DNA of 64,000 bases from Paramacrobiotus metropolitanus (Eukaryota > Tardigrada > Eutardigrada > Parachela > Macrobiotidae), in contig NW_026570441.1 in assembly GCF_019649055.1 (NCBI RefSeq), positions 1-64,000 of the forward strand. The letters are read 5' to 3'. The notes under the pieces were generated by a model. It ran no database searches. It was given only the letters and a program-made list of their open reading frames with translations, and was not told the origin of the DNA. A program made the position numbers and the translations under genes. The first letter of the stretch is position 1; each line of letters begins with the position of its first letter. This document shows positions 1-64,000 of the stretch, piece after piece.

Positions 1-1
1 A

Positions 2-2890
2 GAGCGGCACCGATGCGGTGGTAACTGTCGCTTTTGTTATCGGTCGGTCAATGACTGCGTGGAAGGGATTGTTATTCGCTGTAGCTACTGTCGTCGGACG
101 TTTAATAACCAGGAACGCTTCAACATCCACAAAAATAAGCGTAAAAACGAAAAACCTTTTTGTTCTCAGATTTTTTATTGTAAAGACTGTCGCCGCTTTG
201 TGAACTTAACACGTCGACCAAATGGAAAGCATCAGTGTGGGGAGATGTTTTGCACAGTTTGCCGTGATTGGGTTCAACAAGCAAACCATAAGTGCTACCT
301 GAAAGTGTTTCCGAAGCCAACGCAGCTTTTGCCAGATCAGCCGGAACCGTCAAAGCGGTATATTTTTTTCGATTACGAAACGTACAACGATCCGGTCAAA
401 GGACTTACTCCGAGCTGCGTTGTCGCCCAGTATGAAGATGGAACAGAATTCCGATTTCCGGAGGTTGGTCAACCAATGACTCAGGATGTTGCTCCACGGT
501 TTGGTGTATGGTTGTTATCAGAGAAGCACAATCGGCATACGATCATTGCACACAACTTCCGCGGTTACAACGGTCACTTTATCTTAAAGTGCCTTTTGGA
601 CAACAGACTACACGGGGCGGAGGTAACAAAGAGAGGAAGTCAGCTCTTGGAGTTGCGGTATCGATCTCTTAATATGTGTTTCCGTGGCACTCTCAATTTC
701 CTACCCATGAAGTTGAGCAGCTTACCCAAGGCGGTTGGCCTGGGAGTTGTTGTAGAGAAAGGTGACCTTCCACATCATTTCAACCGCCCTGAGAACTGGG
801 ATAAACTGTTGCCGTGGCCTGACCCGGAAATGTATGTTTTTGTCGGCTTAAAGAGGAAGGACAACGAAAAATTCCTCAAGTGGAATGCCGAAGCAAAAGC
901 CGCAGCGGGTGGACAGTTCGACTTCCGTGCGGAAATCATGTCGTAGTGTTCGAATGATGTTACAGTTCTTCGACGCTGTGCTCTCAGGTTTGTTGATGAT
1001 TTTATTGCTCTGACAAACTTGAACCCCTTGGACATCATTACAATGTCATCGGTTTGTAATCGGTACTACCGTACGTATCACTTGGAATCGAACAAGATTG
1101 CTGGACTGTCCGTCCATGGTCCTCACCGCAACCGACACACCAGTGTTCAGGCAACTCATTAGTTGGAAGTGCTTAACCGTGACTTGGGTGGGCCGCAATG
1201 GCAAAGAAGTGCACATTGGTCCGTACTACGTTGATGGCTACGATGCCGCTATTCGTACAGTATACGAGTATAACGGTTGTGTATTCCACGGACATCCCGA
1301 ATGTACCGATGAGGAAGGTCGGTCGCCTTTCTCTCGTAAAACGACGAGCGAGGTGTACGATTAGTACCTGGATCGTGTGCGATTCCTGGAAGATGAGAAG
1401 TATACAGTTGTCACGAAGTTGGAGTGCGAATGGAAGAGGGAACGTCAAGAAGCTGATATTGCTTCCTTCCTGTCTGGCCAAAGACTGCGCAAACCGCTTA
1501 ATCCTCGGGACGCCTTTAAAGGTGGCCGCACTAATGCCAGTCGCTTGTACTACACAGTGAAGCCGGGGGAAATGATTATGCACTTCGATGTTGTTAGCTT
1601 GTATCCTTTCGTTAATAAGACCAAAACATACCCCATCGGTCACCCAACGATTATCTTGTCGGATTTCAAGGACGTGAGGGAGTATTATGGCTTGGTGTCG
1701 TGCAAGGTACTACCACCACAGCAGTGTTTGTAGCCTGTTCTCCCTGCTGCTATCAACAAAAAGTTGGTATTCGCTCTTTGTCGAACGTATGCCGACACCA
1801 AAAGTAACGACTATTGCCAGCATAGTGACGCTGACCGCTGCCTTGAGGGGGTATGGACTACACCGGAACTTCACCACGCCATCGACCGGGGCTACGTCGT
1901 ACAGAAAGTTTACGAGGTATGGCACTGGGACACCATGGAAGCCGGTGTTTATGCTGCATACATCAACAAGTTCCTGAAAATCAAAATGGAGGCGAGCGGG
2001 TGGCCTAGCTGGTGCAAAACTCCTCTGCAAAAAGTCCGAATATCTGCGCCAGGTTAAAAAGCGTGAAGGGATCGATCTCGATCCGGAAGCCATGATCTAC
2101 GATGCTGGGCGGCGTAATGTGGCCAAGAATTGTCTTAACTATCTGTGGGGCAAGCAGGGACAGCGGGATGATATGACTATGACCAAGTTCGTCTACAAGA
2201 CTAAGGTTATTTGGACATGATCCGCTCCAAGGCCGTTGAAATTCATGACGTGTTTGCCATTAACGACGACTGTCTCATGGTGACCTACTCCAACGGAGAA
2301 GACTACAACGAAGGTAGTAACGCTACGAACGTCGCCTTAGACGCGTTCACCACTGCTAATGCCCGCCTCATCCTTCTGGACATGATGGAGAAACTGGGCG
2401 ACCGATTGATGTACTACGATACGGATTCAGTCGTCTTTCTCACCCGCCCCGGAGACTGGGTGCCAGAGATGGGCAGCATCCTGGGCGACTGGAACAATCA
2501 GTTGCAGGCCGGGGAGAGCCACATCGTGAAGTTTGTGTCGTGCGGTCCGAAGGTGTACAGCTACGAGACTGACACTGGCCGGATCGAGTTGAAGGTAACA
2601 TATATGTTTTTCTAGGTACGGTATATACGTTTTCTTACTACTCGTAGGCAAAAGGCCTCACGCAAAACGGGTACAGGGAAGATATCTTGGATTTCGATGA
2701 GTTCACCAAATCATTCGCCAGGACCGGACAGACCTTAGACTTTGACAAACTCAAGTACCTCTTGGACGGTACGGAATCCCTTGATCAGATCATCTACCCT
2801 GAATTCGTCAAACGGAACGGCAAGACCCAAGAGATAAACACGGTTCAGCTGTTCAAAAAATTGAGAATGGTTTACGATAAACGCATGTAG
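2..2890 (+). pseudogene. Polinton/Maverick-type protein-primed DNA polymerase B, 5' partial and broken
   Basis: The frame is open to the left edge, so the start is outside the window. The N-terminal part has several Cys/His clusters typical of Polinton polymerases. The exonuclease motif FDYET lies near 365-380 and HNFRGYNGHF near 547-577. Polymerase motif A (DVVSLYPF) is near 1585-1608, the WGKQGQR region near 2140-2160, motif B (SNATNVALDAFTTANARL) near 2320-2370 and motif C (YYDTDSVV) near 2411-2436. The family replicates virus-like transposons by protein priming. This copy is interrupted by in-frame TAG codons (944-946, 1362-1364, 1731-1733) and by frameshifts near 2030 and 2200. The apparent stop at 2613-2615 falls in a probable 53-nt intron. 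No other Polinton gene is visible. Assignment to the polymerase family is firm; loss of function is an inference from the breaks. Confidence 0.85.
2595..2647 (+). other. probable 53-nt GT-AG intron in the polymerase gene
   Basis: Codons for IELK end just before GTAACATATATG. The sequence ...TTACTACTCGTAG precedes codons for AKGLTQNGYRED, which continue the polymerase C-terminus in frame at phase 0. Removing 53 nt also removes a TAG at 2613-2615. A degenerate insertion could mimic this, but the exact frame restoration and canonical ends favour an intron. Confidence 0.55.
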
Positions 2891-3390
2891 CTTGCTGACT
2901 TTACTACTCTGCCTTTTGGTACTAAACAGTAATAATAAATAAAAGAAACAGTCCAATCGTTTTTTTATTTTAACCGGGACTGCTTTGTTAATTGTTACCT
3001 AATCGCTTGCTTTTTGCACTTAACGCAAGTTACAAATTAGCTTCTTTCATAACGTCCTAAAAACAGTTCTCGACACATACCGTAATTATCGAATTTGAAG
3101 CCCCCTTCCCCCGTAATTAGAGCCCACCCCTTAGGTTGTTTACAAGTTTTATGCCCCCCCGTAAAAAGAGGCCCATGGGTTTAATTGAATGGCTTAATTA
3201 AATACCGTAAAGCCCATATTAAAAAAATGCCAAAAAGCTGGTTTGGAAAAGGCGCCCTCCCTAAATAGTAAATACAAGCCCATGCCGGTAATTGGAGCCC
3301 ACCCCGTGGGTCATTTGAAATATTTGTAACCCTGGGCTTCTAATTCGACAGTTACGGTAGTAAAAATTGCGCATGAGGAGAGTACAACTT

Positions 3391-3545
3391 TCGAACTGAG
3401 GACAGGACAACTTGTCCCTCGTTTTGTATGTTAAGTCTACGAGAAAATGAACGCAGCACAAAAGATTTTCGACATGAGCCGAAACCCACTTTTCTTCCGC
3501 ACAAAGCAAAAATTAGCTCTTTTCAATATAAAAACATGCCGATTG
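3391..3545 (+). repeat. dispersed repeat, copy 1 (ACTGAGGACAGGA family)
   Basis: This stretch holds CGAACTGAGGACAGGAC followed by CTACGAGAAAATGAACG and a run ending TTTTCAATATAAA. Related blocks occur at 5396-5462 (front part) and 6409-6507 (back part, CTACGAGAAAATGAATCG). A reversed front part abuts the end of the DIRS-like ORF at 8083-8099. It looks like a small nonautonomous repeat family; ends are undefined. Confidence 0.45.
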
Positions 3546-3673
3546 CTAACAAAAGAACATTAACACGAGAACAGGACGATTTTTCAATCAAGAACAGGAC
3601 ATCTTTTCTGCCTGTTTGTCGACGGAAGCGAAGCGAAGGTCCTATATGTTCAAGAAAACGGGAATTTTTGTCC

Positions 3674-3735
3674 GTCGGTCACGCACGTCGGTCAGGCCCT
3701 TAGTGTCGGTCACGCCTTAAGCTGTCGGTCACGCA
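3674..3735. repeat. four short tandem GTCGGTCA units
   Basis: GTCGGTCA occurs at about 3674, 3688, 3705 and 3724. Three copies continue as CGC, and the spacing is 14-19 bp. No function is evident. Confidence 0.5.
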
Positions 3736-5395
3736 CTAAGCAGTAAGCACTATGTCAACGTAATGCTAAACTGTAGTGCCTTAGTAAGCTTAGGAGCGTT
3801 ACCAAAAAAAATATTGAATTAGGGCACTCAGCATTGAGGCGCACCGTTAAGTTAAAAGGTTGCCCAGTGCCCGCTGAAGTCCGAAGTCACTATTGTTGTA
3901 GCAAAGTAGCATACTAGCAATGCCCTGGGACGCTAATGCTGTTTTAGTAATGATGCTTCACCAGTGGTTTAGGTGTACCAAAGGTTAACATTACATTACT
4001 GAGCAGCGTTAAATAAAAGCACAGCAGTTCTGAACTAAGCCCTAAGGTGCTAACTGCTAAGGTGCCGTCTTACTACGGCACCACAACTTATTAATCTATT
4101 CAGCAGTTAAGCAGCAGAAATCTCATGTGCTGAAACGGTCAGTAATCATAATGTACATAATTGGTATCTTAGCAGCTTTCCGATAGCAAAGATAAGTGCA
4201 GCGTTGCTTTGAATCATGTACATCCAATGTCATAGTAACGATAGCACTTAAGCCATGCTTTGGCACGGCGCCTAATTCTCTAATTTAGCGATCTAACCGC
4301 TAACGTTTACGCTAATTAATTAATTAGATTAATTAGAAACGCTGAATAATTGCTAAGAAACCCCGCAATTTAGAAACATTAGATTCTAACGTTTCTAACT
4401 AGCGGGTTAATTTCGCGGGATAAATCAATCCGTATTTGAAAACCTGTACAGCACATTTAAAAAGTAACTTTAATGTGTCCGTCGTTAACGCTTTACCACT
4501 AACCATAGCAAAATAACACCCAACAGGAACGTCAAAAACTTACCATCTGGTTAAACAATAATGCTTATGGATTACTTTCTCATAAATTATTACTCGCACC
4601 GTTTGTCAGCGGTGCGCTGCATGAGCCCTGTACTATAGCAATAAATATACCTGGAGAGTCCTGCGGTAATATGTTGTTTGAGCGTAAAACACAATATAAG
4701 AAAGAACAGGGAGATTCATTAAAAGTCAAAAGAGCGAAACCCCCACCCGTACACCGCATGTACTAACATACATAGAAATATGTAACCCACCCGCATTAAC
4801 GGAAACCATAATATTTTGAAAATTACTCTCAGGGAATATCAGAACAGTAGTTCACTCGCATCCTCCAACCGCCTCCCTGTTCATTTACACAGCAATAGCA
4901 TGCGAGAACGTTTTCTTGAAATTTGGTAGTAGTTCCGGCAGCTGATGTTTTTAGCGAAAGACCTGAACTTGAAAAAAGGCGTTGCCGCCTTACGGTTTTT
5001 TTTACGGTTCCTGCGGCATGGTACGGTCACGGCAGAAATAAACGGTTTGACCGTGCCGTATACAATTAGCCCGTTGTAAAACCGTGTTGTTGACTTGTGG
5101 TTACGTACGGCAAATTTTCGAGCGTATTATTTTCGCATTCGGTTTCGTACGGCTTGACCGTAAGGAATGCCGTATACAACAGTACGGTAAACTGTATTTG
5201 GTCTTTGATACCGATACCATACCCGTACCACAATACCAGGACCATTTAGCATCAGCATCTTTCCGGTAACAAGAGGATATACCCGCGTTTATCCTTAACA
5301 GCACCATAAATCAACCGAGTAATCCCGCATGGTCTCGCAGTTTATTTAGGTTTTTCGGCAGTAAAAAACAGTTCTTGAGACATGCAAAAAATTTA

Positions 5396-5462
5396 AGATG
5401 AGAACAGGACCATTTTCGTACTGAGGACAGGATAACTTTTCTCCGTTTAGTATGTTAAGGTG
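5396..5462 (+). repeat. dispersed repeat, copy 2 (front part)
   Basis: GAGAACAGGAC and GTACTGAGGACAGGATAAC match the front part of the copy at 3391, followed by a similar GTTTAGTATGTTAAG stretch. The back part is missing. Confidence 0.4.
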
Positions 5463-6408
5463 AATTTCAACTCACATTACGCCATTTTAAATTACACAGG
5501 AATCGATAGAGAATTCATTTCTCTATCTACTGATGTGAATCAAGCTTTCATGAAAAAATTGTACACCGTTACCTATTTTAAAAACTATGATCGAGCAGAA
5601 ACCTTTTACAAGGCTTTAATACTACGCAGAAGAGGAGACATCTCTGTTCTGGCGGGATTGCAAGTTTGCTGACGACAAGCCACGAAATTATCAGCGGCAG
5701 CAAATGATTGTACAAGAACCAGAAGATACGCGCGCTATCATAAATGATCAGGTAGAACAATGAAATTTATTGCCGTTTTCATCTCCATCTCCATTCACCA
5801 CTGGCGCTTTAGTGTCAGAGAGTTATTCCTGCTCAGCTGAAACAATACGTGACCCGAAGAGGCCGGGACACAACAGGATGCGCAGCACTCGCACTAAGAA
5901 TAAGCTTGCTGTTTAGCTTAGTCTATACCGTTCACAAAAAAGTCATTTTCTCAAAATAGCAAATGTGAGCAAATAATTCGGTGTTTTATCCGACTCCAAG
6001 TTTGATCGCTCCATCACATGGAGTAAATTCCCATACACATTCTGAACCAAAATTAAGCTGGTCAGATGTAAATTGACCAAGTTATAAGAGTTTAAAATTT
6101 TCGAAAATTCATTGCATCTTTGTTTTGGGTATCATCACCATAATGGTTCAGAATGATCCTTAGATATAGATTACCATAATGGTAAATTTGGTCGAATCGG
6201 ATAGATAGGTGAATTATTTGACGCGTCCGAGTTTTAAACTTTTTCGGTGATAGTGCAGCAGCCGGTTATTGCGCACATTTGAGTTTAAATCGGTGTAATT
6301 CAATGTTCTGAGCACCAAAAGCAGTAACGTACACTATAGAACTGTTTACGAGTCCGCAGTAGTGTTTTTTTCTCGCAAGAGGGGTGCAAACGAGTAGAAA
6401 CTCAGCTT

Positions 6409-6507
6409 AATTCTACGAGAAAATGAATCGAGCACAGGACTTTTTTTGACTTGAGCAATGACCCGTTTTTCTCTCAAAATAGAAACTAGCTTCCGTTCAA
6501 TATGTTA
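6409..6507 (+). repeat. dispersed repeat, copy 3 (back part)
   Basis: TTCTACGAGAAAATGAATCGAGCACA and a following run ending TTCAATATGTTA match the back part of the copy at 3391, with substitutions. The front part is not visible. Confidence 0.4.
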
Positions 6508-6717
6508 CGCTTACACTATCCGTAAGACGTAATGAATATCGGGTTTTAGCCACTTTAATAATACTCAGCTAAGAACTAACAAATAACAAGTAAACATGAG
6601 CTTATATAACGGCCTAAGCCGGAAATAACAGGACATCCAGGGAAACGACCTAATATCAGACAATCACTCATTGTCAGTACATCTGGCTCACAAGGGCATG
6701 AGAAAGGCAAAAACATG

Positions 6718-6798
6718 GACTATGACCATAGGATAAACGCACACATGACCATAGGTACATGACCATGGGAAAAAACATATATGACCATAGGTTACATT
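6718..6798 (+). repeat. short repeat of TGACCATAGG
   Basis: TGACCATAGG or TGACCATGGG occurs four times in about 80 bp, separated by AT-rich spacers. No gene or known element surrounds it. Confidence 0.4.
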
Positions 6799-6969
6799 AC
6801 TACATGAGTAATCCGGTATATGGGAACAGGACAGGTTGCGATCTCGCTGAGTGCGGTTAGGACAGTAGCAAGGTACACTTTCCTATATACCACTATTTAA
6901 GGACCCTAGCCGCCGTTGGATGGGTTCGGGAAAACGGGAATAGCTTGGGAACGGTGACCGGATATGTGT

Positions 6970-7042
6970 GTTCACTCTTCTGGGTGAACGCAGAGAGAAT
7001 TTAGCTACACAAAGGTGTAGCGCGATCCTCTCTGTCCTGTGT
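6970..7042. repeat. cluster of nested hairpins
   Basis: GTTCAC-TCTTCTGG-GTGAAC is followed by an outer stem CAGAGAG/CTCTCTG that encloses GCTACAC-AAAG-GTGTAGC. The arrangement could fold as a branched RNA. It has no tRNA boxes and I do not recognise it. Confidence 0.35.
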
Positions 7043-7437
7043 CTAGACCCAGCTATTCATCATACAAACAAAACATTTCAAACTGAAATACTGAGTGAGA
7101 AAGTTTCTTCGTTTTAAATCAAATGCGCATCAGTGAATGTGTTTCTGACTGGAAAGCTTATACCGAACATCCTGAAGCAAATTTAAACGTAGCTTGAATA
7201 AAATGCAAAAAACACTTTTCCAAAACAGTTTTTTTCCATTTTTATGGGTTGTGTTATAGTGAATGCCACCGCTGTTTTGGTATACAAGCTTTCTGGAAAG
7301 AGCTGACTTATGATGTTGGTTTTGTGTCCATACCATGCTTAGTTCTCAAGTCTTAGATTTTCAAAGTCATGAATTTTGTGTTATTCAAAACTGCAACCAA
7401 AGAATGGTCGGCAGACAGGCTGCTCATCGTAGCTGAT

Positions 7438-7585
7438 CCGGCTGGCCATGCGCGCGCTTTTAGCACACAAAGAGGTCGGGCAGACCACTCAGGAGAGACA
7501 GAAACTCGCTGTCCTATGTCCACTGGCTTGGACATACCGTCTGCCCGCCTGCCTGCCGCAGGTGTATATGGCCATGGCCAGCCGG
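7438..7585. repeat. 148-bp inverted repeat
   Basis: The 13-bp arms CCGGCTGGCCATG and CATGGCCAGCCGG are perfect inverse complements 122 bp apart. Weaker inner complementarity (GGGCAGAC/GTCTGCCC) lies between them. It may be a small foldback element or an inverted-repeat transcript source. Confidence 0.4.
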
Positions 7586-8095
7586 CTACCGCAGTGTGTT
7601 TACTCGATGACTGCTTACCCGGTCATGGTTTTTAAAGTACAACTACTACAAGGGCATATAAAACTTGGCAAGTTTATGAAAGCGGTCAAACTTAAAATGC
7701 AGCGGCTAGCGGTCCCCTTAAGTTTCAAGGATACAAACCACACGTTAATGTATACACATTTATTTCCCTCACTTTCTCATCAAATAACTGAATCAATTAT
7801 AACAAAATACACTAAGATCATTTTAAAAGCAAAAGTCCCAAATCTAAGTAAAAATTCATTGGAGCCTTACAAAATCGTGTCAAAATGTTATATATTCTAA
7901 CAAGTCTGACGCCAAATGAACGCTAGAAGTGGTACAACAACGTTAAAAACAGGAGAAATGTGTCAAAGCATTACCAAAAAGGGAGAAAAGACAAGCAAAT
8001 ACGGGCTCCTTCTCAGTTAAAAAATTGGACTGTCTTAAGTTTGGTACCTATAGACGTAGCATTTAAATTGACAGAAAAACTGCCCTGTCCTCAGT

Positions 8096-9148
8096 TCAAA
8101 ACTGAAAGTCCCTGAAAGTCTTACATTGTGCTTTAGATTTAGCCGTTTTCATAACGGGAACTGTAAGAATTACACTGCGTCTGCCGGAAAACTCCACACG
8201 CTGCCAAGTCAGGTGCTGTCCCGTCTGCTTCTGCTTTACAAACAAATTTGCCTGCCGAAGAAGTGAATAAAATGCCACAACGCAAGCTGTCCAGAAACAC
8301 AGCCTGGCGTGCGGCTCGATGGCTGCTAAAGCGGCGTACAATGCATGGAGGTGTTCAGCCGTGATTGGCAAACGCTGGAAAGGTCGTTCAAGTCTGCTGC
8401 GCTGCAAGCCTGCCAGTGCCTGCCTGATTGAAAAATGCGAAAGGACGGGTGCTTCCATGCCATTTATATTGTGCAGTAAACTCAAACTCGACACGTAATT
8501 CTGCACTGTGGCAAATTCGAGGGTCTCTGCTAGGTATGCCATGTACAAACAAACAGTATGCGTATCCACCGGAAGCGGTGGGAAATTGAATTCACTGCAA
8601 AACACGAGGTACCGTTTCCACTGAGACACTCTAGTCTTCTTCGAGGTATCTGCGATAGCTGCGCTCGCAAAACTGCAAGCTGTTTCTCCAGTCGTTCGAG
8701 TTGGATACTGCTCTGCGTGGGTAAGCGGAAGGCTTGCATACCGTGACCTGCAAAATACAGAAAAAAATCTGCTAACTTCATTTTCAGAAATGGCAACACG
8801 GCTCAGTGCATCTGCAGCCGTGTTATCCAGCCCCGGTTGGTGTTCTTCTGTCAAGCGGAAACTATGCCTGAGAGATTGGTAGAAGACTATTTTCAACCAC
8901 TGCAGCGCTTCCGCGTTGCGCGTTGTCCCTCGATTCAGGAACGATACTGTTGCTGCATTATCAGAAACAACAATGATCTGCTTATCTTTTAATTCCTCGG
9001 ACCAAATTAAGACTGCCATGCAAGCTGCTATTAACTCTAAGAAGTTAATGTTGTCCCTTAAGGAATCTGACACATAAGGCGTTGTTGCCCAGTTGTCTGC
9101 CATGCGGGTGTTAACCTGTTTTCCCTGCTGCATCCAACTGCCCGCCAT
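8096..9148 (-). pseudogene. DIRS-like element: RNase H and truncated tyrosine recombinase
   Basis: The 350-residue ORF starts inside an RNase H-like domain (VVSDNAATVSFLNRGTTRNAE) and continues into a tyrosine recombinase N-terminal core-binding domain and the first part of the catalytic domain. FYSLLRQANLF looks like the box A region with the first catalytic Arg. The His-x-x-Arg and nucleophile Tyr are missing because the frame ends at 8096 against the reversed ACTGAGGACAGGA repeat. DIRS elements integrate with this recombinase instead of a DDE integrase. The ORF overlaps the RT ORF in another frame, which indicates a frameshift near 9150-9200 within a normally continuous RT-RNase H region. 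Confidence 0.8.
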
Positions 9149-9977
9149 ATACCGGTTCTCACATACCGCGCCGAAACCTTGAAGCGACGCGTCCGTGTAA
9201 ATTTTACTGCATCTGCTTTCAGATTAGGCCATCGTACCAAGCCGTTCACTCTCCCTGCAAAACAATGCCACCATTTTAAAGTATCTGCTAAGACTGCCGT
9301 CACGCGCGTTCGATGTGAGGGAGCGTCCAATTCCTGTATTCGGTCGAAAAATAGCCTTGAAAATGTCCGCGTACCGTAGACGGCACGAGATACAAACGAC
9401 ATTAAACCTGCAATAGACTGCAACTCACGTTTGGTGACCTTTAACAGTTGGCTAAACTGCAACGCTAAACTGCTTAATTCGTGCATTTTTTCTTGCGGGA
9501 CTGCTAAACACTTTGCTACAGAATCAATGATGATCCCAAAAAACTTCACTCTCTGCGATGGGCTGATTAGTTTATCCCATTTTACTGCAAAACCTAGCTG
9601 CACAAGAAGCGCGATGAGCGCTTGCTGGGCTATTCTGCATTCCTCTTCGCTTTTTGCGATAAGGATAAAATCGTCAAGGTAGCATACGATTTTAAAACCC
9701 CTTCTGCGCATTGCCCGTGTAATTGCTGCCGATATCGTTTGAAAAATGTAAGGAGCATTTGCAAGCCCGAAGCATAAAAAGTTATCCACACAAAACTGCT
9801 CCTCGCTGTCCTTAAATTGCCAACGAAACCCCTGCAACTGCCGGTGCGGTGGATATACTGGCACCCAACGATAAGCCGACTGGATATCCACAACTGCAAA
9901 ATATGATCCCCTTTTGCTAAGCGCAAGAACTGAATCAATTGTGTCAAATTTAAAAGGTTCCGGGTTGATGTGCTTAA
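9058..9977 (-). pseudogene. DIRS-like element: reverse transcriptase core (left half)
   Basis: The ORF shows RT motif A (VVDIQSAYRWVPVYPP), the LCFGLANAPYIFQ region and the catalytic YLDDF. It then carries the SKRGSYF, VKFFGIIID and SLLMSF-type segments usual in DIRS/Ngaro-type RTs. It begins abruptly at KHINPEPFKFDTID. The missing N-terminal RT sequence is found 24.8 kb away at 34813-35293, on the far side of element 1, so this gene was split by that insertion. Confidence 0.82.
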
Positions 9978-10307
9978 GAGGTGGGAACCTGGTAAGGTTC
10001 ACACCGCAGGATCAGAATTGACGTGATTCTGCCTGCCAAAAGACCTGGCAATGCTATACAGCGGCTACGCTACAGAAAGCGAGAAACGGCGAGATTGCTA
10101 GGAATTTATAAAACACTGACTGAATTCGATAGAATTCCCGAATGGGCAACTTCGCATTGCTGACTGCAGCAAGCGCATGAAAGGCGCACGTAACCGCCAC
10201 ATGGTGCGGGTGCGCGCAGAACACATGCTTTCGCCACGCGTAAGGCAGGCGCGCAATGAAACACCAGACTGCCAAAGCGAGGGTGTACGCATGTACGCCT
10301 GCGCTCA
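9978..10307 (-). repeat. element 1 3' LTR (330 bp)
   Basis: This is a direct copy of 34478-34812, with about five substitutions and a few 1-2 nt indels by eye. The last sense base differs (T for A), so the terminal CA is damaged. It abuts the DIRS-like RT ORF at 9977. Confidence 0.85.
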
Positions 10308-10336
10308 CATCTAGGAGAGGATGCTGAGCTCCGTCG
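10308..10336 (-). other. conserved box before the 3' LTR (element 1)
   Basis: Sense GGAGCTCAGCATCC then CCTAGATG abuts the LTR. It matches boxes before the 3' LTRs of elements 2, 3 and 4. Its place is that of the polypurine tract that primes plus-strand DNA, but it is not purine-rich. Confidence 0.55.
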
Positions 10337-11074
10337 AAAGCAATATCACGTCCAGTTCTTGGGATCCTTGACGGCTCGTCTGTAGCATAATAAAACATCG
10401 AGATTTTATCTCCTTTTAACATCACAAATTCCAATTACATATGTGAATAAAGAGATCTCGAAACAAAAGTAAAACAATACAAAATATCAACAGAATTCGT
10501 AATCAAAACGACTAGGATCCTCCGACTCATAAAGGTCACTGGGTCCTGTCAACCGTAATCCGCTTGGTCCATTCCGCTCTGTGAGCAATTTCGCGCAATT
10601 GGATGCGACTTTTCATCACAATGAGATCCGCTTTTAGGAATAGGTACGTATCACTGTACGACTTAGGAATACTGATTCTTCATCTTTGGATTGAGTGCGT
10701 ATCGTCCGTACTTCTTTTGAATACTTCCATCAACATTACTGAGATTCCGTAAAGGTCATGGAGGGACGTTTTGATGACAGGCTTGAAAGCTTCCTCCCTG
10801 GTAATTGACTTTTCCTTCTTTTCTTTCTTTTTTAAATGACTCTGAGCTGTGACGGTCTCAAAGGTCATCCATCTGGATGTGCGACTCGTTGGGCAATAGT
10901 TATCCCAAAGGCCATCCGACTTCACATTGATTCAGCATTAAAGGTCATGGAGGAACTCAGCCGATTTTTCGTGGCTTTCAAACATTTCTGCTTGCCTCCC
11001 TTTGTCATTCTTTTTCGTCATCATTCCGGCTTTGTCGCGCCGGTCGCACATCCATTTTTCGCCTTTTCAGGCTA

Positions 11075-11497
11075 GAGAGCCGATTGACCCCGTAGCTCAT
11101 CTCCTTGGGCCGACATATTTTGTCACCGTAGCCCAGCTATTTGGTATTTCCTTTCTTGTTCGCCCCTTGTAGCCCGACATTCGTTAGGTGAGCCGACGCA
11201 ACTGCGACGTCGTAACTGCACCTTTTAAGGTGACACTGAATCTGGGTAAGGGAGCCGATTAACGCCGTAACTCTCCTCTTCGGGCCGACATATTTTGTCA
11301 CCGTAGCCCGGCTATTTGGAAATTTGCAAATCTTTCTCTTTCTCGCCGCTTGTGGCCCCATGATAGGTGAGCCAACCCAACTTCGAGGTCGTCACATCAC
11401 CCTTTGAATGACGCTGAATTGTAAGAGAGCCGGTTAACTCCGCAACTCATCTCTTCGGGCCGACATCTTTTGTCACCGTAGCCCGGCTATTTGTAGC
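11075..11497. repeat. about 175-bp tandem repeat in the element 1 3' UTR
   Basis: Units start near 11075, 11250 and 11425 with GAGCCGATT or a close form, continue through GGGCCGACAT and TTTTGTCACCGTAGCC and end GGCTATTTG. The third unit is incomplete. Within each, GACA-TATTT-TGTC and TAGC-CCG-GCTA can form small hairpins. Confidence 0.7.
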
Positions 11498-11703
11498 CTG
11501 AAACTTAAACACTGAAAACAACAAAAACACGAATGGCATGACATTTTTAATACGTGACGACCTTCCGCCCTGATACATTACCGTTAACACCCTTCTTCAT
11601 GTTGCCGACTGATGGCCGTAACAACATGTGCGGTTGATGACCCGAAAGGTCATCACTGCTCATTTGAGTCGTTATCGCGATTCCGTCGACGCCAGTTACT
11701 TCG

Positions 11704-12273
11704 CTAATTGCGGTCTGACGTCCAGTCTCGGGGTTCTTCAAGTTCCCCTTCTTGACTTTCCTCTTCACTCTCGTGACCTTTCTGGGCACTGTTACGTCCG
11801 CTGCGGTCTCGACGGCGTCGCACACGCTCGATCCTTTCTCGAGCGTCTTCCATTTGCTTCTCCAGTCTGCGACTCAGCGGATTATCGACGTTACGTTGAA
11901 ACGCTTCTTGGTATTCCTCGTTCAACCGTTGATTTCTACGGCCACGTCGACCCGGTCCATCACTTGGCATCCTCATAGCCAGTTCTGGTCGAAAGCTCTT
12001 CTTATCGACACTGATCTCCTTGATGAAATCGTATACGAAATCCGCAGGTTGGTTGAACCCTGTCCCCATCGTCTGACGGATTCGCTCTGCGCAGCGGTGA
12101 AAGTCCAGTTCGAACTGACGTTTCAGTTGTTCGTTATTCATTGCGATTTGATAATCCCGCAGCTGGCGCTTTGCCGTTTCGGAACAATTGATGTTCGCGA
12201 CGGGTTGTCCCAGCTTCGTCGCCTGGGCGATGAGCGGAGCAGGTATGAGTCCTGCTTGCAGATCCCTTCTTAA
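11704..12273 (-). pseudogene. element 1 accessory: C-terminal continuation of the zinc-ribbon protein
   Basis: Translation beyond the TAA gives APLIAQATKLGQPVANI, which aligns with element 3 SALATIVAQLGSPMRSII. The ORF 11704-12141 then has FVYDFIKEISVDKKSF, comparable to element 3 FVSWYREKKHLPAGF. It ends in an acidic or basic low-complexity tail depending on frame. The overlapping 92-residue ORF 11547-11825 may be a shifted tail or a shadow. Confidence 0.5.
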
Positions 12274-14346
12274 TTAGTGGTGCGTCTGATAATGGCCAAG
12301 TCGTGCCGCCAAAATCTTTTGGACCGTAATTCGGTGTTCGAATGACGAGTGTTCATCGACTTCAAGCCCCATCGCAGCCCTTCCTGCGAGAAGTCTCAGC
12401 GCCGGGTTCGTATGACGCAGGACAAACTGAGCCAAATGCAGTCTCCTTTCCTTGATATCTCGATAACAGAACTGAGTCATTCCAGTCGGATCAGGTGTAT
12501 CAAGCGGAGTTTCTAGCAGACTAAGGTCAATCAAACTGACGAGTCCACATTCTCGCATCGGGAAGTAGTGGAGATTCGCCGAAGCCTGCGTTATAATCAG
12601 GTCTTCCCACTGGCCGTATTCATATTCTTCCGCTTGACTTGAATCCAATAGGACTTGTCTCACATTGAAGAGTAGGGTGTATATCTTTTTCGAATCCTCA
12701 GAGTTTCTTTCGACTCCCAGTGTACGGGTAATTTCGTCGACTTGCTGCTGGATATCTGTCATGTCATACACCAATTCGATAGTTTTCAATGACGGTTGCC
12801 GTTGAATGCGGCTTTGCACTTCGCTTCCTCCTTGACCTTTCTCCCCATCGTTTGGCGGTGCGTTACTCGCCACTGATAAGTTTGACAAGTCCCGATCTAG
12901 GTCAAATATGATGTTCCGCCTTGACTCCGGCATTTCTTCCCCTACGGGAACTTCGATGACCTTTGGCGATGAGCCACATTCCATCGGTTCTTCCGGACGC
13001 TTTTCAGCCGACTTGAATTTTGAAGCTACGACAAAAACTGTGGATTGTAACCTGCGAGGGCTCTTCGGAGTTCGAGCGCGGTGACTTTCCGAGCTTGATG
13101 ACCTTTTGCTGTTGTACGTATTATCTCCAAATTCATAATCCTCCATATGTAGGTTATCTTGAACCCAAGCTTCTTCAAACGGGCTCCTCTTTGAACTGCC
13201 GGAGCTTCCACTTTGACCTTCCTTATACTGACCACGAGGTTGCGTGTCACGACTTTTCGACCCAGCGTGCCCCTTGCTCTGCTGGTTACTGATCTCATCG
13301 TTGATCTTTTTATACTCTTCTGCAATGCGTTTCTCTTTTGCTTCTTTGCGACACTTTTCCCTTTCGTCTCGTTCACGACGAATGCGTTCGTCATCCTTTC
13401 TCTTCTGTTCAGCAGAACGCGTGTCTTTGACGTGTCCTCGATCTCGATCATAGCGATCAAAATCCCGTGACCTTTCACGAGAACGATCTAATGACCTTTC
13501 ATGTCCTCGTGACCTTTGATCTCTGTCGGCTGCCCTTCCTAAGTCCGACTCATATCTGCTCCTTTCAGGTGATTTCGATCGTTTAAATTCATCTCTCTTG
13601 AAGTTTCTGAACGCTTGAGTTACTTCGTTCTCCTGCGCTCGGAATTGGCGCATTCTCTCAATCCGTTCTTCGACCGCAATCTTGATCACCTGTGATGGCG
13701 GATTTCCCTTCGTTAGGCTGACCTTTTCCCGTAGGTAGACTGCATATTCGTTTTTGGAAATGGCGACTGGATCCGCTAGGATGATATCGATCTGCTGTAT
13801 CAGGGACTGTCTGAGTACGGCTGCTTCCTCACCATCCTGTCTCTTAAGAACTGCCACAGGAATGAATGAGGCTTTTGCCCTTCCTGCTGCAGCCTTTGCT
13901 TCTGCTCGTTTCTTCTCTTCTTCGCGTTGAGCCTGTACCATTCTCGCAGTCTCTTCTTTGAAGCCCTTTCGGTATGCGTCTGTTTCCGCGCATTTGGGAG
14001 GTTCCAACGTGGCGTCCCATCCGGCTCTTTTGTTCACCCAAGAGCGGTACTTATCCTCGAGGATCATTCTATCCTCCACGGGCACTCTGTTCCAGTTATT
14101 TCCTCTGATTGCCCCGCGAAACACAGCAAGATTCCCCCTTTTTGATTCTTGTATCACGAGCTGTGCGAAGGTCGGCATCTTTGATATGCATGTCCAGCAT
14201 GGATATCGCTCGTTGCCTACGGCGTTGTTCCGCTTACAATGCGGACAATTCTCGTTGTAGTTCGTTATCGGGTCTCCCGTTGGTACGTCCTTCTTCTGAT
14301 CCTGACCCTTCCTAGTTGGTTGACCCCGTTCGGCCATTTTCGTCAT
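12274..14346 (-). CDS. element 1 accessory: zinc-ribbon and Arg-rich protein (690 aa)
   Basis: Near the N-terminus is CPHCKRNNAVGNERYPCWTC, a C-x2-C-x13-C-x2-C zinc ribbon or knuckle. About residues 270-370 are RS/RD-rich (SRERSRDFDRYDRDRGHVKD) and very basic, like an RNA-binding region. The C-terminal 200 residues look folded (TDIQQQVDEITRTLGVERN onward) and end LAARLGHYQTHH with a TAA. Homology to element 3 (AQFV...LFAARLGNYHCHF) shows that the protein once continued past this stop into 11704-12273. No known family is recognised. Confidence 0.6.
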   Translation of the reverse strand: MTKMAERGQPTRKGQDQKKDVPTGDPITNYNENCPHCKRNNAVGNERYPCWTCISKMPTFAQLVIQESKRGNLAVFRGAIRGNNWNRVPVEDRMILEDKYRSWVNKRAGWDATLEPPKCAETDAYRKGFKEETARMVQAQREEEKKRAEAKAAAGRAKASFIPVAVLKRQDGEEAAVLRQSLIQQIDIILADPVAISKNEYAVYLREKVSLTKGNPPSQVIKIAVEERIERMRQFRAQENEVTQAFRNFKRDEFKRSKSPERSRYESDLGRAADRDQRSRGHERSLDRSRERSRDFDRYDRDRGHVKDTRSAEQKRKDDERIRRERDEREKCRKEAKEKRIAEEYKKINDEISNQQSKGHAGSKSRDTQPRGQYKEGQSGSSGSSKRSPFEEAWVQDNLHMEDYEFGDNTYNSKRSSSSESHRARTPKSPRRLQSTVFVVASKFKSAEKRPEEPMECGSSPKVIEVPVGEEMPESRRNIIFDLDRDLSNLSVASNAPPNDGEKGQGGSEVQSRIQRQPSLKTIELVYDMTDIQQQVDEITRTLGVERNSEDSKKIYTLLFNVRQVLLDSSQAEEYEYGQWEDLIITQASANLHYFPMRECGLVSLIDLSLLETPLDTPDPTGMTQFCYRDIKERRLHLAQFVLRHTNPALRLLAGRAAMGLEVDEHSSFEHRITVQKILAARLGHYQTHH

Positions 14347-14695
14347 TCAACCTGTAATCTGAACATCATAATTCCTACGACCTTTCAAAGATACCCTTTC
14401 TTGAACGCCTATTTTACGCCTAAGTTAACTAGACTATTGTGGTGCTGAGCTGAGGCTTTCTCGCTGTTTTCCATGATGACCTTTGTCATCCTTATTTGAC
14501 TGAACCATTTTCAACTGTATGGGTGACCTTTCCCATCTTAGCCCGTTCGCTAAGTACTTTAGCCCCTTCGCTAATTCTACTCTTCTTGCAGAGTGTGGTT
14601 CGAAAGTAAGTCACGCTCTGCGTATTCATTCTCATTTCTGATTCTGATTCTTCATCTTGTGTGGTGGACCTTCCTCCCACACTACACTTTCTCTT
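14347..14695 (-). other. gap between accessory ORFs with a hairpin repeat
   Basis: No convincing ORF. The stretch carries three TGACCTT-type motifs and one copy of the GCAGAG...CTCTGC hairpin (14588-14621) that elsewhere lies in coding sequence. Confidence 0.4.
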
Positions 14696-15877
14696 TTAAG
14701 CTTTTGCGATCCAGTCAGAACGATCGATTCCGTTTCTCTTCCACGTTCTGATTTTTCCGTCTTTAACAAGACTATCCAGTGCGTTCTGGACCTTGAATCG
14801 ATCGCCGTTCATGTTTTCTTGACCAGAGTCATATTGAACTGCCATGTAGTTGGACACGTCTTCTTGAGTGAACCCGTTAGTGCCACCGATATTCTGCAAG
14901 GCATCTTTGATAAGGGCGTCTTTCCATGCTTGAGGACCCGGCTTCGGTCTTTGCTTTCGTTGGTCCTCCGCTGGGGGAATGTAGTGGATCGGAACATTCG
15001 TATCAGTGTATTTTACACCGATTCTCCCTTCCTTATATGCCCTCTTTATGATCTTGTTAACTTGTGTCCTGCTGACTCCCGCGTCGCTAACTGCCTTAGC
15101 GATGTTCGTCTTATCCATTTGTCTCGCCGGAGCTGCACCAATCGCGGCGTAAATCGTCATCCACGGAACATTGCTTTCGTCGAGGTCATCGACACTCATG
15201 TAAGCTGGTTTGCCGCCGATGATTTCCTCTTCCAACAATTCGAAAGGCTGTTCTTTTTCTTCCTTCAGTGATGGCTGCACTAGCTGTGACTTAACCGTCT
15301 TCTCTTGGCTTGGGCTCGGGTGACCTTCCCCCCCCCCGGCTGAACTTTGCGCTGAAGTCTGATGACCTTTGACCGTTTCTTCCACAATGTGACCTTTCGC
15401 CTCGTCTTCGCCTTGCGTCCTTTTTTCGTGCGCAACTTTCAACGGTGTCAATGGTGTTGTGGATTGGTGGATCTTTTGAATTTCCGCTAATGAACCGGGT
15501 CCACCGCTTGCCCTTTGACTTCTTACTGCCGCAAGTGCTTCTGGTACCGACATCGGTTTCGGCGGTCCAACCAACGCAATCGCTTCTTCGGCTGATTTCG
15601 GCGCGTGCAGTTTCGGTTTGCCCTTCTCGACCGTTTCTGCTTCTTTTTCTTCGACCACCTCTTCTTCGACAACCATCGGTTCCTCTTCTTGTTCTTCTTT
15701 CTCTTTCTGTGATGAGGTTGCTGCTTGACCACTATTTAATTTGATCTGACTCAAGATGGGCCTCTCCACATCGAGTCTCGGATCCAATATCTTAGTGGTA
15801 TCTTCGCTCGTTTCCTCTTTCTGGTAAGTTCTCAGTTCTTCGGGTACCGCATTCAGGGAGCTGTATCTGATGGTCAC
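14696..15877 (-). CDS. element 1 accessory: protein with two winged-helix-like domains (393 aa)
   Basis: The N-terminal 215 residues are disordered and acidic with KGH units from the AAAGGTCA motif. Residues about 245-305 (DKTNIAKAVSDAGVS, then VNKIIKRAYKEGRIG and PIHYIP) have the helix-turn-helix plus wing pattern of a winged helix and resemble the spacing of Z-alpha domains. The Tyr and Trp of the Z-DNA contact set are replaced. Residues about 325-393 (DALIKDALQNIGGTNGFTQ, then KVQNALDSLVKDGKIRTWKR) look like a second winged helix, closer to linker-histone type. The likely role is nucleic-acid binding. The printed start is a GTG, so the true frame joins the upstream ORF. Confidence 0.55.
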   Translation of the reverse strand: MTIRYSSLNAVPEELRTYQKEETSEDTTKILDPRLDVERPILSQIKLNSGQAATSSQKEKEEQEEEPMVVEEEVVEEKEAETVEKGKPKLHAPKSAEEAIALVGPPKPMSVPEALAAVRSQRASGGPGSLAEIQKIHQSTTPLTPLKVAHEKRTQGEDEAKGHIVEETVKGHQTSAQSSAGGGEGHPSPSQEKTVKSQLVQPSLKEEKEQPFELLEEEIIGGKPAYMSVDDLDESNVPWMTIYAAIGAAPARQMDKTNIAKAVSDAGVSRTQVNKIIKRAYKEGRIGVKYTDTNVPIHYIPPAEDQRKQRPKPGPQAWKDALIKDALQNIGGTNGFTQEDVSNYMAVQYDSGQENMNGDRFKVQNALDSLVKDGKIRTWKRNGIDRSDWIAKA

Positions 15878-17039
15878 ACCTTTGTGAGGATTTGTTGTGT
15901 GGAGCTTCCTTCCGCAACCATCTGGGTTAATGATTTTCCGAGTGACCTTTCGATGACTGAAGCATTTCCCTTCTCTTTGCTCCAGACTCCGTTAATGAAC
16001 TGCGCCATGCGGTGTTTCGCCGTACCCATCGGACTGCACATCCCGATGATGGCGCGTTCAATTCGTTCTCGGATATCCGCGTTCGCTGTAGCCAACTTTG
16101 GTTTGTTATTGTTCCCTGTGATCTACAGCTTCGCCTTGGAGCCATATTTAGGATGTTTCTGGAGGACTTTCCCCGTGCTCCTTGCATATTCCAGAACGGC
16201 ATTATATTTGCTCTGTGGCAATCTTTTATTTTTCTCTGCGCAATATTCTTTCACGTCCTTTCTGAACTTCGACGTGACTGATCTGGTCGCTTTTCCCCAG
16301 TCCGCTGTCGCTCCGATGAGGATTTCATCTACTTCCTCTATCGTTGTTTCGTCGTTCATTTCGCAGACGAAGAAGCGATCGTCATATTCATCGTCCGTGT
16401 AATCCATTTCGCTGTCCCCTTCGGCAGGTTTCCAATTCACGGTGTCAGCTGCATCGACTCTCCCGATGAGACTGTTCTTTGGTGGTGCTTTCTGTTTCTT
16501 TTGCGCATCCATATAATCTGCCAAGCTAGGGTCAGGTTTCCTTGTATCTTTTTGACCTTTCTTTTTCGTGTCCTTCTGTTTTATCGATGACCTTGACGAT
16601 GCAATGCTAACTTCTGATTTCGCCGATTCATCTGAAGTATCCCTTCTCTTCTTCTCTCTTTCCGTCTTCTCTTTACGTTTTTTCATGGTGGATGCGTAAA
16701 TCGGCTGCATCGACATTGCTTCTTCCATCACGTTATGTGATTGACCTTTCTCTTTCTCGTCTTCAGTCTCAACTTGTGATGAACCAGGTTTAACGCTGAT
16801 AGACAATTGTTCTGGCTCAGAATCCGACTCGGGTTTCTCTCTTTTCTTTTCCATAACTCCCAGTAGTTTCGGCTGTTTGACGAAAGTTTTACCGACGCTA
16901 CCTTCTCGTGCCGTACTTTTTGCTGGTTTCGTTTTCGTCTTCTTATCTTCGTCTCTTCGACATCTTTCGCATTTGGGATCCTGGCACGAATGTGCCGGGA
17001 CTTCTCCTGCGACTATGGCTTTAACCCGTTCAGCGCTTC
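15874..17039 (-). pseudogene. element 1 accessory: basic charged protein
   Basis: The frame is open from the end of the tandem-module protein. It has a possible zinc cluster (HSCQDPKCERC) and a highly charged Ser/Lys/Glu region starting MEKKREKPESDSEPEQ at 16854. A better ordered segment near 16300 includes FVCEMNDETTIEEVDEILIG. A TAG at about 16123 is in frame with the continuation (ADIRERIERAIIGMCSPMG). No known family is recognised. It runs into the winged-helix ORF by a frameshift near 15877. Confidence 0.45.
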
Positions 17040-18707
17040 TTACGGGAGTCGGATGTTCTTCCTTCTTGACCTCCCGTTCGTCCGGTCTTTCCTTAGTCTC
17101 TTGACCTTTTGATTTTTTGTTCTCTCTTCTGTCTCAACTTTTTCAGGCTGACCCTTCTCAGCCGGTTTCTTGACCTTTTTCGCTCCTGACAGTTTGGTCA
17201 GCGTTTCACCGGTTGCGGTGTAGAGTTGCTTATACACTTCTCCATGGAAAGGGTCGATATGTGTCAGGCGCATATATGCCCGGTCCTGGCGTGCTCTTGG
17301 CATCATGACGTTGACCAACACTTCGGCTATCGCTTCGAATTCTTCGCGTTCTTCCTCTTGCGGCAGGACCTGCAGTACTTCCTCGACCTCCTGCATGAGT
17401 TTTGGGGTTTCTTCTTCTTCCTCTTCTGGGGTGAAGCCTGCATTTGACACCATTTGTCCCGTCTGAGGATCGACCGCTTCGATTCTGAGGATCCCTTCTC
17501 TGCCTTCTTGGTTCATGAATTTGTAGTCGATTCGTCTACATGGCGATCTTCGATCGATTTCTTCCTGTGTTTCCATGGCTTCTGCTTGGACCGGCTGCTG
17601 ACCGCTATAAACGCGACGTGACCTTCCTCCGTCGGGTGAATTTGATGATTTTCCGGAAAGTAAAGTCCTTGACCTTTAGAATCGAAGAGTGATTTCCACT
17701 TCCCTTGATCATCTTTCCAGAAGATTACGATGTGGGCATTATCTTCTTCGGCTCTGTGTCTGAGCATGCTCATCACCGTTCTGATGTTCGCGTTGACATC
17801 ATTCCTCTGCTCTTCCGGAAGGAGATTCAGCATCTTCTGGAGATCGCTGTACAATTTCTGGGTTTACCATTCGATTTCCTGTGGAGTCGCATTCGTTCCT
17901 GCGCTCGGAATTGGCAACATCGTCTTTGGGTCAATGATGTAGCCGTAGACGTATCCCTCATCTCCGTCCGCCATGTGGTAGTTGACCTTTAGGCATCTGC
18001 ACACTGTTTCTCTGTACGGAGGGTTCTCGTCTCCTGAGTCTTCTTGCCCTTCTCCTGATTCTTCCGTCTCGTTCCCCTTCGCACCTGACGCCGGGTATGC
18101 TCCGTGTGAAAGCATATCGATCTTTTCTCCTTGTGAATTATAGAGTTGCTTCTCTATCTTGCCCTTTGCGTCCACCGTAACCATAATGTTCCTCTTTTCT
18201 TTAAACGCTGTATCTCTCAGCAGATCCCTAAGGACTCTTCCTATCATGGTCGGATTATTCTGCTCCGATTTGAAGAGTTCGCCGATAGCTTGATCTGCCG
18301 CATCGCTGGCTTCCTTTACACATCACTTGGTACGTTGCTTGATCGGCTCCTTCTCCCATTGACGGAATAGGTTCATCTGTGTCTCTGTGAACCAGGAATG
18401 CGCTAACTATTCCTTCTGTTTTATCCTTGCAACGGAAAACTCTGGTATGCGATCTGCATTTTGTTTCGCGAGCTACGCCCCTTCGCGTGCTCCCTCCAGG
18501 ATGATCTTCCGGTATCTCTTTCTGACCGGTGTGACCTTCCTCCGCCGGGTGTTGACCTTTAACTTCTTTCTGTTTTGGTCGACTATCTCTTGCCGGGCTA
18601 GCACATGACAATCCTGACTGTACCACTGATGTCGTGCGAGACCTCAATTCCATGATTTCTCTGTCGAGTTTATCTCTTTCTCTCAACAGTCTTTCTCGAG
18701 TTACCAA
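17040..18707 (-). pseudogene. element 1 accessory: three tandem copies of an unknown module
   Basis: Four ORF pieces (18255-18707, 17864-18247, 17513-17854, 17040-17576) form one broken reading frame; the TAA at 17864 is in frame with the next piece. Three related modules can be aligned by eye. Each has a part like GYVYGYIIDPKTMLPIPSAG and, about 60-100 residues later, a part like NIMVTVDAKGKIEKQLYNSQ. The counterparts are FLVHRDTDEPIPSMG, then IVIFWKDDQGKWKSLFDSKG, then RIEAVDPQTGQMVSNAG with MRLTHIDPFHGEVYKQLYTA. The predicted pattern is beta-hairpin rich. Function is unknown. Confidence 0.55.
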
Positions 18708-18850
18708 TGGATCACTCGGAGGCTGAAACGGGTCATTCCTCGTTTTCTTGGCCGTGTGCTCTTCCGTAGTGGGGCTTTCTTCGGCCGGAGTTTTGACTCC
18801 TCTTTCCTGTTCTTGTTCTTTCGGTTCAGGAGGAATCAGGTTGAGGAAGA

Positions 18851-19852
18851 TCAGTATCGTCTTGATTGCGCTTGGCCATCCCTGTTGCGCAACACTGGAT
18901 TACTGTTCCTCAGTGTCCTGATCTCGACACCCCTTTCTTTTCTCAACCCTTCAGCTTCATGTTTGTCCAGCTTCATATGAAGGTGGGTCCCCCTAGTTAT
19001 CTTGTGACTTCTTCGGGCCGTCCTGTATTGCGCTTGATTCTCGTTGACGTCGTTATGAAGTTGGACGAATTCGCGACATTTTTCGTTGAATTCTGCTACG
19101 GCCTTCTTTTCTTCCTCTGTGAGGGTGACCTTTGGATCCATAATAATGTTGTACTGCGGATCCGTTTCCGTGATCGGGTCGTAGAATCTAGGTGCGTTGA
19201 GCACTGCCCACGGAATACTTCCAGTCGATCTTGGTGAGTGAATTCGCACTGGTGTGAGTGATGGGATCTCCATTCTCGTTCCCTGACCGCCCGATGATGC
19301 TCTCGGGGTAAACGGCTGACCGCCCCTTCGCGGTGTGTTCTGCCTGTTTCCCGGGAAACGTTGCCCCCTTGTCAGTTTCGGGGTCTGAAATTGCCCTTGG
19401 CCTTGCTGCGGGTTGAATCCCTGCATCTGATTTGGGAATCATTGCATCTGGTTCGGAAATGGGGCCATTCCGCCATATCCGAACTGACCTGGATTCATCA
19501 TCGGCATGTTTTGGCCATACATCTGTTGTGGGAATTGCTGGAATGGGAAATTCTGTCCCATCATCCCTTGATTCGGCATCATCTGGTTAGGCATCATCTG
19601 GTTCGGCATCATCTGGTTCGGCATCATTTGCCCTTGGGGCCCGACTTGCGCGCCGTAAGTCCCCCACGTATTTGAGCTCATTCCCACATCGGTTTGTTGA
19701 TACGTAGTAGACGGGTCGTATCCCCCTTCATAACCATACGTTCCTTCCGTATTCATTGAATCGTCGTATAAGTCCGGGTCTTGAATCGTTCCGCTCGTGG
19801 ATGACGGCGTTCCCGGATTCCAATATGATCGGTTAGGATCTTGGCCTTCCAT
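18851..19852 (-). pseudogene. element 1 accessory: Met/Gln/Pro-rich protein
   Basis: The first ORF after integrase starts MEGQDPNRSYWNPGTPSS. It contains a 4-unit MMPNQ repeat (15-bp units) and a QFPQQMYGQNMPMM stretch. A TGA at 19439-19441 interrupts it, but the same frame continues (FPNQMQGFNPQQGQGQFQ) to 18851. The second part has a charged segment with TLTEEEKKAVAEFNEKCREF. The prion-like composition suggests a disordered, possibly RNP-forming protein. No homologue is recognised, and elements 2 and 4 lack the region. Confidence 0.5.
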
Positions 19853-19866
19853 TCTTCGACTTATCG

Positions 19867-22131
19867 TTACACAAACCTACTACGACAACGAAAATGACTC
19901 CGATTAGCAGGTTTATTTCTGATGAGCTTTACGCCGTCCCAACTTCCAGTCTTAATATCATAAACTCCTATAAGCCTGATTTTCGGGTTTATTTGTTTTC
20001 GTCCTTTAGTTATCCGATCAAGTAAAGCTTTGTCGGCTTCGTCTTCGTCTTGGACTTCCCCTCTCAGAATCTGTTCTGGAGTCGGCTTAAGAGTTTTCTT
20101 CGTCTTCTTGGCCTTTCGCTTCTCAATTTCGTTTGCGATTCGTTGGCCAAGTTGGTCGGCTTTCTCCTTGACGGCTTTTATCTGCTCCGCTCTCGAAAGG
20201 TCACCGTTGACATTGGTAGCGGAGCGTGGTTCGAAAATATCTTGAAAATCACGCTCTGCTATTTTCCGAGCAGGCTCATCCATTTCCTCTGCTTCAAGAT
20301 TTCCTGCTTCTTGATTCAGCTTCATTGTCACTGGTGTTTCGAAATCTTTATTCTCTTTCTTCTTTCTTCCTCTCTTTTTCTTAACTGGCTCTTCTGCCTC
20401 TTTTGGCTCTTCTGACTCTTTTGGCTCTTCTGCATCTTTTGGCTCTTCTGCCTCTTTCGGCTCTTCCGCCAAATCCGGTACGGAGCGTGGTTCGAAAGTA
20501 GCTTGTGTGTCACGCTCTGCGATTTCATGACCTTTCTCAGGTAATTCCGAAGCTGCCCTTTCAGCTTGACCTCTCTGAACCGATAACGGTGGGTGCCACG
20601 GTTTCAGACGATCCACCGAAACGACTCGTAGGTCCTTTTCCTTCACCGCATCTTGCTCGATGACCTCGACTTCGTTCGGTCTCGGAAAACTGAGAATCTT
20701 CCACACTTTATCATATTTGTTCTTGAAGTCGGTTTGATTTTCCTTCTTTCCTTGCTTCGTATCTTTCGGAAGTCTAATTAAGACTCGATCTCCGACCTTG
20801 AATTCGGGTTCTGACTTCTTCTTGTTGTAGATTTCTGCGTGCTTTTTATAAGTATCTTTGATGTTGCACTTCGCCACTTCCTCCGAAAAGGTCAAGTTCC
20901 TTTTCATGGTTTCAACCCATTCGCCTAGGGCACCGTAATCTTCGGGAATGTTCGTCTTCGTCACTACATTTTCTGGCATGGTCATCTCTCTTCCGTGAAG
21001 CATGTAGTATGCTGAGTACCCCGTCGTCGCGTGTACTGCACGGTTCATTGCCGATATGACGTAAGGAAGATACTTGTTGAATTTCCTTTCATTTCCCGCT
21101 TTAAGGTATTGCGATAGTCCATCGCTGATCGTCTGCATCTGTCTTTCAACCTGTCCTTGACCTTCAGGATGGTACTTTGTTCCAAACGTGTGTTTGATTT
21201 TAAACACGTTGGTGACCTTTTTCAGAACTTCTGCGGTGAAATGCCTTCCGCGATCCGTGTGGAGGATATGTGGCGCTCCGTGCACCAAGATTACATGCTT
21301 TACGAAGACTTTAGCAAATTCCTTTGCGGTAGCTGTTTTCATTGGCTCTGCTATGACGTACTTTGTCAGCTGGTCGATGAAGACCGCGATATACTTGTAT
21401 CCCCTTTTCTTTGTTGGAAGTAGAGGTCCTTTCAAGTCCGCATAGACTCTGAAGAATGGATGACCAACTTTGATCTCTTGGAGCTTTCCAGGTGGACATT
21501 TTCTTGGCGTCTTTATGAACTGACATCCTTGGCACGCGAGGATGTAATTCTTGACATCCGTACTCATACGGTCCCAGTAATATCTGAGCCGGATCGCGGT
21601 CAGCGTCTTTTCGAAGCCAAGGTGACCTGCTGCTTTTTCATCATGCAGTGCATGAATGATAGCCCTTCTCATTTGCAGCGGTACCACATATGTCCTTTCG
21701 AGTCTTCCTTTCTGGTCCTTGACGCGATACAGTATGCCATTCCATAACTGGTAATGCGTCTCAAACTTTGACCTTTTATCTGCGTCTTGCAGGTGCTCCA
21801 ATTCATCGATGATCATTGCCAGGTGCGGGTCTTTTAGCTGCTTGTTCCGCAACTGCAAGTTCGTATCATCTTCTTCTTCTTCGTCTCCCTGGAGATTCAC
21901 GATGCGGACTACCGCAGTGCTGAGTTCGTTCCAATCTTTGATGACCTTGCATCTCGGGAGAGGCTTGCAACCTTTCTCAATTTTCTTTGGGAATCTCAGC
22001 AATCTGGTAGGACATTCTTCTGGGGTATATTCAGAGAGAATTTCTGCTTCCCGAAGGTCATTCTGGTCTACCATTTTCTGACCATTTTTCGTGACCTTTC
22101 CATCTTTTCGTTCTGAAGCTTCTTTTCTCAC
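19867..22131 (-). CDS. pol: element 1 integrase with long C-terminal extension (754 aa)
   Basis: An HHCC zinc-binding domain is present (H163, H170, C200, C203), then the DDE core with D232 (VYADLKG), D293 (LHTDRGRHF) and E329 (HPEGQGQVER), the usual 35-residue D-E spacing. A GPY/F-like segment follows (KVGDRVLIRLPK to VDRLKPWHPP). After residue about 540 there is an extension with EEPKEA tandem repeats, a KKKRGRKKK basic patch and two AERD-xxxx-FEPRS units. The frame is intact from an ATG. It would insert the cDNA; target preference cannot be seen. Confidence 0.88.
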   Translation of the reverse strand: MRKEASERKDGKVTKNGQKMVDQNDLREAEILSEYTPEECPTRLLRFPKKIEKGCKPLPRCKVIKDWNELSTAVVRIVNLQGDEEEEDDTNLQLRNKQLKDPHLAMIIDELEHLQDADKRSKFETHYQLWNGILYRVKDQKGRLERTYVVPLQMRRAIIHALHDEKAAGHLGFEKTLTAIRLRYYWDRMSTDVKNYILACQGCQFIKTPRKCPPGKLQEIKVGHPFFRVYADLKGPLLPTKKRGYKYIAVFIDQLTKYVIAEPMKTATAKEFAKVFVKHVILVHGAPHILHTDRGRHFTAEVLKKVTNVFKIKHTFGTKYHPEGQGQVERQMQTISDGLSQYLKAGNERKFNKYLPYVISAMNRAVHATTGYSAYYMLHGREMTMPENVVTKTNIPEDYGALGEWVETMKRNLTFSEEVAKCNIKDTYKKHAEIYNKKKSEPEFKVGDRVLIRLPKDTKQGKKENQTDFKNKYDKVWKILSFPRPNEVEVIEQDAVKEKDLRVVSVDRLKPWHPPLSVQRGQAERAASELPEKGHEIAERDTQATFEPRSVPDLAEEPKEAEEPKDAEEPKESEEPKEAEEPVKKKRGRKKKENKDFETPVTMKLNQEAGNLEAEEMDEPARKIAERDFQDIFEPRSATNVNGDLSRAEQIKAVKEKADQLGQRIANEIEKRKAKKTKKTLKPTPEQILRGEVQDEDEADKALLDRITKGRKQINPKIRLIGVYDIKTGSWDGVKLIRNKPANRSHFRCRSRFV

Positions 22132-22194
22132 TCTGTTGACCTTTATCTTGGTAGCAGAGCGGGGTTCGAAAGTAAGGCGGCGACTACGCTCTGC

Positions 22195-23784
22195 TTAATT
22201 TATGCTTGAACGTGGATCTTTAATTTCTGGCTCTTCCGACATAACCTTTCTCATGTCGGCTCTTAGCCTTTCTTCCCTTTCTTCGGCTAATTGTACGAAG
22301 AGTTGCCAAACTTCAATTGGCGGTTCTTCTCTGTTGAGTTCGTTCTTGTAATCTTCGAAGTTTGGGATTTCGTCATACTCTTCTTCGTTACAAGTGGGAC
22401 CTTCGATTGGCGCTCTTGAAAGGGCGTCTGCGTTGTCGCAGTATTTGCCCGGCTTGTATTCGATCTTGAATCGGTGACCTTGAAGTGCCAATGCCCGTCT
22501 TGTTAATCGGGGATTCATGCATGACTTGTTCGACTCCGACCTTAGAAGATTCGTCAGTGCTTTATGATCCGTTCTCACTGTGAATTCGGAGTAGTCGATA
22601 CATGACTTGAACTTTCTGACGGCGAACATTACCGCCAGACATTCCCATTCCGTTACTCCGTAATTCTTTTCAGCTCCATGCAAAACGCGGCTTGCGTATG
22701 CGATGGGATGTCCTTCTTGGGACAGGATCGCACCTAGCCCTTCCTTCGATGCGTCGCACTCGATCCACTGTCGGCCTTGTTGGATCGAACTTCTTTAGTA
22801 CTGGATCCTTGCATAGTGCTTATTTTAGGTCATTGAATTCTTGGTCATGGATCGCTGACCAATTTCTTTTGATATTCTTTTCGTGTCTCAGCAATTCGTA
22901 CAAATGCGCCGTCTTTTGCGCGTATCCAAGGATGAACTTTCTGTTATAGTTCGCTAATCCTAGGAATGACCTCAACTGCCGTTCAGTTGTCGGTTTCTTT
23001 TGGCCGTCAACTGCCATGACCTTTTCGGGATCCATCCTGATACCATTCTCACTGAGGATGTGCCCAGGAATCCCATTTCGCGCATGCCGAATTCGCATTT
23101 CGTCGGCTTAATTGTGAAGCCTGCGTCAATCAAACGTTGAAGGACATTCCTCAGGTTCTGCATGAAGATCTCCCAGGTCTTCCCTGCGAAGATCACGTCA
23201 TCAATGTAGCCGAAAACGCAACCCATTCGCTTTGCGTTCGACAGGACTTTATCCATGCAAATTTGAAAGGTCGCAGGTCCATTGCAGACTCCAAAAGGCA
23301 TTCTTTTGAATCGGAACATTCCGTCCTGCGTGACGAAAGTCGTCTCATCTTTCGAGGCTGGGTCCATTGGGATCTGCCAGAAGCCACTTTGCAAGTCCAT
23401 TTTGCCGTAATATTTGTTTCCCGCGCATGCGTCAAGCAGTTCATCCGGGTTCGGCAGTGGATAGTTATTCTCTTTCGTCAGCTTGTTCAACAAAATGTAG
23501 TTGACACAAAATCTTGTTGCCATAGTTCCGTCGCCATTCTTCTTTGCTGCCAATACGACCGGGAAACTCCATTCCGCATCGGATGGTTCAATGACATCTT
23601 GCTGTAACATCTGTTTGATGTGCTTCGTGATGAATTCGCGACCTTTCCAGCTCGTTCTTGCCGGATTGCATTTGACTGGTTTTGCGTCGGCTTTGGCAAT
23701 GGTGTGCGTTACCCCTTCGACATCGCCGTACGGTTGCTTTGACGTGGGAAGAACTTTCCAAAACTCCCAAAATGCATTTCGCAC
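22195..23784 (-). pseudogene. pol: element 1 reverse transcriptase and RNase H
   Basis: RT motifs are clear: FPVVLAAKKNGDG, motif A KMDLQSGFWQIPMD, RMPFGVCNGPATFQ and catalytic YIDDV at about 23195-23209. The connection (LGLANYNRKFI) follows in the ORF 22820-23098. RNase H (22195-22683) includes EWECLAVMFAVRKF and TVRTDHKAL. Frameshifts lie near 23085 and about 22780, so the protein is not continuous. The enzyme would copy the genomic RNA. The family is Ty3/gypsy by motif spelling and by the downstream integrase. Confidence 0.85.
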
Positions 23785-23817
23785 GTCATTTTTCTGTTCT
23801 TCAGTTAGGTCTGGTCC

Positions 23818-24943
23818 TTACTTTAATCTTTCAATGATGTCATTCAGTTCTTCTTTTGTCTTTTCATCCACTTCAGGATCTTCGAGTATGTTTTTCACGA
23901 CGGCAGCCGAGTTGACCTTTACATTCTCTAGGTGTTCGTAATGTTCTACGTAACCGAGAAATTGGCCCTTCCTTACGGTCTTTCGGCTTTTGCTTCGGTT
24001 CTCTATAACGATTTCAAACCGTGTGCCGTTATGGTCCGTTACTCCCGTTCTCGGTCGGACTTCATTATCCTTTTGGGGGGTCGCTGCATACATCAGCTTC
24101 TGATTCCGCGGTACATGAACTCCCATCTTGACCTTTACGCGCGTTGCCAAGTTTGGTCTTAACTTGACTCGCTGATCGCTGTAAATCTTGATCGCCCCTT
24201 CTGGGATTCTTGCTCTCTGCACTTTAATTCTTCGAACAATGATCTCTTTCTCTTGTTCTTCATTCTTTTCATCGTCTTCGTCAAGGTCCAGCAGATCTTC
24301 TTGATCAGAAAGGTCACTCACTCCCGAATCTTCAGAAGTGGTCGAGTTATCGCTCGTACTCGAGAATTCCGAATCGGATTCGCTGCTATTAATTGCTTCA
24401 AGCGCTTGACCTTTGCTCCTTTTTTCGACAGGTCGCTCATCGACGCCTTCATCTTCGCTTCCCGTCGAAAGGTCATCATCTTTATCCTTGGAAGCGCTTA
24501 GTTTTTTCGTTTTTCGGGCAGAGGTTTGTCCGTTTCCTTGGACTTTCGTCCGTTTCGTGCAGTATCCTTGGATTTGTTCTTGTTGCGCGAATCCTCGCTC
24601 GTGACCTATCCCTTTCCTCGTCTTCCGAGCTATCAACTGCTTGAGCGGTATTCGGTGACCTTTCTGCTTTTTCAACTGGTGGCCCTTCCTCACCAGTTTC
24701 GGGTGACCTTTCGTCGACTTTCGGAACTGACCTTTCTGGCTCTTTTTCTTCCAGCATCGAGCTTAGTGACCTTTCGTTCTTCTCGGTTGGTGGCCGTTCC
24801 TCACCATTGCCGAGTGACCTTCGCAAAGATCCCACTAACGCTGCTGCCTTTTTCTCTTTCGGAGACATTTGAGCCTTTTTTGCCTCTGTTACCGGGATTC
24901 CGTTTTCCTTGTCCCGAATCGCTTGGTTTAGTTCCTTAATCAT
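23818..24943 (-). pseudogene. pol: element 1 linker and pre-RT beta-barrel region
   Basis: Two overlapping frames (24482-24943 and 23818-24693) show a frameshift near 24.6 kb. The first part is acidic and Ser-rich (STTSEDSGVSDLSDQEDLL). The second (IKIYSDQRVKLRPNLATRVKVKM through TVRKGQFLGYVEHYE) resembles the small dUTPase-like barrel that often precedes RT in Ty3/gypsy pol. It ends just before the RT frame at 23784. Element 2 has the homologous sequence at 43081-43869. Confidence 0.55.
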
Positions 24944-25041
24944 CTGAGCCAGCTCATACGCTGTGTGCGTAGGTTCTTCTTCTTCGGCGCCTGTGCCGTT
25001 TTCTTGTGCAGCGCTTGTGCTGACTTCTTGTTCTTTTTCTT

Positions 25042-26484
25042 TTATTTCTTCGGCGCTTGTGCCGTTCTCTTGTGCAGCGCTTGTGCTGACTTCTTGTTCT
25101 TTTTCTTTTCTTTTTCAGCACTTGTGCCGTGACCTTTAGGTCTCTTATCACCGATAAAGACGCAGTTAGCCATCAACTCTTCTGTGCTCCAGTCGTCACT
25201 CGGTATTGTCTCGTACATGCACCAAGTATCCCCGCCTCGTTCGGGATACTCTACACCATCCGGATCTGGTGCAAAGGTCGCCTTCTTCTTTCCTGGATAA
25301 CCGAATAATCCAAGTTCGCGTCTTTTTCTCGTGACCTTTAGCTCTGGTATTTCTCCCGTGAATATCGGTACTTCTTCATGGGTTTTTCTCCATTGTTTAT
25401 TCCATGGCCTTAAATTTCCTTTCTTTAGGCAGGCCTGGTAAAAGTCAAATAGCTCGCACCCCGGTGTGCCGAGTCCATTTGGGAAAATGACTGTTCTTCC
25501 TTGACCTTTCCATAGGTAATTGACTCTGAATTCCCAGAATAAGTCGACCCTTGCTTGCTCCCATATTTCATTTTCTTCTCTAGCTCGTCGCCTTTCTCTG
25601 TCGAGCTTTGTGATCGGGTTGTTGTACCATGGGTCGCTTTTATCCGCTTTATCGGGAATAAAGTTGTCAGCTTCTTGCTGCCAATGATGGAGCCACTTTC
25701 CTCTGGAGGTGATGTAGTTCTTGACTACCGATAACCATTTTCGATAACATTGCCAGAGGTAAGTTGCTTTTGGCAACTCTGGCATGGGAAGTGTCCTCAC
25801 GATTGATTTGACCTCTTTATCTTCTTGTCTTTTATGACGTGCGATTGCCGCATTGCATTTCGGCCATTCCGAAAGGTGATCTTGCGTCATTTCTTGCATG
25901 CATTTTGCACATCTTTCTTGAGGTCGCGCTATTGAAAGGTCATCGCTGTCGTGCCAATCGTGATTGCAAGAGGTTGCTCTCTCTTCCTCCGTCCATTCTC
26001 TTGGTCTACGGTAGACGACGCGGTTGTCTCCTTCCGGCATCCGTTCTCTCGGTTTGGGGCGGACGATAGCACGATTATTCGCTTCTCCGGAGTCGGTATC
26101 TGTCCATTCATCTTCCCTTTCAATTTCGATTACGCTATCTCCTGAGGATACCTCAATAACTTTGATTTCTTCATCTGCAGAGCGTGGTTCGGAAGTAAGA
26201 CGACGACTATTCTCTGCTACCTTTTTGCGCAGGCGCGTGTCTCGACCTTTAACCCGCTCTCTTGCTTTGTTACGCTTTTCATCAGCAGTGCGTGGTTCGA
26301 AAGTATGCTGAGAACCATGTTCTGCTTTCTTCGTATCCAGTTGCTTTCTGGCCTGGTCTCGTATGTCCGAGAATAATGCTCTTTCGTCGCTATTCATCAG
26401 TCCAGGGTCTTTCCTGGGCCCAACCATTCTCGTGCCCAGTGCCTCTGGTACTGGGATTAGCCTTGACCACTCCAATCCAGGCAC
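25042..26484 (-). CDS. element 1 conserved domain of unknown function between protease and RT (480 aa)
   Basis: This ORF has no family I can name. It starts with low-complexity sequence containing LIPVPEALG and two AE-xxxxx-FEPRS-like units. A Cys/His cluster (CNHDWHDS, then ERCAKCMQEMTQDHLSEWPKC) could bind zinc. A long well conserved part follows: KNYITSRGKWLHHWQQ, WEFRVNYLWKGQGRTVIFP, GLGTP, VTRKRR, TFAPDPDGVEYPERGGDTW, CMYETIPSDDW and TEELMANCVFIGDKRPKG. The same blocks in the same order occur in element 2. Such a domain is not standard in gypsy pol. Strong conservation of Trp, Gly, Asp and Pro suggests a folded protein. Confidence 0.65.
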   Translation of the reverse strand: MPGLEWSRLIPVPEALGTRMVGPRKDPGLMNSDERALFSDIRDQARKQLDTKKAEHGSQHTFEPRTADEKRNKARERVKGRDTRLRKKVAENSRRLTSEPRSADEEIKVIEVSSGDSVIEIEREDEWTDTDSGEANNRAIVRPKPRERMPEGDNRVVYRRPREWTEEERATSCNHDWHDSDDLSIARPQERCAKCMQEMTQDHLSEWPKCNAAIARHKRQEDKEVKSIVRTLPMPELPKATYLWQCYRKWLSVVKNYITSRGKWLHHWQQEADNFIPDKADKSDPWYNNPITKLDRERRRAREENEIWEQARVDLFWEFRVNYLWKGQGRTVIFPNGLGTPGCELFDFYQACLKKGNLRPWNKQWRKTHEEVPIFTGEIPELKVTRKRRELGLFGYPGKKKATFAPDPDGVEYPERGGDTWCMYETIPSDDWSTEELMANCVFIGDKRPKGHGTSAEKEKKKNKKSAQALHKRTAQAPKK

Positions 26485-27110
26485 TAGCGACTATTTCTTT
26501 GCAATCAGCGCTTTTGCTTGCATTATCTTGATCTGTTCTATCGTTGGTGACCTTTGTTTTCCTTATGACTTCGGTGACCTTTTGCTTCTTCTTTAATCCC
26601 TGTGCCTCTGGTACTGGGATTAGCTCTTCGCCATTCTCATTTTGCTTCTTATCATTCGATCCCTGTGCCTCTGGTACTGTGATAGCCGTTTGCCCCGAAT
26701 CATTTCTTGGTTGAAGTTCGGTGACCTTTCCTGCATTGACTTTTGCAGAGGATTTCGGCTCATCATCTTCAGCTTCAGTTTTTCGTTCTTCCTCGTCATC
26801 CCCGTCTATCAAGATAAATTTCTTTGCGAGGAAGTCGAATCCCAGTAGGACTTGGACCTCGTCTGATGCAGGTCTCACGTAAAACGAGTGTTGGATCGTT
26901 TTCCTTCTTGAAGTCACTGGTGCTACGCAGTAGTGCGTTACTTCGAAACCTGACGTTCCACTGATCCCTATGATCATCACCTTCTTTTTTGGTGTAGTCT
27001 TACAGTCTTGAGGCCATTCCTCTCACAGAACTGTAGACAAATCAAAGACGTCTCTGCGCCAGTGTCAAGCATTGCCATGACCTTTTTGTTTACAATTTTG
27101 ACTTCGTGTG
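26390..27110 (-). pseudogene. pol: element 1 aspartic protease
   Basis: The sense strand encodes KVMAMLDTGAETSLI with the catalytic DTG at about 27058-27066. HSFYVRPASDEVQVLLGFDFLAKKF gives the second conserved ILG-like strand. A stop after the DTG part and a change of frame separate it from the ORF 26390-26980. The protease would cut the Gag-Pol precursor. The C-terminal part carries the repeated peptide PVPEA. Element 2 has a better preserved copy. Confidence 0.7.
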
Positions 27111-29162
27111 TGTAAGCTTCGATCCGTTTCGGTAAGTACCTTTCGTGCTCCAACGATCTATCCGTTTCGGTACGTCGGGTCGCACGCCTGAAAACTTTTC
27201 GATCCCCTTTGACTTCGGTAAGACGTTTGTCTGCTCCTTCGCAGCGGTCTCTTTACTTGTGACCTTTGCTACTTCGCACATTAACCCCTTCTCTTGTGCG
27301 TTCTCGTGACCTTTTATCACTTGCGCAATAACTTCGTATTGTGACCTTTCATTGCGCACGTCTTTGGACGGCTTTTCTTGCAATTTTGCCATTATCTCTT
27401 GCGTAATTTCATCTGCAAGGGTCATCTCGTCATCTTCTCCCTTTTTCAATTCTTCTGGTGACCTTTCATACACAACCATCTTATGGTCGTTTTCTTTCAT
27501 CCATTCTGTAATCTTCTTCGCAACTTCATTATTGGTGCGAGTTGGATCAATCTGAGATGACATTCCGTCAGTTCTGGGCGGTGACCTTTCGATGTCATTC
27601 CGGATTGCTTCAGTCATGTCATATGACTTCTCCTTCTGCGGAGTTTGCGCTAAGTCCGGTGACCTTTTCGATTTAGACATGAAAAATCCGCCATTCGGTG
27701 ACCTTTGTAAAGGTACTTTCTCACCATATTGAGGCGGTAATTCACCCTTCTCAACCCGCTCTCGAAACTGACGGTTATTTTCGTCACATTGGACTTTCTC
27801 TTTCCAGTACTCTTGTACTTTCGGTTGTGAAGCTTTTACTTGTTCCTCGAGATGCTTTCTCATTCACCAATCTTGTTTCTCTCTTTCTTCCCAGTAAGCT
27901 TCTCTGGAAATTCTCACATCTTGCGGTGACCTTTGTGGCGGAGGAAATGGTTTCCATATACCGTGCTGTCCATTCGGCCTGTAAGCGACTTTTTGCCACT
28001 GCATCTTTTGCTGTAGAGTGTTTGCCTCATCGAGAGAGTCACCTGAGACTTGCTGTGCCCCTTCGCTCTGTTTCACTGTTCGCTGCGCCATTCGCCGAGT
28101 CAAGTTACTTTCTTGACCTTTTGGTTCATCGGCGACTTCACCGTGACCTTTCTCTTTCAGTGACTTTTGAGTCTGTTGCACTGGCTGTCCCTCGTGACCT
28201 TTCACTTCTTCATCTCCCTCTTGAGGTGACCCTCCAGCCTCTTGCGCTCCTTGCGCAGCCACGGCCCTTCCGTGACCTTTCTCAGCAACTCTTGCTTGAG
28301 ATACTTTCGACATCTGCTCAAGAAATTTCGGTGTATCTGGACCGTCTCCGTGCGTTCGTTGCACCGTTACGGTCATTCCGTCAACTTCAAACGCCTTTTC
28401 GACAAACTTTCGGAATCTTGCGTGATGTGTCTCATCATCTTCTTCTTCCGAAGATCCTGCTTTCAGCCTTGCTACTGCATTCGCGAAGAGTTTCTTTCTC
28501 CTCGTCGTTAAACTCTCCGCTTGTTGCGGTGACCTTTCGGTCTGCTGTCCTCGCAGCGTAACGTTACTTTCGTGACCTTTCCTTGCAGTTACTTTCTGCG
28601 GTGACCTTTGGGTCTGCTGTCCTTGCAGCGTCACGTTACTATTGTGACATCTTTGATTTGCAGTTACTTTCTGCTGTCCCGGATGCAGAGTTGAGGCCCT
28701 TCCATCAGCCCTGTTGCCCGCAGTTACTTTCTGCGGTGACCTTTCGGTCAGCCCCGGCTGCACTTGTTGCAGCGTCACGTTACTTTCGTGACCTTTGGTT
28801 GCAGTTACTTTCTGCTGGTCCGGATGCAGATGTTGATGCCCTTCCATCAGCCCTGTTGCCCGCAGTTACTTTCTGCGGTGACCTTTGGGTCAGCCCGGGT
28901 TGAGTCAAGTTACTTTCTTGACTTTCCGCAGTTGCTTTCTGCGGTGACCTTTCAGTCAAACTCTTCCGTCCTTGCGGCAATCTTTTTAAACCCTTCTCTT
29001 GACCTTTGCGAGCCCCTTCGCTCGATTTCGAGTTACTTTCTCGAATCCTCGGATTTCTTTTCCGGGTCTTTGCGTTACTTTCGCAGCATCCGTTTCTCGC
29101 TGCGGTCCTTGCCTCCAGCGGAGCACATTGCTCCTCTATATCCGGTGGTTTCGGTTCCGGAC
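27090..29162 (-). pseudogene. pol: element 1 pol N-terminal spacer rich in KGH/ERS/KVT peptides
   Basis: Three ORFs (28780-28980, 27864-28847 and 27090-27863) make up a broken, low-complexity region between gag and protease. The 27864 stop is a TGA in frame with the next ORF. The protein is built of units such as TERSPQKVTA and ARKGHESNVTL. All three peptide types are the same nucleotide motif GAAAGGTCAC read in different frames. A better conserved stretch (WQKVAYRPNGQHGIWKP, RSPNGGFFMSKSKRS) matches element 2. There is no known catalytic domain. It may be an unstructured linker kept for its nucleic-acid content. Confidence 0.6.
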
Positions 29163-29192
29163 GATCAGTAGGCTCACCGGCGTCTACTGGCC
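29163..29192 (-). promoter_or_regulatory. hairpin on the gag stop codon, element 1
   Basis: GATCAGTAGGC and GTCTACTGGCC can pair around an 8-nt loop, with one mismatch and two wobbles. The gag TAG is within the stem. Element 2 has a perfect 11-bp version at the same place. The pol frame (EPTDRPEPKP) opens in the -1 frame here, so this may promote recoding between gag and pol. Confidence 0.55.
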
Positions 29193-30890
29193 TTGTACGT
29201 TTCCTTGGACCATCCCCTGCACCGGCGCACCTTGCGCCTGACCGGCACCATTCGCCGGGGCGAAGTTTAATCCTCAGCCTGGCTGACCGAAACCGTTCTG
29301 GTTTCCACCGACGAAGCCGCCTTCCTGCCCGCCGTAATCGCCCTGGCCACCTTGACCGGCGAAGTTGCCCTGGCCACCTTGACCGGCAAAATTCTGGCCA
29401 CCTTGACCACCGTTATTCCACTGGCCTCCTTGACCACCACCATTCCATTGGCCACCTTGACCAGCACCATTCCATTGGCCACCTTGACCACCGCCATTGT
29501 TCCATTGGCCGCCGCCATAATTGCCGCGATTGCCGCCACGGCCACGGCCTCTTCCTCGGAAGCCTCCGCGAGCCGGGCCGTATCCACCGTTTCCTCCGCC
29601 TTGGCCACCTTGACCAGCGAAGTTACCTTGGCCTCCGGCGAAGTTTCCTTGGCCACCTTGACCACCGCCGAAGTTTCCTTGGCCGCCGAAATTACCCTGG
29701 CCACCTTGACCCCCATTGTTCCACTGGCCACCTTGACCAGCGAAGTTCCCTTGGCCACCTTGACCAGCATACCGTCCGCCTTGGCGTGATTGTGGCACGT
29801 ATCCATTTGCCATCGCATTGCGCCATCCGCCGTGATTGTTGCGCAGCATCAGCCATTCTTCGTATACAACCCGATTGGGGATTTGATTCCACGGTGTTCC
29901 CGCGAATGAGCACGCTTGCGTGTGGTGATTGCCGTACATGCAATTCTGGCATGTCAGAGCATTATTTGCAGCCCATCCGTCAATCATGGTGAACAGGCGC
30001 TCTACCCGCGACCCGCATCGTGGTCCTTGATTTCCTTGTCCACGGTTTGGTCGGAAATTTCCTTGGTTTCCTCCGCCGCCGTTGAATACCTGGCCGGTAA
30101 AGCCCGGATTCGCCTGAGCCATTCCTTGACCACCGAGCCCTCCATTCAGGGCATTCCCTTGACTGTTCCTTTGCGGGTTTTGCGCTGGCCGGGCCGTCTG
30201 CTGGGCTGACGCCTGGATCGCTGCAATCGCGGGCTTGGTCACTTCTTGAACCGCCGTCTGTATCGCCGCGATCGTCGCGTACGATATCTGGCCTTTATTC
30301 CGTTCGTTGCCAAAGGTCACCTCTTGAGTGCCTAAGGGCGGGAATTCCGTATTATATCTTAGCATCTGTGCCGAACACGACTGGTTTTGTCGCCCATTCG
30401 CGACTTCTTCGATCTGACCGGACCGAACGATGACGCAGTCGTCTTGAGTCCGGTTGCCTCTCGTGACCTTATACTTTTCTTTGCCAGTCGACCATGTGCG
30501 GAAGAATTCCTTGATGTCCATTGGGTTATGGAATTTCTGTGCTCGAAGTGCCTTATAAAGGTCACCATCGTTCTTACATCCTTGAATCAAAAATCCGATG
30601 GCCTGCTTCTCTGTTATGATCCGTTTCGACTTGAAGCGCATGATCGCCTGATAGAACTGGTCAAGCGTTTCCTTGCCAGCTTCGAATTTTCTTGTCATGG
30701 CTTCTCTTAAGGCGTTGACCCCTTCGTCACGATCGCCAAATTGTTCCTTGAACTTTGTCATCCATTCATCGACGGTTAGTTCTTCCGCCTCTTCTTCATC
30801 ATCAATTTCTCTTTCCGCATCAAACTGCGTTGGCTACTTCTAGCATCATTGCTGCATCGGAAAGGTCATACGTTTTTGAGTCTCTTTGAC
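29184..30890 (-). pseudogene. gag: element 1 gag: capsid, CCHC knuckle, Gly/Gln-rich tail
   Basis: The main ORF (29274-30761) contains a Ty3-type capsid segment (FGDRDEGVNALREAMTRKF, then QFYQAIMRFKSKRIITEKQA). A zinc knuckle CQNCMYGNHHTQAC (C-x2-C-x4-H-x4-C) follows. A long tail of GGQGGQWN, FGG and RGRGRGRGG repeats is probably RNA-binding. The N-terminus (TYDLSDAAMMLEVANA) lies upstream to about 30890 but is separated by a frameshift and small deletion near 30830-30860, judged against element 2. A TGA at 29274-29276 interrupts the tail, after which the frame runs on to TAG at 29184-29186 inside a conserved hairpin. The antisense ORFs over the Gly-rich tail are composition artefacts. Confidence 0.8.
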
Positions 30891-33136
30891 TTGACGGATC
30901 CAGCCGAGTAAGGCTTCTCGGACTTTCGAGACATTGTTCTCATAATTCCCCTAAATTCTTGTTCTTCTCGGCGTAATCGCTGTGCTTCGGCCTGATATTC
31001 GGCGCGATGTTCCCTCTCGCGCCGTTCCTCTTCTCGAGAAACCCTTTCATGCTCGTGGATGCGTGCTCGTACATCGTCATCCTCTTGAGTCTCTTTTCGG
31101 TGTTGCTTCGAATTACCGTCAAAGGTCATTTCGTCCGTTTTGGACGGTCCACTAAAGAGTGGACCCGAGTGCCCCTTCACTTGCTCGGTTGACCTTTTTT
31201 CGCTCTCCGTTTTGACGGGTTCTGTGCCTTGTCCATTTCCAGTTCCTGTTCGCTCAGGTATTTGGAATCTGCTACTGAACTGCTGAGTATGGATTGTGCC
31301 ATATCCGGGTGGTGGTGAATCCACCCTAGCCGTTTCATCCTTTTTGTAACGGCTCAGCTGTTCATCTTTATGTCTCAGCGAGTTGTTGAGTGCGTTGTTT
31401 TGGTCCTCAAATCTCTTATTCTTTTCTGAAAGGTCATCTCGCTCCTTTTTCAGGCTGTCATTCTCTGCCTTGACCTTTGACATCTGTCCGTGAAACTGGA
31501 GGGTTCGATCATTCTCTTGTTTTTCATACACCTCTTTATCTTCTTTGAGCTTCTCCAGTTGACCTTTCAGCGTGGTAATTTCATCATCTCTCGTCATTAC
31601 CAACGTTGTCATTTCCAGCAGGTCACTTACTAATTTCGCCATGTCTTGTTTCTGTTTATTGATCAGGACTTGCCCTTCTCTGTTTCCGACCTCAAGCACC
31701 GTGACCCGTTCGTCAATTCGTTGTGCTTCGGTCAACCATTTGTGTGTATCTGCTTTATGACCTTTGATTTCATCGTTCAATCGTTTGATTTCCTTTTTTG
31801 CGTCTTCCACAATCTCGTGAAACTTTAATGATACTTGGTCTCTCTGTGTCTCTGCTTCACCCTGTTTCTTTCTTCTTTCTTTCAGTTCCATTCGTAACTT
31901 TTGATTCTCGTCTTCGTACTTCTTAAGGTCATCCTTCAGTTTTGTAATGTCTGTTGTCAGACTGGTGACCTTTCCTGTGATCTTGGTCGCATTGGCCAGA
32001 CATTCGTCACGTTGAGTTTCAGCTTCCTGAACTTTTTGTCTCAAAAGGTCACACTCGTTTTTCAATTCTGCTATCTCTTGTGACCTTTCTTCCGATTCTT
32101 CGGAAAGACCGTATTCTTCTGCGGTGAGAACTCCTTCCGTTTCTCTTTCTTCGTCCCTTTTCTTGAGCTCCTCCACAGACTGTTTCTGAGCTTCATATCT
32201 GACCTTCCATTGTTGCGCTTCCTCTTCGAGCGTGACCTTTTCTTGTTCCATCACGTAAAGTCTTGCTTCAACTTCAATGGTTTTGTTCCGTTGTTCTCGG
32301 ACTGCAGCGAATGCTTGCCCCTCTATTTCATCAAATAGCAGCTCGAGGTCCTTCACACGCTGCTTCAATCCATTTAAAACGGAAGTTTTTGGTGATGGTG
32401 ACCTCTGATCTCGGTCGTCGGCCCTTCCTGACGCCGTTCCTTCAAAGGTCTCTTCCGACTTTTCGTGGAAGGTCGTTTTCATCATCTCTTTCATTACATT
32501 AGCTTCCTTCATTGCCGTGTGAAAAGACATCTGCATTGTCGTCTCATCCTCATCGTCAGTGTAAAACTTTTCACTTGACGCGGGGCTGGTACCATTTTCT
32601 TCCAGCTGTTCTTTTGAGAACAATGGGTTGTCCCAAAGGTCATCTTGTTTGACCTTTTCTTCGTTAAACGGCTCATTGCTGTTGACGACGCCACCTCCTT
32701 CGATGACCTTTTGACTGGCTTCGTCATTTCCCTTCTCGGCTTGATCTGCGTTTTCCTCTTTGACTTTCTCGGCCGACCGTGTCATTCCTCTGGTCTCGGC
32801 CTTCAGGTCATCTTCATTCTGTCCATCTGCGGCCCTTCTCACATCGGTGACCTTTGACGAGTTTACCGTGTTATCTCCGGCATGTCGCCTGGAGCTTCCT
32901 TCGTTTCCGTCACTCGAGCTCTCGTTCTGGGTTTCCCTCAGAGCCGTTTGATATGTGGCGTCTGAGCCTCTGGTGTCCTTCCTCTCAAAGGCCAGTTGAG
33001 CTCGAGTTGCTCGTTCATGAGTCACCGGCCGTGTGTACGGCTTCAGTTTCACTTCGTAAGGGTATTCCAGCCCCCGAGACCGTTTTCTCTGACTGCCCGA
33101 TGAGACCGGTTCATTACCGTCTGTGTCTTTATCCAT
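30866..33136 (-). CDS. element 1 ORF1: long coiled-coil protein (756 aa)
   Basis: The ORF starts MDKDTDGNEPVSSGSQRKRS, a start supported by the homologous MDKDKEQPTSTGSQ of element 2. Residues 1-250 are polar and low in complexity. About 260-620 is heptad-rich sequence dense in Glu, Lys, Gln and Leu, a long coiled coil. The tail is basic with the cluster REEERREREHRAEYQAEAQR. There are no membrane segments. Gypsy elements rarely carry a separate ORF ahead of gag; a structural or RNP role is a guess. Its 3' end overlaps the gag N-terminus in another frame. Nucleotide motifs AAAGGTCA/TGACCTTT pepper the gene. It is one of the few intact frames in the element. Confidence 0.7.
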   Translation of the reverse strand: MDKDTDGNEPVSSGSQRKRSRGLEYPYEVKLKPYTRPVTHERATRAQLAFERKDTRGSDATYQTALRETQNESSSDGNEGSSRRHAGDNTVNSSKVTDVRRAADGQNEDDLKAETRGMTRSAEKVKEENADQAEKGNDEASQKVIEGGGVVNSNEPFNEEKVKQDDLWDNPLFSKEQLEENGTSPASSEKFYTDDEDETTMQMSFHTAMKEANVMKEMMKTTFHEKSEETFEGTASGRADDRDQRSPSPKTSVLNGLKQRVKDLELLFDEIEGQAFAAVREQRNKTIEVEARLYVMEQEKVTLEEEAQQWKVRYEAQKQSVEELKKRDEERETEGVLTAEEYGLSEESEERSQEIAELKNECDLLRQKVQEAETQRDECLANATKITGKVTSLTTDITKLKDDLKKYEDENQKLRMELKERRKKQGEAETQRDQVSLKFHEIVEDAKKEIKRLNDEIKGHKADTHKWLTEAQRIDERVTVLEVGNREGQVLINKQKQDMAKLVSDLLEMTTLVMTRDDEITTLKGQLEKLKEDKEVYEKQENDRTLQFHGQMSKVKAENDSLKKERDDLSEKNKRFEDQNNALNNSLRHKDEQLSRYKKDETARVDSPPPGYGTIHTQQFSSRFQIPERTGTGNGQGTEPVKTESEKRSTEQVKGHSGPLFSGPSKTDEMTFDGNSKQHRKETQEDDDVRARIHEHERVSREEERREREHRAEYQAEAQRLRREEQEFRGIMRTMSRKSEKPYSAGSVKSKRLKNV

Positions 33137-33154
33137 GTCTTTGGAATCCGTTGA

Positions 33155-33173
33155 TGATCGGATAACTTGGACG
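33155..33173 (-). promoter_or_regulatory. 19-nt block shared by elements 1 and 2 before ORF1
   Basis: The sense sequence CGTCCAAGTTATCCGATCA is identical here and at 51619-51637, just upstream of the ORF1 start codons, while its surroundings have diverged. It may be a translation, splicing or packaging signal. Confidence 0.5.
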
Positions 33174-33210
33174 ATGCTAATAATGTTTCTGACGCGTGTG
33201 TTAGTTTAAG

Positions 33211-33220
33211 CTATATAAGC
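33211..33220 (-). promoter_or_regulatory. TATA-like box 75 nt before ORF1
   Basis: The sense strand reads GCTTATATAG ahead of the ORF1 ATG at 33136. It could drive a second, internal transcript. Element 2 lacks an obvious counterpart, which lowers confidence. Confidence 0.3.
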
Positions 33221-34128
33221 CCCTTTACGCGTAAACAGAAACAAACGCTGTCCTAAAGGTCACTTCTCGTATCAGCTTGATTTTACTAAAGGTCACTCTG
33301 CCTCAAAAAGAGTTAAGTCTTTTCTAAAGGTCACTTTTTCCTTGAAAAAATTTGACTACGTCCCTTTTAAAGGGCACTTCCCTTTAGTAGAATTTAACTT
33401 ATTATTCGATTTCGGTCAAAAACGTTAAACCTGAGTATATTTTTGGATTTTGCTAAGAAATCAACTCAGATTTCCTCAAAATAAACGTTGTTTCATCAGC
33501 TTTCAATTTTTGGTAAAGGTCATCAATCTCGTCGAAATTTTTAGTAAAGGTCAACTTCTCGTCAGTCGACTTCAAAATTTTTCTTAGCTGGCTACGTCAC
33601 GATCTTGTGCGCCGTGCGCAAATGCTCCGCCTTCTTTCAAATTCTTAGCTTCCTATTGGCTGATTTACTGGCTAACTTTAGCTTCGCTGCTGTGCCAATC
33701 ACAGCGCTAATAATCGACCAATCAGAAACTTTGTTTTTCTGTTTATAGGAAGGCGTGACGTCACGTCAAAAATCAAATTTTCCAGCTAGCGCACCGTGTG
33801 CAAAAGTTCCGCCTCCTTTTACGCTCAGTTCAGAACCTACCAATAGAAATTGCGAATTTTACGCTTCCGCCCATGGCGTCTTTAATAACGTATTTCCTAC
33901 CTGACCGATCCAGAAAATCGATCCTCCGTCCTTTCCGCGGTTCCTACAATTCCTCCAACGATTATACTGACTTCTCCTGGGCCAGTCGCTAACCCCTTCC
34001 GTCTCGCTTCGACGGGACACGACGGCGTGTCGACCAAAAGCTGTGTGGCCGCGGGTCTTCAGCTGTGCCTTGACGTTGGCTGCAGCTGGGTGGCACTCGA
34101 CCACCTTTTTTGGAGGAGGCCGTATTTG

Positions 34129-34159
34129 GGTGCGCGCTCTACGCAGTAGAGCGCGCACC
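34129..34159. repeat. 14-bp perfect stem with GCA loop in the leader
   Basis: GGTGCGCGCTCTAC is followed by GCA and its exact inverse complement. The position, about 300 nt after the primer site in sense order, fits a dimerisation or packaging hairpin as in other LTR elements. The role is inferred. Confidence 0.5.
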
Positions 34160-34460
34160 TGATTCTCCACACCCGCGCACCAAGACTCGTGCCCACCTTT
34201 CGGGCTTCGCCGCTTGTGGCACTCGCGCTTGTGCTTTCGCCGCTTGTGGCCCTCCAGCAGAAGCTACTGCAGTAGCCTCAGCTGCGTCAGGAAAGTACAG
34301 CGTGCTCTACGCAGTAAAGACACACTGGCACTGATCTGCTGTTCGATCCAAGCGTCCTTCGCACCTTCTTCGACTGCTTCGCCAGCGAGCCCTTCCTCGC
34401 ACAATGCTTCTTCCACTCCGTCAAATGGACGGGAAATCCCAGATTATCCTGGAGAACACA

Positions 34461-34475
34461 CGACTCTTGCTACCA
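34461..34475 (-). other. element 1 primer binding site
   Basis: Just inside the 5' LTR the sense strand reads TGGTAGCAAGAGTCG, separated from the LTR end by two bases. It starts with the TGG complementary to tRNA CCA. The first seven bases are the same as in element 2 (TGGTAGCAGAGC), which resembles Met-tRNA primer sites. The exact tRNA cannot be settled here. Confidence 0.6.
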
Positions 34476-34477
34476 TA

Positions 34478-34812
34478 TGAGGTGGGAACCTGGTAAGGTT
34501 CACACCGCAGGATCAGAATTGACGTGATTCTGCCTGCCAAAAGACCTGGCAATGCTATACAGCGCCTACGCTACAGAAAGCGAGAAACGGGCGAGATTGC
34601 TAGGAATTTATAAAATACTGACTGAATTCGATAGAATTCCCGAATGGGCAACTTCGCATTACTGACTGCAGCAAGCGCATGAAAGGCGCACGTAACCGCC
34701 ACATGGTGCGGGTGCGCGCAGAACACCATGCTTTCGCCACGCGTAAGGCGGGCGCGCAATGAAACACAACAGACTGCCAAAGCGAGGGTGTACGCATGTA
34801 CGCCTGCGCTCA
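34478..34812 (-). repeat. element 1 5' LTR (335 bp)
   Basis: On the plus strand it begins TGAGGTGGG and ends GCGCTCA, so the sense LTR runs TGAGCGC...CACCTCA with TG/CA ends. A TATA-like TTTTATAAAT lies about mid-LTR on the sense strand. It matches 9978-10307 at nearly every position. Beyond its right edge the interrupted DIRS-like RT resumes. Confidence 0.85.
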
Positions 34813-35293
34813 TATGCTGATTTAGCGAATTGCCTGCTGGTCGTCAACAATCAGTTACGGGTCTAAAGGCATCTCACCCGGACTTCGAAACTGCGCCGAT
34901 AGCGTGAATACGTTTTGGTTTTTCGGTCTGCTGTGTGATCTGCCGAGTGAAATTTCTTCTGCGAACAATTTATCGAGGTAACACTTTGCTGCTGGTTCAT
35001 TTGCACTTCTATGATTCACACAATCAACAGGATCTATAACATCCGCGTTCTCAACAATGCGAATCCCGTACGCAATTCCGGTTAAAATAAACTCACATCA
35101 GGGCCACTAACCAACATATTCTGCCAGGCATCGAAATGTTTGGTTAAATTGCATTTGCTTAATAAATCAGGATCACAAACAAGGAAAGCATTGATGAAAC
35201 TGCTCCTCATAGCTGGGTTAGCGAAAGAATCTGAGGGAACATTAGCAGAAACATTTAAAATGGAAGAACTTTCATTGTGTTTTTAAGTGTTTT
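34813..35293 (-). pseudogene. DIRS-like element: N-terminal part of RT (right half)
   Basis: The sense strand encodes HFDAWQNMLVSGPDVS, then in a shifted frame FILTGIAYGIRIVENADVID, NHRSANEPAAKCYLDKLF and EEISLGRS. These are hallmarks of the N-terminal region of DIRS-type RTs. It stops exactly at the LTR of element 1 and continues at 9977 on the other side. A frameshift near 35093 and stops near 34820-34860 show decay. A short gag-like segment (NVPSDSFANPAMRSSFINAF) precedes it. Confidence 0.65.
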
Positions 35294-36942
35294 TACCGCT
35301 TACTCTAACTTTTTATTATGAATATAAAGAACATTCCATACAAATCCTGATAAATCTGCTGTTTAATTACAATGAAATTGCTATATTTAAATACTTTTTC
35401 TCATTGGGTGCACAGTGAAAGTTTTACAAATAATTTGTTGAGATAAATTTATAACTTCCATCATGAAGTGTATATGCAGCGTATATGCTCCAGACAACAC
35501 CATCATTCACCTCAGTGCCAATTTTTGACTGGCTAACAAAATATAGACATTTTTCTGTATGGCAGTCCTTGCCGTACCTGACTGTACTTCAGATTAGTAG
35601 TGCTAACTATGATTTAGGAAAATGAAAGTAGAGCTATGGTACGCAGATCTCATTAATCTTGCTTAGAACAATATTTGAGCCTGTGTAGCGTAGCTGAATA
35701 AACGGTCGCTAATTCTTTACATTCTATTAGAACTGCAAAAATACCATAAATCCCGACTACAGGCCACATTCTCTTTAATTCAAGACCGAATCAAAGAAAG
35801 CCAGAGAATGACGTCATTACATCACTCGTCGCAGCATTAAATAGCCTGAACTAGGCAATATTACCCGTACGCGTACTACCCGGATCTGTACTACCCGTAC
35901 ACCTGACCCAACTGAACTCGTACATGCGTAAGCGGCTCCGCTGAAGCCCTTGTAGCAACCCCACATTTCCTCTAGACAGACTTGTCTAGAGTTCTTGTTT
36001 TTCCTTACGATTCATTTTATTTCTGGTAAGCATTTTCGAACAAATTACTAGCCCTGCCATTTCTGGTTCAAACCAGATTGGCAGGGACAAACTATCTCAC
36101 GGAACTGTTCGCCACAAGCCCATCGTTACTGGATCACTTCATTTACTGCTTTCGTGCCGGGCCGGGCCTGCCTTCCAGCACATCTCTCATTCCTTGATAC
36201 TTTTTACTGCTCTTACTCATGACTGTTGATCTGATGTCGCACTGTTTCCCTGTCTGTTTTATGGAGCCCTGCGGGGCCTGGAGTTGGGGCCACGGGGAGA
36301 ACTTAGCTGGCCATGGGGGCGGACTGCGGGGGATTTCTGGGCGCTGTGCTCGATGTGAACTGGGGTTAGTAATTCAACTCTCTGCGTTTCGACCATTAAC
36401 CAGTGACCTAGCTAGTGCAGTGCTTTGGTGTTCCGTGTGGGCTTCCTTCGTGTTTGGTGGGGGTGCGAACCGTGGATATGGACTCGGGAACCCTGGAGGA
36501 CCCTGTCATTTTCATCATTTCGTCGCTCATTTCATTCAACTGTCTGTGGCCATCTTCGCGAACCTCCTGGATGGTGAATCTTCCGAGCTCTGTGTACTGG
36601 CGAATGGGACGTGGAGGTTTGGAGCTGGATTTCCTGCTTGTTGTGCACGATGTGATCTGGGAATATTAATTCAACGCTTTGCGTTTCGACCGCTAACCAG
36701 TGACCTAGTTTGTGTAACATGTGGGGAGTCTGTCTTTTAGACTGCTGCTTATCTCGTTTGCCATGTTTTCAGGATTGGTAGATTTGCTGTGTGCGCATTT
36801 TTTGTTCAAAACCTGTATTCCATGTGGTTAATCATTAAAAGTTCACAACATAAGCCAGCTAGCACAACTATGGTAACTTCTTTATGAGCGAGATTCATAT
36901 AGGAATAAGCCCACAAAACTACTACAATTCAAGTCAAAAAAA
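35294..36942. other. AT-rich intergenic region with hairpins and a diverged tandem repeat
   Basis: No gene is recognised. GTACTACCCG-like units repeat near 35863-35900. Two hairpins lie at 35966-36088. Two diverged units of about 300 bp share a block containing GCGTTTCGACC and TAACCAGTGACCTAG, near 36375-36420 and 36677-36722. An ORF across the second repeat (36219-36740) looks like chance. Confidence 0.4.
35966..36088. repeat. two strong hairpins
   Basis: CTCTAGACA-GACT-TGTCTAGAG is a perfect 9-bp stem. CCCTGCCA..TCTGGTT-CA-AACCAGA..GGCAGGG forms two 7-bp stems with an internal loop. They lie about 75 bp apart in AT-rich DNA, possibly ends of a foldback element. Confidence 0.4.
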
Positions 36943-37449
36943 ATGTCAAGATATTTGGAATCTGTTTTCGTGTGCCAATCGTGGGATGATGTCATTGTTT
37001 TTGATGGTGATAAGCGCAAATTAACGTGTACTCCAATGCCGGACCCGCGGGCTGCAGATAAATCTTTCCATGAGCAGGATGTATCTTTGACGATTTCAAA
37101 GCGTGGGCTACTCCGCTGGTTAAGGATTATAAATTTAAGCGGGTGGAAATCCAAATTCGACCTTCTGGATGGCACGGAAATTGAAATTTTTAATGATAGT
37201 GAAACCGCTGTTGTGACCAGGAAGGACGTTTGCATCCGGATTGATGAGAAAGATTTGGAACTGATTGCTTTTCGCATCATGGGTTCCGCATGGGGACAAA
37301 GTTTGCCGTTAGATGCTGAACCAGAAGACTGGGATCTCTTTGTTTTGCTGATTTTTGTTTTGTTTGCCATTATTAAACTGTTACATTTTGTGTTTTTTAG
37401 ACTACTCTTTGCAGAGCTTGTATGCAATGTTTGGTATTTTTTAGATTAG
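36943..37449 (+). CDS. possible small tail-anchored protein (168 aa)
   Basis: The ATG sits in an A-rich context (AAAAAAATGTC). AATAAA lies at about 37458, just after the TAG. Residues 1-130 are polar with beta-strand character (FDLLDGTEIEIFNDSETAVV). Residues about 132-160 are a strongly hydrophobic segment (LFVLLIFVLFAIIKLLHFVF), as in a tail anchor. I recognise no family. It could be an intronless host gene, a retrocopy or a last exon. Confidence 0.4.
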   Translation: MSRYLESVFVCQSWDDVIVFDGDKRKLTCTPMPDPRAADKSFHEQDVSLTISKRGLLRWLRIINLSGWKSKFDLLDGTEIEIFNDSETAVVTRKDVCIRIDEKDLELIAFRIMGSAWGQSLPLDAEPEDWDLFVLLIFVLFAIIKLLHFVFFRLLFAELVCNVWYFLD

Positions 37450-38446
37450 CACATTTGAATAAACCAACATTTTGCTGTTATTTCTCTAATTAAAATCAGT
37501 ACACCAGTGTAAAAAAATATCCGCTTTGATCTACACCTATCGTAAATTCTTTCGTCTTTGAAATTGAATAGATTGAATACAACTAACATTGAAGAAATAC
37601 CTTTAACATCTTAAAAAAACCCATGCGAATATCCATGATTGTTTTACTTCTTCGGCTGGACAAATAAATTAGCTGGGTAAATTAAATTTTAACCAAGATA
37701 AATAAAATAAATTTTAGGAAAATTAAATTAACAGAGGTTCGTGTTTAAAAATCTAACAAGATTTCACAATTTAACTCAAATTCCAGGGAAAATAGTTTTT
37801 TAATTGCAACACTAGAAAGGTTGTTAAAATTTTTTTTGCAATGCCGCAGTGTTAGCTTGTGATGGTCCTCTTGAATGAATGTGATGGAGTGATCCTTGTT
37901 TCAACTGTTTTCTGTGCACATCAGCAGAAATTCGAAAGAAGTCATTAATTTTTGTGACTTTTCTAATCATACGTAAAACTTGATGATTTTTTGACAGCAG
38001 TCAGGTTTACACGTGTGCGTGATACTCACATTATGATGATGAAACCTGATTTACAGGTTTATATGTTTGCTGCAACCATTTAAGATTCCTGGAATTCCAC
38101 GATACGCCGGCTGTTAAACGGTTCTGCATCACAAAGGAGCCGCTATTATTGACACAGCCAATCACTGACGACAAAGAGGCGCGCTCCTGCGGTCAGTAGA
38201 TGCTGCTCTGCAGCACAATTAGTCGTATTCACCAAGCGAGTCCACACGCCCACACTCATTTCGTGCACATCGTAGCGCACAAATGTGACCACTTAGAAAT
38301 TTTACTCTATTATTTGATGGTTGCTAACGGGGGTACGAACTAGCACTGAGACAATTTTGAATAACAGCTGGCGCAGTATTCCATGTAAATGCTTGATTTT
38401 CTCCTTTTATTAACCTGTCAATAAAATATTCGGGTTACAATTAACA
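37450..38446. other. AT-rich intergenic sequence
   Basis: No gene seen. Several AATAAA-like sequences and A-rich runs. It ends in short direct repeats of AATTAACAATT at the left edge of element 4. Confidence 0.4.
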
Positions 38447-38474
38447 ATTAACAATTTACAATTAACAAAACAGT

Positions 38475-38501
38475 GGGACCCAGCACAGTCTGCTGGGTCC
38501 C
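38475..38501. repeat. 11-bp perfect stem at the start of element 4
   Basis: GGGACCCAGCA, loop CAGTC, then TGCTGGGTCCC. It lies about 30 bp inside the left edge of the GC-rich block. Confidence 0.5.
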
Positions 38502-38800
38502 TCTGTTTAAGCCCGACCGGCCGAAGGACCCCGGTGGCACACCAGTCCCATAACTTGGACCTCGGCGCCCAATAGGCTCCCAGCCACTTAACCTAGCCTG
38601 GACTTCTGCGGCCAAGGAAGCCTTAACTCCTCTACTGGAGCCCAGGTGATAACCCACTTTCACGGGATTCGTCGCAGGAATAGCGGCCGGACAAGCACAA
38701 CTGCGCACAACACAGTTGTCCTTGTTCAGGCCCCTCCGGCAGAAGGACCTCGGTGGAATAGCGGTTCCGTAACTTGGACCGTTAGAGCCCAATAGGCTCT
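38500..38800. repeat. two diverged tandem units of about 210 bp
   Basis: GAAGGACCCCGGTGG...AACTTGGACC (near 38522-38570) recurs as GAAGGACCTCGGTGG...AACTTGGACC (near 38743-38780). Each ends in a CCCAATAGG hairpin. Confidence 0.5.
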
Positions 38801-41490
38801 GCCCACCGACCGAATGTGGACCGCGCTGGCCTGGAAGCAGAATCTCCTGACCACTCGTTCCACGCGACTCAATCCCCGGACTTCAAACCAAAGAGAATTC
38901 CGCTAACATGGTGTAGAAGACGTCACTGTCGCCTTCTCCACCGTGTTTGCCAATGCACCCATGGATAACCCGGGACTTGGAGCATTAGCTGGCTGTACTT
39001 TAAAACCAGCGACCGGCCCAATAGGTCCTTGCGAGAGATGCAGACTCCACCCGGGATCCCTCCTACGAAAAGCGACGAACCATTGTGGAGGAGGATAACC
39101 CGCTCCGCTCCAATGGCTCGTCTCTCCGGCAAAAGGACTCCGGACCTTGGAAGATGACCATCACGCAGATCGCGCCAACCACGATCTCTACCAGTACAGA
39201 CAGTGGTACCAGTAGAGGCCCAATAGCCCTCCAGCCCAGAGAAACCCCCTTCGGAACGGATGGATCGGGACATTAGGGCGCACCGGTACCGTTTCCCCAA
39301 TCCGAGAGATAGGAGCCCCGATATCGGTGCCCGACATGACCATTCAGCCGGGAACCGGACCATGGTCATCTCACGGAACGTGCTAAAACATTAGGGATCA
39401 CTCGTATCCTTACCCGACCTCAACGAAGATCGAGTAATGATACTCGTGACCGGCATGACGGCATGCCCCGACGGAAGCCATGAACGGATTCCGATAACTA
39501 CGGCAAACAGGCCCAATAGGCCTTTGCTGTGTCGATGAACCACTCCTGGAATGTATCGGACGTAAAAGCGGCGCGCCAGCGGTTCGGTGTAGAGAACCCA
39601 CAACGTACGGCTTGCGGGCCACTTCGACGAAAAATTCCGGAGAAATGAAATGGAAAGAGCCCAATAGGCTCCACCCCACCCTCCGGAAGGATGTACCAGG
39701 ACATCAGGGTACGCGGACGAATGCGTGTTAGCGAGACCAGTTAACGTGCATTCCTCCGCGTCCGACATGACTGCACGCCCGGAAGGAGGGTACGGGTGCC
39801 AGCTGAACCTGGTGGATTGCCCGGATAGGATCCAGAACGGACCTCCCGTGGAGAATCCCACCGTACGAACCGGCCAGAACGGATGTGTTCCCCGATGACC
39901 AAGACAGGATGCTTCGATACCGGCATCCCGGGTGTTCGGCCTAAGTAGAAGCACGGGTCGGCCGAAGGACGGACCGGAATGGACTCCGTCTTTACAACCC
40001 TAGAGCGCCTACCTCACGGTTAAGACCCAATTAGGTCTAATACAGCCGTAGGAAAGCCTCTCTTTGCATGCTTTTTGCTAGTCGCCTGGTAAATATCCCC
40101 GGCACTACCGACCACAGGGGGACGGACTCCCACCAGAGCATGTTGGGCCAGTTTCGGCTGGTTCCCAATAGGAACCTCCGGACTTTCACGGCCCAGAGGC
40201 TAATCATCAAACCCGCAGGGCTCAGGCCCTGCCCAGAAACTTAACATCCCGGCAACAACCCTACCCTCAGCGCCCAATAGGTGCTAGAGGACTACTTAAA
40301 GGGTTTTGCCCGGATGGATCATCCATCAGACCGACAACCATGTCTTGCTTCGGACTTAGAATCATCACCCGAGGCTGCCAACGGACTTAAACTTTTTAAC
40401 CGAGGCTACTCTCGGATTTGACCCCCTGAACCTTGGGTTTGACGTTAGAATCCGTCATCAACCCTTCCAGCGTTGCCCAATAGGCGACAGCGGACCATTA
40501 CAGGGTTTTTGCCCGGACATAACCTTCAACCGACCCACTAACCAAGACTTTACCACAGCGGCCGAAGATTCCATCGGACTCTACCTCAGCAACCGAGGCT
40601 GCGATTGGATTTAAATTTTCTGACCGAGGCTAACCCTCATATGCCGAGGTTACCCCGGATCAGACCCTTCAGAGCCCGACATTAACCGGCCCAATAGGCG
40701 ACAGGACACGAAGTCATGGTTTTTGTCCGGACGAAACCCTGGAAACCGGTACTTTACCGGATGATCCCCTCATTAGAAGGCCCAATAGGCCTTATTCCTA
40801 ACCCAGGGAAGATGCCTTATGTCTTTCGCGGATCGCGACGTTGCCTCTCCATTAACCCCACCGCACGAATCCCGGCAACGGAGGTTCCATTCAACTTTAA
40901 CCGGACGATCCCCGGTCGGAATGTGAGTTTCATGCCCGTTTCTCACCCGGCTTATGGATATCTATGTCTAACCTGAAGTCATTCGGTCGGAAGTAAGTTT
41001 CGCGCCCGTTTCTTACCCGACCTCCGTGAAGCGAACCGGTACCATCGGGTATCCCGAGAACCGATGCCTCGGACCCGGATGACCGGACATCCAGTGGACT
41101 GGAGCCCCCGTGCGCGGATTAGCTCTAGTCGGAATGAGCACCCGGACTAAATTCCCGGACCAAAGACTTTGAAATTACTTTTTTTTACTCGGAATGATGT
41201 TCTCATTTTATTAGATCTGTAGCAGATCTCTTTTATTAACCTGCTCACCAGGAATTGTGATGTTTTTACTTTAACGAGAGAGAGAGGGAGAGAATTGATT
41301 AACACTATTTTTTTACTTTTCGCCGTTACGGACCACCATCAACAGAAGCCTATACCGGTCCAACTACAACACCGACCGACCTTCGGATTTCTCCCGTGAG
41401 TTGTCCCGCCACCACGGGTCCGGAGGAGAACGCGGTACCGGAGAGACCCACACCGGACACCCGAAGGCGATGCCACCGACCCCAATAGGG
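38565..41490. repeat. array of 13 dispersed CC-CAATA-GG hairpins
   Basis: Centres lie near 38580, 38790, 39020, 39222, 39516, 39663, 40030, 40170, 40278, 40479, 40693, 40782 and 41483. The loop is CAATA (CAATTA once) between CC and GG. The outer arms differ between copies but mostly pair, for example GGTTCC/GGAACC, AAGGCC/GGCCTT, AGAGCC/GGCTCT and GACCC/GGGTC. A few have one mismatch, and the 40693 copy pairs poorly. Confidence 0.75.
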
Positions 41491-41536
41491 TCATGTGCGG
41501 AGCTAGCACTGGGACGGTAGAAGGGCGGTCCTTCGC

Positions 41537-41563
41537 AGGGGCTCGGACTCCCGCCCAGAGGCA
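41537..41563 (+). other. conserved box before the 3' LTR (element 4)
   Basis: It reads GCAGGGGCTCGGACTCCC then GCCCAGAGGCA and abuts TGTTGGGCCAG. The same box is next to the LTRs of elements 1, 2 and 3. Confidence 0.6.
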
Positions 41564-41868
41564 TGTTGGGCCAGTCGCTATGGCGGCCTACGAGTATGGC
41601 ATCCAGCGACAGTCCCGCTTCCGGTGCATGGCTCAGTGGTGCACAATATCGCACACACTTACGCCTGCGCCCACTCGCATAGCCGACGCCGAATCACTGG
41701 CCTCGACTCCGCCTAGCCACTGCTACGGCTTTACGTCTCGGCCAATCAGCGTTCGCCATTCGCTCGTGTTGGATCTGCCCAGTGCCGCATTATGATTTTC
41801 TATGTTACGGCTCGATATGCCGCTTGTTCATGATTCAGTAATCATTCATACGCTGTGCTGTACACTAG
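41564..41868 (+). repeat. element 4 3' LTR, left part
   Basis: It begins TGTTGGGCCAGTCGC right after the conserved box and runs to the CTAG where element 2 was inserted. The rest is probably 53287-53401, which contains an AATAAA. No second LTR copy is in the window, so the extent is inferred. Confidence 0.45.
41865..41868. other. CTAG target-site duplication, left copy
   Basis: CTAG directly precedes the left LTR of element 2 and is repeated right after the right LTR at 53287-53290. Four-base duplications are typical of Ty3/gypsy-type integrases. Confidence 0.7.
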
Positions 41869-42168
41869 TCTAAAGCTAGATCAGGAGTGATCCGGAAAGA
41901 TAGATTGCTGAAAGTATTGCGAACAGCGAAATAACGCGCGAAGTCCGCTCAGCTACTTGCTAACTTTATGACTGACGATGCATGAAAACTCGAGACTGGC
42001 GGACTGGGCTCATATCCGCATTCACATCCGCATTCGCCACGTGGCGACTGACTGCGAGAGAGAGACGGCTCTAAAGCCGAGAACAATGGCCAGCGAGAGA
42101 CAGCACAGACAGGAATCCGTGACGCAGCTGCAACCGCACAGGTGTACGAAGTACATCTACCGCTCACA
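41869..42168 (-). repeat. element 2 3' LTR (300 bp)
   Basis: A direct copy of 52955-53286 lacking about 30 bp near its plus-strand left end. The conserved box CCCAGAGGCA abuts it on the sense side at 42169. Confidence 0.85.
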
Positions 42169-42390
42169 TGCCTCTGGGTGGGATGCCGAGCTCCGTTCGA
42201 GGCCCGACATCCTCCGAATCCACGAAAAGACGATAGTCGAAGTCGCTGGCTGTCTGTGTGCTCTGCTGCTAGTAAAAAAATCATCAGAATCTCTTATTCC
42301 ATTTATCACATCAATTCCATAAAGTACAACTCCATATAACACAATGTGAGTAAAAAGATCCTCTCTATAAAAATGCTATTGAGACAAATA
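42169..42390 (-). other. element 2 3' remnant and deletion junction
   Basis: From 42169 the plus strand reads TGCCTCTGGGTGGG and then GAGCTCC, the conserved box seen beside other LTRs. RT similarity ends around 42350-42390. The join removed all sequence between mid-RT and the 3' UTR end. Confidence 0.55.
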
Positions 42391-42969
42391 CTACCCGAAA
42401 ACGCAACCCTTTCTTTTCGCTTTCGTAAGTACCTTATCCATGCGCAGTTGAAATGTTGCTGGTCCGTTACAGACTCCAAATGGCATTTTTTTAAACCGGT
42501 ACATTCCGTCTTGCGTGACAAAGGTCGTCTTATTGATTGACGCTGGGTCCATTGCGATCTGCGAGAATCCACTTTGCAAGTCCATTTTTCCATAATATTT
42601 GTTGCCTGCTCACGCGTCGAGCAACTCATCTTGGTTCGGTTAAGGATAGTTATTCTTTCTCGTTAGCTTGTTGAGCATGATGTAGTTGACGCAAAATCTT
42701 GTTCCCATTGTTCCGTCGCCGTTCTTCTTTACTGCCAGCACGACTGGAAAACTCCACTCGGCGTCCGACGGTTCAATTACATCTTGTGCCAACATTTCTT
42801 CGATGTGCTTCGTTATGAACTCACGACCTGTCCAACTCGTTCTGGCCGGGTTACATTTAACTGGTTTCGCATCCCCTGTGTCAATTACGTGAGCGATCCC
42901 TGTCACATCTCCATAGGGTTTCTTTGATGTCGGTGAGACTTTCCAGAATTCCCAGAACGCGTTATACAC
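42391..42969 (-). pseudogene. pol: element 2 reverse transcriptase, truncated
   Basis: It carries FPVVLAVKKNGDGTMGTRF, KMDLQSGFSQIAMD and RFKKMPFGVCNGPATFQLRM and ends after KRKGCVFG, just before the catalytic YxDD motif. Two in-frame stops lie near 42640 and 42610. The deletion to the 3' end removed the active site. Confidence 0.8.
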
Positions 42970-43869
42970 GTCGTTCTTCTGTTCTTGGGTAAGGTCGTGG
43001 TCCTAATTTCAGGTTTTTAGTTATCTTTGTCAATTCGGCCTTTGTCGTGTCATCCACCTCGGGGTCATCAAGCACGTTCTTTACTGTGCCAGCATTGACC
43101 TTTCATTTTCCATGTGTTCGTAAGGTTCCACGTAGCCGAGGAGCTGATTCTTCTTCACTATCAGTCTCTTACTACTATGATTCGCAATGGCGATTTCGAA
43201 ATGTTTCCCTCTGTGTTCCGTCACTCCTGCCAGCGGTTGCACATCGTTCTCAACTTGTAGAACTGGTGTAAACATCAACTTCGTTTGAGCTGGTGCGTAT
43301 TTTCCCATCTTGACCTTTACACGTGTACAGTTTGACGGTTTCAGTCTAATTCGTTGGTCACTATAGACTCTAATCACGTCAATTGACAATCTTGCTCGTT
43401 GCACTTTTATTCTCCTGACTGTTATCTCCTGTTCTTTTTCTTCATCAACTTCGTCATCTTCATCCAAGTCCAATAAGTCCTCTTGTTCCGAAAGGTCGCT
43501 TACGCCTGAATCTTCCGAAGTCGTTGAGTTACCACTTGAACTCGTCCATTCTGAGTCCGAGTTACTGCTCTCGTATTCTTGTGCAGTAGCTTGACCTTTG
43601 TCAGCCTTTTCAAGTGGACGTTTGTCAACTCCTTCGCCCTCAGATGAAAGGTCACTTTCATTTTCTCGCGAATCGCTAAGTTTTTTCGCTTTCGGAATTT
43701 CGAGCAGAGGTTTGCCCGTTTCCTTTGTCTTCCGTCCATTTCGTGCGGCGATTCTCGGGTAACTCCTTGCTACCCGTATTCTCGTTGATGACCTTTCTGT
43801 CTGATCAGAGTTTGACCTTTCTCCGTTACAATTTGACTTTTCCAACTCGTCAATTTCTTCGAGGCTCAA
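42970..43869 (-). pseudogene. pol: element 2 linker and pre-RT region
   Basis: The frame 43081-43869 parallels element 1: an acidic Ser-rich stretch (STTSEDSGVSDLSEQEDLL) and a barrel-like part (RVYSDQRIRLKPSNCTRVKV to VKKNQLLGYVEPYE). It breaks just before RT. Confidence 0.55.
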
Positions 43870-43962
43870 TAGTGACCTTTTAGTCCCTTCAATCGGTGGC
43901 TGTTCTTCATTGTTATCGGGTGACCTTTCGTCAGCTCTTGCCTCTGTTACTGGAATTTGCTG

Positions 43963-45523
43963 CTACTTCGATATCCTTTCCACTTCCTCTTTAAATTTTC
44001 TCCACATCTCTCCTCTGTCTGTTAACATCTGTGCGATATTAAAAGCTAATGTGTGCGATTCTTCTGTTTCATTCGATCCTCCTTCAGCTTTTTCCTTTAG
44101 CGTTTCTTCCTTCTCTGTTTCCTTTGTGATTTCTTCACTAACTTTATCCTTTTGGACCGTTTCATAACCTTTAGGTCGTTTGGGGCCGACGAAGACGCAA
44201 TTTGCCATCAGCTCTTCGGTGACCCAGTCGTCACTCGGAATCGTTTCGTACATGCACCACGTATCACCACCTCGTTCTGGGTATTCCACTCCATCTGGGT
44301 CTGGTGCAAAGGTCACCCTTTTCTTTTCCATCAACCCCGGTAACCTTCTTTTCCGGGTTACTTGTAATTCCCGCATCTTCTTTACGTCGAATATTGGAAT
44401 CTCCGCTTCGAATTTCTTCCAATATTTGTCAAATACGTCCCAGTCATCCTCTTTTAACGCTTTACAGAACACTTCCACTGACTCGTATACCGGTGTACCG
44501 AGTCCTGTTGGGAATATAACTGTTCTCCCTTGACCTTTGTACATATGATTAACGCGGAAGTCCCAAAACAGTTCTATTCTCGCTTCTTCCCACAACTGTA
44601 CTTCTTCATTCATTTCGTCTATCTCTTTCAAGTTTTCGTTTCGTTAAATGGAATACTGGGTCAAGAGGATCTTGAATTCCCTTTTCCGCACGTTGTTGCC
44701 AGTGGTTCAGCCATTTCCCTCTTCCAGTAATGAAGTTTTTCACGCATGACGACCAAGTCCGATATCTACTCCAATGATACCGTTCAATGTGCGGTTTCCA
44801 CATTTCGTTTGTCCGCATGATACTTTTCGATTTCTTTTTAACTTGACCTTTAAGGTCTGCCAATGCGGCGTTACATCTCGGCCATTCTGAAAGGTCATCT
44901 TGGGAGGCCTCTTGGCAACATTCAGTGCATTCCCATTGTGGTTGCACTCTGCGCGGATCCTCGTAGTAACCGTGGTGACAACTCCCGAATCGTTCTTCTA
45001 GAGTTAGTGACCTCGTTTGCGGATCGACATCTTTATTCCCTTGTGTTGTGGCTCCTTGCTCGCGTTCAACTTGGATTACACTTGCTTCACTAGAGGATAA
45101 TTCGATAACCTCCGGTTCTTTATCCACCTGGTGACCTTTCAAATGTTCAATTGCTTTGTGGCGGATTTCACTCGCGAACATCTGTTCCTCTTCAACTATT
45201 CGTTTTAACATCTGTCGTGACCTTTCACTCTTTTTATCATTCCAAACTTTAGCCGTCTTTATTCCCAGTGCCTCTGGTACTGGGATAACTTTTTCCTCAT
45301 TTCCCTTTTCATTTGTCGTTTTCGGTGCCTCTGGTACCGGGATAATTTCTTCTTGCTGCAATTTCATTTTTTTCTGCTGCACTTGTGTCATTCCCGGTGC
45401 CTCTGGTACTGGGATGACCTTTTCTCTTCCCTTTTGTGTCGGCAGTGACCGGTTTAATGTATTTTCAATTTCCTGCTGAATCACTTTCATTTGTTCGAAT
45501 ACTGACAATTCTTTTTGTACCAT
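43963..45523 (-). pseudogene. element 2 copy of the unknown conserved domain
   Basis: Two frames (44606-45523 and 43963-44631) with a break near 44630 cover the same blocks as element 1. These are a CHH/CxxC cluster (CHHGYYEDPRR, ECTECCQEASQDDLSEWPRC), NFITGRGKWLNHWQQRAE, GQGRTVIFPTGLGTP, TFAPDPDGVEYPERGGDTW, CMYETIPSDDW and EELMANCVFVGPKRPKG. The N-terminal part has four IPVPEA-type units. Conservation between two diverged elements shows that this is a real domain. Confidence 0.65.
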
Positions 45524-45600
45524 CTTTTTAATTTCTTTTCCCGGTGCCTCTGGTACTGGGATTAGCGTTTTATTAGCAGTTTGAGCATTTCCCGTCTGTT

Positions 45601-46425
45601 TTACAAGTTCGTGACCTTTCCGGCTTGAATTTTGGCAACTGGTTTCGGGTCATCTTTTTTTTCTTCTTCACCTTCGTTATCCATCAGTATGAACTTCTTC
45701 TCTAAAAAGTCAAATCCCAGTAGCACCTGTACGTCGTCGCACTTCGGTCGAACGTAAAAGGAATGTTCGCTAGTCTTTTTCCTTAAGGTCACTGGTGCTA
45801 CACAGTAATGTGTCAGCATGAACCCTGACTTTCCACTGATTCCATTAATCTTTACCAATCTGTCAGGTGGCAATGGAAGCATATGAAGTCCATTTTTCTC
45901 GCAAAATGGTTTGCTGATCAGCGACGTCTCAGCGCTGGTGTCCAACATTGCGTTGACCTTTATGTCTCCCACTTTCACTTCATGTGTATACGCTTCAATT
46001 CTCTTGGGCAATTTCCCGTTTTGAATCTTCAAGGTGTGAATCTTACATTTCACAGGGATTAGCGATACAGGTCCCGGATCCATATCAGGAAGCACTTGCC
46101 TTTTCGTTAAAGTGCTGTGACCTTTCAGTATCTCGCTCAATTTGTCAATCCTGTGTGGCACATCAGTTCGGACGTCGTAAAATTCTCGAATCTTTCCATT
46201 CGTTCCTTTTAGAGCCGCTTCATCTACGGTGACCTTTTCAACAGTATGCACTTGCTCGTTCGTTTTAGTGCTGGTCGCATGACCTTTAGTCACCTCACTT
46301 ATCGTCCGATACAACACTTCCTCTTTCCGATTAACTTTCTGTTTATCCTGCAATTTCTCCATGACTTCCTTTGTTATCTGCTTCCATGATCTCATCTGGT
46401 GACCTTTCATATGTAACCATATCAT
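45601..46425 (-). CDS. pol: element 2 aspartic protease region (274 aa frame)
   Basis: The frame includes RIEAYTHEVKVGDIKVNAML followed by DTSAETSLIS, the catalytic site with DTS instead of the DTG of element 1, and HSFYVRPKCDDVQVLLGFDF for the second strand. DTS is used by many retroviral-type proteases, so activity is not excluded. The frame upstream is broken near 46430. It ends KIQAGKVTNL. Confidence 0.7.
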   Translation of the reverse strand: MIWLHMKGHQMRSWKQITKEVMEKLQDKQKVNRKEEVLYRTISEVTKGHATSTKTNEQVHTVEKVTVDEAALKGTNGKIREFYDVRTDVPHRIDKLSEILKGHSTLTKRQVLPDMDPGPVSLIPVKCKIHTLKIQNGKLPKRIEAYTHEVKVGDIKVNAMLDTSAETSLISKPFCEKNGLHMLPLPPDRLVKINGISGKSGFMLTHYCVAPVTLRKKTSEHSFYVRPKCDDVQVLLGFDFLEKKFILMDNEGEEEKKDDPKPVAKIQAGKVTNL

Positions 46426-46449
46426 ATCCCTTTTGGGTCATCCATTCGA

Positions 46450-47842
46450 TCACCTTCGCTGATACTTCATTATTCGTTTTCGTCGGATCAATTTGCGAAG
46501 ACGGGCTGTTCGGGCTGGTGACTTGTCATTGGCATCTCTTTGCAGTGCTTGTGTTAAGTCCCGTGACCTTTCAACTGCGCTACTCTGTTGCGTTTGCGCC
46601 ATCTCTTTTGACCGTCCTTTTTGTTCATTTTGCGCTAAGTCCTGTGACCTTTCATTGCGCTTCATGATAAATCTACCATTTGGCGACTTTTGTGTGGGAA
46701 CCTTCTCTCCATAATTTAACGGTTTGTTCTCTGGCGGTGCATTTCGTGGATCCTTCAAGTCAGCGAGTGTCTTCGTATATTCAGCCGCGTCAAATACTGG
46801 AACTGGGTTCGATGACCTTTGCGCTGGTTTTCCGGTAACCAACTCTTCTAATCGTTTCCTCTCATGTTGCGTTCGCAGGTCTTGCATATCCCAGTAATCA
46901 TCTTGTGACATTCTCGCTTTCTGCTTCGCTTTTGGCGTTACGGGTATCCACATCCCGTGATTCCCCTTTGGTCTGTAAGCCACTTTCTGCCACATTTCCT
47001 TCTGTTGCAGCGTTACTGCATCCACAAGTGAGTCACCGGAGTTCTGTTGTGCCGGTTCGCTATTCTTTTGCTGCGCTGTTCGTAGTGTCAAGTCAGTTTC
47101 TTGACCTTTTCACACGACGTTTTCGCCGTGACCTTTAGCGTTTGCACTCGCTCCTTGACCTTTCACTTGAACTTTTCCCATGGAAGGTGACCTTTCATTC
47201 TCTTTCGCAGTGTTATTCTGCGCCGCTTTATGCTGTGCTCGTTGCTCCATTATTGTCTCATAATTCTCTTGGATGTATTTTCGAAATTTCGAATGGTGCT
47301 CTTCATCCACTTCTACTGGTTCGCAGCTGCATCTTGTCTTTTGACATTTTCGCTCGCAGTACCATTCTGCGGTGATGACCTTTGTGTCAGCAGCGCCTGT
47401 TGAATCTTCGCATTTCGTTGTGCGCGTCGTTGCGCTAACACTTCTTCGCTGCAACACGGTGACCTTTCATTTGGCAGCACTTTTTGCAGTGTCGCGCTAC
47501 CGTCACGACAATTTCCACTCGCAGTACCATTCTGCGGTGACCTTTGATTTTGCTGCTGTGACGGTATCCTTATAACCGCTCCGTTTTCTTTTTGCGCTGA
47601 CGGTATTCATATAACCGTCTCCCTTTGCTGTGTTGACGGCATCCTTATAGCCGTTTCGTTTTGCTGTGGCGGCATCCATTTAGCCGTTCCGTTTTCTTTT
47701 TGCGTTGACGGCATCCATATAGCCGTTTCTTTTTGCTGTAACGGCATCCTTATAGCCGTTGATTTCGCTACGTTCACTGCAGTACCATTCTGCAGTGGTG
47801 ACCTTTCCGTTCCCCCTTTATCCGATGGTTTAGGGTCGGGGC
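46450..47842 (-). pseudogene. pol: element 2 pol N-terminal spacer
   Basis: The broken frames 46450-47091 and 47110-47457 plus sequence up to the gag hairpin encode a Lys/Gln-rich spacer with ERSP, KGH and KVT peptides. The conserved WQKVAYRPKGNHGMWIPV and KSPNGRFIMKRNERS match element 1. The first 200 nt is a six-unit hairpin array coding for repeated TAIRMP-type peptides. Confidence 0.6.
47560..47760 (-). repeat. six tandem covarying hairpins in pol
   Basis: Units repeat every 33-39 nt. On the plus strand the arms are ACGGT/ACCG(T or C) in the first two units and (A)CGGC/GCCG(T) in the other four, around ATCCTTATA-like loops. The change T-A to C-G in both arms at once keeps the pairing. 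Confidence 0.65.
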
Positions 47843-47872
47843 GATCAGTAGGCTCACCGGTGCCTACTGATC
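47843..47872 (-). promoter_or_regulatory. perfect 11-bp hairpin on the gag stop codon, element 2
   Basis: GATCAGTAGGC, loop TCACCGGT, GCCTACTGATC. The gag TAG lies in the stem. The next coding frame (GEPTDRPDPKP) is -1 to gag. It corresponds to 29163-29192. Confidence 0.65.
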
Positions 47873-49442
47873 TTGCCCGTTTCCCTGAACCGGCGCCCCG
47901 CCTTGTTGCGCGCCTTGCACATTTCCTTGTTGCTGTCCAATATCGTTTGCCGGGTTAGGGTTCTGTCCGCCGCCATAATTGTATTGGCAACCACCTTGTT
48001 GGTAGTTTCCTTGGCCACCTCCATTTCCGCCACCTTGGTTATTGCCGTAATTCCCGCGGCCAAAGCCTCTGCCCCTTCCTCTGAAGCCGCCGCGGCTGTA
48101 GCCACCACGGCCGTAGCCGCCGTTGTTTTGGCCACCGCCATTTCTATTTCCATAATTCCCATTTCCGTTGCCCTGTTGATTCTGGAAGCTCGCTTTCACC
48201 TGATACCATTGTGTAATCAGGTCATATCCATTTGCGCCAACGCCAACCGCCCAGGTTGCGCAACCGTTGCCACTCTCTGAAGGCAAAGAAATTCGGATTC
48301 TGGTCCGGCGGTGTGGTGGCAAACTTGCATCCCTGTGTATGATGGTTGCCATACATACAATATTGGCACATCTGCACGAAGTTTGCCACCCACCCATCGA
48401 TCAGCTGAAACTTATATTCCGTTCGTGACCCTTGTTGGTTCTGTTGGTAGTTCTGGTTCCCTCTGTTTGGCTGGAAATAGCCTTGACCTTGACCTTGATT
48501 CTGGAAGTTTCCCTGACGTCCATTTCAATTTCCATTTTCATTCCCGTTTCCGCCGAAATTACCGTTTGCCATCCCTTGTTGTGGCACTCCCACATTCGGT
48601 GGGGCCACATTCTGGGGTACTGGTCTCACTTGAGCCGCCGCTTGTATCGCCGCCACCATCGCGTATGTTATCGGTTGTCCCGTCTGGCTGTCGATAAAGG
48701 TCACCTTTTCTGTGACCTCTTTGACCGGAGTCTCCACGCGGTATTCGACCAGCTGCTGAATTGGTGCAGCGGCCATCCTCTGTTGCGGCACATTTTCGAC
48801 TTGGCCTGAACGAATCGTCAGATAATCTTGGTTACGTTGACGTTTTGCTGCCTTGTACTTTTCTTCCCCCGCTGACCAGTGTCGGAAAAAGTCTTTGATA
48901 TCGGTTAGCGTTCCACCTTGTCGTGCTTTCAATGCCTTGTAAAGGTCATTGTCCACTCTGCATCCTTCGATCAGGAAACCAACTGCTTGTTTTTCAGTAA
49001 TGATTCGTTTTGCCTTGTATCTCATCATCGCTTGATAAAACTGGTCAAGCGATTCTTTTCCGAGTTCGAATTTCCTTGCGTATGCCTGACGTACGCCTAA
49101 GACTTCTTCGTCTCGGTCACCGTATTCATCTTTGAATTTGTCCATCCACTCTGTCACCGAATATTCGACCCCATCCTCTAGTTCGATGTCCTTTTCATCT
49201 TCGAACCAGGTTTTAGCCGGTCCTTTCACCGCACTGGCTATCTCAATCATAATCTATTCGTCAGTGAGCTGGTAGGTTCTTTGGGTATCTTTTACCAAGC
49301 ATGTCCAACCGTTCACGGTGTCACGACTTCCGTCAAAGGTCATCAGCGTCGTTTTTCGAGCCATGGAGTTGAGTGCCTTTGTCAGTTCTTTTGCCGACTT
49401 CCGATTGTCCTCTTCGTCTTCGTCACTGCTCTCGTCATCATT
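47861..49442 (-). pseudogene. gag: element 2 gag
   Basis: The N-terminus (MARKTTLMTFDGSRDTVNG, then VKDTQRTYQLTDE) is followed by an in-frame TAG near 49255 and continues MIEIASAVKGPAKTWFEDE. The capsid part includes YGDRDEEVLGVRQAYARKF and QFYQAMMRYKAKRIITEKQA. A frameshift near 48525 leads to the CCHC knuckle CQYCMYGNHHTQGC and a Gly/Gln/Asn-rich tail, ending QGNGQDQ at the TAG within the hairpin 47843-47872. Confidence 0.75.
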
Positions 49443-51616
49443 TTAATTTCGCTTTGCTTTTGCATACCGAGATTTCCTTATGCGTTCGTGCCGGCTAGAT
49501 TGTTCGTCTCGTCGTCCTTCATCGATAAAGACATTTGTTTCAATATGTGGGGGAATATTTGAAGGGTCACCTCGACTCGTATGCGGAAAGCCACCTGACA
49601 ACTGGTCTTTGTCTTCATCGTCTTTATCGCCATTTCGCTCCGTTTTGAGACTTCCTTTACCAGCGCCGGTGCCAGTACATAGCGGCATTTCAAAATGGAA
49701 GCTTTTGCCCGTTTCATGTGCCTTACTGTAACTGGGCGGAGGTGATTCCACTGTTGCTGTCCTAACTCCATATTGCAGGAGCTGTTCGTCCTTGTGTTTA
49801 TTCGACATATTGAGGGCCTTATTCTCATCTTCAAGGCGTCTAATTTTCAGCTGGAAATCCTCTTTTTCAGTTTTCAAGTTCTGATTTTCCTCTTTGACCT
49901 TTAGCACGTGCTGGTGGAGTTGGAAGGTCTTCTCCTGAACGAATTTTTCAGTGTCGCTTTCCATCTTCTTGATGTGTTCCGCCAACTGGGTCACGTCTCC
50001 TTCGAGTTTCTGGTACTCTTCAGCAGCTGATTTCAACTGATTCTTAACTGCTGTGAGCTCATCGTCCCTTGCCATAACTGTAGTCGTCATCCCGTAGAGC
50101 TCAGTGGTCAGCTTTTCGTTTTCTTGTTTTTCTTGAGCGACAAGTTGTTGCCATTCCTTGTCCTTCCGTTCTAAAGCCGTGACCAATACATCCAATCGAT
50201 GACCTTCAGCTTGCCACTTAAGACCTTCCTTAGTGACCTTTTCGATATCTTCTATTAGTTTGTCATTCTCTTGGGTGACCTTTTGAATTCCATCTTTCAG
50301 TCGTTCTCCCTCATTTCCCGCGAGATCTCTCACTTCTCTCATTACGCGAATTGCTTCATCTCTTTTCTGTTCCGCCTCTTCTGCCCGTTTCTGATGACCT
50401 TTAAGTTCATTGTGCAGGGCACTGATATTCTCTTCGCACAACTTCAGCTCACTCCTTAGCTTTGACATATCGGCTACTAATGTACTCAACTTTTGTGTAG
50501 CTGTGGAGAAGTTGACTGCATATTCGTCTCGTTTGGCCTCGGCTTCGGTGACCTTTTGTTTCAGCGAATCGCATTCGTCCTTCAGTTCGGCTAAGTGTCG
50601 TGACCTTTCAGCTGACTCCTCGGACATGCTCTCGTTGAGGTCACTGACTGCGAGATGACCTTTAATTTCTCTGTCGTCTACTCTTTTCAAAAAATCTTCT
50701 GCGAGTTCTTTTTGTCGCTCGTATTTGATTTTCCATTCATCCGCTGCGCTCTCCAAGTCACCTTGTTGCTGTTCCAATTCGTATATGCGTGTTTCAAGTG
50801 TCACCAGTCTGTCGCAATATTCCTGTTTTCTCTTGACTGCCTGACGTTCCTTGGCGTCGAGTTCGCCTTCCAGATCCTTAACACGACTCTTCAATGTGGA
50901 TGTTGGGCTGTTCGGTGACGGTGATCGTACATTGATGACCTTTCCAGTTTGTGTCCGCTCAATAAGGTGCTCGGGTATGTCCTTGAATGGTGTCATCCCT
51001 TCAGCACGGTCAGCTTCTCTCATCGCAGTTTGGAAAGACGTATTCATCGTTGTTTCATCGTCCGTGAAGTACAATTCGTTTGATTCATCTGATACCATTG
51101 GAGCTGCCCAAAGGTCATCGCCTACGGTCTTGTCATTCATTGAAAGGTCATCCAATCCAAGCTCATTCAGTTCCTCCTTGGTGACCTTTGTATTTCCAAC
51201 TCCCCTTTGAGCCAGGTTCACATTTTTATCCTGCTGAGTTATTTCAGCAGTGGTAATACCCGAACTGTGATGTTCCAACTGCCTCCGTTCCTTCTTCCTT
51301 GGGTTTCCCTCTTCGGTGACCTTTGCTTGGTACACCGGTTCACCTCCCGCCGCAGACGCGGGGTATGCTTCTGGTCGTCGCTGGAGCTTTCCTGGTTGGC
51401 GATCGCCTCGAGCGCCTTCTGATAAGTGCTATCAGAGCCTCGTGAATCCTTCTTCTCGAATGCCTTGGGCGCTCGAGTGTTCCGCTCATGTTCAACTGGA
51501 CGCGAGTACGTGTGCAAATCTTTTTTGTACGGGTTCGGTGCGCTTTGCTGTGAACCACGGGAGCTTGTGCTTCCCTGGCTGCCAGTAGACGTCGGTTGCT
51601 CTTTGTCTTTGTCCAT
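49443..51616 (-). pseudogene. element 2 ORF1: long coiled-coil protein
   Basis: It starts MDKDKEQPTSTGSQ and shares SRPVEHERNTRAPKAFEKKD with element 1 ORF1. A frameshift near 51300-51335 separates this N-terminus from the main frame (49443-51335). The middle is a long heptad-rich coiled coil (LKDECDSLKQKVTEAEAKRD). Layout and length match element 1. Frame breaks apart, the protein would be about 700 residues. Confidence 0.7.
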
Positions 51617-51661
51617 GTTGATCGGATAACTTGGACGCTCCTGCCAACTATTCTCACACAC

Positions 51662-52942
51662 ACGCTGTTGTATGGTTTATTCAATTGTCTTAAAGGTCAC
51701 TTTCCGTTCGACGAAATTTTCTAAGTCCCTGTTAAAGGTCACTTTTTCGGTAAAAAGTTCGAGAGATTTGCCCTAAAGGTCACTCTTCGGACAAAACTTC
51801 GAAACCGCTTTTACAGTTCAGAATACATTTACAATGAAATTCTACAGCTGCTGATATCGCCGTACTATTAATCACTCAATTTCAACTTCATTAAAGGTCA
51901 CCGTTGGTCAATTTCAGATCTTAAAGGTCACTCAAGAAGTCAATTTCAACTTTTCGGTAAGGTCACTTCCTAAAGTCACAGGTCATTTTCTGGTCTTAAA
52001 GGTCACTTTCCAACTCAACTCAACTCAACTCAAAAGGTTACTTTCCAGTTCAAATATCTCATCTCAATTCAGATTTCAGTTACAGATCAAGCTCAACGGA
52101 AAATCCCCATTTACGTTGTTTATTTCGTTCTGATTGGTTCGCTAGCTTAAAATATTCACTTCAAATTTCGACCAATCAAGGCTCAGATAACCGACCAAAA
52201 ACGTTAAACCATTTAAAGTTTATATCTGCCTGACGTCGCGGTCAACGGCCAGACTTGCGCACCGTGTGCAAAACTCCGCCTACGTCTATGCTCAGCTCAG
52301 TACGGACCAATGAAAATTGCCAATTTTACCAGCTAACCAATCCCGTAATTAATAACGGTTTTTCTACCTGTTCACCGTCCGTTCCACGGGAAAGTGCTCC
52401 AAATGATCCAATTCCTTCTCCACACTCCGCTCCCGCGTTGCCGCTTTTCCGTAGCGGTTGTGCCGCACGCTTTTTGTCTGCTACCGTGCCGGCTGACTGC
52501 CGTAGCAACAGTAGTGGTGCTCTGCAACCAGTTTGGTGGAGTCTGATCTGCTTTCTCCGTGCGCCCCTTTCGGCGCTTCGGCGCTTGTGCCCCACGGCTT
52601 AGGATTCGCTGAATCCTTGCCGAGTAGCAGTGACACCAGTGTGGGTCTTCGCTGAAGACTCCCCACCGAGGAACACTGCCGACTGAACTCTTGCACTCTT
52701 TCACAGCTGAGGAACAGCAGAGGTCTTCGCTGAAGACACTATACCGAAAACCAAAGCTGGTAATCCGCGTTCGATGGGGGAATTGCACCGCTTGTGGTGT
52801 TGCGCTTTGCTGTCCGTGCAGACCTGTGCTTTACTGGTCGCGTCCAAATAACAGGCCAAATGTGCCTGACACAGATAACAGGCCAACTTTGCCCGACGAA
52901 TCAAATCAAATCAATCCAAATCAAATCAGAGAACCGCTGTCG
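51662..52942 (-). promoter_or_regulatory. element 2 5' leader
   Basis: This 1.3 kb region lacks a credible ORF. It carries two copies of the GTCTTC-GCT-GAAGAC hairpin (52645-52659 and 52723-52737) and CCAAT/ATTGG boxes near 52131, 52171, 52308 and 52335. The GCGCACCGTGTGCAAAA box near 52257 is shared with element 1. Seven AAAGGTCA or AAGGTCA copies lie between 51690 and 52005, all on the plus strand. It is the counterpart of 33137-34460. Confidence 0.6.
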
Positions 52943-52954
52943 GCTCTGCTACCA
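52943..52954 (-). other. element 2 primer binding site
   Basis: The sense strand reads TGGTAGCAGAGC directly after the 5' LTR. This resembles the complement of a Met-tRNA 3' end (CUCUGCUACCA). Confidence 0.65.
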
Positions 52955-53286
52955 TCTAAAGCTAGATCAGGGAGTGATCCAGATACGGCGACCTAAACGG
53001 AATAGATCCCGTGGAGTGAGCAATGCTGAAAGTATTGCGAACAGCGAAATAACACGCGAAGTCCGCTCAGCTACTTGCTAACTTTATGACTGACGATGCA
53101 TGAAAACTCGAGACTGGCGGACTGCGCTCATATCCGCATTCACATCCGCATTCGCCACGTGGCGACTGACTGCGAGAGAGAGACGGCTCTAACGCCGAGA
53201 ACAATGGCCAGCGAGAGACAGCACAGACAGGAATCCGTGACGCAGCCGCAACCGCACAGGTGTACGAAGTACATCTACCGCTCACA
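52955..53286 (-). repeat. element 2 5' LTR (332 bp)
   Basis: The plus strand starts TCTAAAGCTAGATCA and ends CGCTCACA, so the sense LTR begins TGTGAGCGG and ends CTTTAGA, not the canonical CA. It matches 41869-42168 except for an indel of about 30 bp and about four substitutions. Confidence 0.85.
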
Positions 53287-53401
53287 CTAGCATACGTGAT
53301 ATCGAGCCTTCATGTGCTTTGTGTTTTGGTTCTTGCATTTATGATTCCGCAATAAAGCCTTTGTTTTCACACTCGTGAGCCTTTGTTCGCCAGCTGTCAC
53401 A
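53287..53401 (+). repeat. target duplication and probable right part of the element 4 LTR
   Basis: CTAG at 53287-53290 is the second duplication copy. The sequence then continues to an AATAAA at 53351-53356 and ends near CAGCTGTCACA, fitting the polyadenylation end of the LTR begun at 41564. Confidence 0.4.
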
Positions 53402-53465
53402 GACTTCATTCAATTTTAGTAACAGTTACAGAATTTTGAAGCACGCTTGAGTATTTCTGGACTAT

Positions 53466-53900
53466 TAACCGAAGGCGGAGTCACAGGCGACGCCGAGCTG
53501 CGGCGCGAGCGGAGCTCGCGGAGCAGCAAACAAGGCATCCAGTTTATGGATGATACATAAGAAAACATGAATAAGGCAATTCCCAGTGTCCGAAGTGGTC
53601 TTAAACTTCTACTGTACAGGGAGCGGGTACCTATAATCTATGTACAGTGTATGCGCAGAATATAATTAATCTGAAAATTTGAACTGGATACCACTTAAAT
53701 TAGTGCTCACCGCTTAATATAGATTAAAAACTTTTAAGGACTTTCAGAATAATTCGATAGCAGGAAAAGACATAAAAGTTAGTACACCGATTACCATAGT
53801 GTTATGTTCTTTGGTATTGATTGTCAATAACTGTGATAGAGCAGTCAGTTGAAAATTGACAGCCTGTGATCTGTGGTAAAATTATCAAAAAATTGGATTT
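53466..53900 (+). repeat. dispersed repeat, copy A
   Basis: The head CGAAGGCGGAGTCACAGG, then CGACGCCGAGCTGCGGCG and GAGCAGCAA, is followed by an AT-rich body with CCAGTGTCCGAAGTGGTC and a tail with TTGAAAATTGACAGCCTG. The same order recurs in copy B at 54986. Confidence 0.5.
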
Positions 53901-54985
53901 CTTCTACTTTTACATCAAAGGCATTCAAAACGCATATCTTTTGAGGCCTAACCTAAAAACCTTGCTGTGCAAGCAACTCTGAGTATTTAATCTAACGTGC
54001 AATTTGCATACTTCTTTGCAATTTACGGAAAACAGAGATTGATGCTGTTTCCGGTAGGCGCGATTCAAACATTACGTAATACGAAGGGGCGGGGATGGTT
54101 GGACTTTTTCCAACTTTTTTGTTACAAGGGAGAGGGGGCGGAAGGGTTTTCGTACGTGCACTTTGCAGCGGTTGCACGACACCATAAAAACAATAAAAAA
54201 ATTCAATTTAAGTAAAACATTTTTGAAAATCACCTTTAATTTTTTCAGGGGCGGTTGGGCTTTGTGCTACGTTTACGGTAACCGGATCGTAATAATTCGG
54301 TCACTCTAGCGCTCTAGAACTCGGGAGTGAAGCTGAAAAATCGTGTGAAAAAATGTTACGTAAACTTGAGTCGCGCCGTAGTACAGCTATGGTACCGGGT
54401 AGATTAGCTTTTAGTGCAGTGTATGAGAATTGTTACTGTAATCTGTAGATTTAAACTGTAAACATAGTTTGAACCGAACATCATTCAATCCGAATTGAGC
54501 GCCAAATTTATTGTACAAATTAACCATAAAAGTACTTAGGAATACGCTCAAAAATAACATAAAAATTATAGTCCTTAAATCACGTAAGTAAGGTAAGTTA
54601 TTTGCACAGTAGTTCATTCAATTTCTTCCGCGCAAATTGCGCGGGGTCTGCTAATCCTTCCTTTATAATAAAAGAATAAGAAGAGGTGTGGTCATCGTGT
54701 TTGCGCGTCCATCCCGAATGATACACTGGATCAATCCTCAAGATCCATATATTGTCCGATAGCTCAAACTCGGTAGGTTTTTACAAAATCTGTTTGATGC
54801 GGAAAAGCAAATTCATTTTCAAGAAAACTCTGGAAAACCTTACTATACAAAGTCTACGGAACACTGCAACAACCATCAGAAAATCTGCAAAAACGCCGAA
54901 CCAGCTGTTGGTTAAAGTAACTGCCGCCTGTAGCCATATGATTAACTTTGTTTAAGTATTACCATATTTTTTTTATATTATCAAG

Positions 54986-55345
54986 CGAAGGCGGAGCCGC
55001 AGGCGACGCCGAGCTGCGGCGCGAGCGGAGCAGCAAGCTAGAAATCACCGTTTTCACGAGCGCTACCACAATTTCCAGTGTCTGACGTGGTCCAAAAATT
55101 AACTTAAGTGTAGTTTATTATTTCTGAAGTTGCAAGATAGAATTTAAAATTACGATCTGGAAAAAACCGAAATATGAACATATATCATTTAATGAATTTA
55201 GATGCTTGACATTTATTAAATACTTAATTTCTTATAAGCAGCAGGAAAATTAATACTTCAGTATGCACTAAATAAGTGCGATCGATTTAAAACTGACAGC
55301 CTGCGGCACAACTATCGAAAATATCGAAGTTTTTAAAACACCATC
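54986..55345 (+). repeat. dispersed repeat, copy B
   Basis: It has the same head (GCGAAGGCGGAGCCGCAGG), middle (CCAGTGTCTGACGTGGTC) and tail (AAAACTGACAGCCTG) as copy A, with many substitutions. Element type unknown. Confidence 0.5.
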
Positions 55346-55495
55346 GTGCTAGAGAGAGACACTGTAACAAAATTTTAATTTCTACATTACTGTAGAAGTA
55401 GAAACACTTCCCAATCTATATCTCGAAGGAAAGTTAGCTTTGCTCGAATGTTTACTTTCATATTGGACACTAGAAATTTAGTAAAGCTTCGCTTA

Positions 55496-55967
55496 GGGGC
55501 TGATGCGCTAAGCTCAAAAACCGATCCGATTAATGCTTTTCCATCCTGATTCATGTGACCGCACCTCCCGAAGCGCCTATTGGGCAATCTGAAACACTTC
55601 CGGTTGTACAAAATCTTAATCGCAATCGGTTGAGCAAAAGCGATTAAGAAATTTTCGGAATTTTCTTAATCGGTAAAAGTCTTAATCGGTTAGGGATTAT
55701 TCTGGGGTTTTTTCGCTAGGCGTTACGATGTCTGACGGCCTAATTAGGGATACTGGTCCGGGGCGCTTTTTGGGGGTCCATATAGCCGAATTTTTCGTTT
55801 GGCTTCGTGAAATTTCCGTATCGCTTGACTTTTTAATCGCTTTTGCGCACCTGTTGTGATTAACCGATTAATAAACGATTAAAAACCCGAGCGATTAAGA
55901 CATTTTCTGGAGAAAATGTCTTAACGGAATCGTAATCGCTTCTGAAGATGCTTAGCGCATCAGCCCC
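55496..55967. mobile_element. 472-bp MITE with 18-bp terminal inverted repeats
   Basis: GGGGCTGATGCGCTAAGC at 55496-55513 is the exact inverse complement of 55950-55967. TTA flanks both ends, as expected of a 3-bp PIF/Harbinger-type duplication. The interior is noncoding and full of CTTAATCG/CGATTAAG words. Confidence 0.7.
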
Positions 55968-56214
55968 TTAGTTGTTTCAACTGTGCCACAAGGTGGTGCA
56001 ATGCAGCGGTAAATATACCGTTAAAAACTGCTTCTTTAACAAATGTAAATAATGCGATATTCCGAAAACCCTGTGAAAAAATTTATGGTATGCGTAACAT
56101 AAGAAAATTTACATGCGTAATAAATAACCAATATGAGAACAGAAGTGGTCTTCATAAATATCTCTGAACGCAAGAACTCGGATATCATTTGTCATTTCTG
56201 TTGGCACCGTCTCA

Positions 56215-56885
56215 AATATTTTCAACGCCGAAGAAACTGGCTGATTTTACCGACACATGCCAAACAAATCGCTTGTTCAGAAAGGAGAGAGTGCCAAGGG
56301 TGTAAATTACAAAGGAACGGGTGACGGTGCTTCCAGCAGGCAGTTTGACAGGGGGAAAGCTGAAGCTGCTGGTCATCGGAAACGCGCAACGCCGCATAGC
56401 TTTCCACCGAGCTAACGTTAACCGGAAAATCTCCCTGTAATGTGGCGCGCTAAAAAAACGGCTTGGATGACATCTGCGTTTTTTACGGAGTGGTTACAGC
56501 AGCTCAGTAGCCGCATGAAGATGGAAAGCCGCAAAATCGCTTTTCTATTGGATAATGCTGCCTGCCATACGCACTTGGAACTGTCCAATGTTCATCTGAT
56601 TTTCTTCCCCCCTAATCTTTCCAGTGAAATCCAGTCTTTGGATTAAGGGATTATCAGGGCAGGTAAGGCGTACTATCGGCACAGCCTTCTTACCCATTTG
56701 GTTGCAGCTGCTGACGTTGCAGAATCTACCACCAAGTGTGCAAAATCCGCTACGGCAGTGCCAGGCATGGAAAAAACGTGGGTACGATTACCATTGAAAA
56801 GTGCTTTCGCAGATGCGCGGGTACATCCAATGTGCACTTTTCCGGTAAAACAACTCTGTGGTCTAACTTGATAACGCCGCTACAC
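56215..56885 (+). pseudogene. degenerate pogo/Tigger-type DDE transposase
   Basis: The frame near 56223 encodes NAEETG, a stop, then FYRHMPNKSLVQKGESAKG, the start of the DDE_1 core with Glu in place of the first Asp. The ORF at 56440 has KTAWMTSAFFTEWLQQL, FLLDNAACHTH with the second Asp, FFPPNLSSEIQSLD and, after a stop, GIIRAGKAYYRHSLLTHLV. The family includes CENP-B-like and Tigger transposases. At least three stops or frame changes make it inactive. No terminal repeats were found. Confidence 0.7.
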
Positions 56886-57117
56886 TAATCTCGGTTGTCC
56901 TATGCCCTGTTGGCCTTAATGCCTCTCAGAAAGTGTCTCGAAAAACTATGCTTGCCGTAGCAACACTTATTGAGATTCGGGAACAGATTTTAAGCTTCTG
57001 ATTTTAAAATCGTAAAAGATGCCATAGTAAGCGTTCCGCTCCGTTCTGCCAATACAGTCTTTCGTAATTCGTAATCGCTACAGTTCACTGCACAGTTGTG
57101 CTTTGAACTTAATTGGA

Positions 57118-57123
57118 TTTATT
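57118..57123 (-). terminator. poly(A) signal AATAAA
   Basis: It lies 33 nt past the stop codon of the FkbM-like gene on the same strand. Confidence 0.5.
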
Positions 57124-57155
57124 GAAGTAGCGTTGGCTATCATTGGCAGTCCTTT

Positions 57156-58315
57156 TCACACCCATGAATGAGCACGAATGCCAGCCTTCCGTAGAGCCAA
57201 AAATGTTTTTTGAGTATCCTCTAGATATATGCCTGTGACTGGTCCCCACCAAGGCGCTAGGGGCGTTAGGTTAACGTGATGTTCGAAATAAAATTCATCA
57301 ACAAGTTGCAAAAGACTTGGATTGTCAATAAGTTGCTGAGCAAGTGGTGTTTCAATACTGGGAGAGTCAATATCCAGCTTAACCACTGTAAAATCCGACG
57401 GCTTGACCACCTCCGCAAGCATAGTCCAGGGATTACTGGGGGAACCTTCCGTTGCATTCACTGGAAAATTGTACCAGCGGTACTTCGAATGGAGCTCTGG
57501 TGGCAAAACACGGAAAACGTCGGCAGCGTTTAGTGGATAAGCTTCCCATGCAAAAATTCCACTAAAGTTTATTCCACGTTTTGCATAGTTTTCGACAATC
57601 CACTTTTGGCTGTTGCCACCTAATAAACCCGAGGTGTGATGCCATGCTTGGAAAGTATCAATAATACACGTATAACACGAGCCGAACAAAGTTGAACTGA
57701 ACAACTAAAGCCTGCAGCATTACCTAAACCTTGATCGTAAGTGCTTGCTCCCAAATCGAAGTAGTATACGTTTCCGGTAGCCAGTGTTCTTAACTGCCAG
57801 TCAAGAACCATATAACTTTTGTCTAACAACAACGCATCATTCCTTCCCCCGGAGCAAAAATGCGGGTGCCGGTTTGTAAGGGCCAGAGGCTCAATGTATA
57901 CCTTCATTTCACTTCCACTGCATGTATTCCTGAAGATGTATCGACTGAAAACTTCGTCAGAAGGGGGGTTCGATTGTGGTTTATCCTGATTTTTGGTCGC
58001 GTACGTAGACCATATTTCGGCTTGTAGCGCTTGCTCCGGAAGTTTTGCACACGGATCATCTTGCCAACTTTTAACATTATCTAACCAAAGCTTTTCGAAA
58101 GTACTACTTTCGTATCTCTCAAACTTCATTATGCAGTCCGAGCTCTTTGTCCATGTACTGCGAAGGCATATATCCTGCAATGCTGTCTTGTTTAGTTTAT
58201 TGTTGACATTAAGGGTATTCAATGAATTTCTTACTCTGAGGACAGTGCCAAAATAAAAAACAAGGCAAACCAAAATAATGGCTAGTGCATAACTTGATGT
58301 TCTCATTATCGACAT
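57156..58315 (-). CDS. type II membrane protein with FkbM-methyltransferase-like domain (366 aa, two exons)
   Basis: Exon 1 is 57706-58315 and exon 2 is 57156-57646, joined by a 59-nt GT-AG intron at phase 1. An N-terminal signal anchor (YALAIILVCLVFYFGTVL) follows the first residues, so the rest faces the lumen or outside. YYFDLGAS looks like a glycine-rich SAM-binding motif I. IFAWEAYP has the acidic residue expected after strand 2, and DFTVVKLDIDSPSIE resembles the late FkbM motif. N-glycosylation sequons (PVNATEG) occur. AATAAA lies at 57118-57123. Similar proteins occur in other eukaryotes, but I cannot name the substrate. It is the best candidate for a host gene here. Confidence 0.65.
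57647..57705 (-). other. 59-nt intron
   Basis: Sense GTTGTTCAG...TTGATACTTTCCAAG. Removal joins GNAAGF to WHHTSGLLGG in frame; retention shifts the frame. Confidence 0.6.
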
Positions 58316-59379
58316 TTCCCAATGATATTCTGGAAAGCAGCCTATTCACCGACTGACTTTAAAGAAGAAAAAGACTGCTTTTCCAAAATCCGTCTAGATT
58401 TCACTCGATTGATCGTACAGAAGTATTAGCAACACGTTTAGCACTACCTGGAAGTCATATTGTGAATAAGTCTGGAAGCGGCGTCCCAGTCAAACTGGTT
58501 CGAGGCATTCGGGGTCAAAGAGACTGTGCGAAGACTAAACGAACTTCTATCAAAGCGTCAAACTCTATAAGGGTAAAGAACTAGCAAAAGCAGTAATTAC
58601 CCTTTGGCGCTTTCGACAAAACGACGTGGATTAGCGGAACTACTTTCGAAACTTTGCTCTTAAATAATCACGTAGCTTGCTGGCGTTATAATATATGCTA
58701 CTTATTTATACGTGCGCTGTAGCACAGTTCCTTATGGCGAGCGCTTAGTGCAAAAAGGGTACCGTACATACGTATCGGCCGTATCGTCCGTATCGCAGTT
58801 CTCGTATATACAGTACTGGTCTTTTGTCTGTTTTCCTGTACAAACAACTCGATTACAGTAGTTAATAAAAAGCGAAAAAGTGTTCTAATTGGCGACGAAT
58901 TATACCTATTCTGCTATCAAGGAAAAGGATCTGTAGTGCAGCCAACTTCCCCGTAATCTTTGTACACAGAATCCGCTATGAATGGATAAAACAAAAGCTC
59001 ACACTGCCATTAGATTTAGCATGGCGGAAAACCGTTTTACTTGCATTTTGTTTTAAAAGAATCAATTGCAAAGCCGTTCTTAGATGCCGGTACCGCTGGA
59101 CAGGTGCAAAACAATTTTCAAAGTATAGTTAATACACTCTTCTTAAATTAAATAATTTATGTTAACTTTGTGCTATTAAAATGGATAAAAAAATCCGAAA
59201 ACTTTGCAGCACTTTTCTTCATTCTTCCTGGAAGCAAAGCGTTACTAGCCACATAATACAAAGAATCAGAGATAATTCATAATCAGAGCAAAAAGATCAG
59301 GTCGCAGAATTCTTTGATAATCGTTGCACATTAAATCTTTGAAGAATATCCATCCAACTTCGAAGGGGCACCTGTGGCA
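58316..59379. other. intergenic, no feature recognised
   Basis: AT-rich sequence with short ORFs only. A run of CGTATCG-like words lies near 58770-58800. Confidence 0.4.
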
Positions 59380-59791
59380 CGGTTCGTACCAAAGAAAAAA
59401 AGTGAATCGTTTTTTCGCTCCTTGTAGTCACAGTAGACATCTGTATACATGCTGTAGACACCCTGTAGACCTATCGGTAGTCACCTGGTTTCTTAGGATG
59501 TATACAGCGTGTCTACAACGGTGTCTACAGGTTGTCTACAGATGTCTACCGCTGTATACAGGCAGCCCTTCTTAGGTTCAGCTCGATACTCTGCCTGTAT
59601 GCTTGTACACCGGTAGTCACCTGTAGACAGCCCGTAGACACCACTGTAGACATACTGTAGTCACCTGGTTTCTTAGGTTTTCTTAGGATGTATGCAGGTT
59701 GTCTACAGGGTATCTACAGGTTGTCTACAGATGACTACAGTGACTACAAGAAGGAAAAACACGTTCCAGTTTTTTTCTTTGGTACGAAACG
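59380..59791. mobile_element. 412-bp foldback/MITE-like element with GTCTACAG sub-repeats
   Basis: The outer 60 or so bases at each end are imperfect inverted repeats (GGTTCGTACCAAAGAAAAAA against TTTCTTTGGTACGAAAC). Inside are many CTGTAGAC/GTCTACAG units in both orientations and two copies of GTAGTCACCTGGTTTCTTAGG. It has no coding capacity. Confidence 0.6.
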
Positions 59792-59999
59792 TTCCATATA
59801 TAGAAGGGGTGAGCGCACTACGCGTTTTAGTTACAGTACCCGAATCGGAAATGGAAAATGTGTTTTTTGCTGTGGTCGCTGTATTATGTTTTTGTTCATT
59901 GTAACAGGCAAGCGCAGGGAGCTCACGGGATGTCTTTTTTGACATATAAAGGCTGAACAATGCTGCGTAATAGCAGGAAGAAAGAACAATGCCAGTATG

Positions 60000-60347
60000 G
60001 CCAAATCTAGAAACGTGTTGCTAGAGTGTTCTTGAGCGTCTGGTCTCGACGTGAAAGGAATGCTGGCGGCAAGCACGTGCGTGATGCAGGCCATACGTAT
60101 CAGCTGTGTGAAGCTGCGCAGACTGGACTCTATCCAACGTGAGCGTATAAGCGCTGAGTCATACGGTGAGAGAGGGACGAGAGAGCAAGTATGCTCAGTG
60201 TGTGCGCACGCGGTATATCCACTTCAGTGGATGAGTGCAGTGCAGCGTCACACGTACGTACAAGAGAGAGAGGCGATGCGGCATGAGTGTGAGTGCAAGT
60301 ACGCCATTTGTGGACGTAGCACCACGCACAGGCTCTTATGCCTGATA
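60000..60347 (-). repeat. probable element 3 3' LTR (left limit uncertain)
   Basis: GC content rises near 60.0 kb. The right edge is set by the conserved box starting at 60348. The sense LTR would begin TATCAGGCATAAG. The partner LTR is outside the window, so length and left end are estimates. Confidence 0.35.
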
Positions 60348-60377
60348 TGCCTCTGGGCGGGAATCCGAGCTCCTGCG
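60348..60377 (-). other. conserved box before the 3' LTR (element 3)
   Basis: Plus strand TGCCTCTGGGCGGGAATCC then GAGCTCCTGCG; sense GGAGCTCGGATTCCC...CCCAGAGGCA. It is nearly identical to element 4 in the opposite orientation and close to element 2. Confidence 0.6.
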
Positions 60378-63200
60378 AAGGATGCTCTGACTCGGTACCG
60401 CACCAGTGTACCGCACAACTCTCCGGTTGGACCCATGTGGGGTCGCCGGTACGCGTCCTCTACCCGTCGGAGTCCGGTGTCCGGTTGACCGTCCCATCTT
60501 TTCCTTCCAGACCCATGAGAGGCAAGCAGCTCACGGCCGAGAATCCGTAGGTCGCTCGAGCGTTTCGTTGGACCGGTAATGCGTCTGTTGGCTGGCTTCT
60601 TGCTTCAGTTGGCTTCGGAGATTAATGTAAAAATGAAATGTAATGAAGATTTATGCAGCGCGAAAAAAAAAGAATTAAGTCTTAAAAAACCACGGGGGCA
60701 TTAAGTCCACGGGGTCTCCTGTCCAACGTTGTCCGGTAAACTGGATCCGAGGCGTCAGTTCTCGGGTTATCCGTCGTGACCGGTAAAATTCACCTGAGTC
60801 GGGTAAGCACGGTGAAACACTTACTTCCAACTTGCATCCGTCCGTTGCGAATGGAGAGGCACTGTCGCAGTTGCAAATGCCGAGGCATCCTCTCTAAGTG
60901 GGGGAGTTGGACCGAGGTCGGTTGACCAAGGTTGGCCTACCGGTAAGTCGACCGGCGGCATGGAAATCCGGCTAAGTTCCGAATTCCATGAGTAAGGTCG
61001 GAAAAACCGATACTCAAGTCATGCAACTTTTGTGGTTGCTGAGCGCGGCAGTTCCGTTCATAAGTGATCGGTTAAAATCGGTCAATCTGCTACCACGAGC
61101 CTGGTTATGGTTTCGTCCGAGACGAACTGGCTCGAAGGTCCGGTCGGAAATTTTTGTGTTCCCACGGTGGAAATGGTCGGTTGACTACTACCTTATGCCT
61201 TTGTGGCTAGCAGTAGTATTTCCATCCTATAACTTCTTGGTCGGCATCCCGGTGTGTCGAGCCGACCTGTGGTCGGCTATCCAGCCATTGGTCGGTTGCA
61301 ATGATATAAGGCGAGTGGTCGGTCGTAATGGTATACGACGGGTACTCGGACATTTCGTTCCTCGATGGTCGACCAAGGTAACCTGCGATGTTCGCGTTCT
61401 TCATTCCGACTTCTGCTTTCATTCTGACCACTTTAGCTGACCTGTTGTCGGTCACCATACGTATCCGACCTTGGTTAGTTATCCCTGTTGAAGGTCGGTG
61501 GTCGGCTATCGGCTTCCACTGGTCAGTTGAAACATGTTTTCATCCGTCCAAAAGATGTATTTTTCCGTTAGGACGTCGATGTCCGACTAGTAGTTGCTTC
61601 TCCCGGCTTGTTATCGTACATTTCCGACTTCCGTTCGGTCGTGCTATTCGGCCGACTAGTAGTCAGTCATGCATCCTACTTCATGGTCGACCTCTGGACG
61701 AGTCCGAGTTCCGGCGTCCTTATCGAGTTATGGGTCGTTGCAATGGCGTCTATTGGCCGGGTAACTCCATCAGGCAGTCATGCACGCTTGTGGTGAAAAG
61801 GGGCCTTTGTGGTCCCAGTTCACAGAACAAGCTCTTTGGTTTAAGCATTGCCGGAACTAGTTGCCGGCAGAGATCCATCTTCATGCACGTGCAAGGATCC
61901 TAAGGTAATATGAGATTCTATTCATCGTTTTTCCATCGCGAACCAGAGACGCCTAGCCACTTCTGATGGGGGTAGACGACTCTTGTCCACGGGAGGGTTT
62001 CGTTCCTTTCCGATGACGCAGAACAGCTGACCGGTGCTGTTGCGGGCAGTTGATCTCCGTCAGCGGACTCGTTAAGGGGGTGCAGGTCGTAACTGCTAGT
62101 ACGGTCTGCCTAGGATGTTTCATTTAAGATCATGGGGAAGCGGGTCGGCGGAGTCGTTGATACACCCGTAGCCGGCTAAACCGTCGGTGGCCCCTTCAGG
62201 GAAAGCCAGCACGGTCAGAGCGTGCGTGGTCGTGTTCACCGGTGAGTCGGTTAGTTCCGATATCCTCCAGGGGAGACGTCGGTGGGGCTCCAGGTACAGA
62301 GTCTGTATGTCTGGGTTCAACGGAGAATCCGGTACGACTTCTAAAGGGTGGCGATCGCAGTTGTCGCCTCGGTCTACCGTTTGCTTTCCGTCTACCTAAA
62401 GCATGTTCGACCTTTGTGGTCGGCCAAGGTAGTAAATCGCGGTTGACTCGATTTGTTGTCGCTAAATCTCTGGGCACTGGGAATCCGTTCGTTCGCTTCC
62501 GCTATGTATTTCCGTGGTACGGTCTGCGCCTTCCCTGGACACAGTCGACCTTTGTGGTCGGCTTATCCGTGTGAAAAAATGTTCGACTGTCTTTGGTGAC
62601 GAGGGTTACTGGTCGGCTGCTCGGTTCTCGAGTCGGCCACGCGTGCACGGTAAACATGGTGCTGAACGCGCAGCGACGTGTTCCGCGCCATGTTAGCGTT
62701 ACCCTCTCGGTCTATACTCCAGAGTCGGTTGGCCGGAGCAATCTTCATGCTTACCATGTAACAGACGGTTGGATGTAGTTCCACGATTAGCTTTGTTAGA
62801 TGGTCGGCGCGTTTGTTGGCTCCAACCGTAGCACATGTGGTTCTCGCCGTCTGCTCATGCCCTGCTTTGGAACTGAAGTCGGTTGCTCAGTTCTATCCAG
62901 GGGATTCCTCGGAGGACGTACCGGTACGGTGAAAGAACCGAAATACCCAGGTCTGACCACTCGTTTCCGGGTCCGACCGGAGAATCCGACCGACCTTTGT
63001 GGTCGGCTTTTGGCATAATCGTGGTCGACGTCTGTTACGTTCATGGTGTATCTGTGAAAAAACATAAGAAAAGTGTCCATTCCGAATTCCATGTCGTTTC
63101 TCGACAGTGCTGTTTCTCAGCTAAGCTGGTTCTCAGTAGGGTCGTTTCTCGACCGTGCCGTTTCTCGGCTCCAAGTCCTCTTGGGTATTACGACTGATGA
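60378..63200 (-). other. element 3 3' UTR with GGTCGG words and hairpins
   Basis: No credible ORF. By hand I count at least 16 plus-strand GGTCGG against a handful of CCGACC. Hairpins with loop TTTGT lie at 61023-61039, 61197-61207, 61800-61816, 62407-62423, 62545-62561 and 62990-63006, and one with loop TGT at 61260-61278. Arms vary but pair. Confidence 0.6.
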
Positions 63201-64000
63201 CTAGGTTTTCTTTGTGGAAACCTGCCCCTGTCCCAAGTTCATATCGACCGGCGGTTCGCCGCCGAAGTAATCTTCTTCCTCTTCGTCCGGTTTTGGTCGT
63301 TGATGAAGTCGTAGTGTAGACTCCTTCGGTTTGCAGCTGACGGAACCGCTTCGTTGGGACGCACTATCGTCTTCCGTCTCTTGTCCCGGGGGTTCCGCTT
63401 GAGACTTTTTCGCCTTGGCTATCTGTTTTCGCAGCTTTTGTGCTAAGGGTCGTGCACCCGGTGCCAAGTCGTCCGACATCCCTTCTTCGTAGGGGTGCGA
63501 GGTGAATCCGGCCGGTAAATGCTTCTTCTCCCGATACCAGCTCACAAATCGGGGCGCGTCGTCGTACGTGTCGATTTGTTCTGAGTCCGGATAGCGTATC
63601 GTCCGGCATGTCGTTCGTGCGCGAAAAGGAGATCCCGTAACCAGACGGCGAGGATGATACTTCGCATCGGCGAGCCGAGTTGGGCTACGATAGTTGCTAG
63701 CGCTGATGGGATCCTCTGGTTCCGGTAAAGTCCGTACAGTGTGAAATGGCAGTGGTAATTGCCGAGTCGTGCCGCAAAGAGGTAGCGTAGTACCGCTGCC
63801 GTGCTGTTCTGTTCGAGTTCGATCTCCTCTTGTGGGAGATATTGCAGCAAGTCCAGAGCTGCCCGAGCCGCTGTGATGACGAAAGCCGGAGGTGCGTCGG
63901 TGATGACGAACTGAGCAACGCTTTCCAACTCGTCGTGTTGGTATTCGCGCGGGCCGAGCTGACTTAAACGCGGTCCGTCCGGACTGTGTAATGGTATGTT
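63201..64000 (-). pseudogene. element 3 accessory protein C-terminus, 5' partial
   Basis: The frames 63542-63928 and 63201-63545 are joined by a frameshift near 63590. AQFVITDAPPAFVITAARAA, AVLRYLFAARLGNYHCHF and SALATIVAQLGSPMRSII align with element 1 AQFVLRHTNPALRLLAGRAA, KILAARLGHYQTHH and APLIAQATKLGQPVANI. FVSWYREKKHLPAGF matches FVYDFIKEISVDKKSF. The tail is acidic. No known family. Confidence 0.6.

Follow-up and report, generated by a model that had tools for sequence, protein, structure and literature searches.

Results

Two related LTR retroelements in the window

The window, that is, the whole 64-kb stretch of Paramacrobiotus metropolitanus DNA that was analysed, holds two related retroelements with long terminal repeats (LTRs). 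Element 1 is a Ty3/gypsy-type LTR element of about 24.8 kb, an assignment based on its terminal repeats and on the order of the reverse transcriptase (RT), RNase H, and integrase domains; element 2 measures 11.4 kb. Read along the minus strand, element 1 codes in succession for a coiled-coil-like ORF, a Gag-like ORF, RVT_1, RNase H, H2C2, rve, and, past the integrase, more ORFs. The features located were as follows.

9975..34815, minus strand: element 1, LTR retroelement (terminal repeats 97% identical; RT, RNase H, and integrase domains; site counts)
34476..34815, minus strand: element 1 5' LTR, direct terminal repeat
34459..34475, minus strand: putative primer-binding site TGGTAGCAAGAGTCGTG, adjoining the 5' LTR, TGG start (read from the sequence)
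33255..33553, minus strand: five reversed sites (sense TGACCTTTA) clustered in the 5' leader, with the TATA-like box downstream
33212-33217, minus strand: TATA-like box of element 1, about 40 bases below the leader cluster
30866..33205, minus strand: ORF1, with 10 sites in sense orientation (coiled-coil-like, as judged by eye and from a weak, sub-cutoff Pfam match)
29274..30833, minus strand: Gag-like ORF with a glycine/glutamine-rich tail (Gag-like by position and composition)
27090..29007, minus strand: site-densest coding stretch (motif counts)
22972..23817, minus strand: reverse transcriptase domain RVT_1 (domain match)
22195..22794, minus strand: RNase H domain (domain match)
19867..22194, minus strand: integrase ORF with H2C2 zinc finger and rve core (domain match)
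14696..15991, minus strand: ORF with a linker-histone-like domain (domain match; region unaligned in the 18.7-kb siblings)
10531..11652, minus strand: element 1 3' untranslated region, five reversed sites (site counts)
9975..10310, minus strand: element 1 3' LTR, direct terminal repeat
41906..53286, minus strand: element 2, related shorter LTR element (LTRs 98% identical; site counts)
41906-42168 and 53024-53286, minus strand: element 2 LTRs, 98% identical
51692..52005, minus strand: element 2 5' leader cluster, six reversed sites (site counts)

The 5' LTR of element 1 was found at at least 40 genomic places, counting the two in the window itself (40 scored of 86 candidates), and the closest relatives of its integrase are P. 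metropolitanus proteins. The reading frames of the window copy are broken; other copies keep longer open frames at the same locus. In a Pfam scan of 20 ORFs (18 of element 1, two of element 2), only weak, sub-cutoff matches were obtained beyond the RT, RNase H, integrase, and linker-histone domains. By eye, neither a polypurine tract before the 3' LTR of element 1 nor a clear target-site duplication in the element flanks was recognised, and the 64-kb window contained no Rfam families or tRNAs.

An 8-bp motif saturates both elements

The original prediction described the block 11640-32860 as saturated with a short motif, with about 82 TGACCTT and about 15 AAGGTCA on the plus strand and the highest density at 27.2-29.0 kb. 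The recount gave 82 and 16, and the densest 1-kb bins for TGACCTT were those at 27 kb (9) and 28 kb (11). Three details required adjustment. The chance level had been put at one to two per 7-mer; a first-order model places it slightly higher for AAGGTCA, at 3.1 on the minus strand, which is the sense strand. The saturation itself is real, and its extent is that of the element, which runs past the block on both sides. Finally, the repeated unit is shorter than proposed: comparison of sibling copies identified the 8-mer AAAGGTCA, not the 10-mer, as the conserved unit, and the full GAAAGGTCAC occurs just 24 times in the block (22 minus, 2 plus).

Counted on both strands of the whole window, AAAGGTCA occurs 147 times, compared to a mean of 3.24 and a maximum of 7 in 100 dinucleotide shuffles. 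Element 1 carries 93 of these sites (71 sense, 22 reversed) and element 2 carries 53 (39 sense, 14 reversed), while a single position, 9435, lies outside the two elements. Nearly 80 sites of element 1 fall within ORFs (68 sense, 11 reversed); its Gag-like ORF has no sense site. The base preceding AAGGTCA is usually A and rarely C (AAAGGTCA 347, CAAGGTCA 17), where no coding constraint applies (41 sites) the prevailing sequence is TAAAGGTCACTT, and no second half-site was found at a fixed distance in the flanks of AAAGGTCA. Local tandem duplicates are present at about 28.5-28.9 kb, and neighbouring sites are often in a common frame (30 of 44 close pairs).

Selection at the level of the nucleic acid

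The 20 ORFs contain 72 sense motifs (68 distinct sites once overlaps between ORFs are discounted), distributed over the three frames as 25/24/23, in line with the predicted reading in all frames. Shuffling of synonymous codons within each ORF, with the protein kept fixed, had been set beforehand as a check. It yielded a mean of 10.6 and a maximum of 17 sense motifs, and the similar count in shuffled controls that the original prediction had named as its refutation was absent. For the reversed motif, 11 occurrences were observed and 0.57 obtained under codon shuffling.

The second check relied on sibling copies, which were expected to keep the motif positions and did so. Conservation was measured piecewise in seven siblings, which are interrelated so that the cases are not independent, and the motif and non-motif figures were drawn from identical alignments. 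Four-fold degenerate sites were conserved in 399 of 411 cases (97%) inside the motif and in 65 of 67 inside the reversed motif, versus 9136 of 12245 (75%) outside. Per-base conservation was 0.79 just before the motif, 0.95-1.00 across its eight bases, and 0.89 after it, so that the step spans exactly 8 bp. Identical 8-mers were found in siblings for 81.8% of the motifs (347/424) and 85.4% of the reversed motifs (117/137), compared to 35.4% for any 8-mer and 36.7% for motif anagrams (1965/5349). Each site of the element 1 leader cluster was retained in 5 to 7 of the 7 siblings. In the 3' untranslated region, where six siblings could be aligned, four of the five sites were retained in at least 5 of them, and the fifth (10751) in none. 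As a separate observation, the position at offset +11 from the motif start is also strongly conserved (0.96).

Elements 1 and 2 share only 9.5% of their aligned 8-mers. Even so, of the element 1 sites, 11 of 12 in sense and 4 of 6 in reversed orientation were retained in element 2, and of the element 2 sites, 11 of 14 and 4 of 7, respectively, were retained in element 1; the stretches compared were picked by BLAST, which slightly favours kept words. Site gains were mostly substitutions (77/104), as were most of the losses (47/77), and an origin of the sites by insertion of motif-bearing pieces was therefore rejected. No clear period indicative of helical phasing was found, and spacing exclusion between sites was slight and varied among the five element sets tested (P 0.007 to 0.38).

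Codon shuffling, sibling identity, and four-fold conservation agree in supporting selection on the nucleic acid rather than on the peptide, as originally proposed. The tandem duplicates and shared frames mentioned above would suit a functionless repetition of codons or peptides, or a copying process. This explanation is very improbable, given the same three lines of evidence, the predominance of substitutions among the gains, and the retention of sites between elements that are 70% similar. Saturation through local duplication or repeated peptides is largely refuted by the codon shuffles and by conservation among the siblings.

The motif is largely confined to certain clades

Of the 2172 candidates from an integrase search, 58 were scored, and ten of these were fetched. 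The motif was present in eight fetched loci (L055-58, L060, L061, L063, and L064), which belong to clades A and B, and absent from the two fetched clade C loci, L059 and L062. Six of 16 alignment columns bearing a site were occupied in both clade A and clade B. Clade C stretches of 10 kb contained no site around L059 (L065) or L062 (L066) and two sites in L054. On the leader side of clade C, no site was found in 7 kb of L070 and three in 10 kb of L069; the latter lie at least 2.5 kb beyond the ORF1 match and are probably outside the element. One clade D integrase copy (L071) had no site in 2.2 kb. A pattern that was not part of the original prediction emerged: although the elements are of one kind, some clades carry the motif and others lack it almost entirely.

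The clade C elements have homologous open ORFs. Identity to element 1 is 88% for RT and 72% for integrase in L065 and L069 (65% and 63% in L066 and L054), and the longest open frames in these clade C stretches span 2828 and 2982 codons. The best tree of clades A, B, and C joins B with C (92/100); the groupings A+B and A+C were not rejected (AU p 0.15 and 0.14), and a larger tree was no clearer. A substitute motif was sought in clade C, where no 6- to 8-mer was conserved like AAAGGTCA and the top conserved words all came from one repeated stretch. Words of the (C/G)AGCTGA type are repeated on the clade C leader side, and CAGCTGA is repeated in L054.

In the two clade C copies with the leader side fetched, the leader cluster and the body sites are jointly absent, suggesting that a single factor reads the two. 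One candidate for such a factor is a sequence-specific DNA-binding protein of the element itself, acting in chromatin or cDNA condensation or in the integration complex. The spread of sites across the whole element, their joint absence in one clade, and the linker-histone-like domain are consistent with this idea. We regard it as distinctly unlikely, since the linker-histone ORF region was not found in the 18.7-kb siblings, which are still motif-saturated, and the remaining Pfam matches among the 20 ORFs were weak. Moreover, 10 of 12 element 1 ORFs, from ORF1 to the integrase, were matched in the clade C stretches L065 and L069, and thus no obvious reader gene is missing from the motif-free clade as far as the integrase, up to which clade C was seen.

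Single-base variants of the motif were also compared. In motif-bearing elements, variants of the first base were raised (T 9.0-fold, G 6.6, C 5.7), as were A to G changes at the third and the last base (3.6 each), while AAAGATCA was depleted (0.28). The raised variants GAAGGTCA, AAAGGTCG, and AAAGTTCA were raised in clade C too, and the pooled copies are related, so this tolerance spectrum is only weakly diagnostic.

Orientation of the sites

In the integrase coding DNA of seven clade B loci, 34 sense sites (1.69 expected) and 14 reversed sites (0.69 expected) were counted, an enrichment of about 20-fold per orientation in loci that are related and thus not independent. In the coding DNA of element 1, the sense excess is no greater than base composition predicts. 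Enrichment of both orientations in coding DNA favours double-stranded DNA over sense RNA as the selected form. A packaging signal in the RNA, as the term is usually understood, had been offered as an option by the original prediction and is not supported: both orientations are enriched, and neither a flanking hairpin nor unusual single-strandedness was found. A single-stranded RNA-binding site was rejected because the sites are not more accessible in local folds, and a packaging hairpin array because no flanking stem with compensatory changes was detected, with CAATA hairpins as the positive control. In RNA viruses, distributed packaging signals are short elements repeated through the coding genome as stem-loops in the sense RNA; the tardigrade motif differs in having no stem and in occurring on both strands.

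The untranslated ends behave differently: orientation use is symmetric in coding DNA and nearly one-way in the ends. Ratios of reversed to sense sites were 10:0 in element 1, 6:0 in the element 2 leader, and 25:0 in two clade B stretches, so that 41 of 41 end sites are reversed (one clade B site sits just inside an open frame). The seven sibling leaders hold 46 reversed and 4 sense sites (one each in C17, C9, C29, and C414), and six sibling 3' ends 35 reversed and no sense sites. Eight clade A leaders contain 5 to 8 sites. The two clade B leaders contain 11 and 13 within about 540 bp each, many of them spaced at 28-31 bases within tandem units that have diverged, and much of the one-way orientation may therefore be inherited through duplication. 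Of the two stretches covering clade B leaders, one lacks a TATA-like box. An orientation-blind docking site does not predict one-way ends, though much of the pattern can be put down to tandem duplication and common ancestry.

The main rival to a protein-binding DNA site is a stapling of the RNA, in which the reversed end sites, and some in the ORFs, would pair with sense body sites of the 25-kb genomic RNA and so compact it for packaging. It would account for the conservation of both orientations and for ends that are nearly all reversed beside a body that is mostly sense, and interchangeable partners would need just what is seen, a fixed 8-bp core with free flanks. Sense sites are also slightly more paired than a randomly placed word (unpaired 0.47 vs. 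0.52, p 0.007) and more paired than anagrams (0.47 vs. 0.61 in local folds). However, the tolerated first bases include T and C, beyond a wobble change, the coding orientation ratio is no more skewed than composition predicts, the end-site flanks (ACTT on the AAAGGTCA strand) differ from those of body sites, and four of the seven sibling leaders hold one sense site. Stapling thus fits the orientation pattern better than does binding by an NR4A receptor, and the first-base tolerance less well; overall, we consider it unlikely.

The motif matches the NR4A site and the host has an NR4A gene

The receptors of the HNF4, RXR, FTZ-F1, and ERR types share the AGGTCA half-site. FTZ-F1 and ERR sites favour C before AAGGTCA, and the A-box of NR4A reads the leading A bases of the site. 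The motif had been equated with the NBRE, and AAAGGTCA is indeed identical to this monomer site of NR4A receptors as given in PMC4777543.

The host genome yielded 63 zf-C4 matches, several per gene, and 28 loci holding some of them were fetched. At C45:296.7-299.4 kb, the first finger contains the P-box CEGCKG, the best solved-structure match of the second finger is NGFI-B (1cit, 2.2e-21), and the next exon encodes the A-box RRGRLPTKPK. The tardigrade host is therefore equipped with a gene for an NR4A protein in which the A-box and the two zinc fingers are all present. P. metropolitanus is among the species covered by a 2026 study on C4 zinc fingers of tardigrades, and the part of its main text that was available does not name NR4A (PMC12941274).

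Exons of other receptor types are present by eye in the translations, NR4A alone having been compared with solved structures, and one of these receptors might dock instead. This is quite improbable, as the flanks lack a second half-site and A, not C, precedes AAGGTCA. Genome-wide, AAAGGTCA occurs 42,562 times and its backward word, a rough background only, 15,522 times; the corresponding counts are 6,277 and 599 for GTGACCTTTC, and 4,785 and 932 for TAAAGGTCAC.

Discussion

Our preferred reading is that AAAGGTCA is a cis-acting double-stranded DNA site, kept by selection in several clades of giant Ty3/gypsy-type elements, that most likely docks the host NR4A (HR38-type) receptor, a view held with middling confidence. 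The selection on the nucleic acid in all frames, the 8-bp boundary coinciding with the NBRE, the enrichment on both strands, the equally strong conservation of reversed sites, the prevalence of TAAAGGTCACTT at unconstrained sites, the A before AAGGTCA, the host NR4A gene, and the joint absence of leader and body sites in clade C argue for it. The one-way ends, the many other host receptors with related half-sites, and a related clade that lives motif-free speak against it. The element holds a DNA word under strong selection, on which the host's NR4A receptor, or another protein that recognises similar sequences, would dock. The leader cluster (5 to 13 sites) might then serve as a promoter, enhancer, or insulator of transcription, and the body sites might keep the 25-kb insertion occupied, accessible, and active, or coat its DNA copy.

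The NBRE is usually regarded as a site present once or a few times per enhancer, and some Ty1/Ty2 factor sites sit within coding sequence. The tardigrade case shares with known NR4A targets the identical, monomeric 8-mer AAAGGTCA (PMC4777543) and an NR4A gene in the host, and differs in its 93 candidate sites in one element. In the Drosophila gypsy insulator, 12 Su(Hw) sites lie within 340 bp of the 5' untranslated region (PMC2374998). This likewise is a tight 5' untranslated array in a Ty3/gypsy-type element, comparable to the 11 and 13 sites of the clade B leaders, whereas the tardigrade sites also fill the coding region and have the core TGACCTTT instead of the Su(Hw) core TGCATA (PMC2374998). 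In yeast, host transcription factors act on Ty1 (PMC10968565), as is suggested here by sequence for another LTR element; there, several factors each use their own sites, whereas the tardigrade elements repeat one site through all ORFs. A title-level literature search found no report of such motif saturation in retroelements, and Paramacrobiotus is not named in the available part of a curated repeat study of two other tardigrades (PMC11071193).

A broader idea, which we consider doubtful, is that the clades of this giant-retroelement lineage have separate cis-codes spread through the whole element, each serving as a self mark for a different factor. Clades A and B would use the double-stranded NR4A-type word and a clade in or near D a series of hairpins with CAATA loops, while in clade C no such code was found. 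If true, the code of clades A and B gave the host roughly 27,000 NBREs, going by the genome-wide count of AAAGGTCA less that of its backward word, and could reshape the NR4A network.

Sites for host factors in retroelements are already known, but typically there are only a few of them, located in the LTR or the leader. In the tardigrade elements, a single 8-bp word is selected at about four per kb across ORFs, in all frames and both orientations, and its retention within ORFs costs codon choice. The motif-free related clade with homologous genes constitutes a natural control, and the role of a transcription-factor site inside mobile coding sequence thereby becomes directly testable. It thus seems to be the DNA of these elements as such on which a host protein lands.

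Repeats and insertion site of element 1

Element 1, the Ty3/gypsy-type LTR retroelement saturated with the NBRE-type 8-mer, carries further repeats. These features of the element and its flank were recorded (window coordinates):

9800-9974, beyond the 3' LTR: stretch resembling a reverse-transcriptase fragment, as read by eye
11071-11493, 3' region of element 1: 73-nt unit, three copies, at a step of 175 nt
20235, 20496, 22170, and 26301, minus strand: peptide AE-x5-(T/I)FEPR(S/T)
29323-29793: repeats spaced 27 nt

Since a reverse-transcriptase-like sequence lies beyond its 3' LTR, element 1 seems to have been inserted within another element. The recurrent peptide, found within and ahead of the integrase region, may mark polyprotein cleavage sites. 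The 27-nt-spaced repeats encode the GGQGGQWN-type tail of the Gag-like ORF.

Repeated words were also observed in clade C, the motif-free relatives. GAGCTGA/CAGCTCA-type words are repeated six to nine times on the 5' leader side of two copies (L069 and L070), and CAGCTGA occurs 15 times on both strands of a third stretch (L054), compared to 1.6 expected.

Hairpin-like series outside element 1

Two repeat features of the window lie elsewhere:

38569-41488, plus strand: CCCAATAG(G), 12 copies
59375-59796: inverted repeat containing CTGTAGACA/TGTCTACAG

The CAATA-hairpin word GCCCAATAGG occurs 498 times genome-wide versus 277 times for the backward-read word. Among the matches listed, its clusters lie 2-12 kb 3' of six clade D integrase matches (three on contig C1 and one each on C4, C17, and C23), some of these matches also have isolated copies of the word 5' of them, and other clusters have no listed match nearby. 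Within the window, the mirrored flanks of the CCCAATAG(G) copies would form stems around a CAATA loop, with 3, 7, 4, 1, 5, 5, 6, 6, 6, 3, 6, and 5 stem pairs in the 12 copies. With its constant loop and variable stem, the series resembles RNA hairpin signals.
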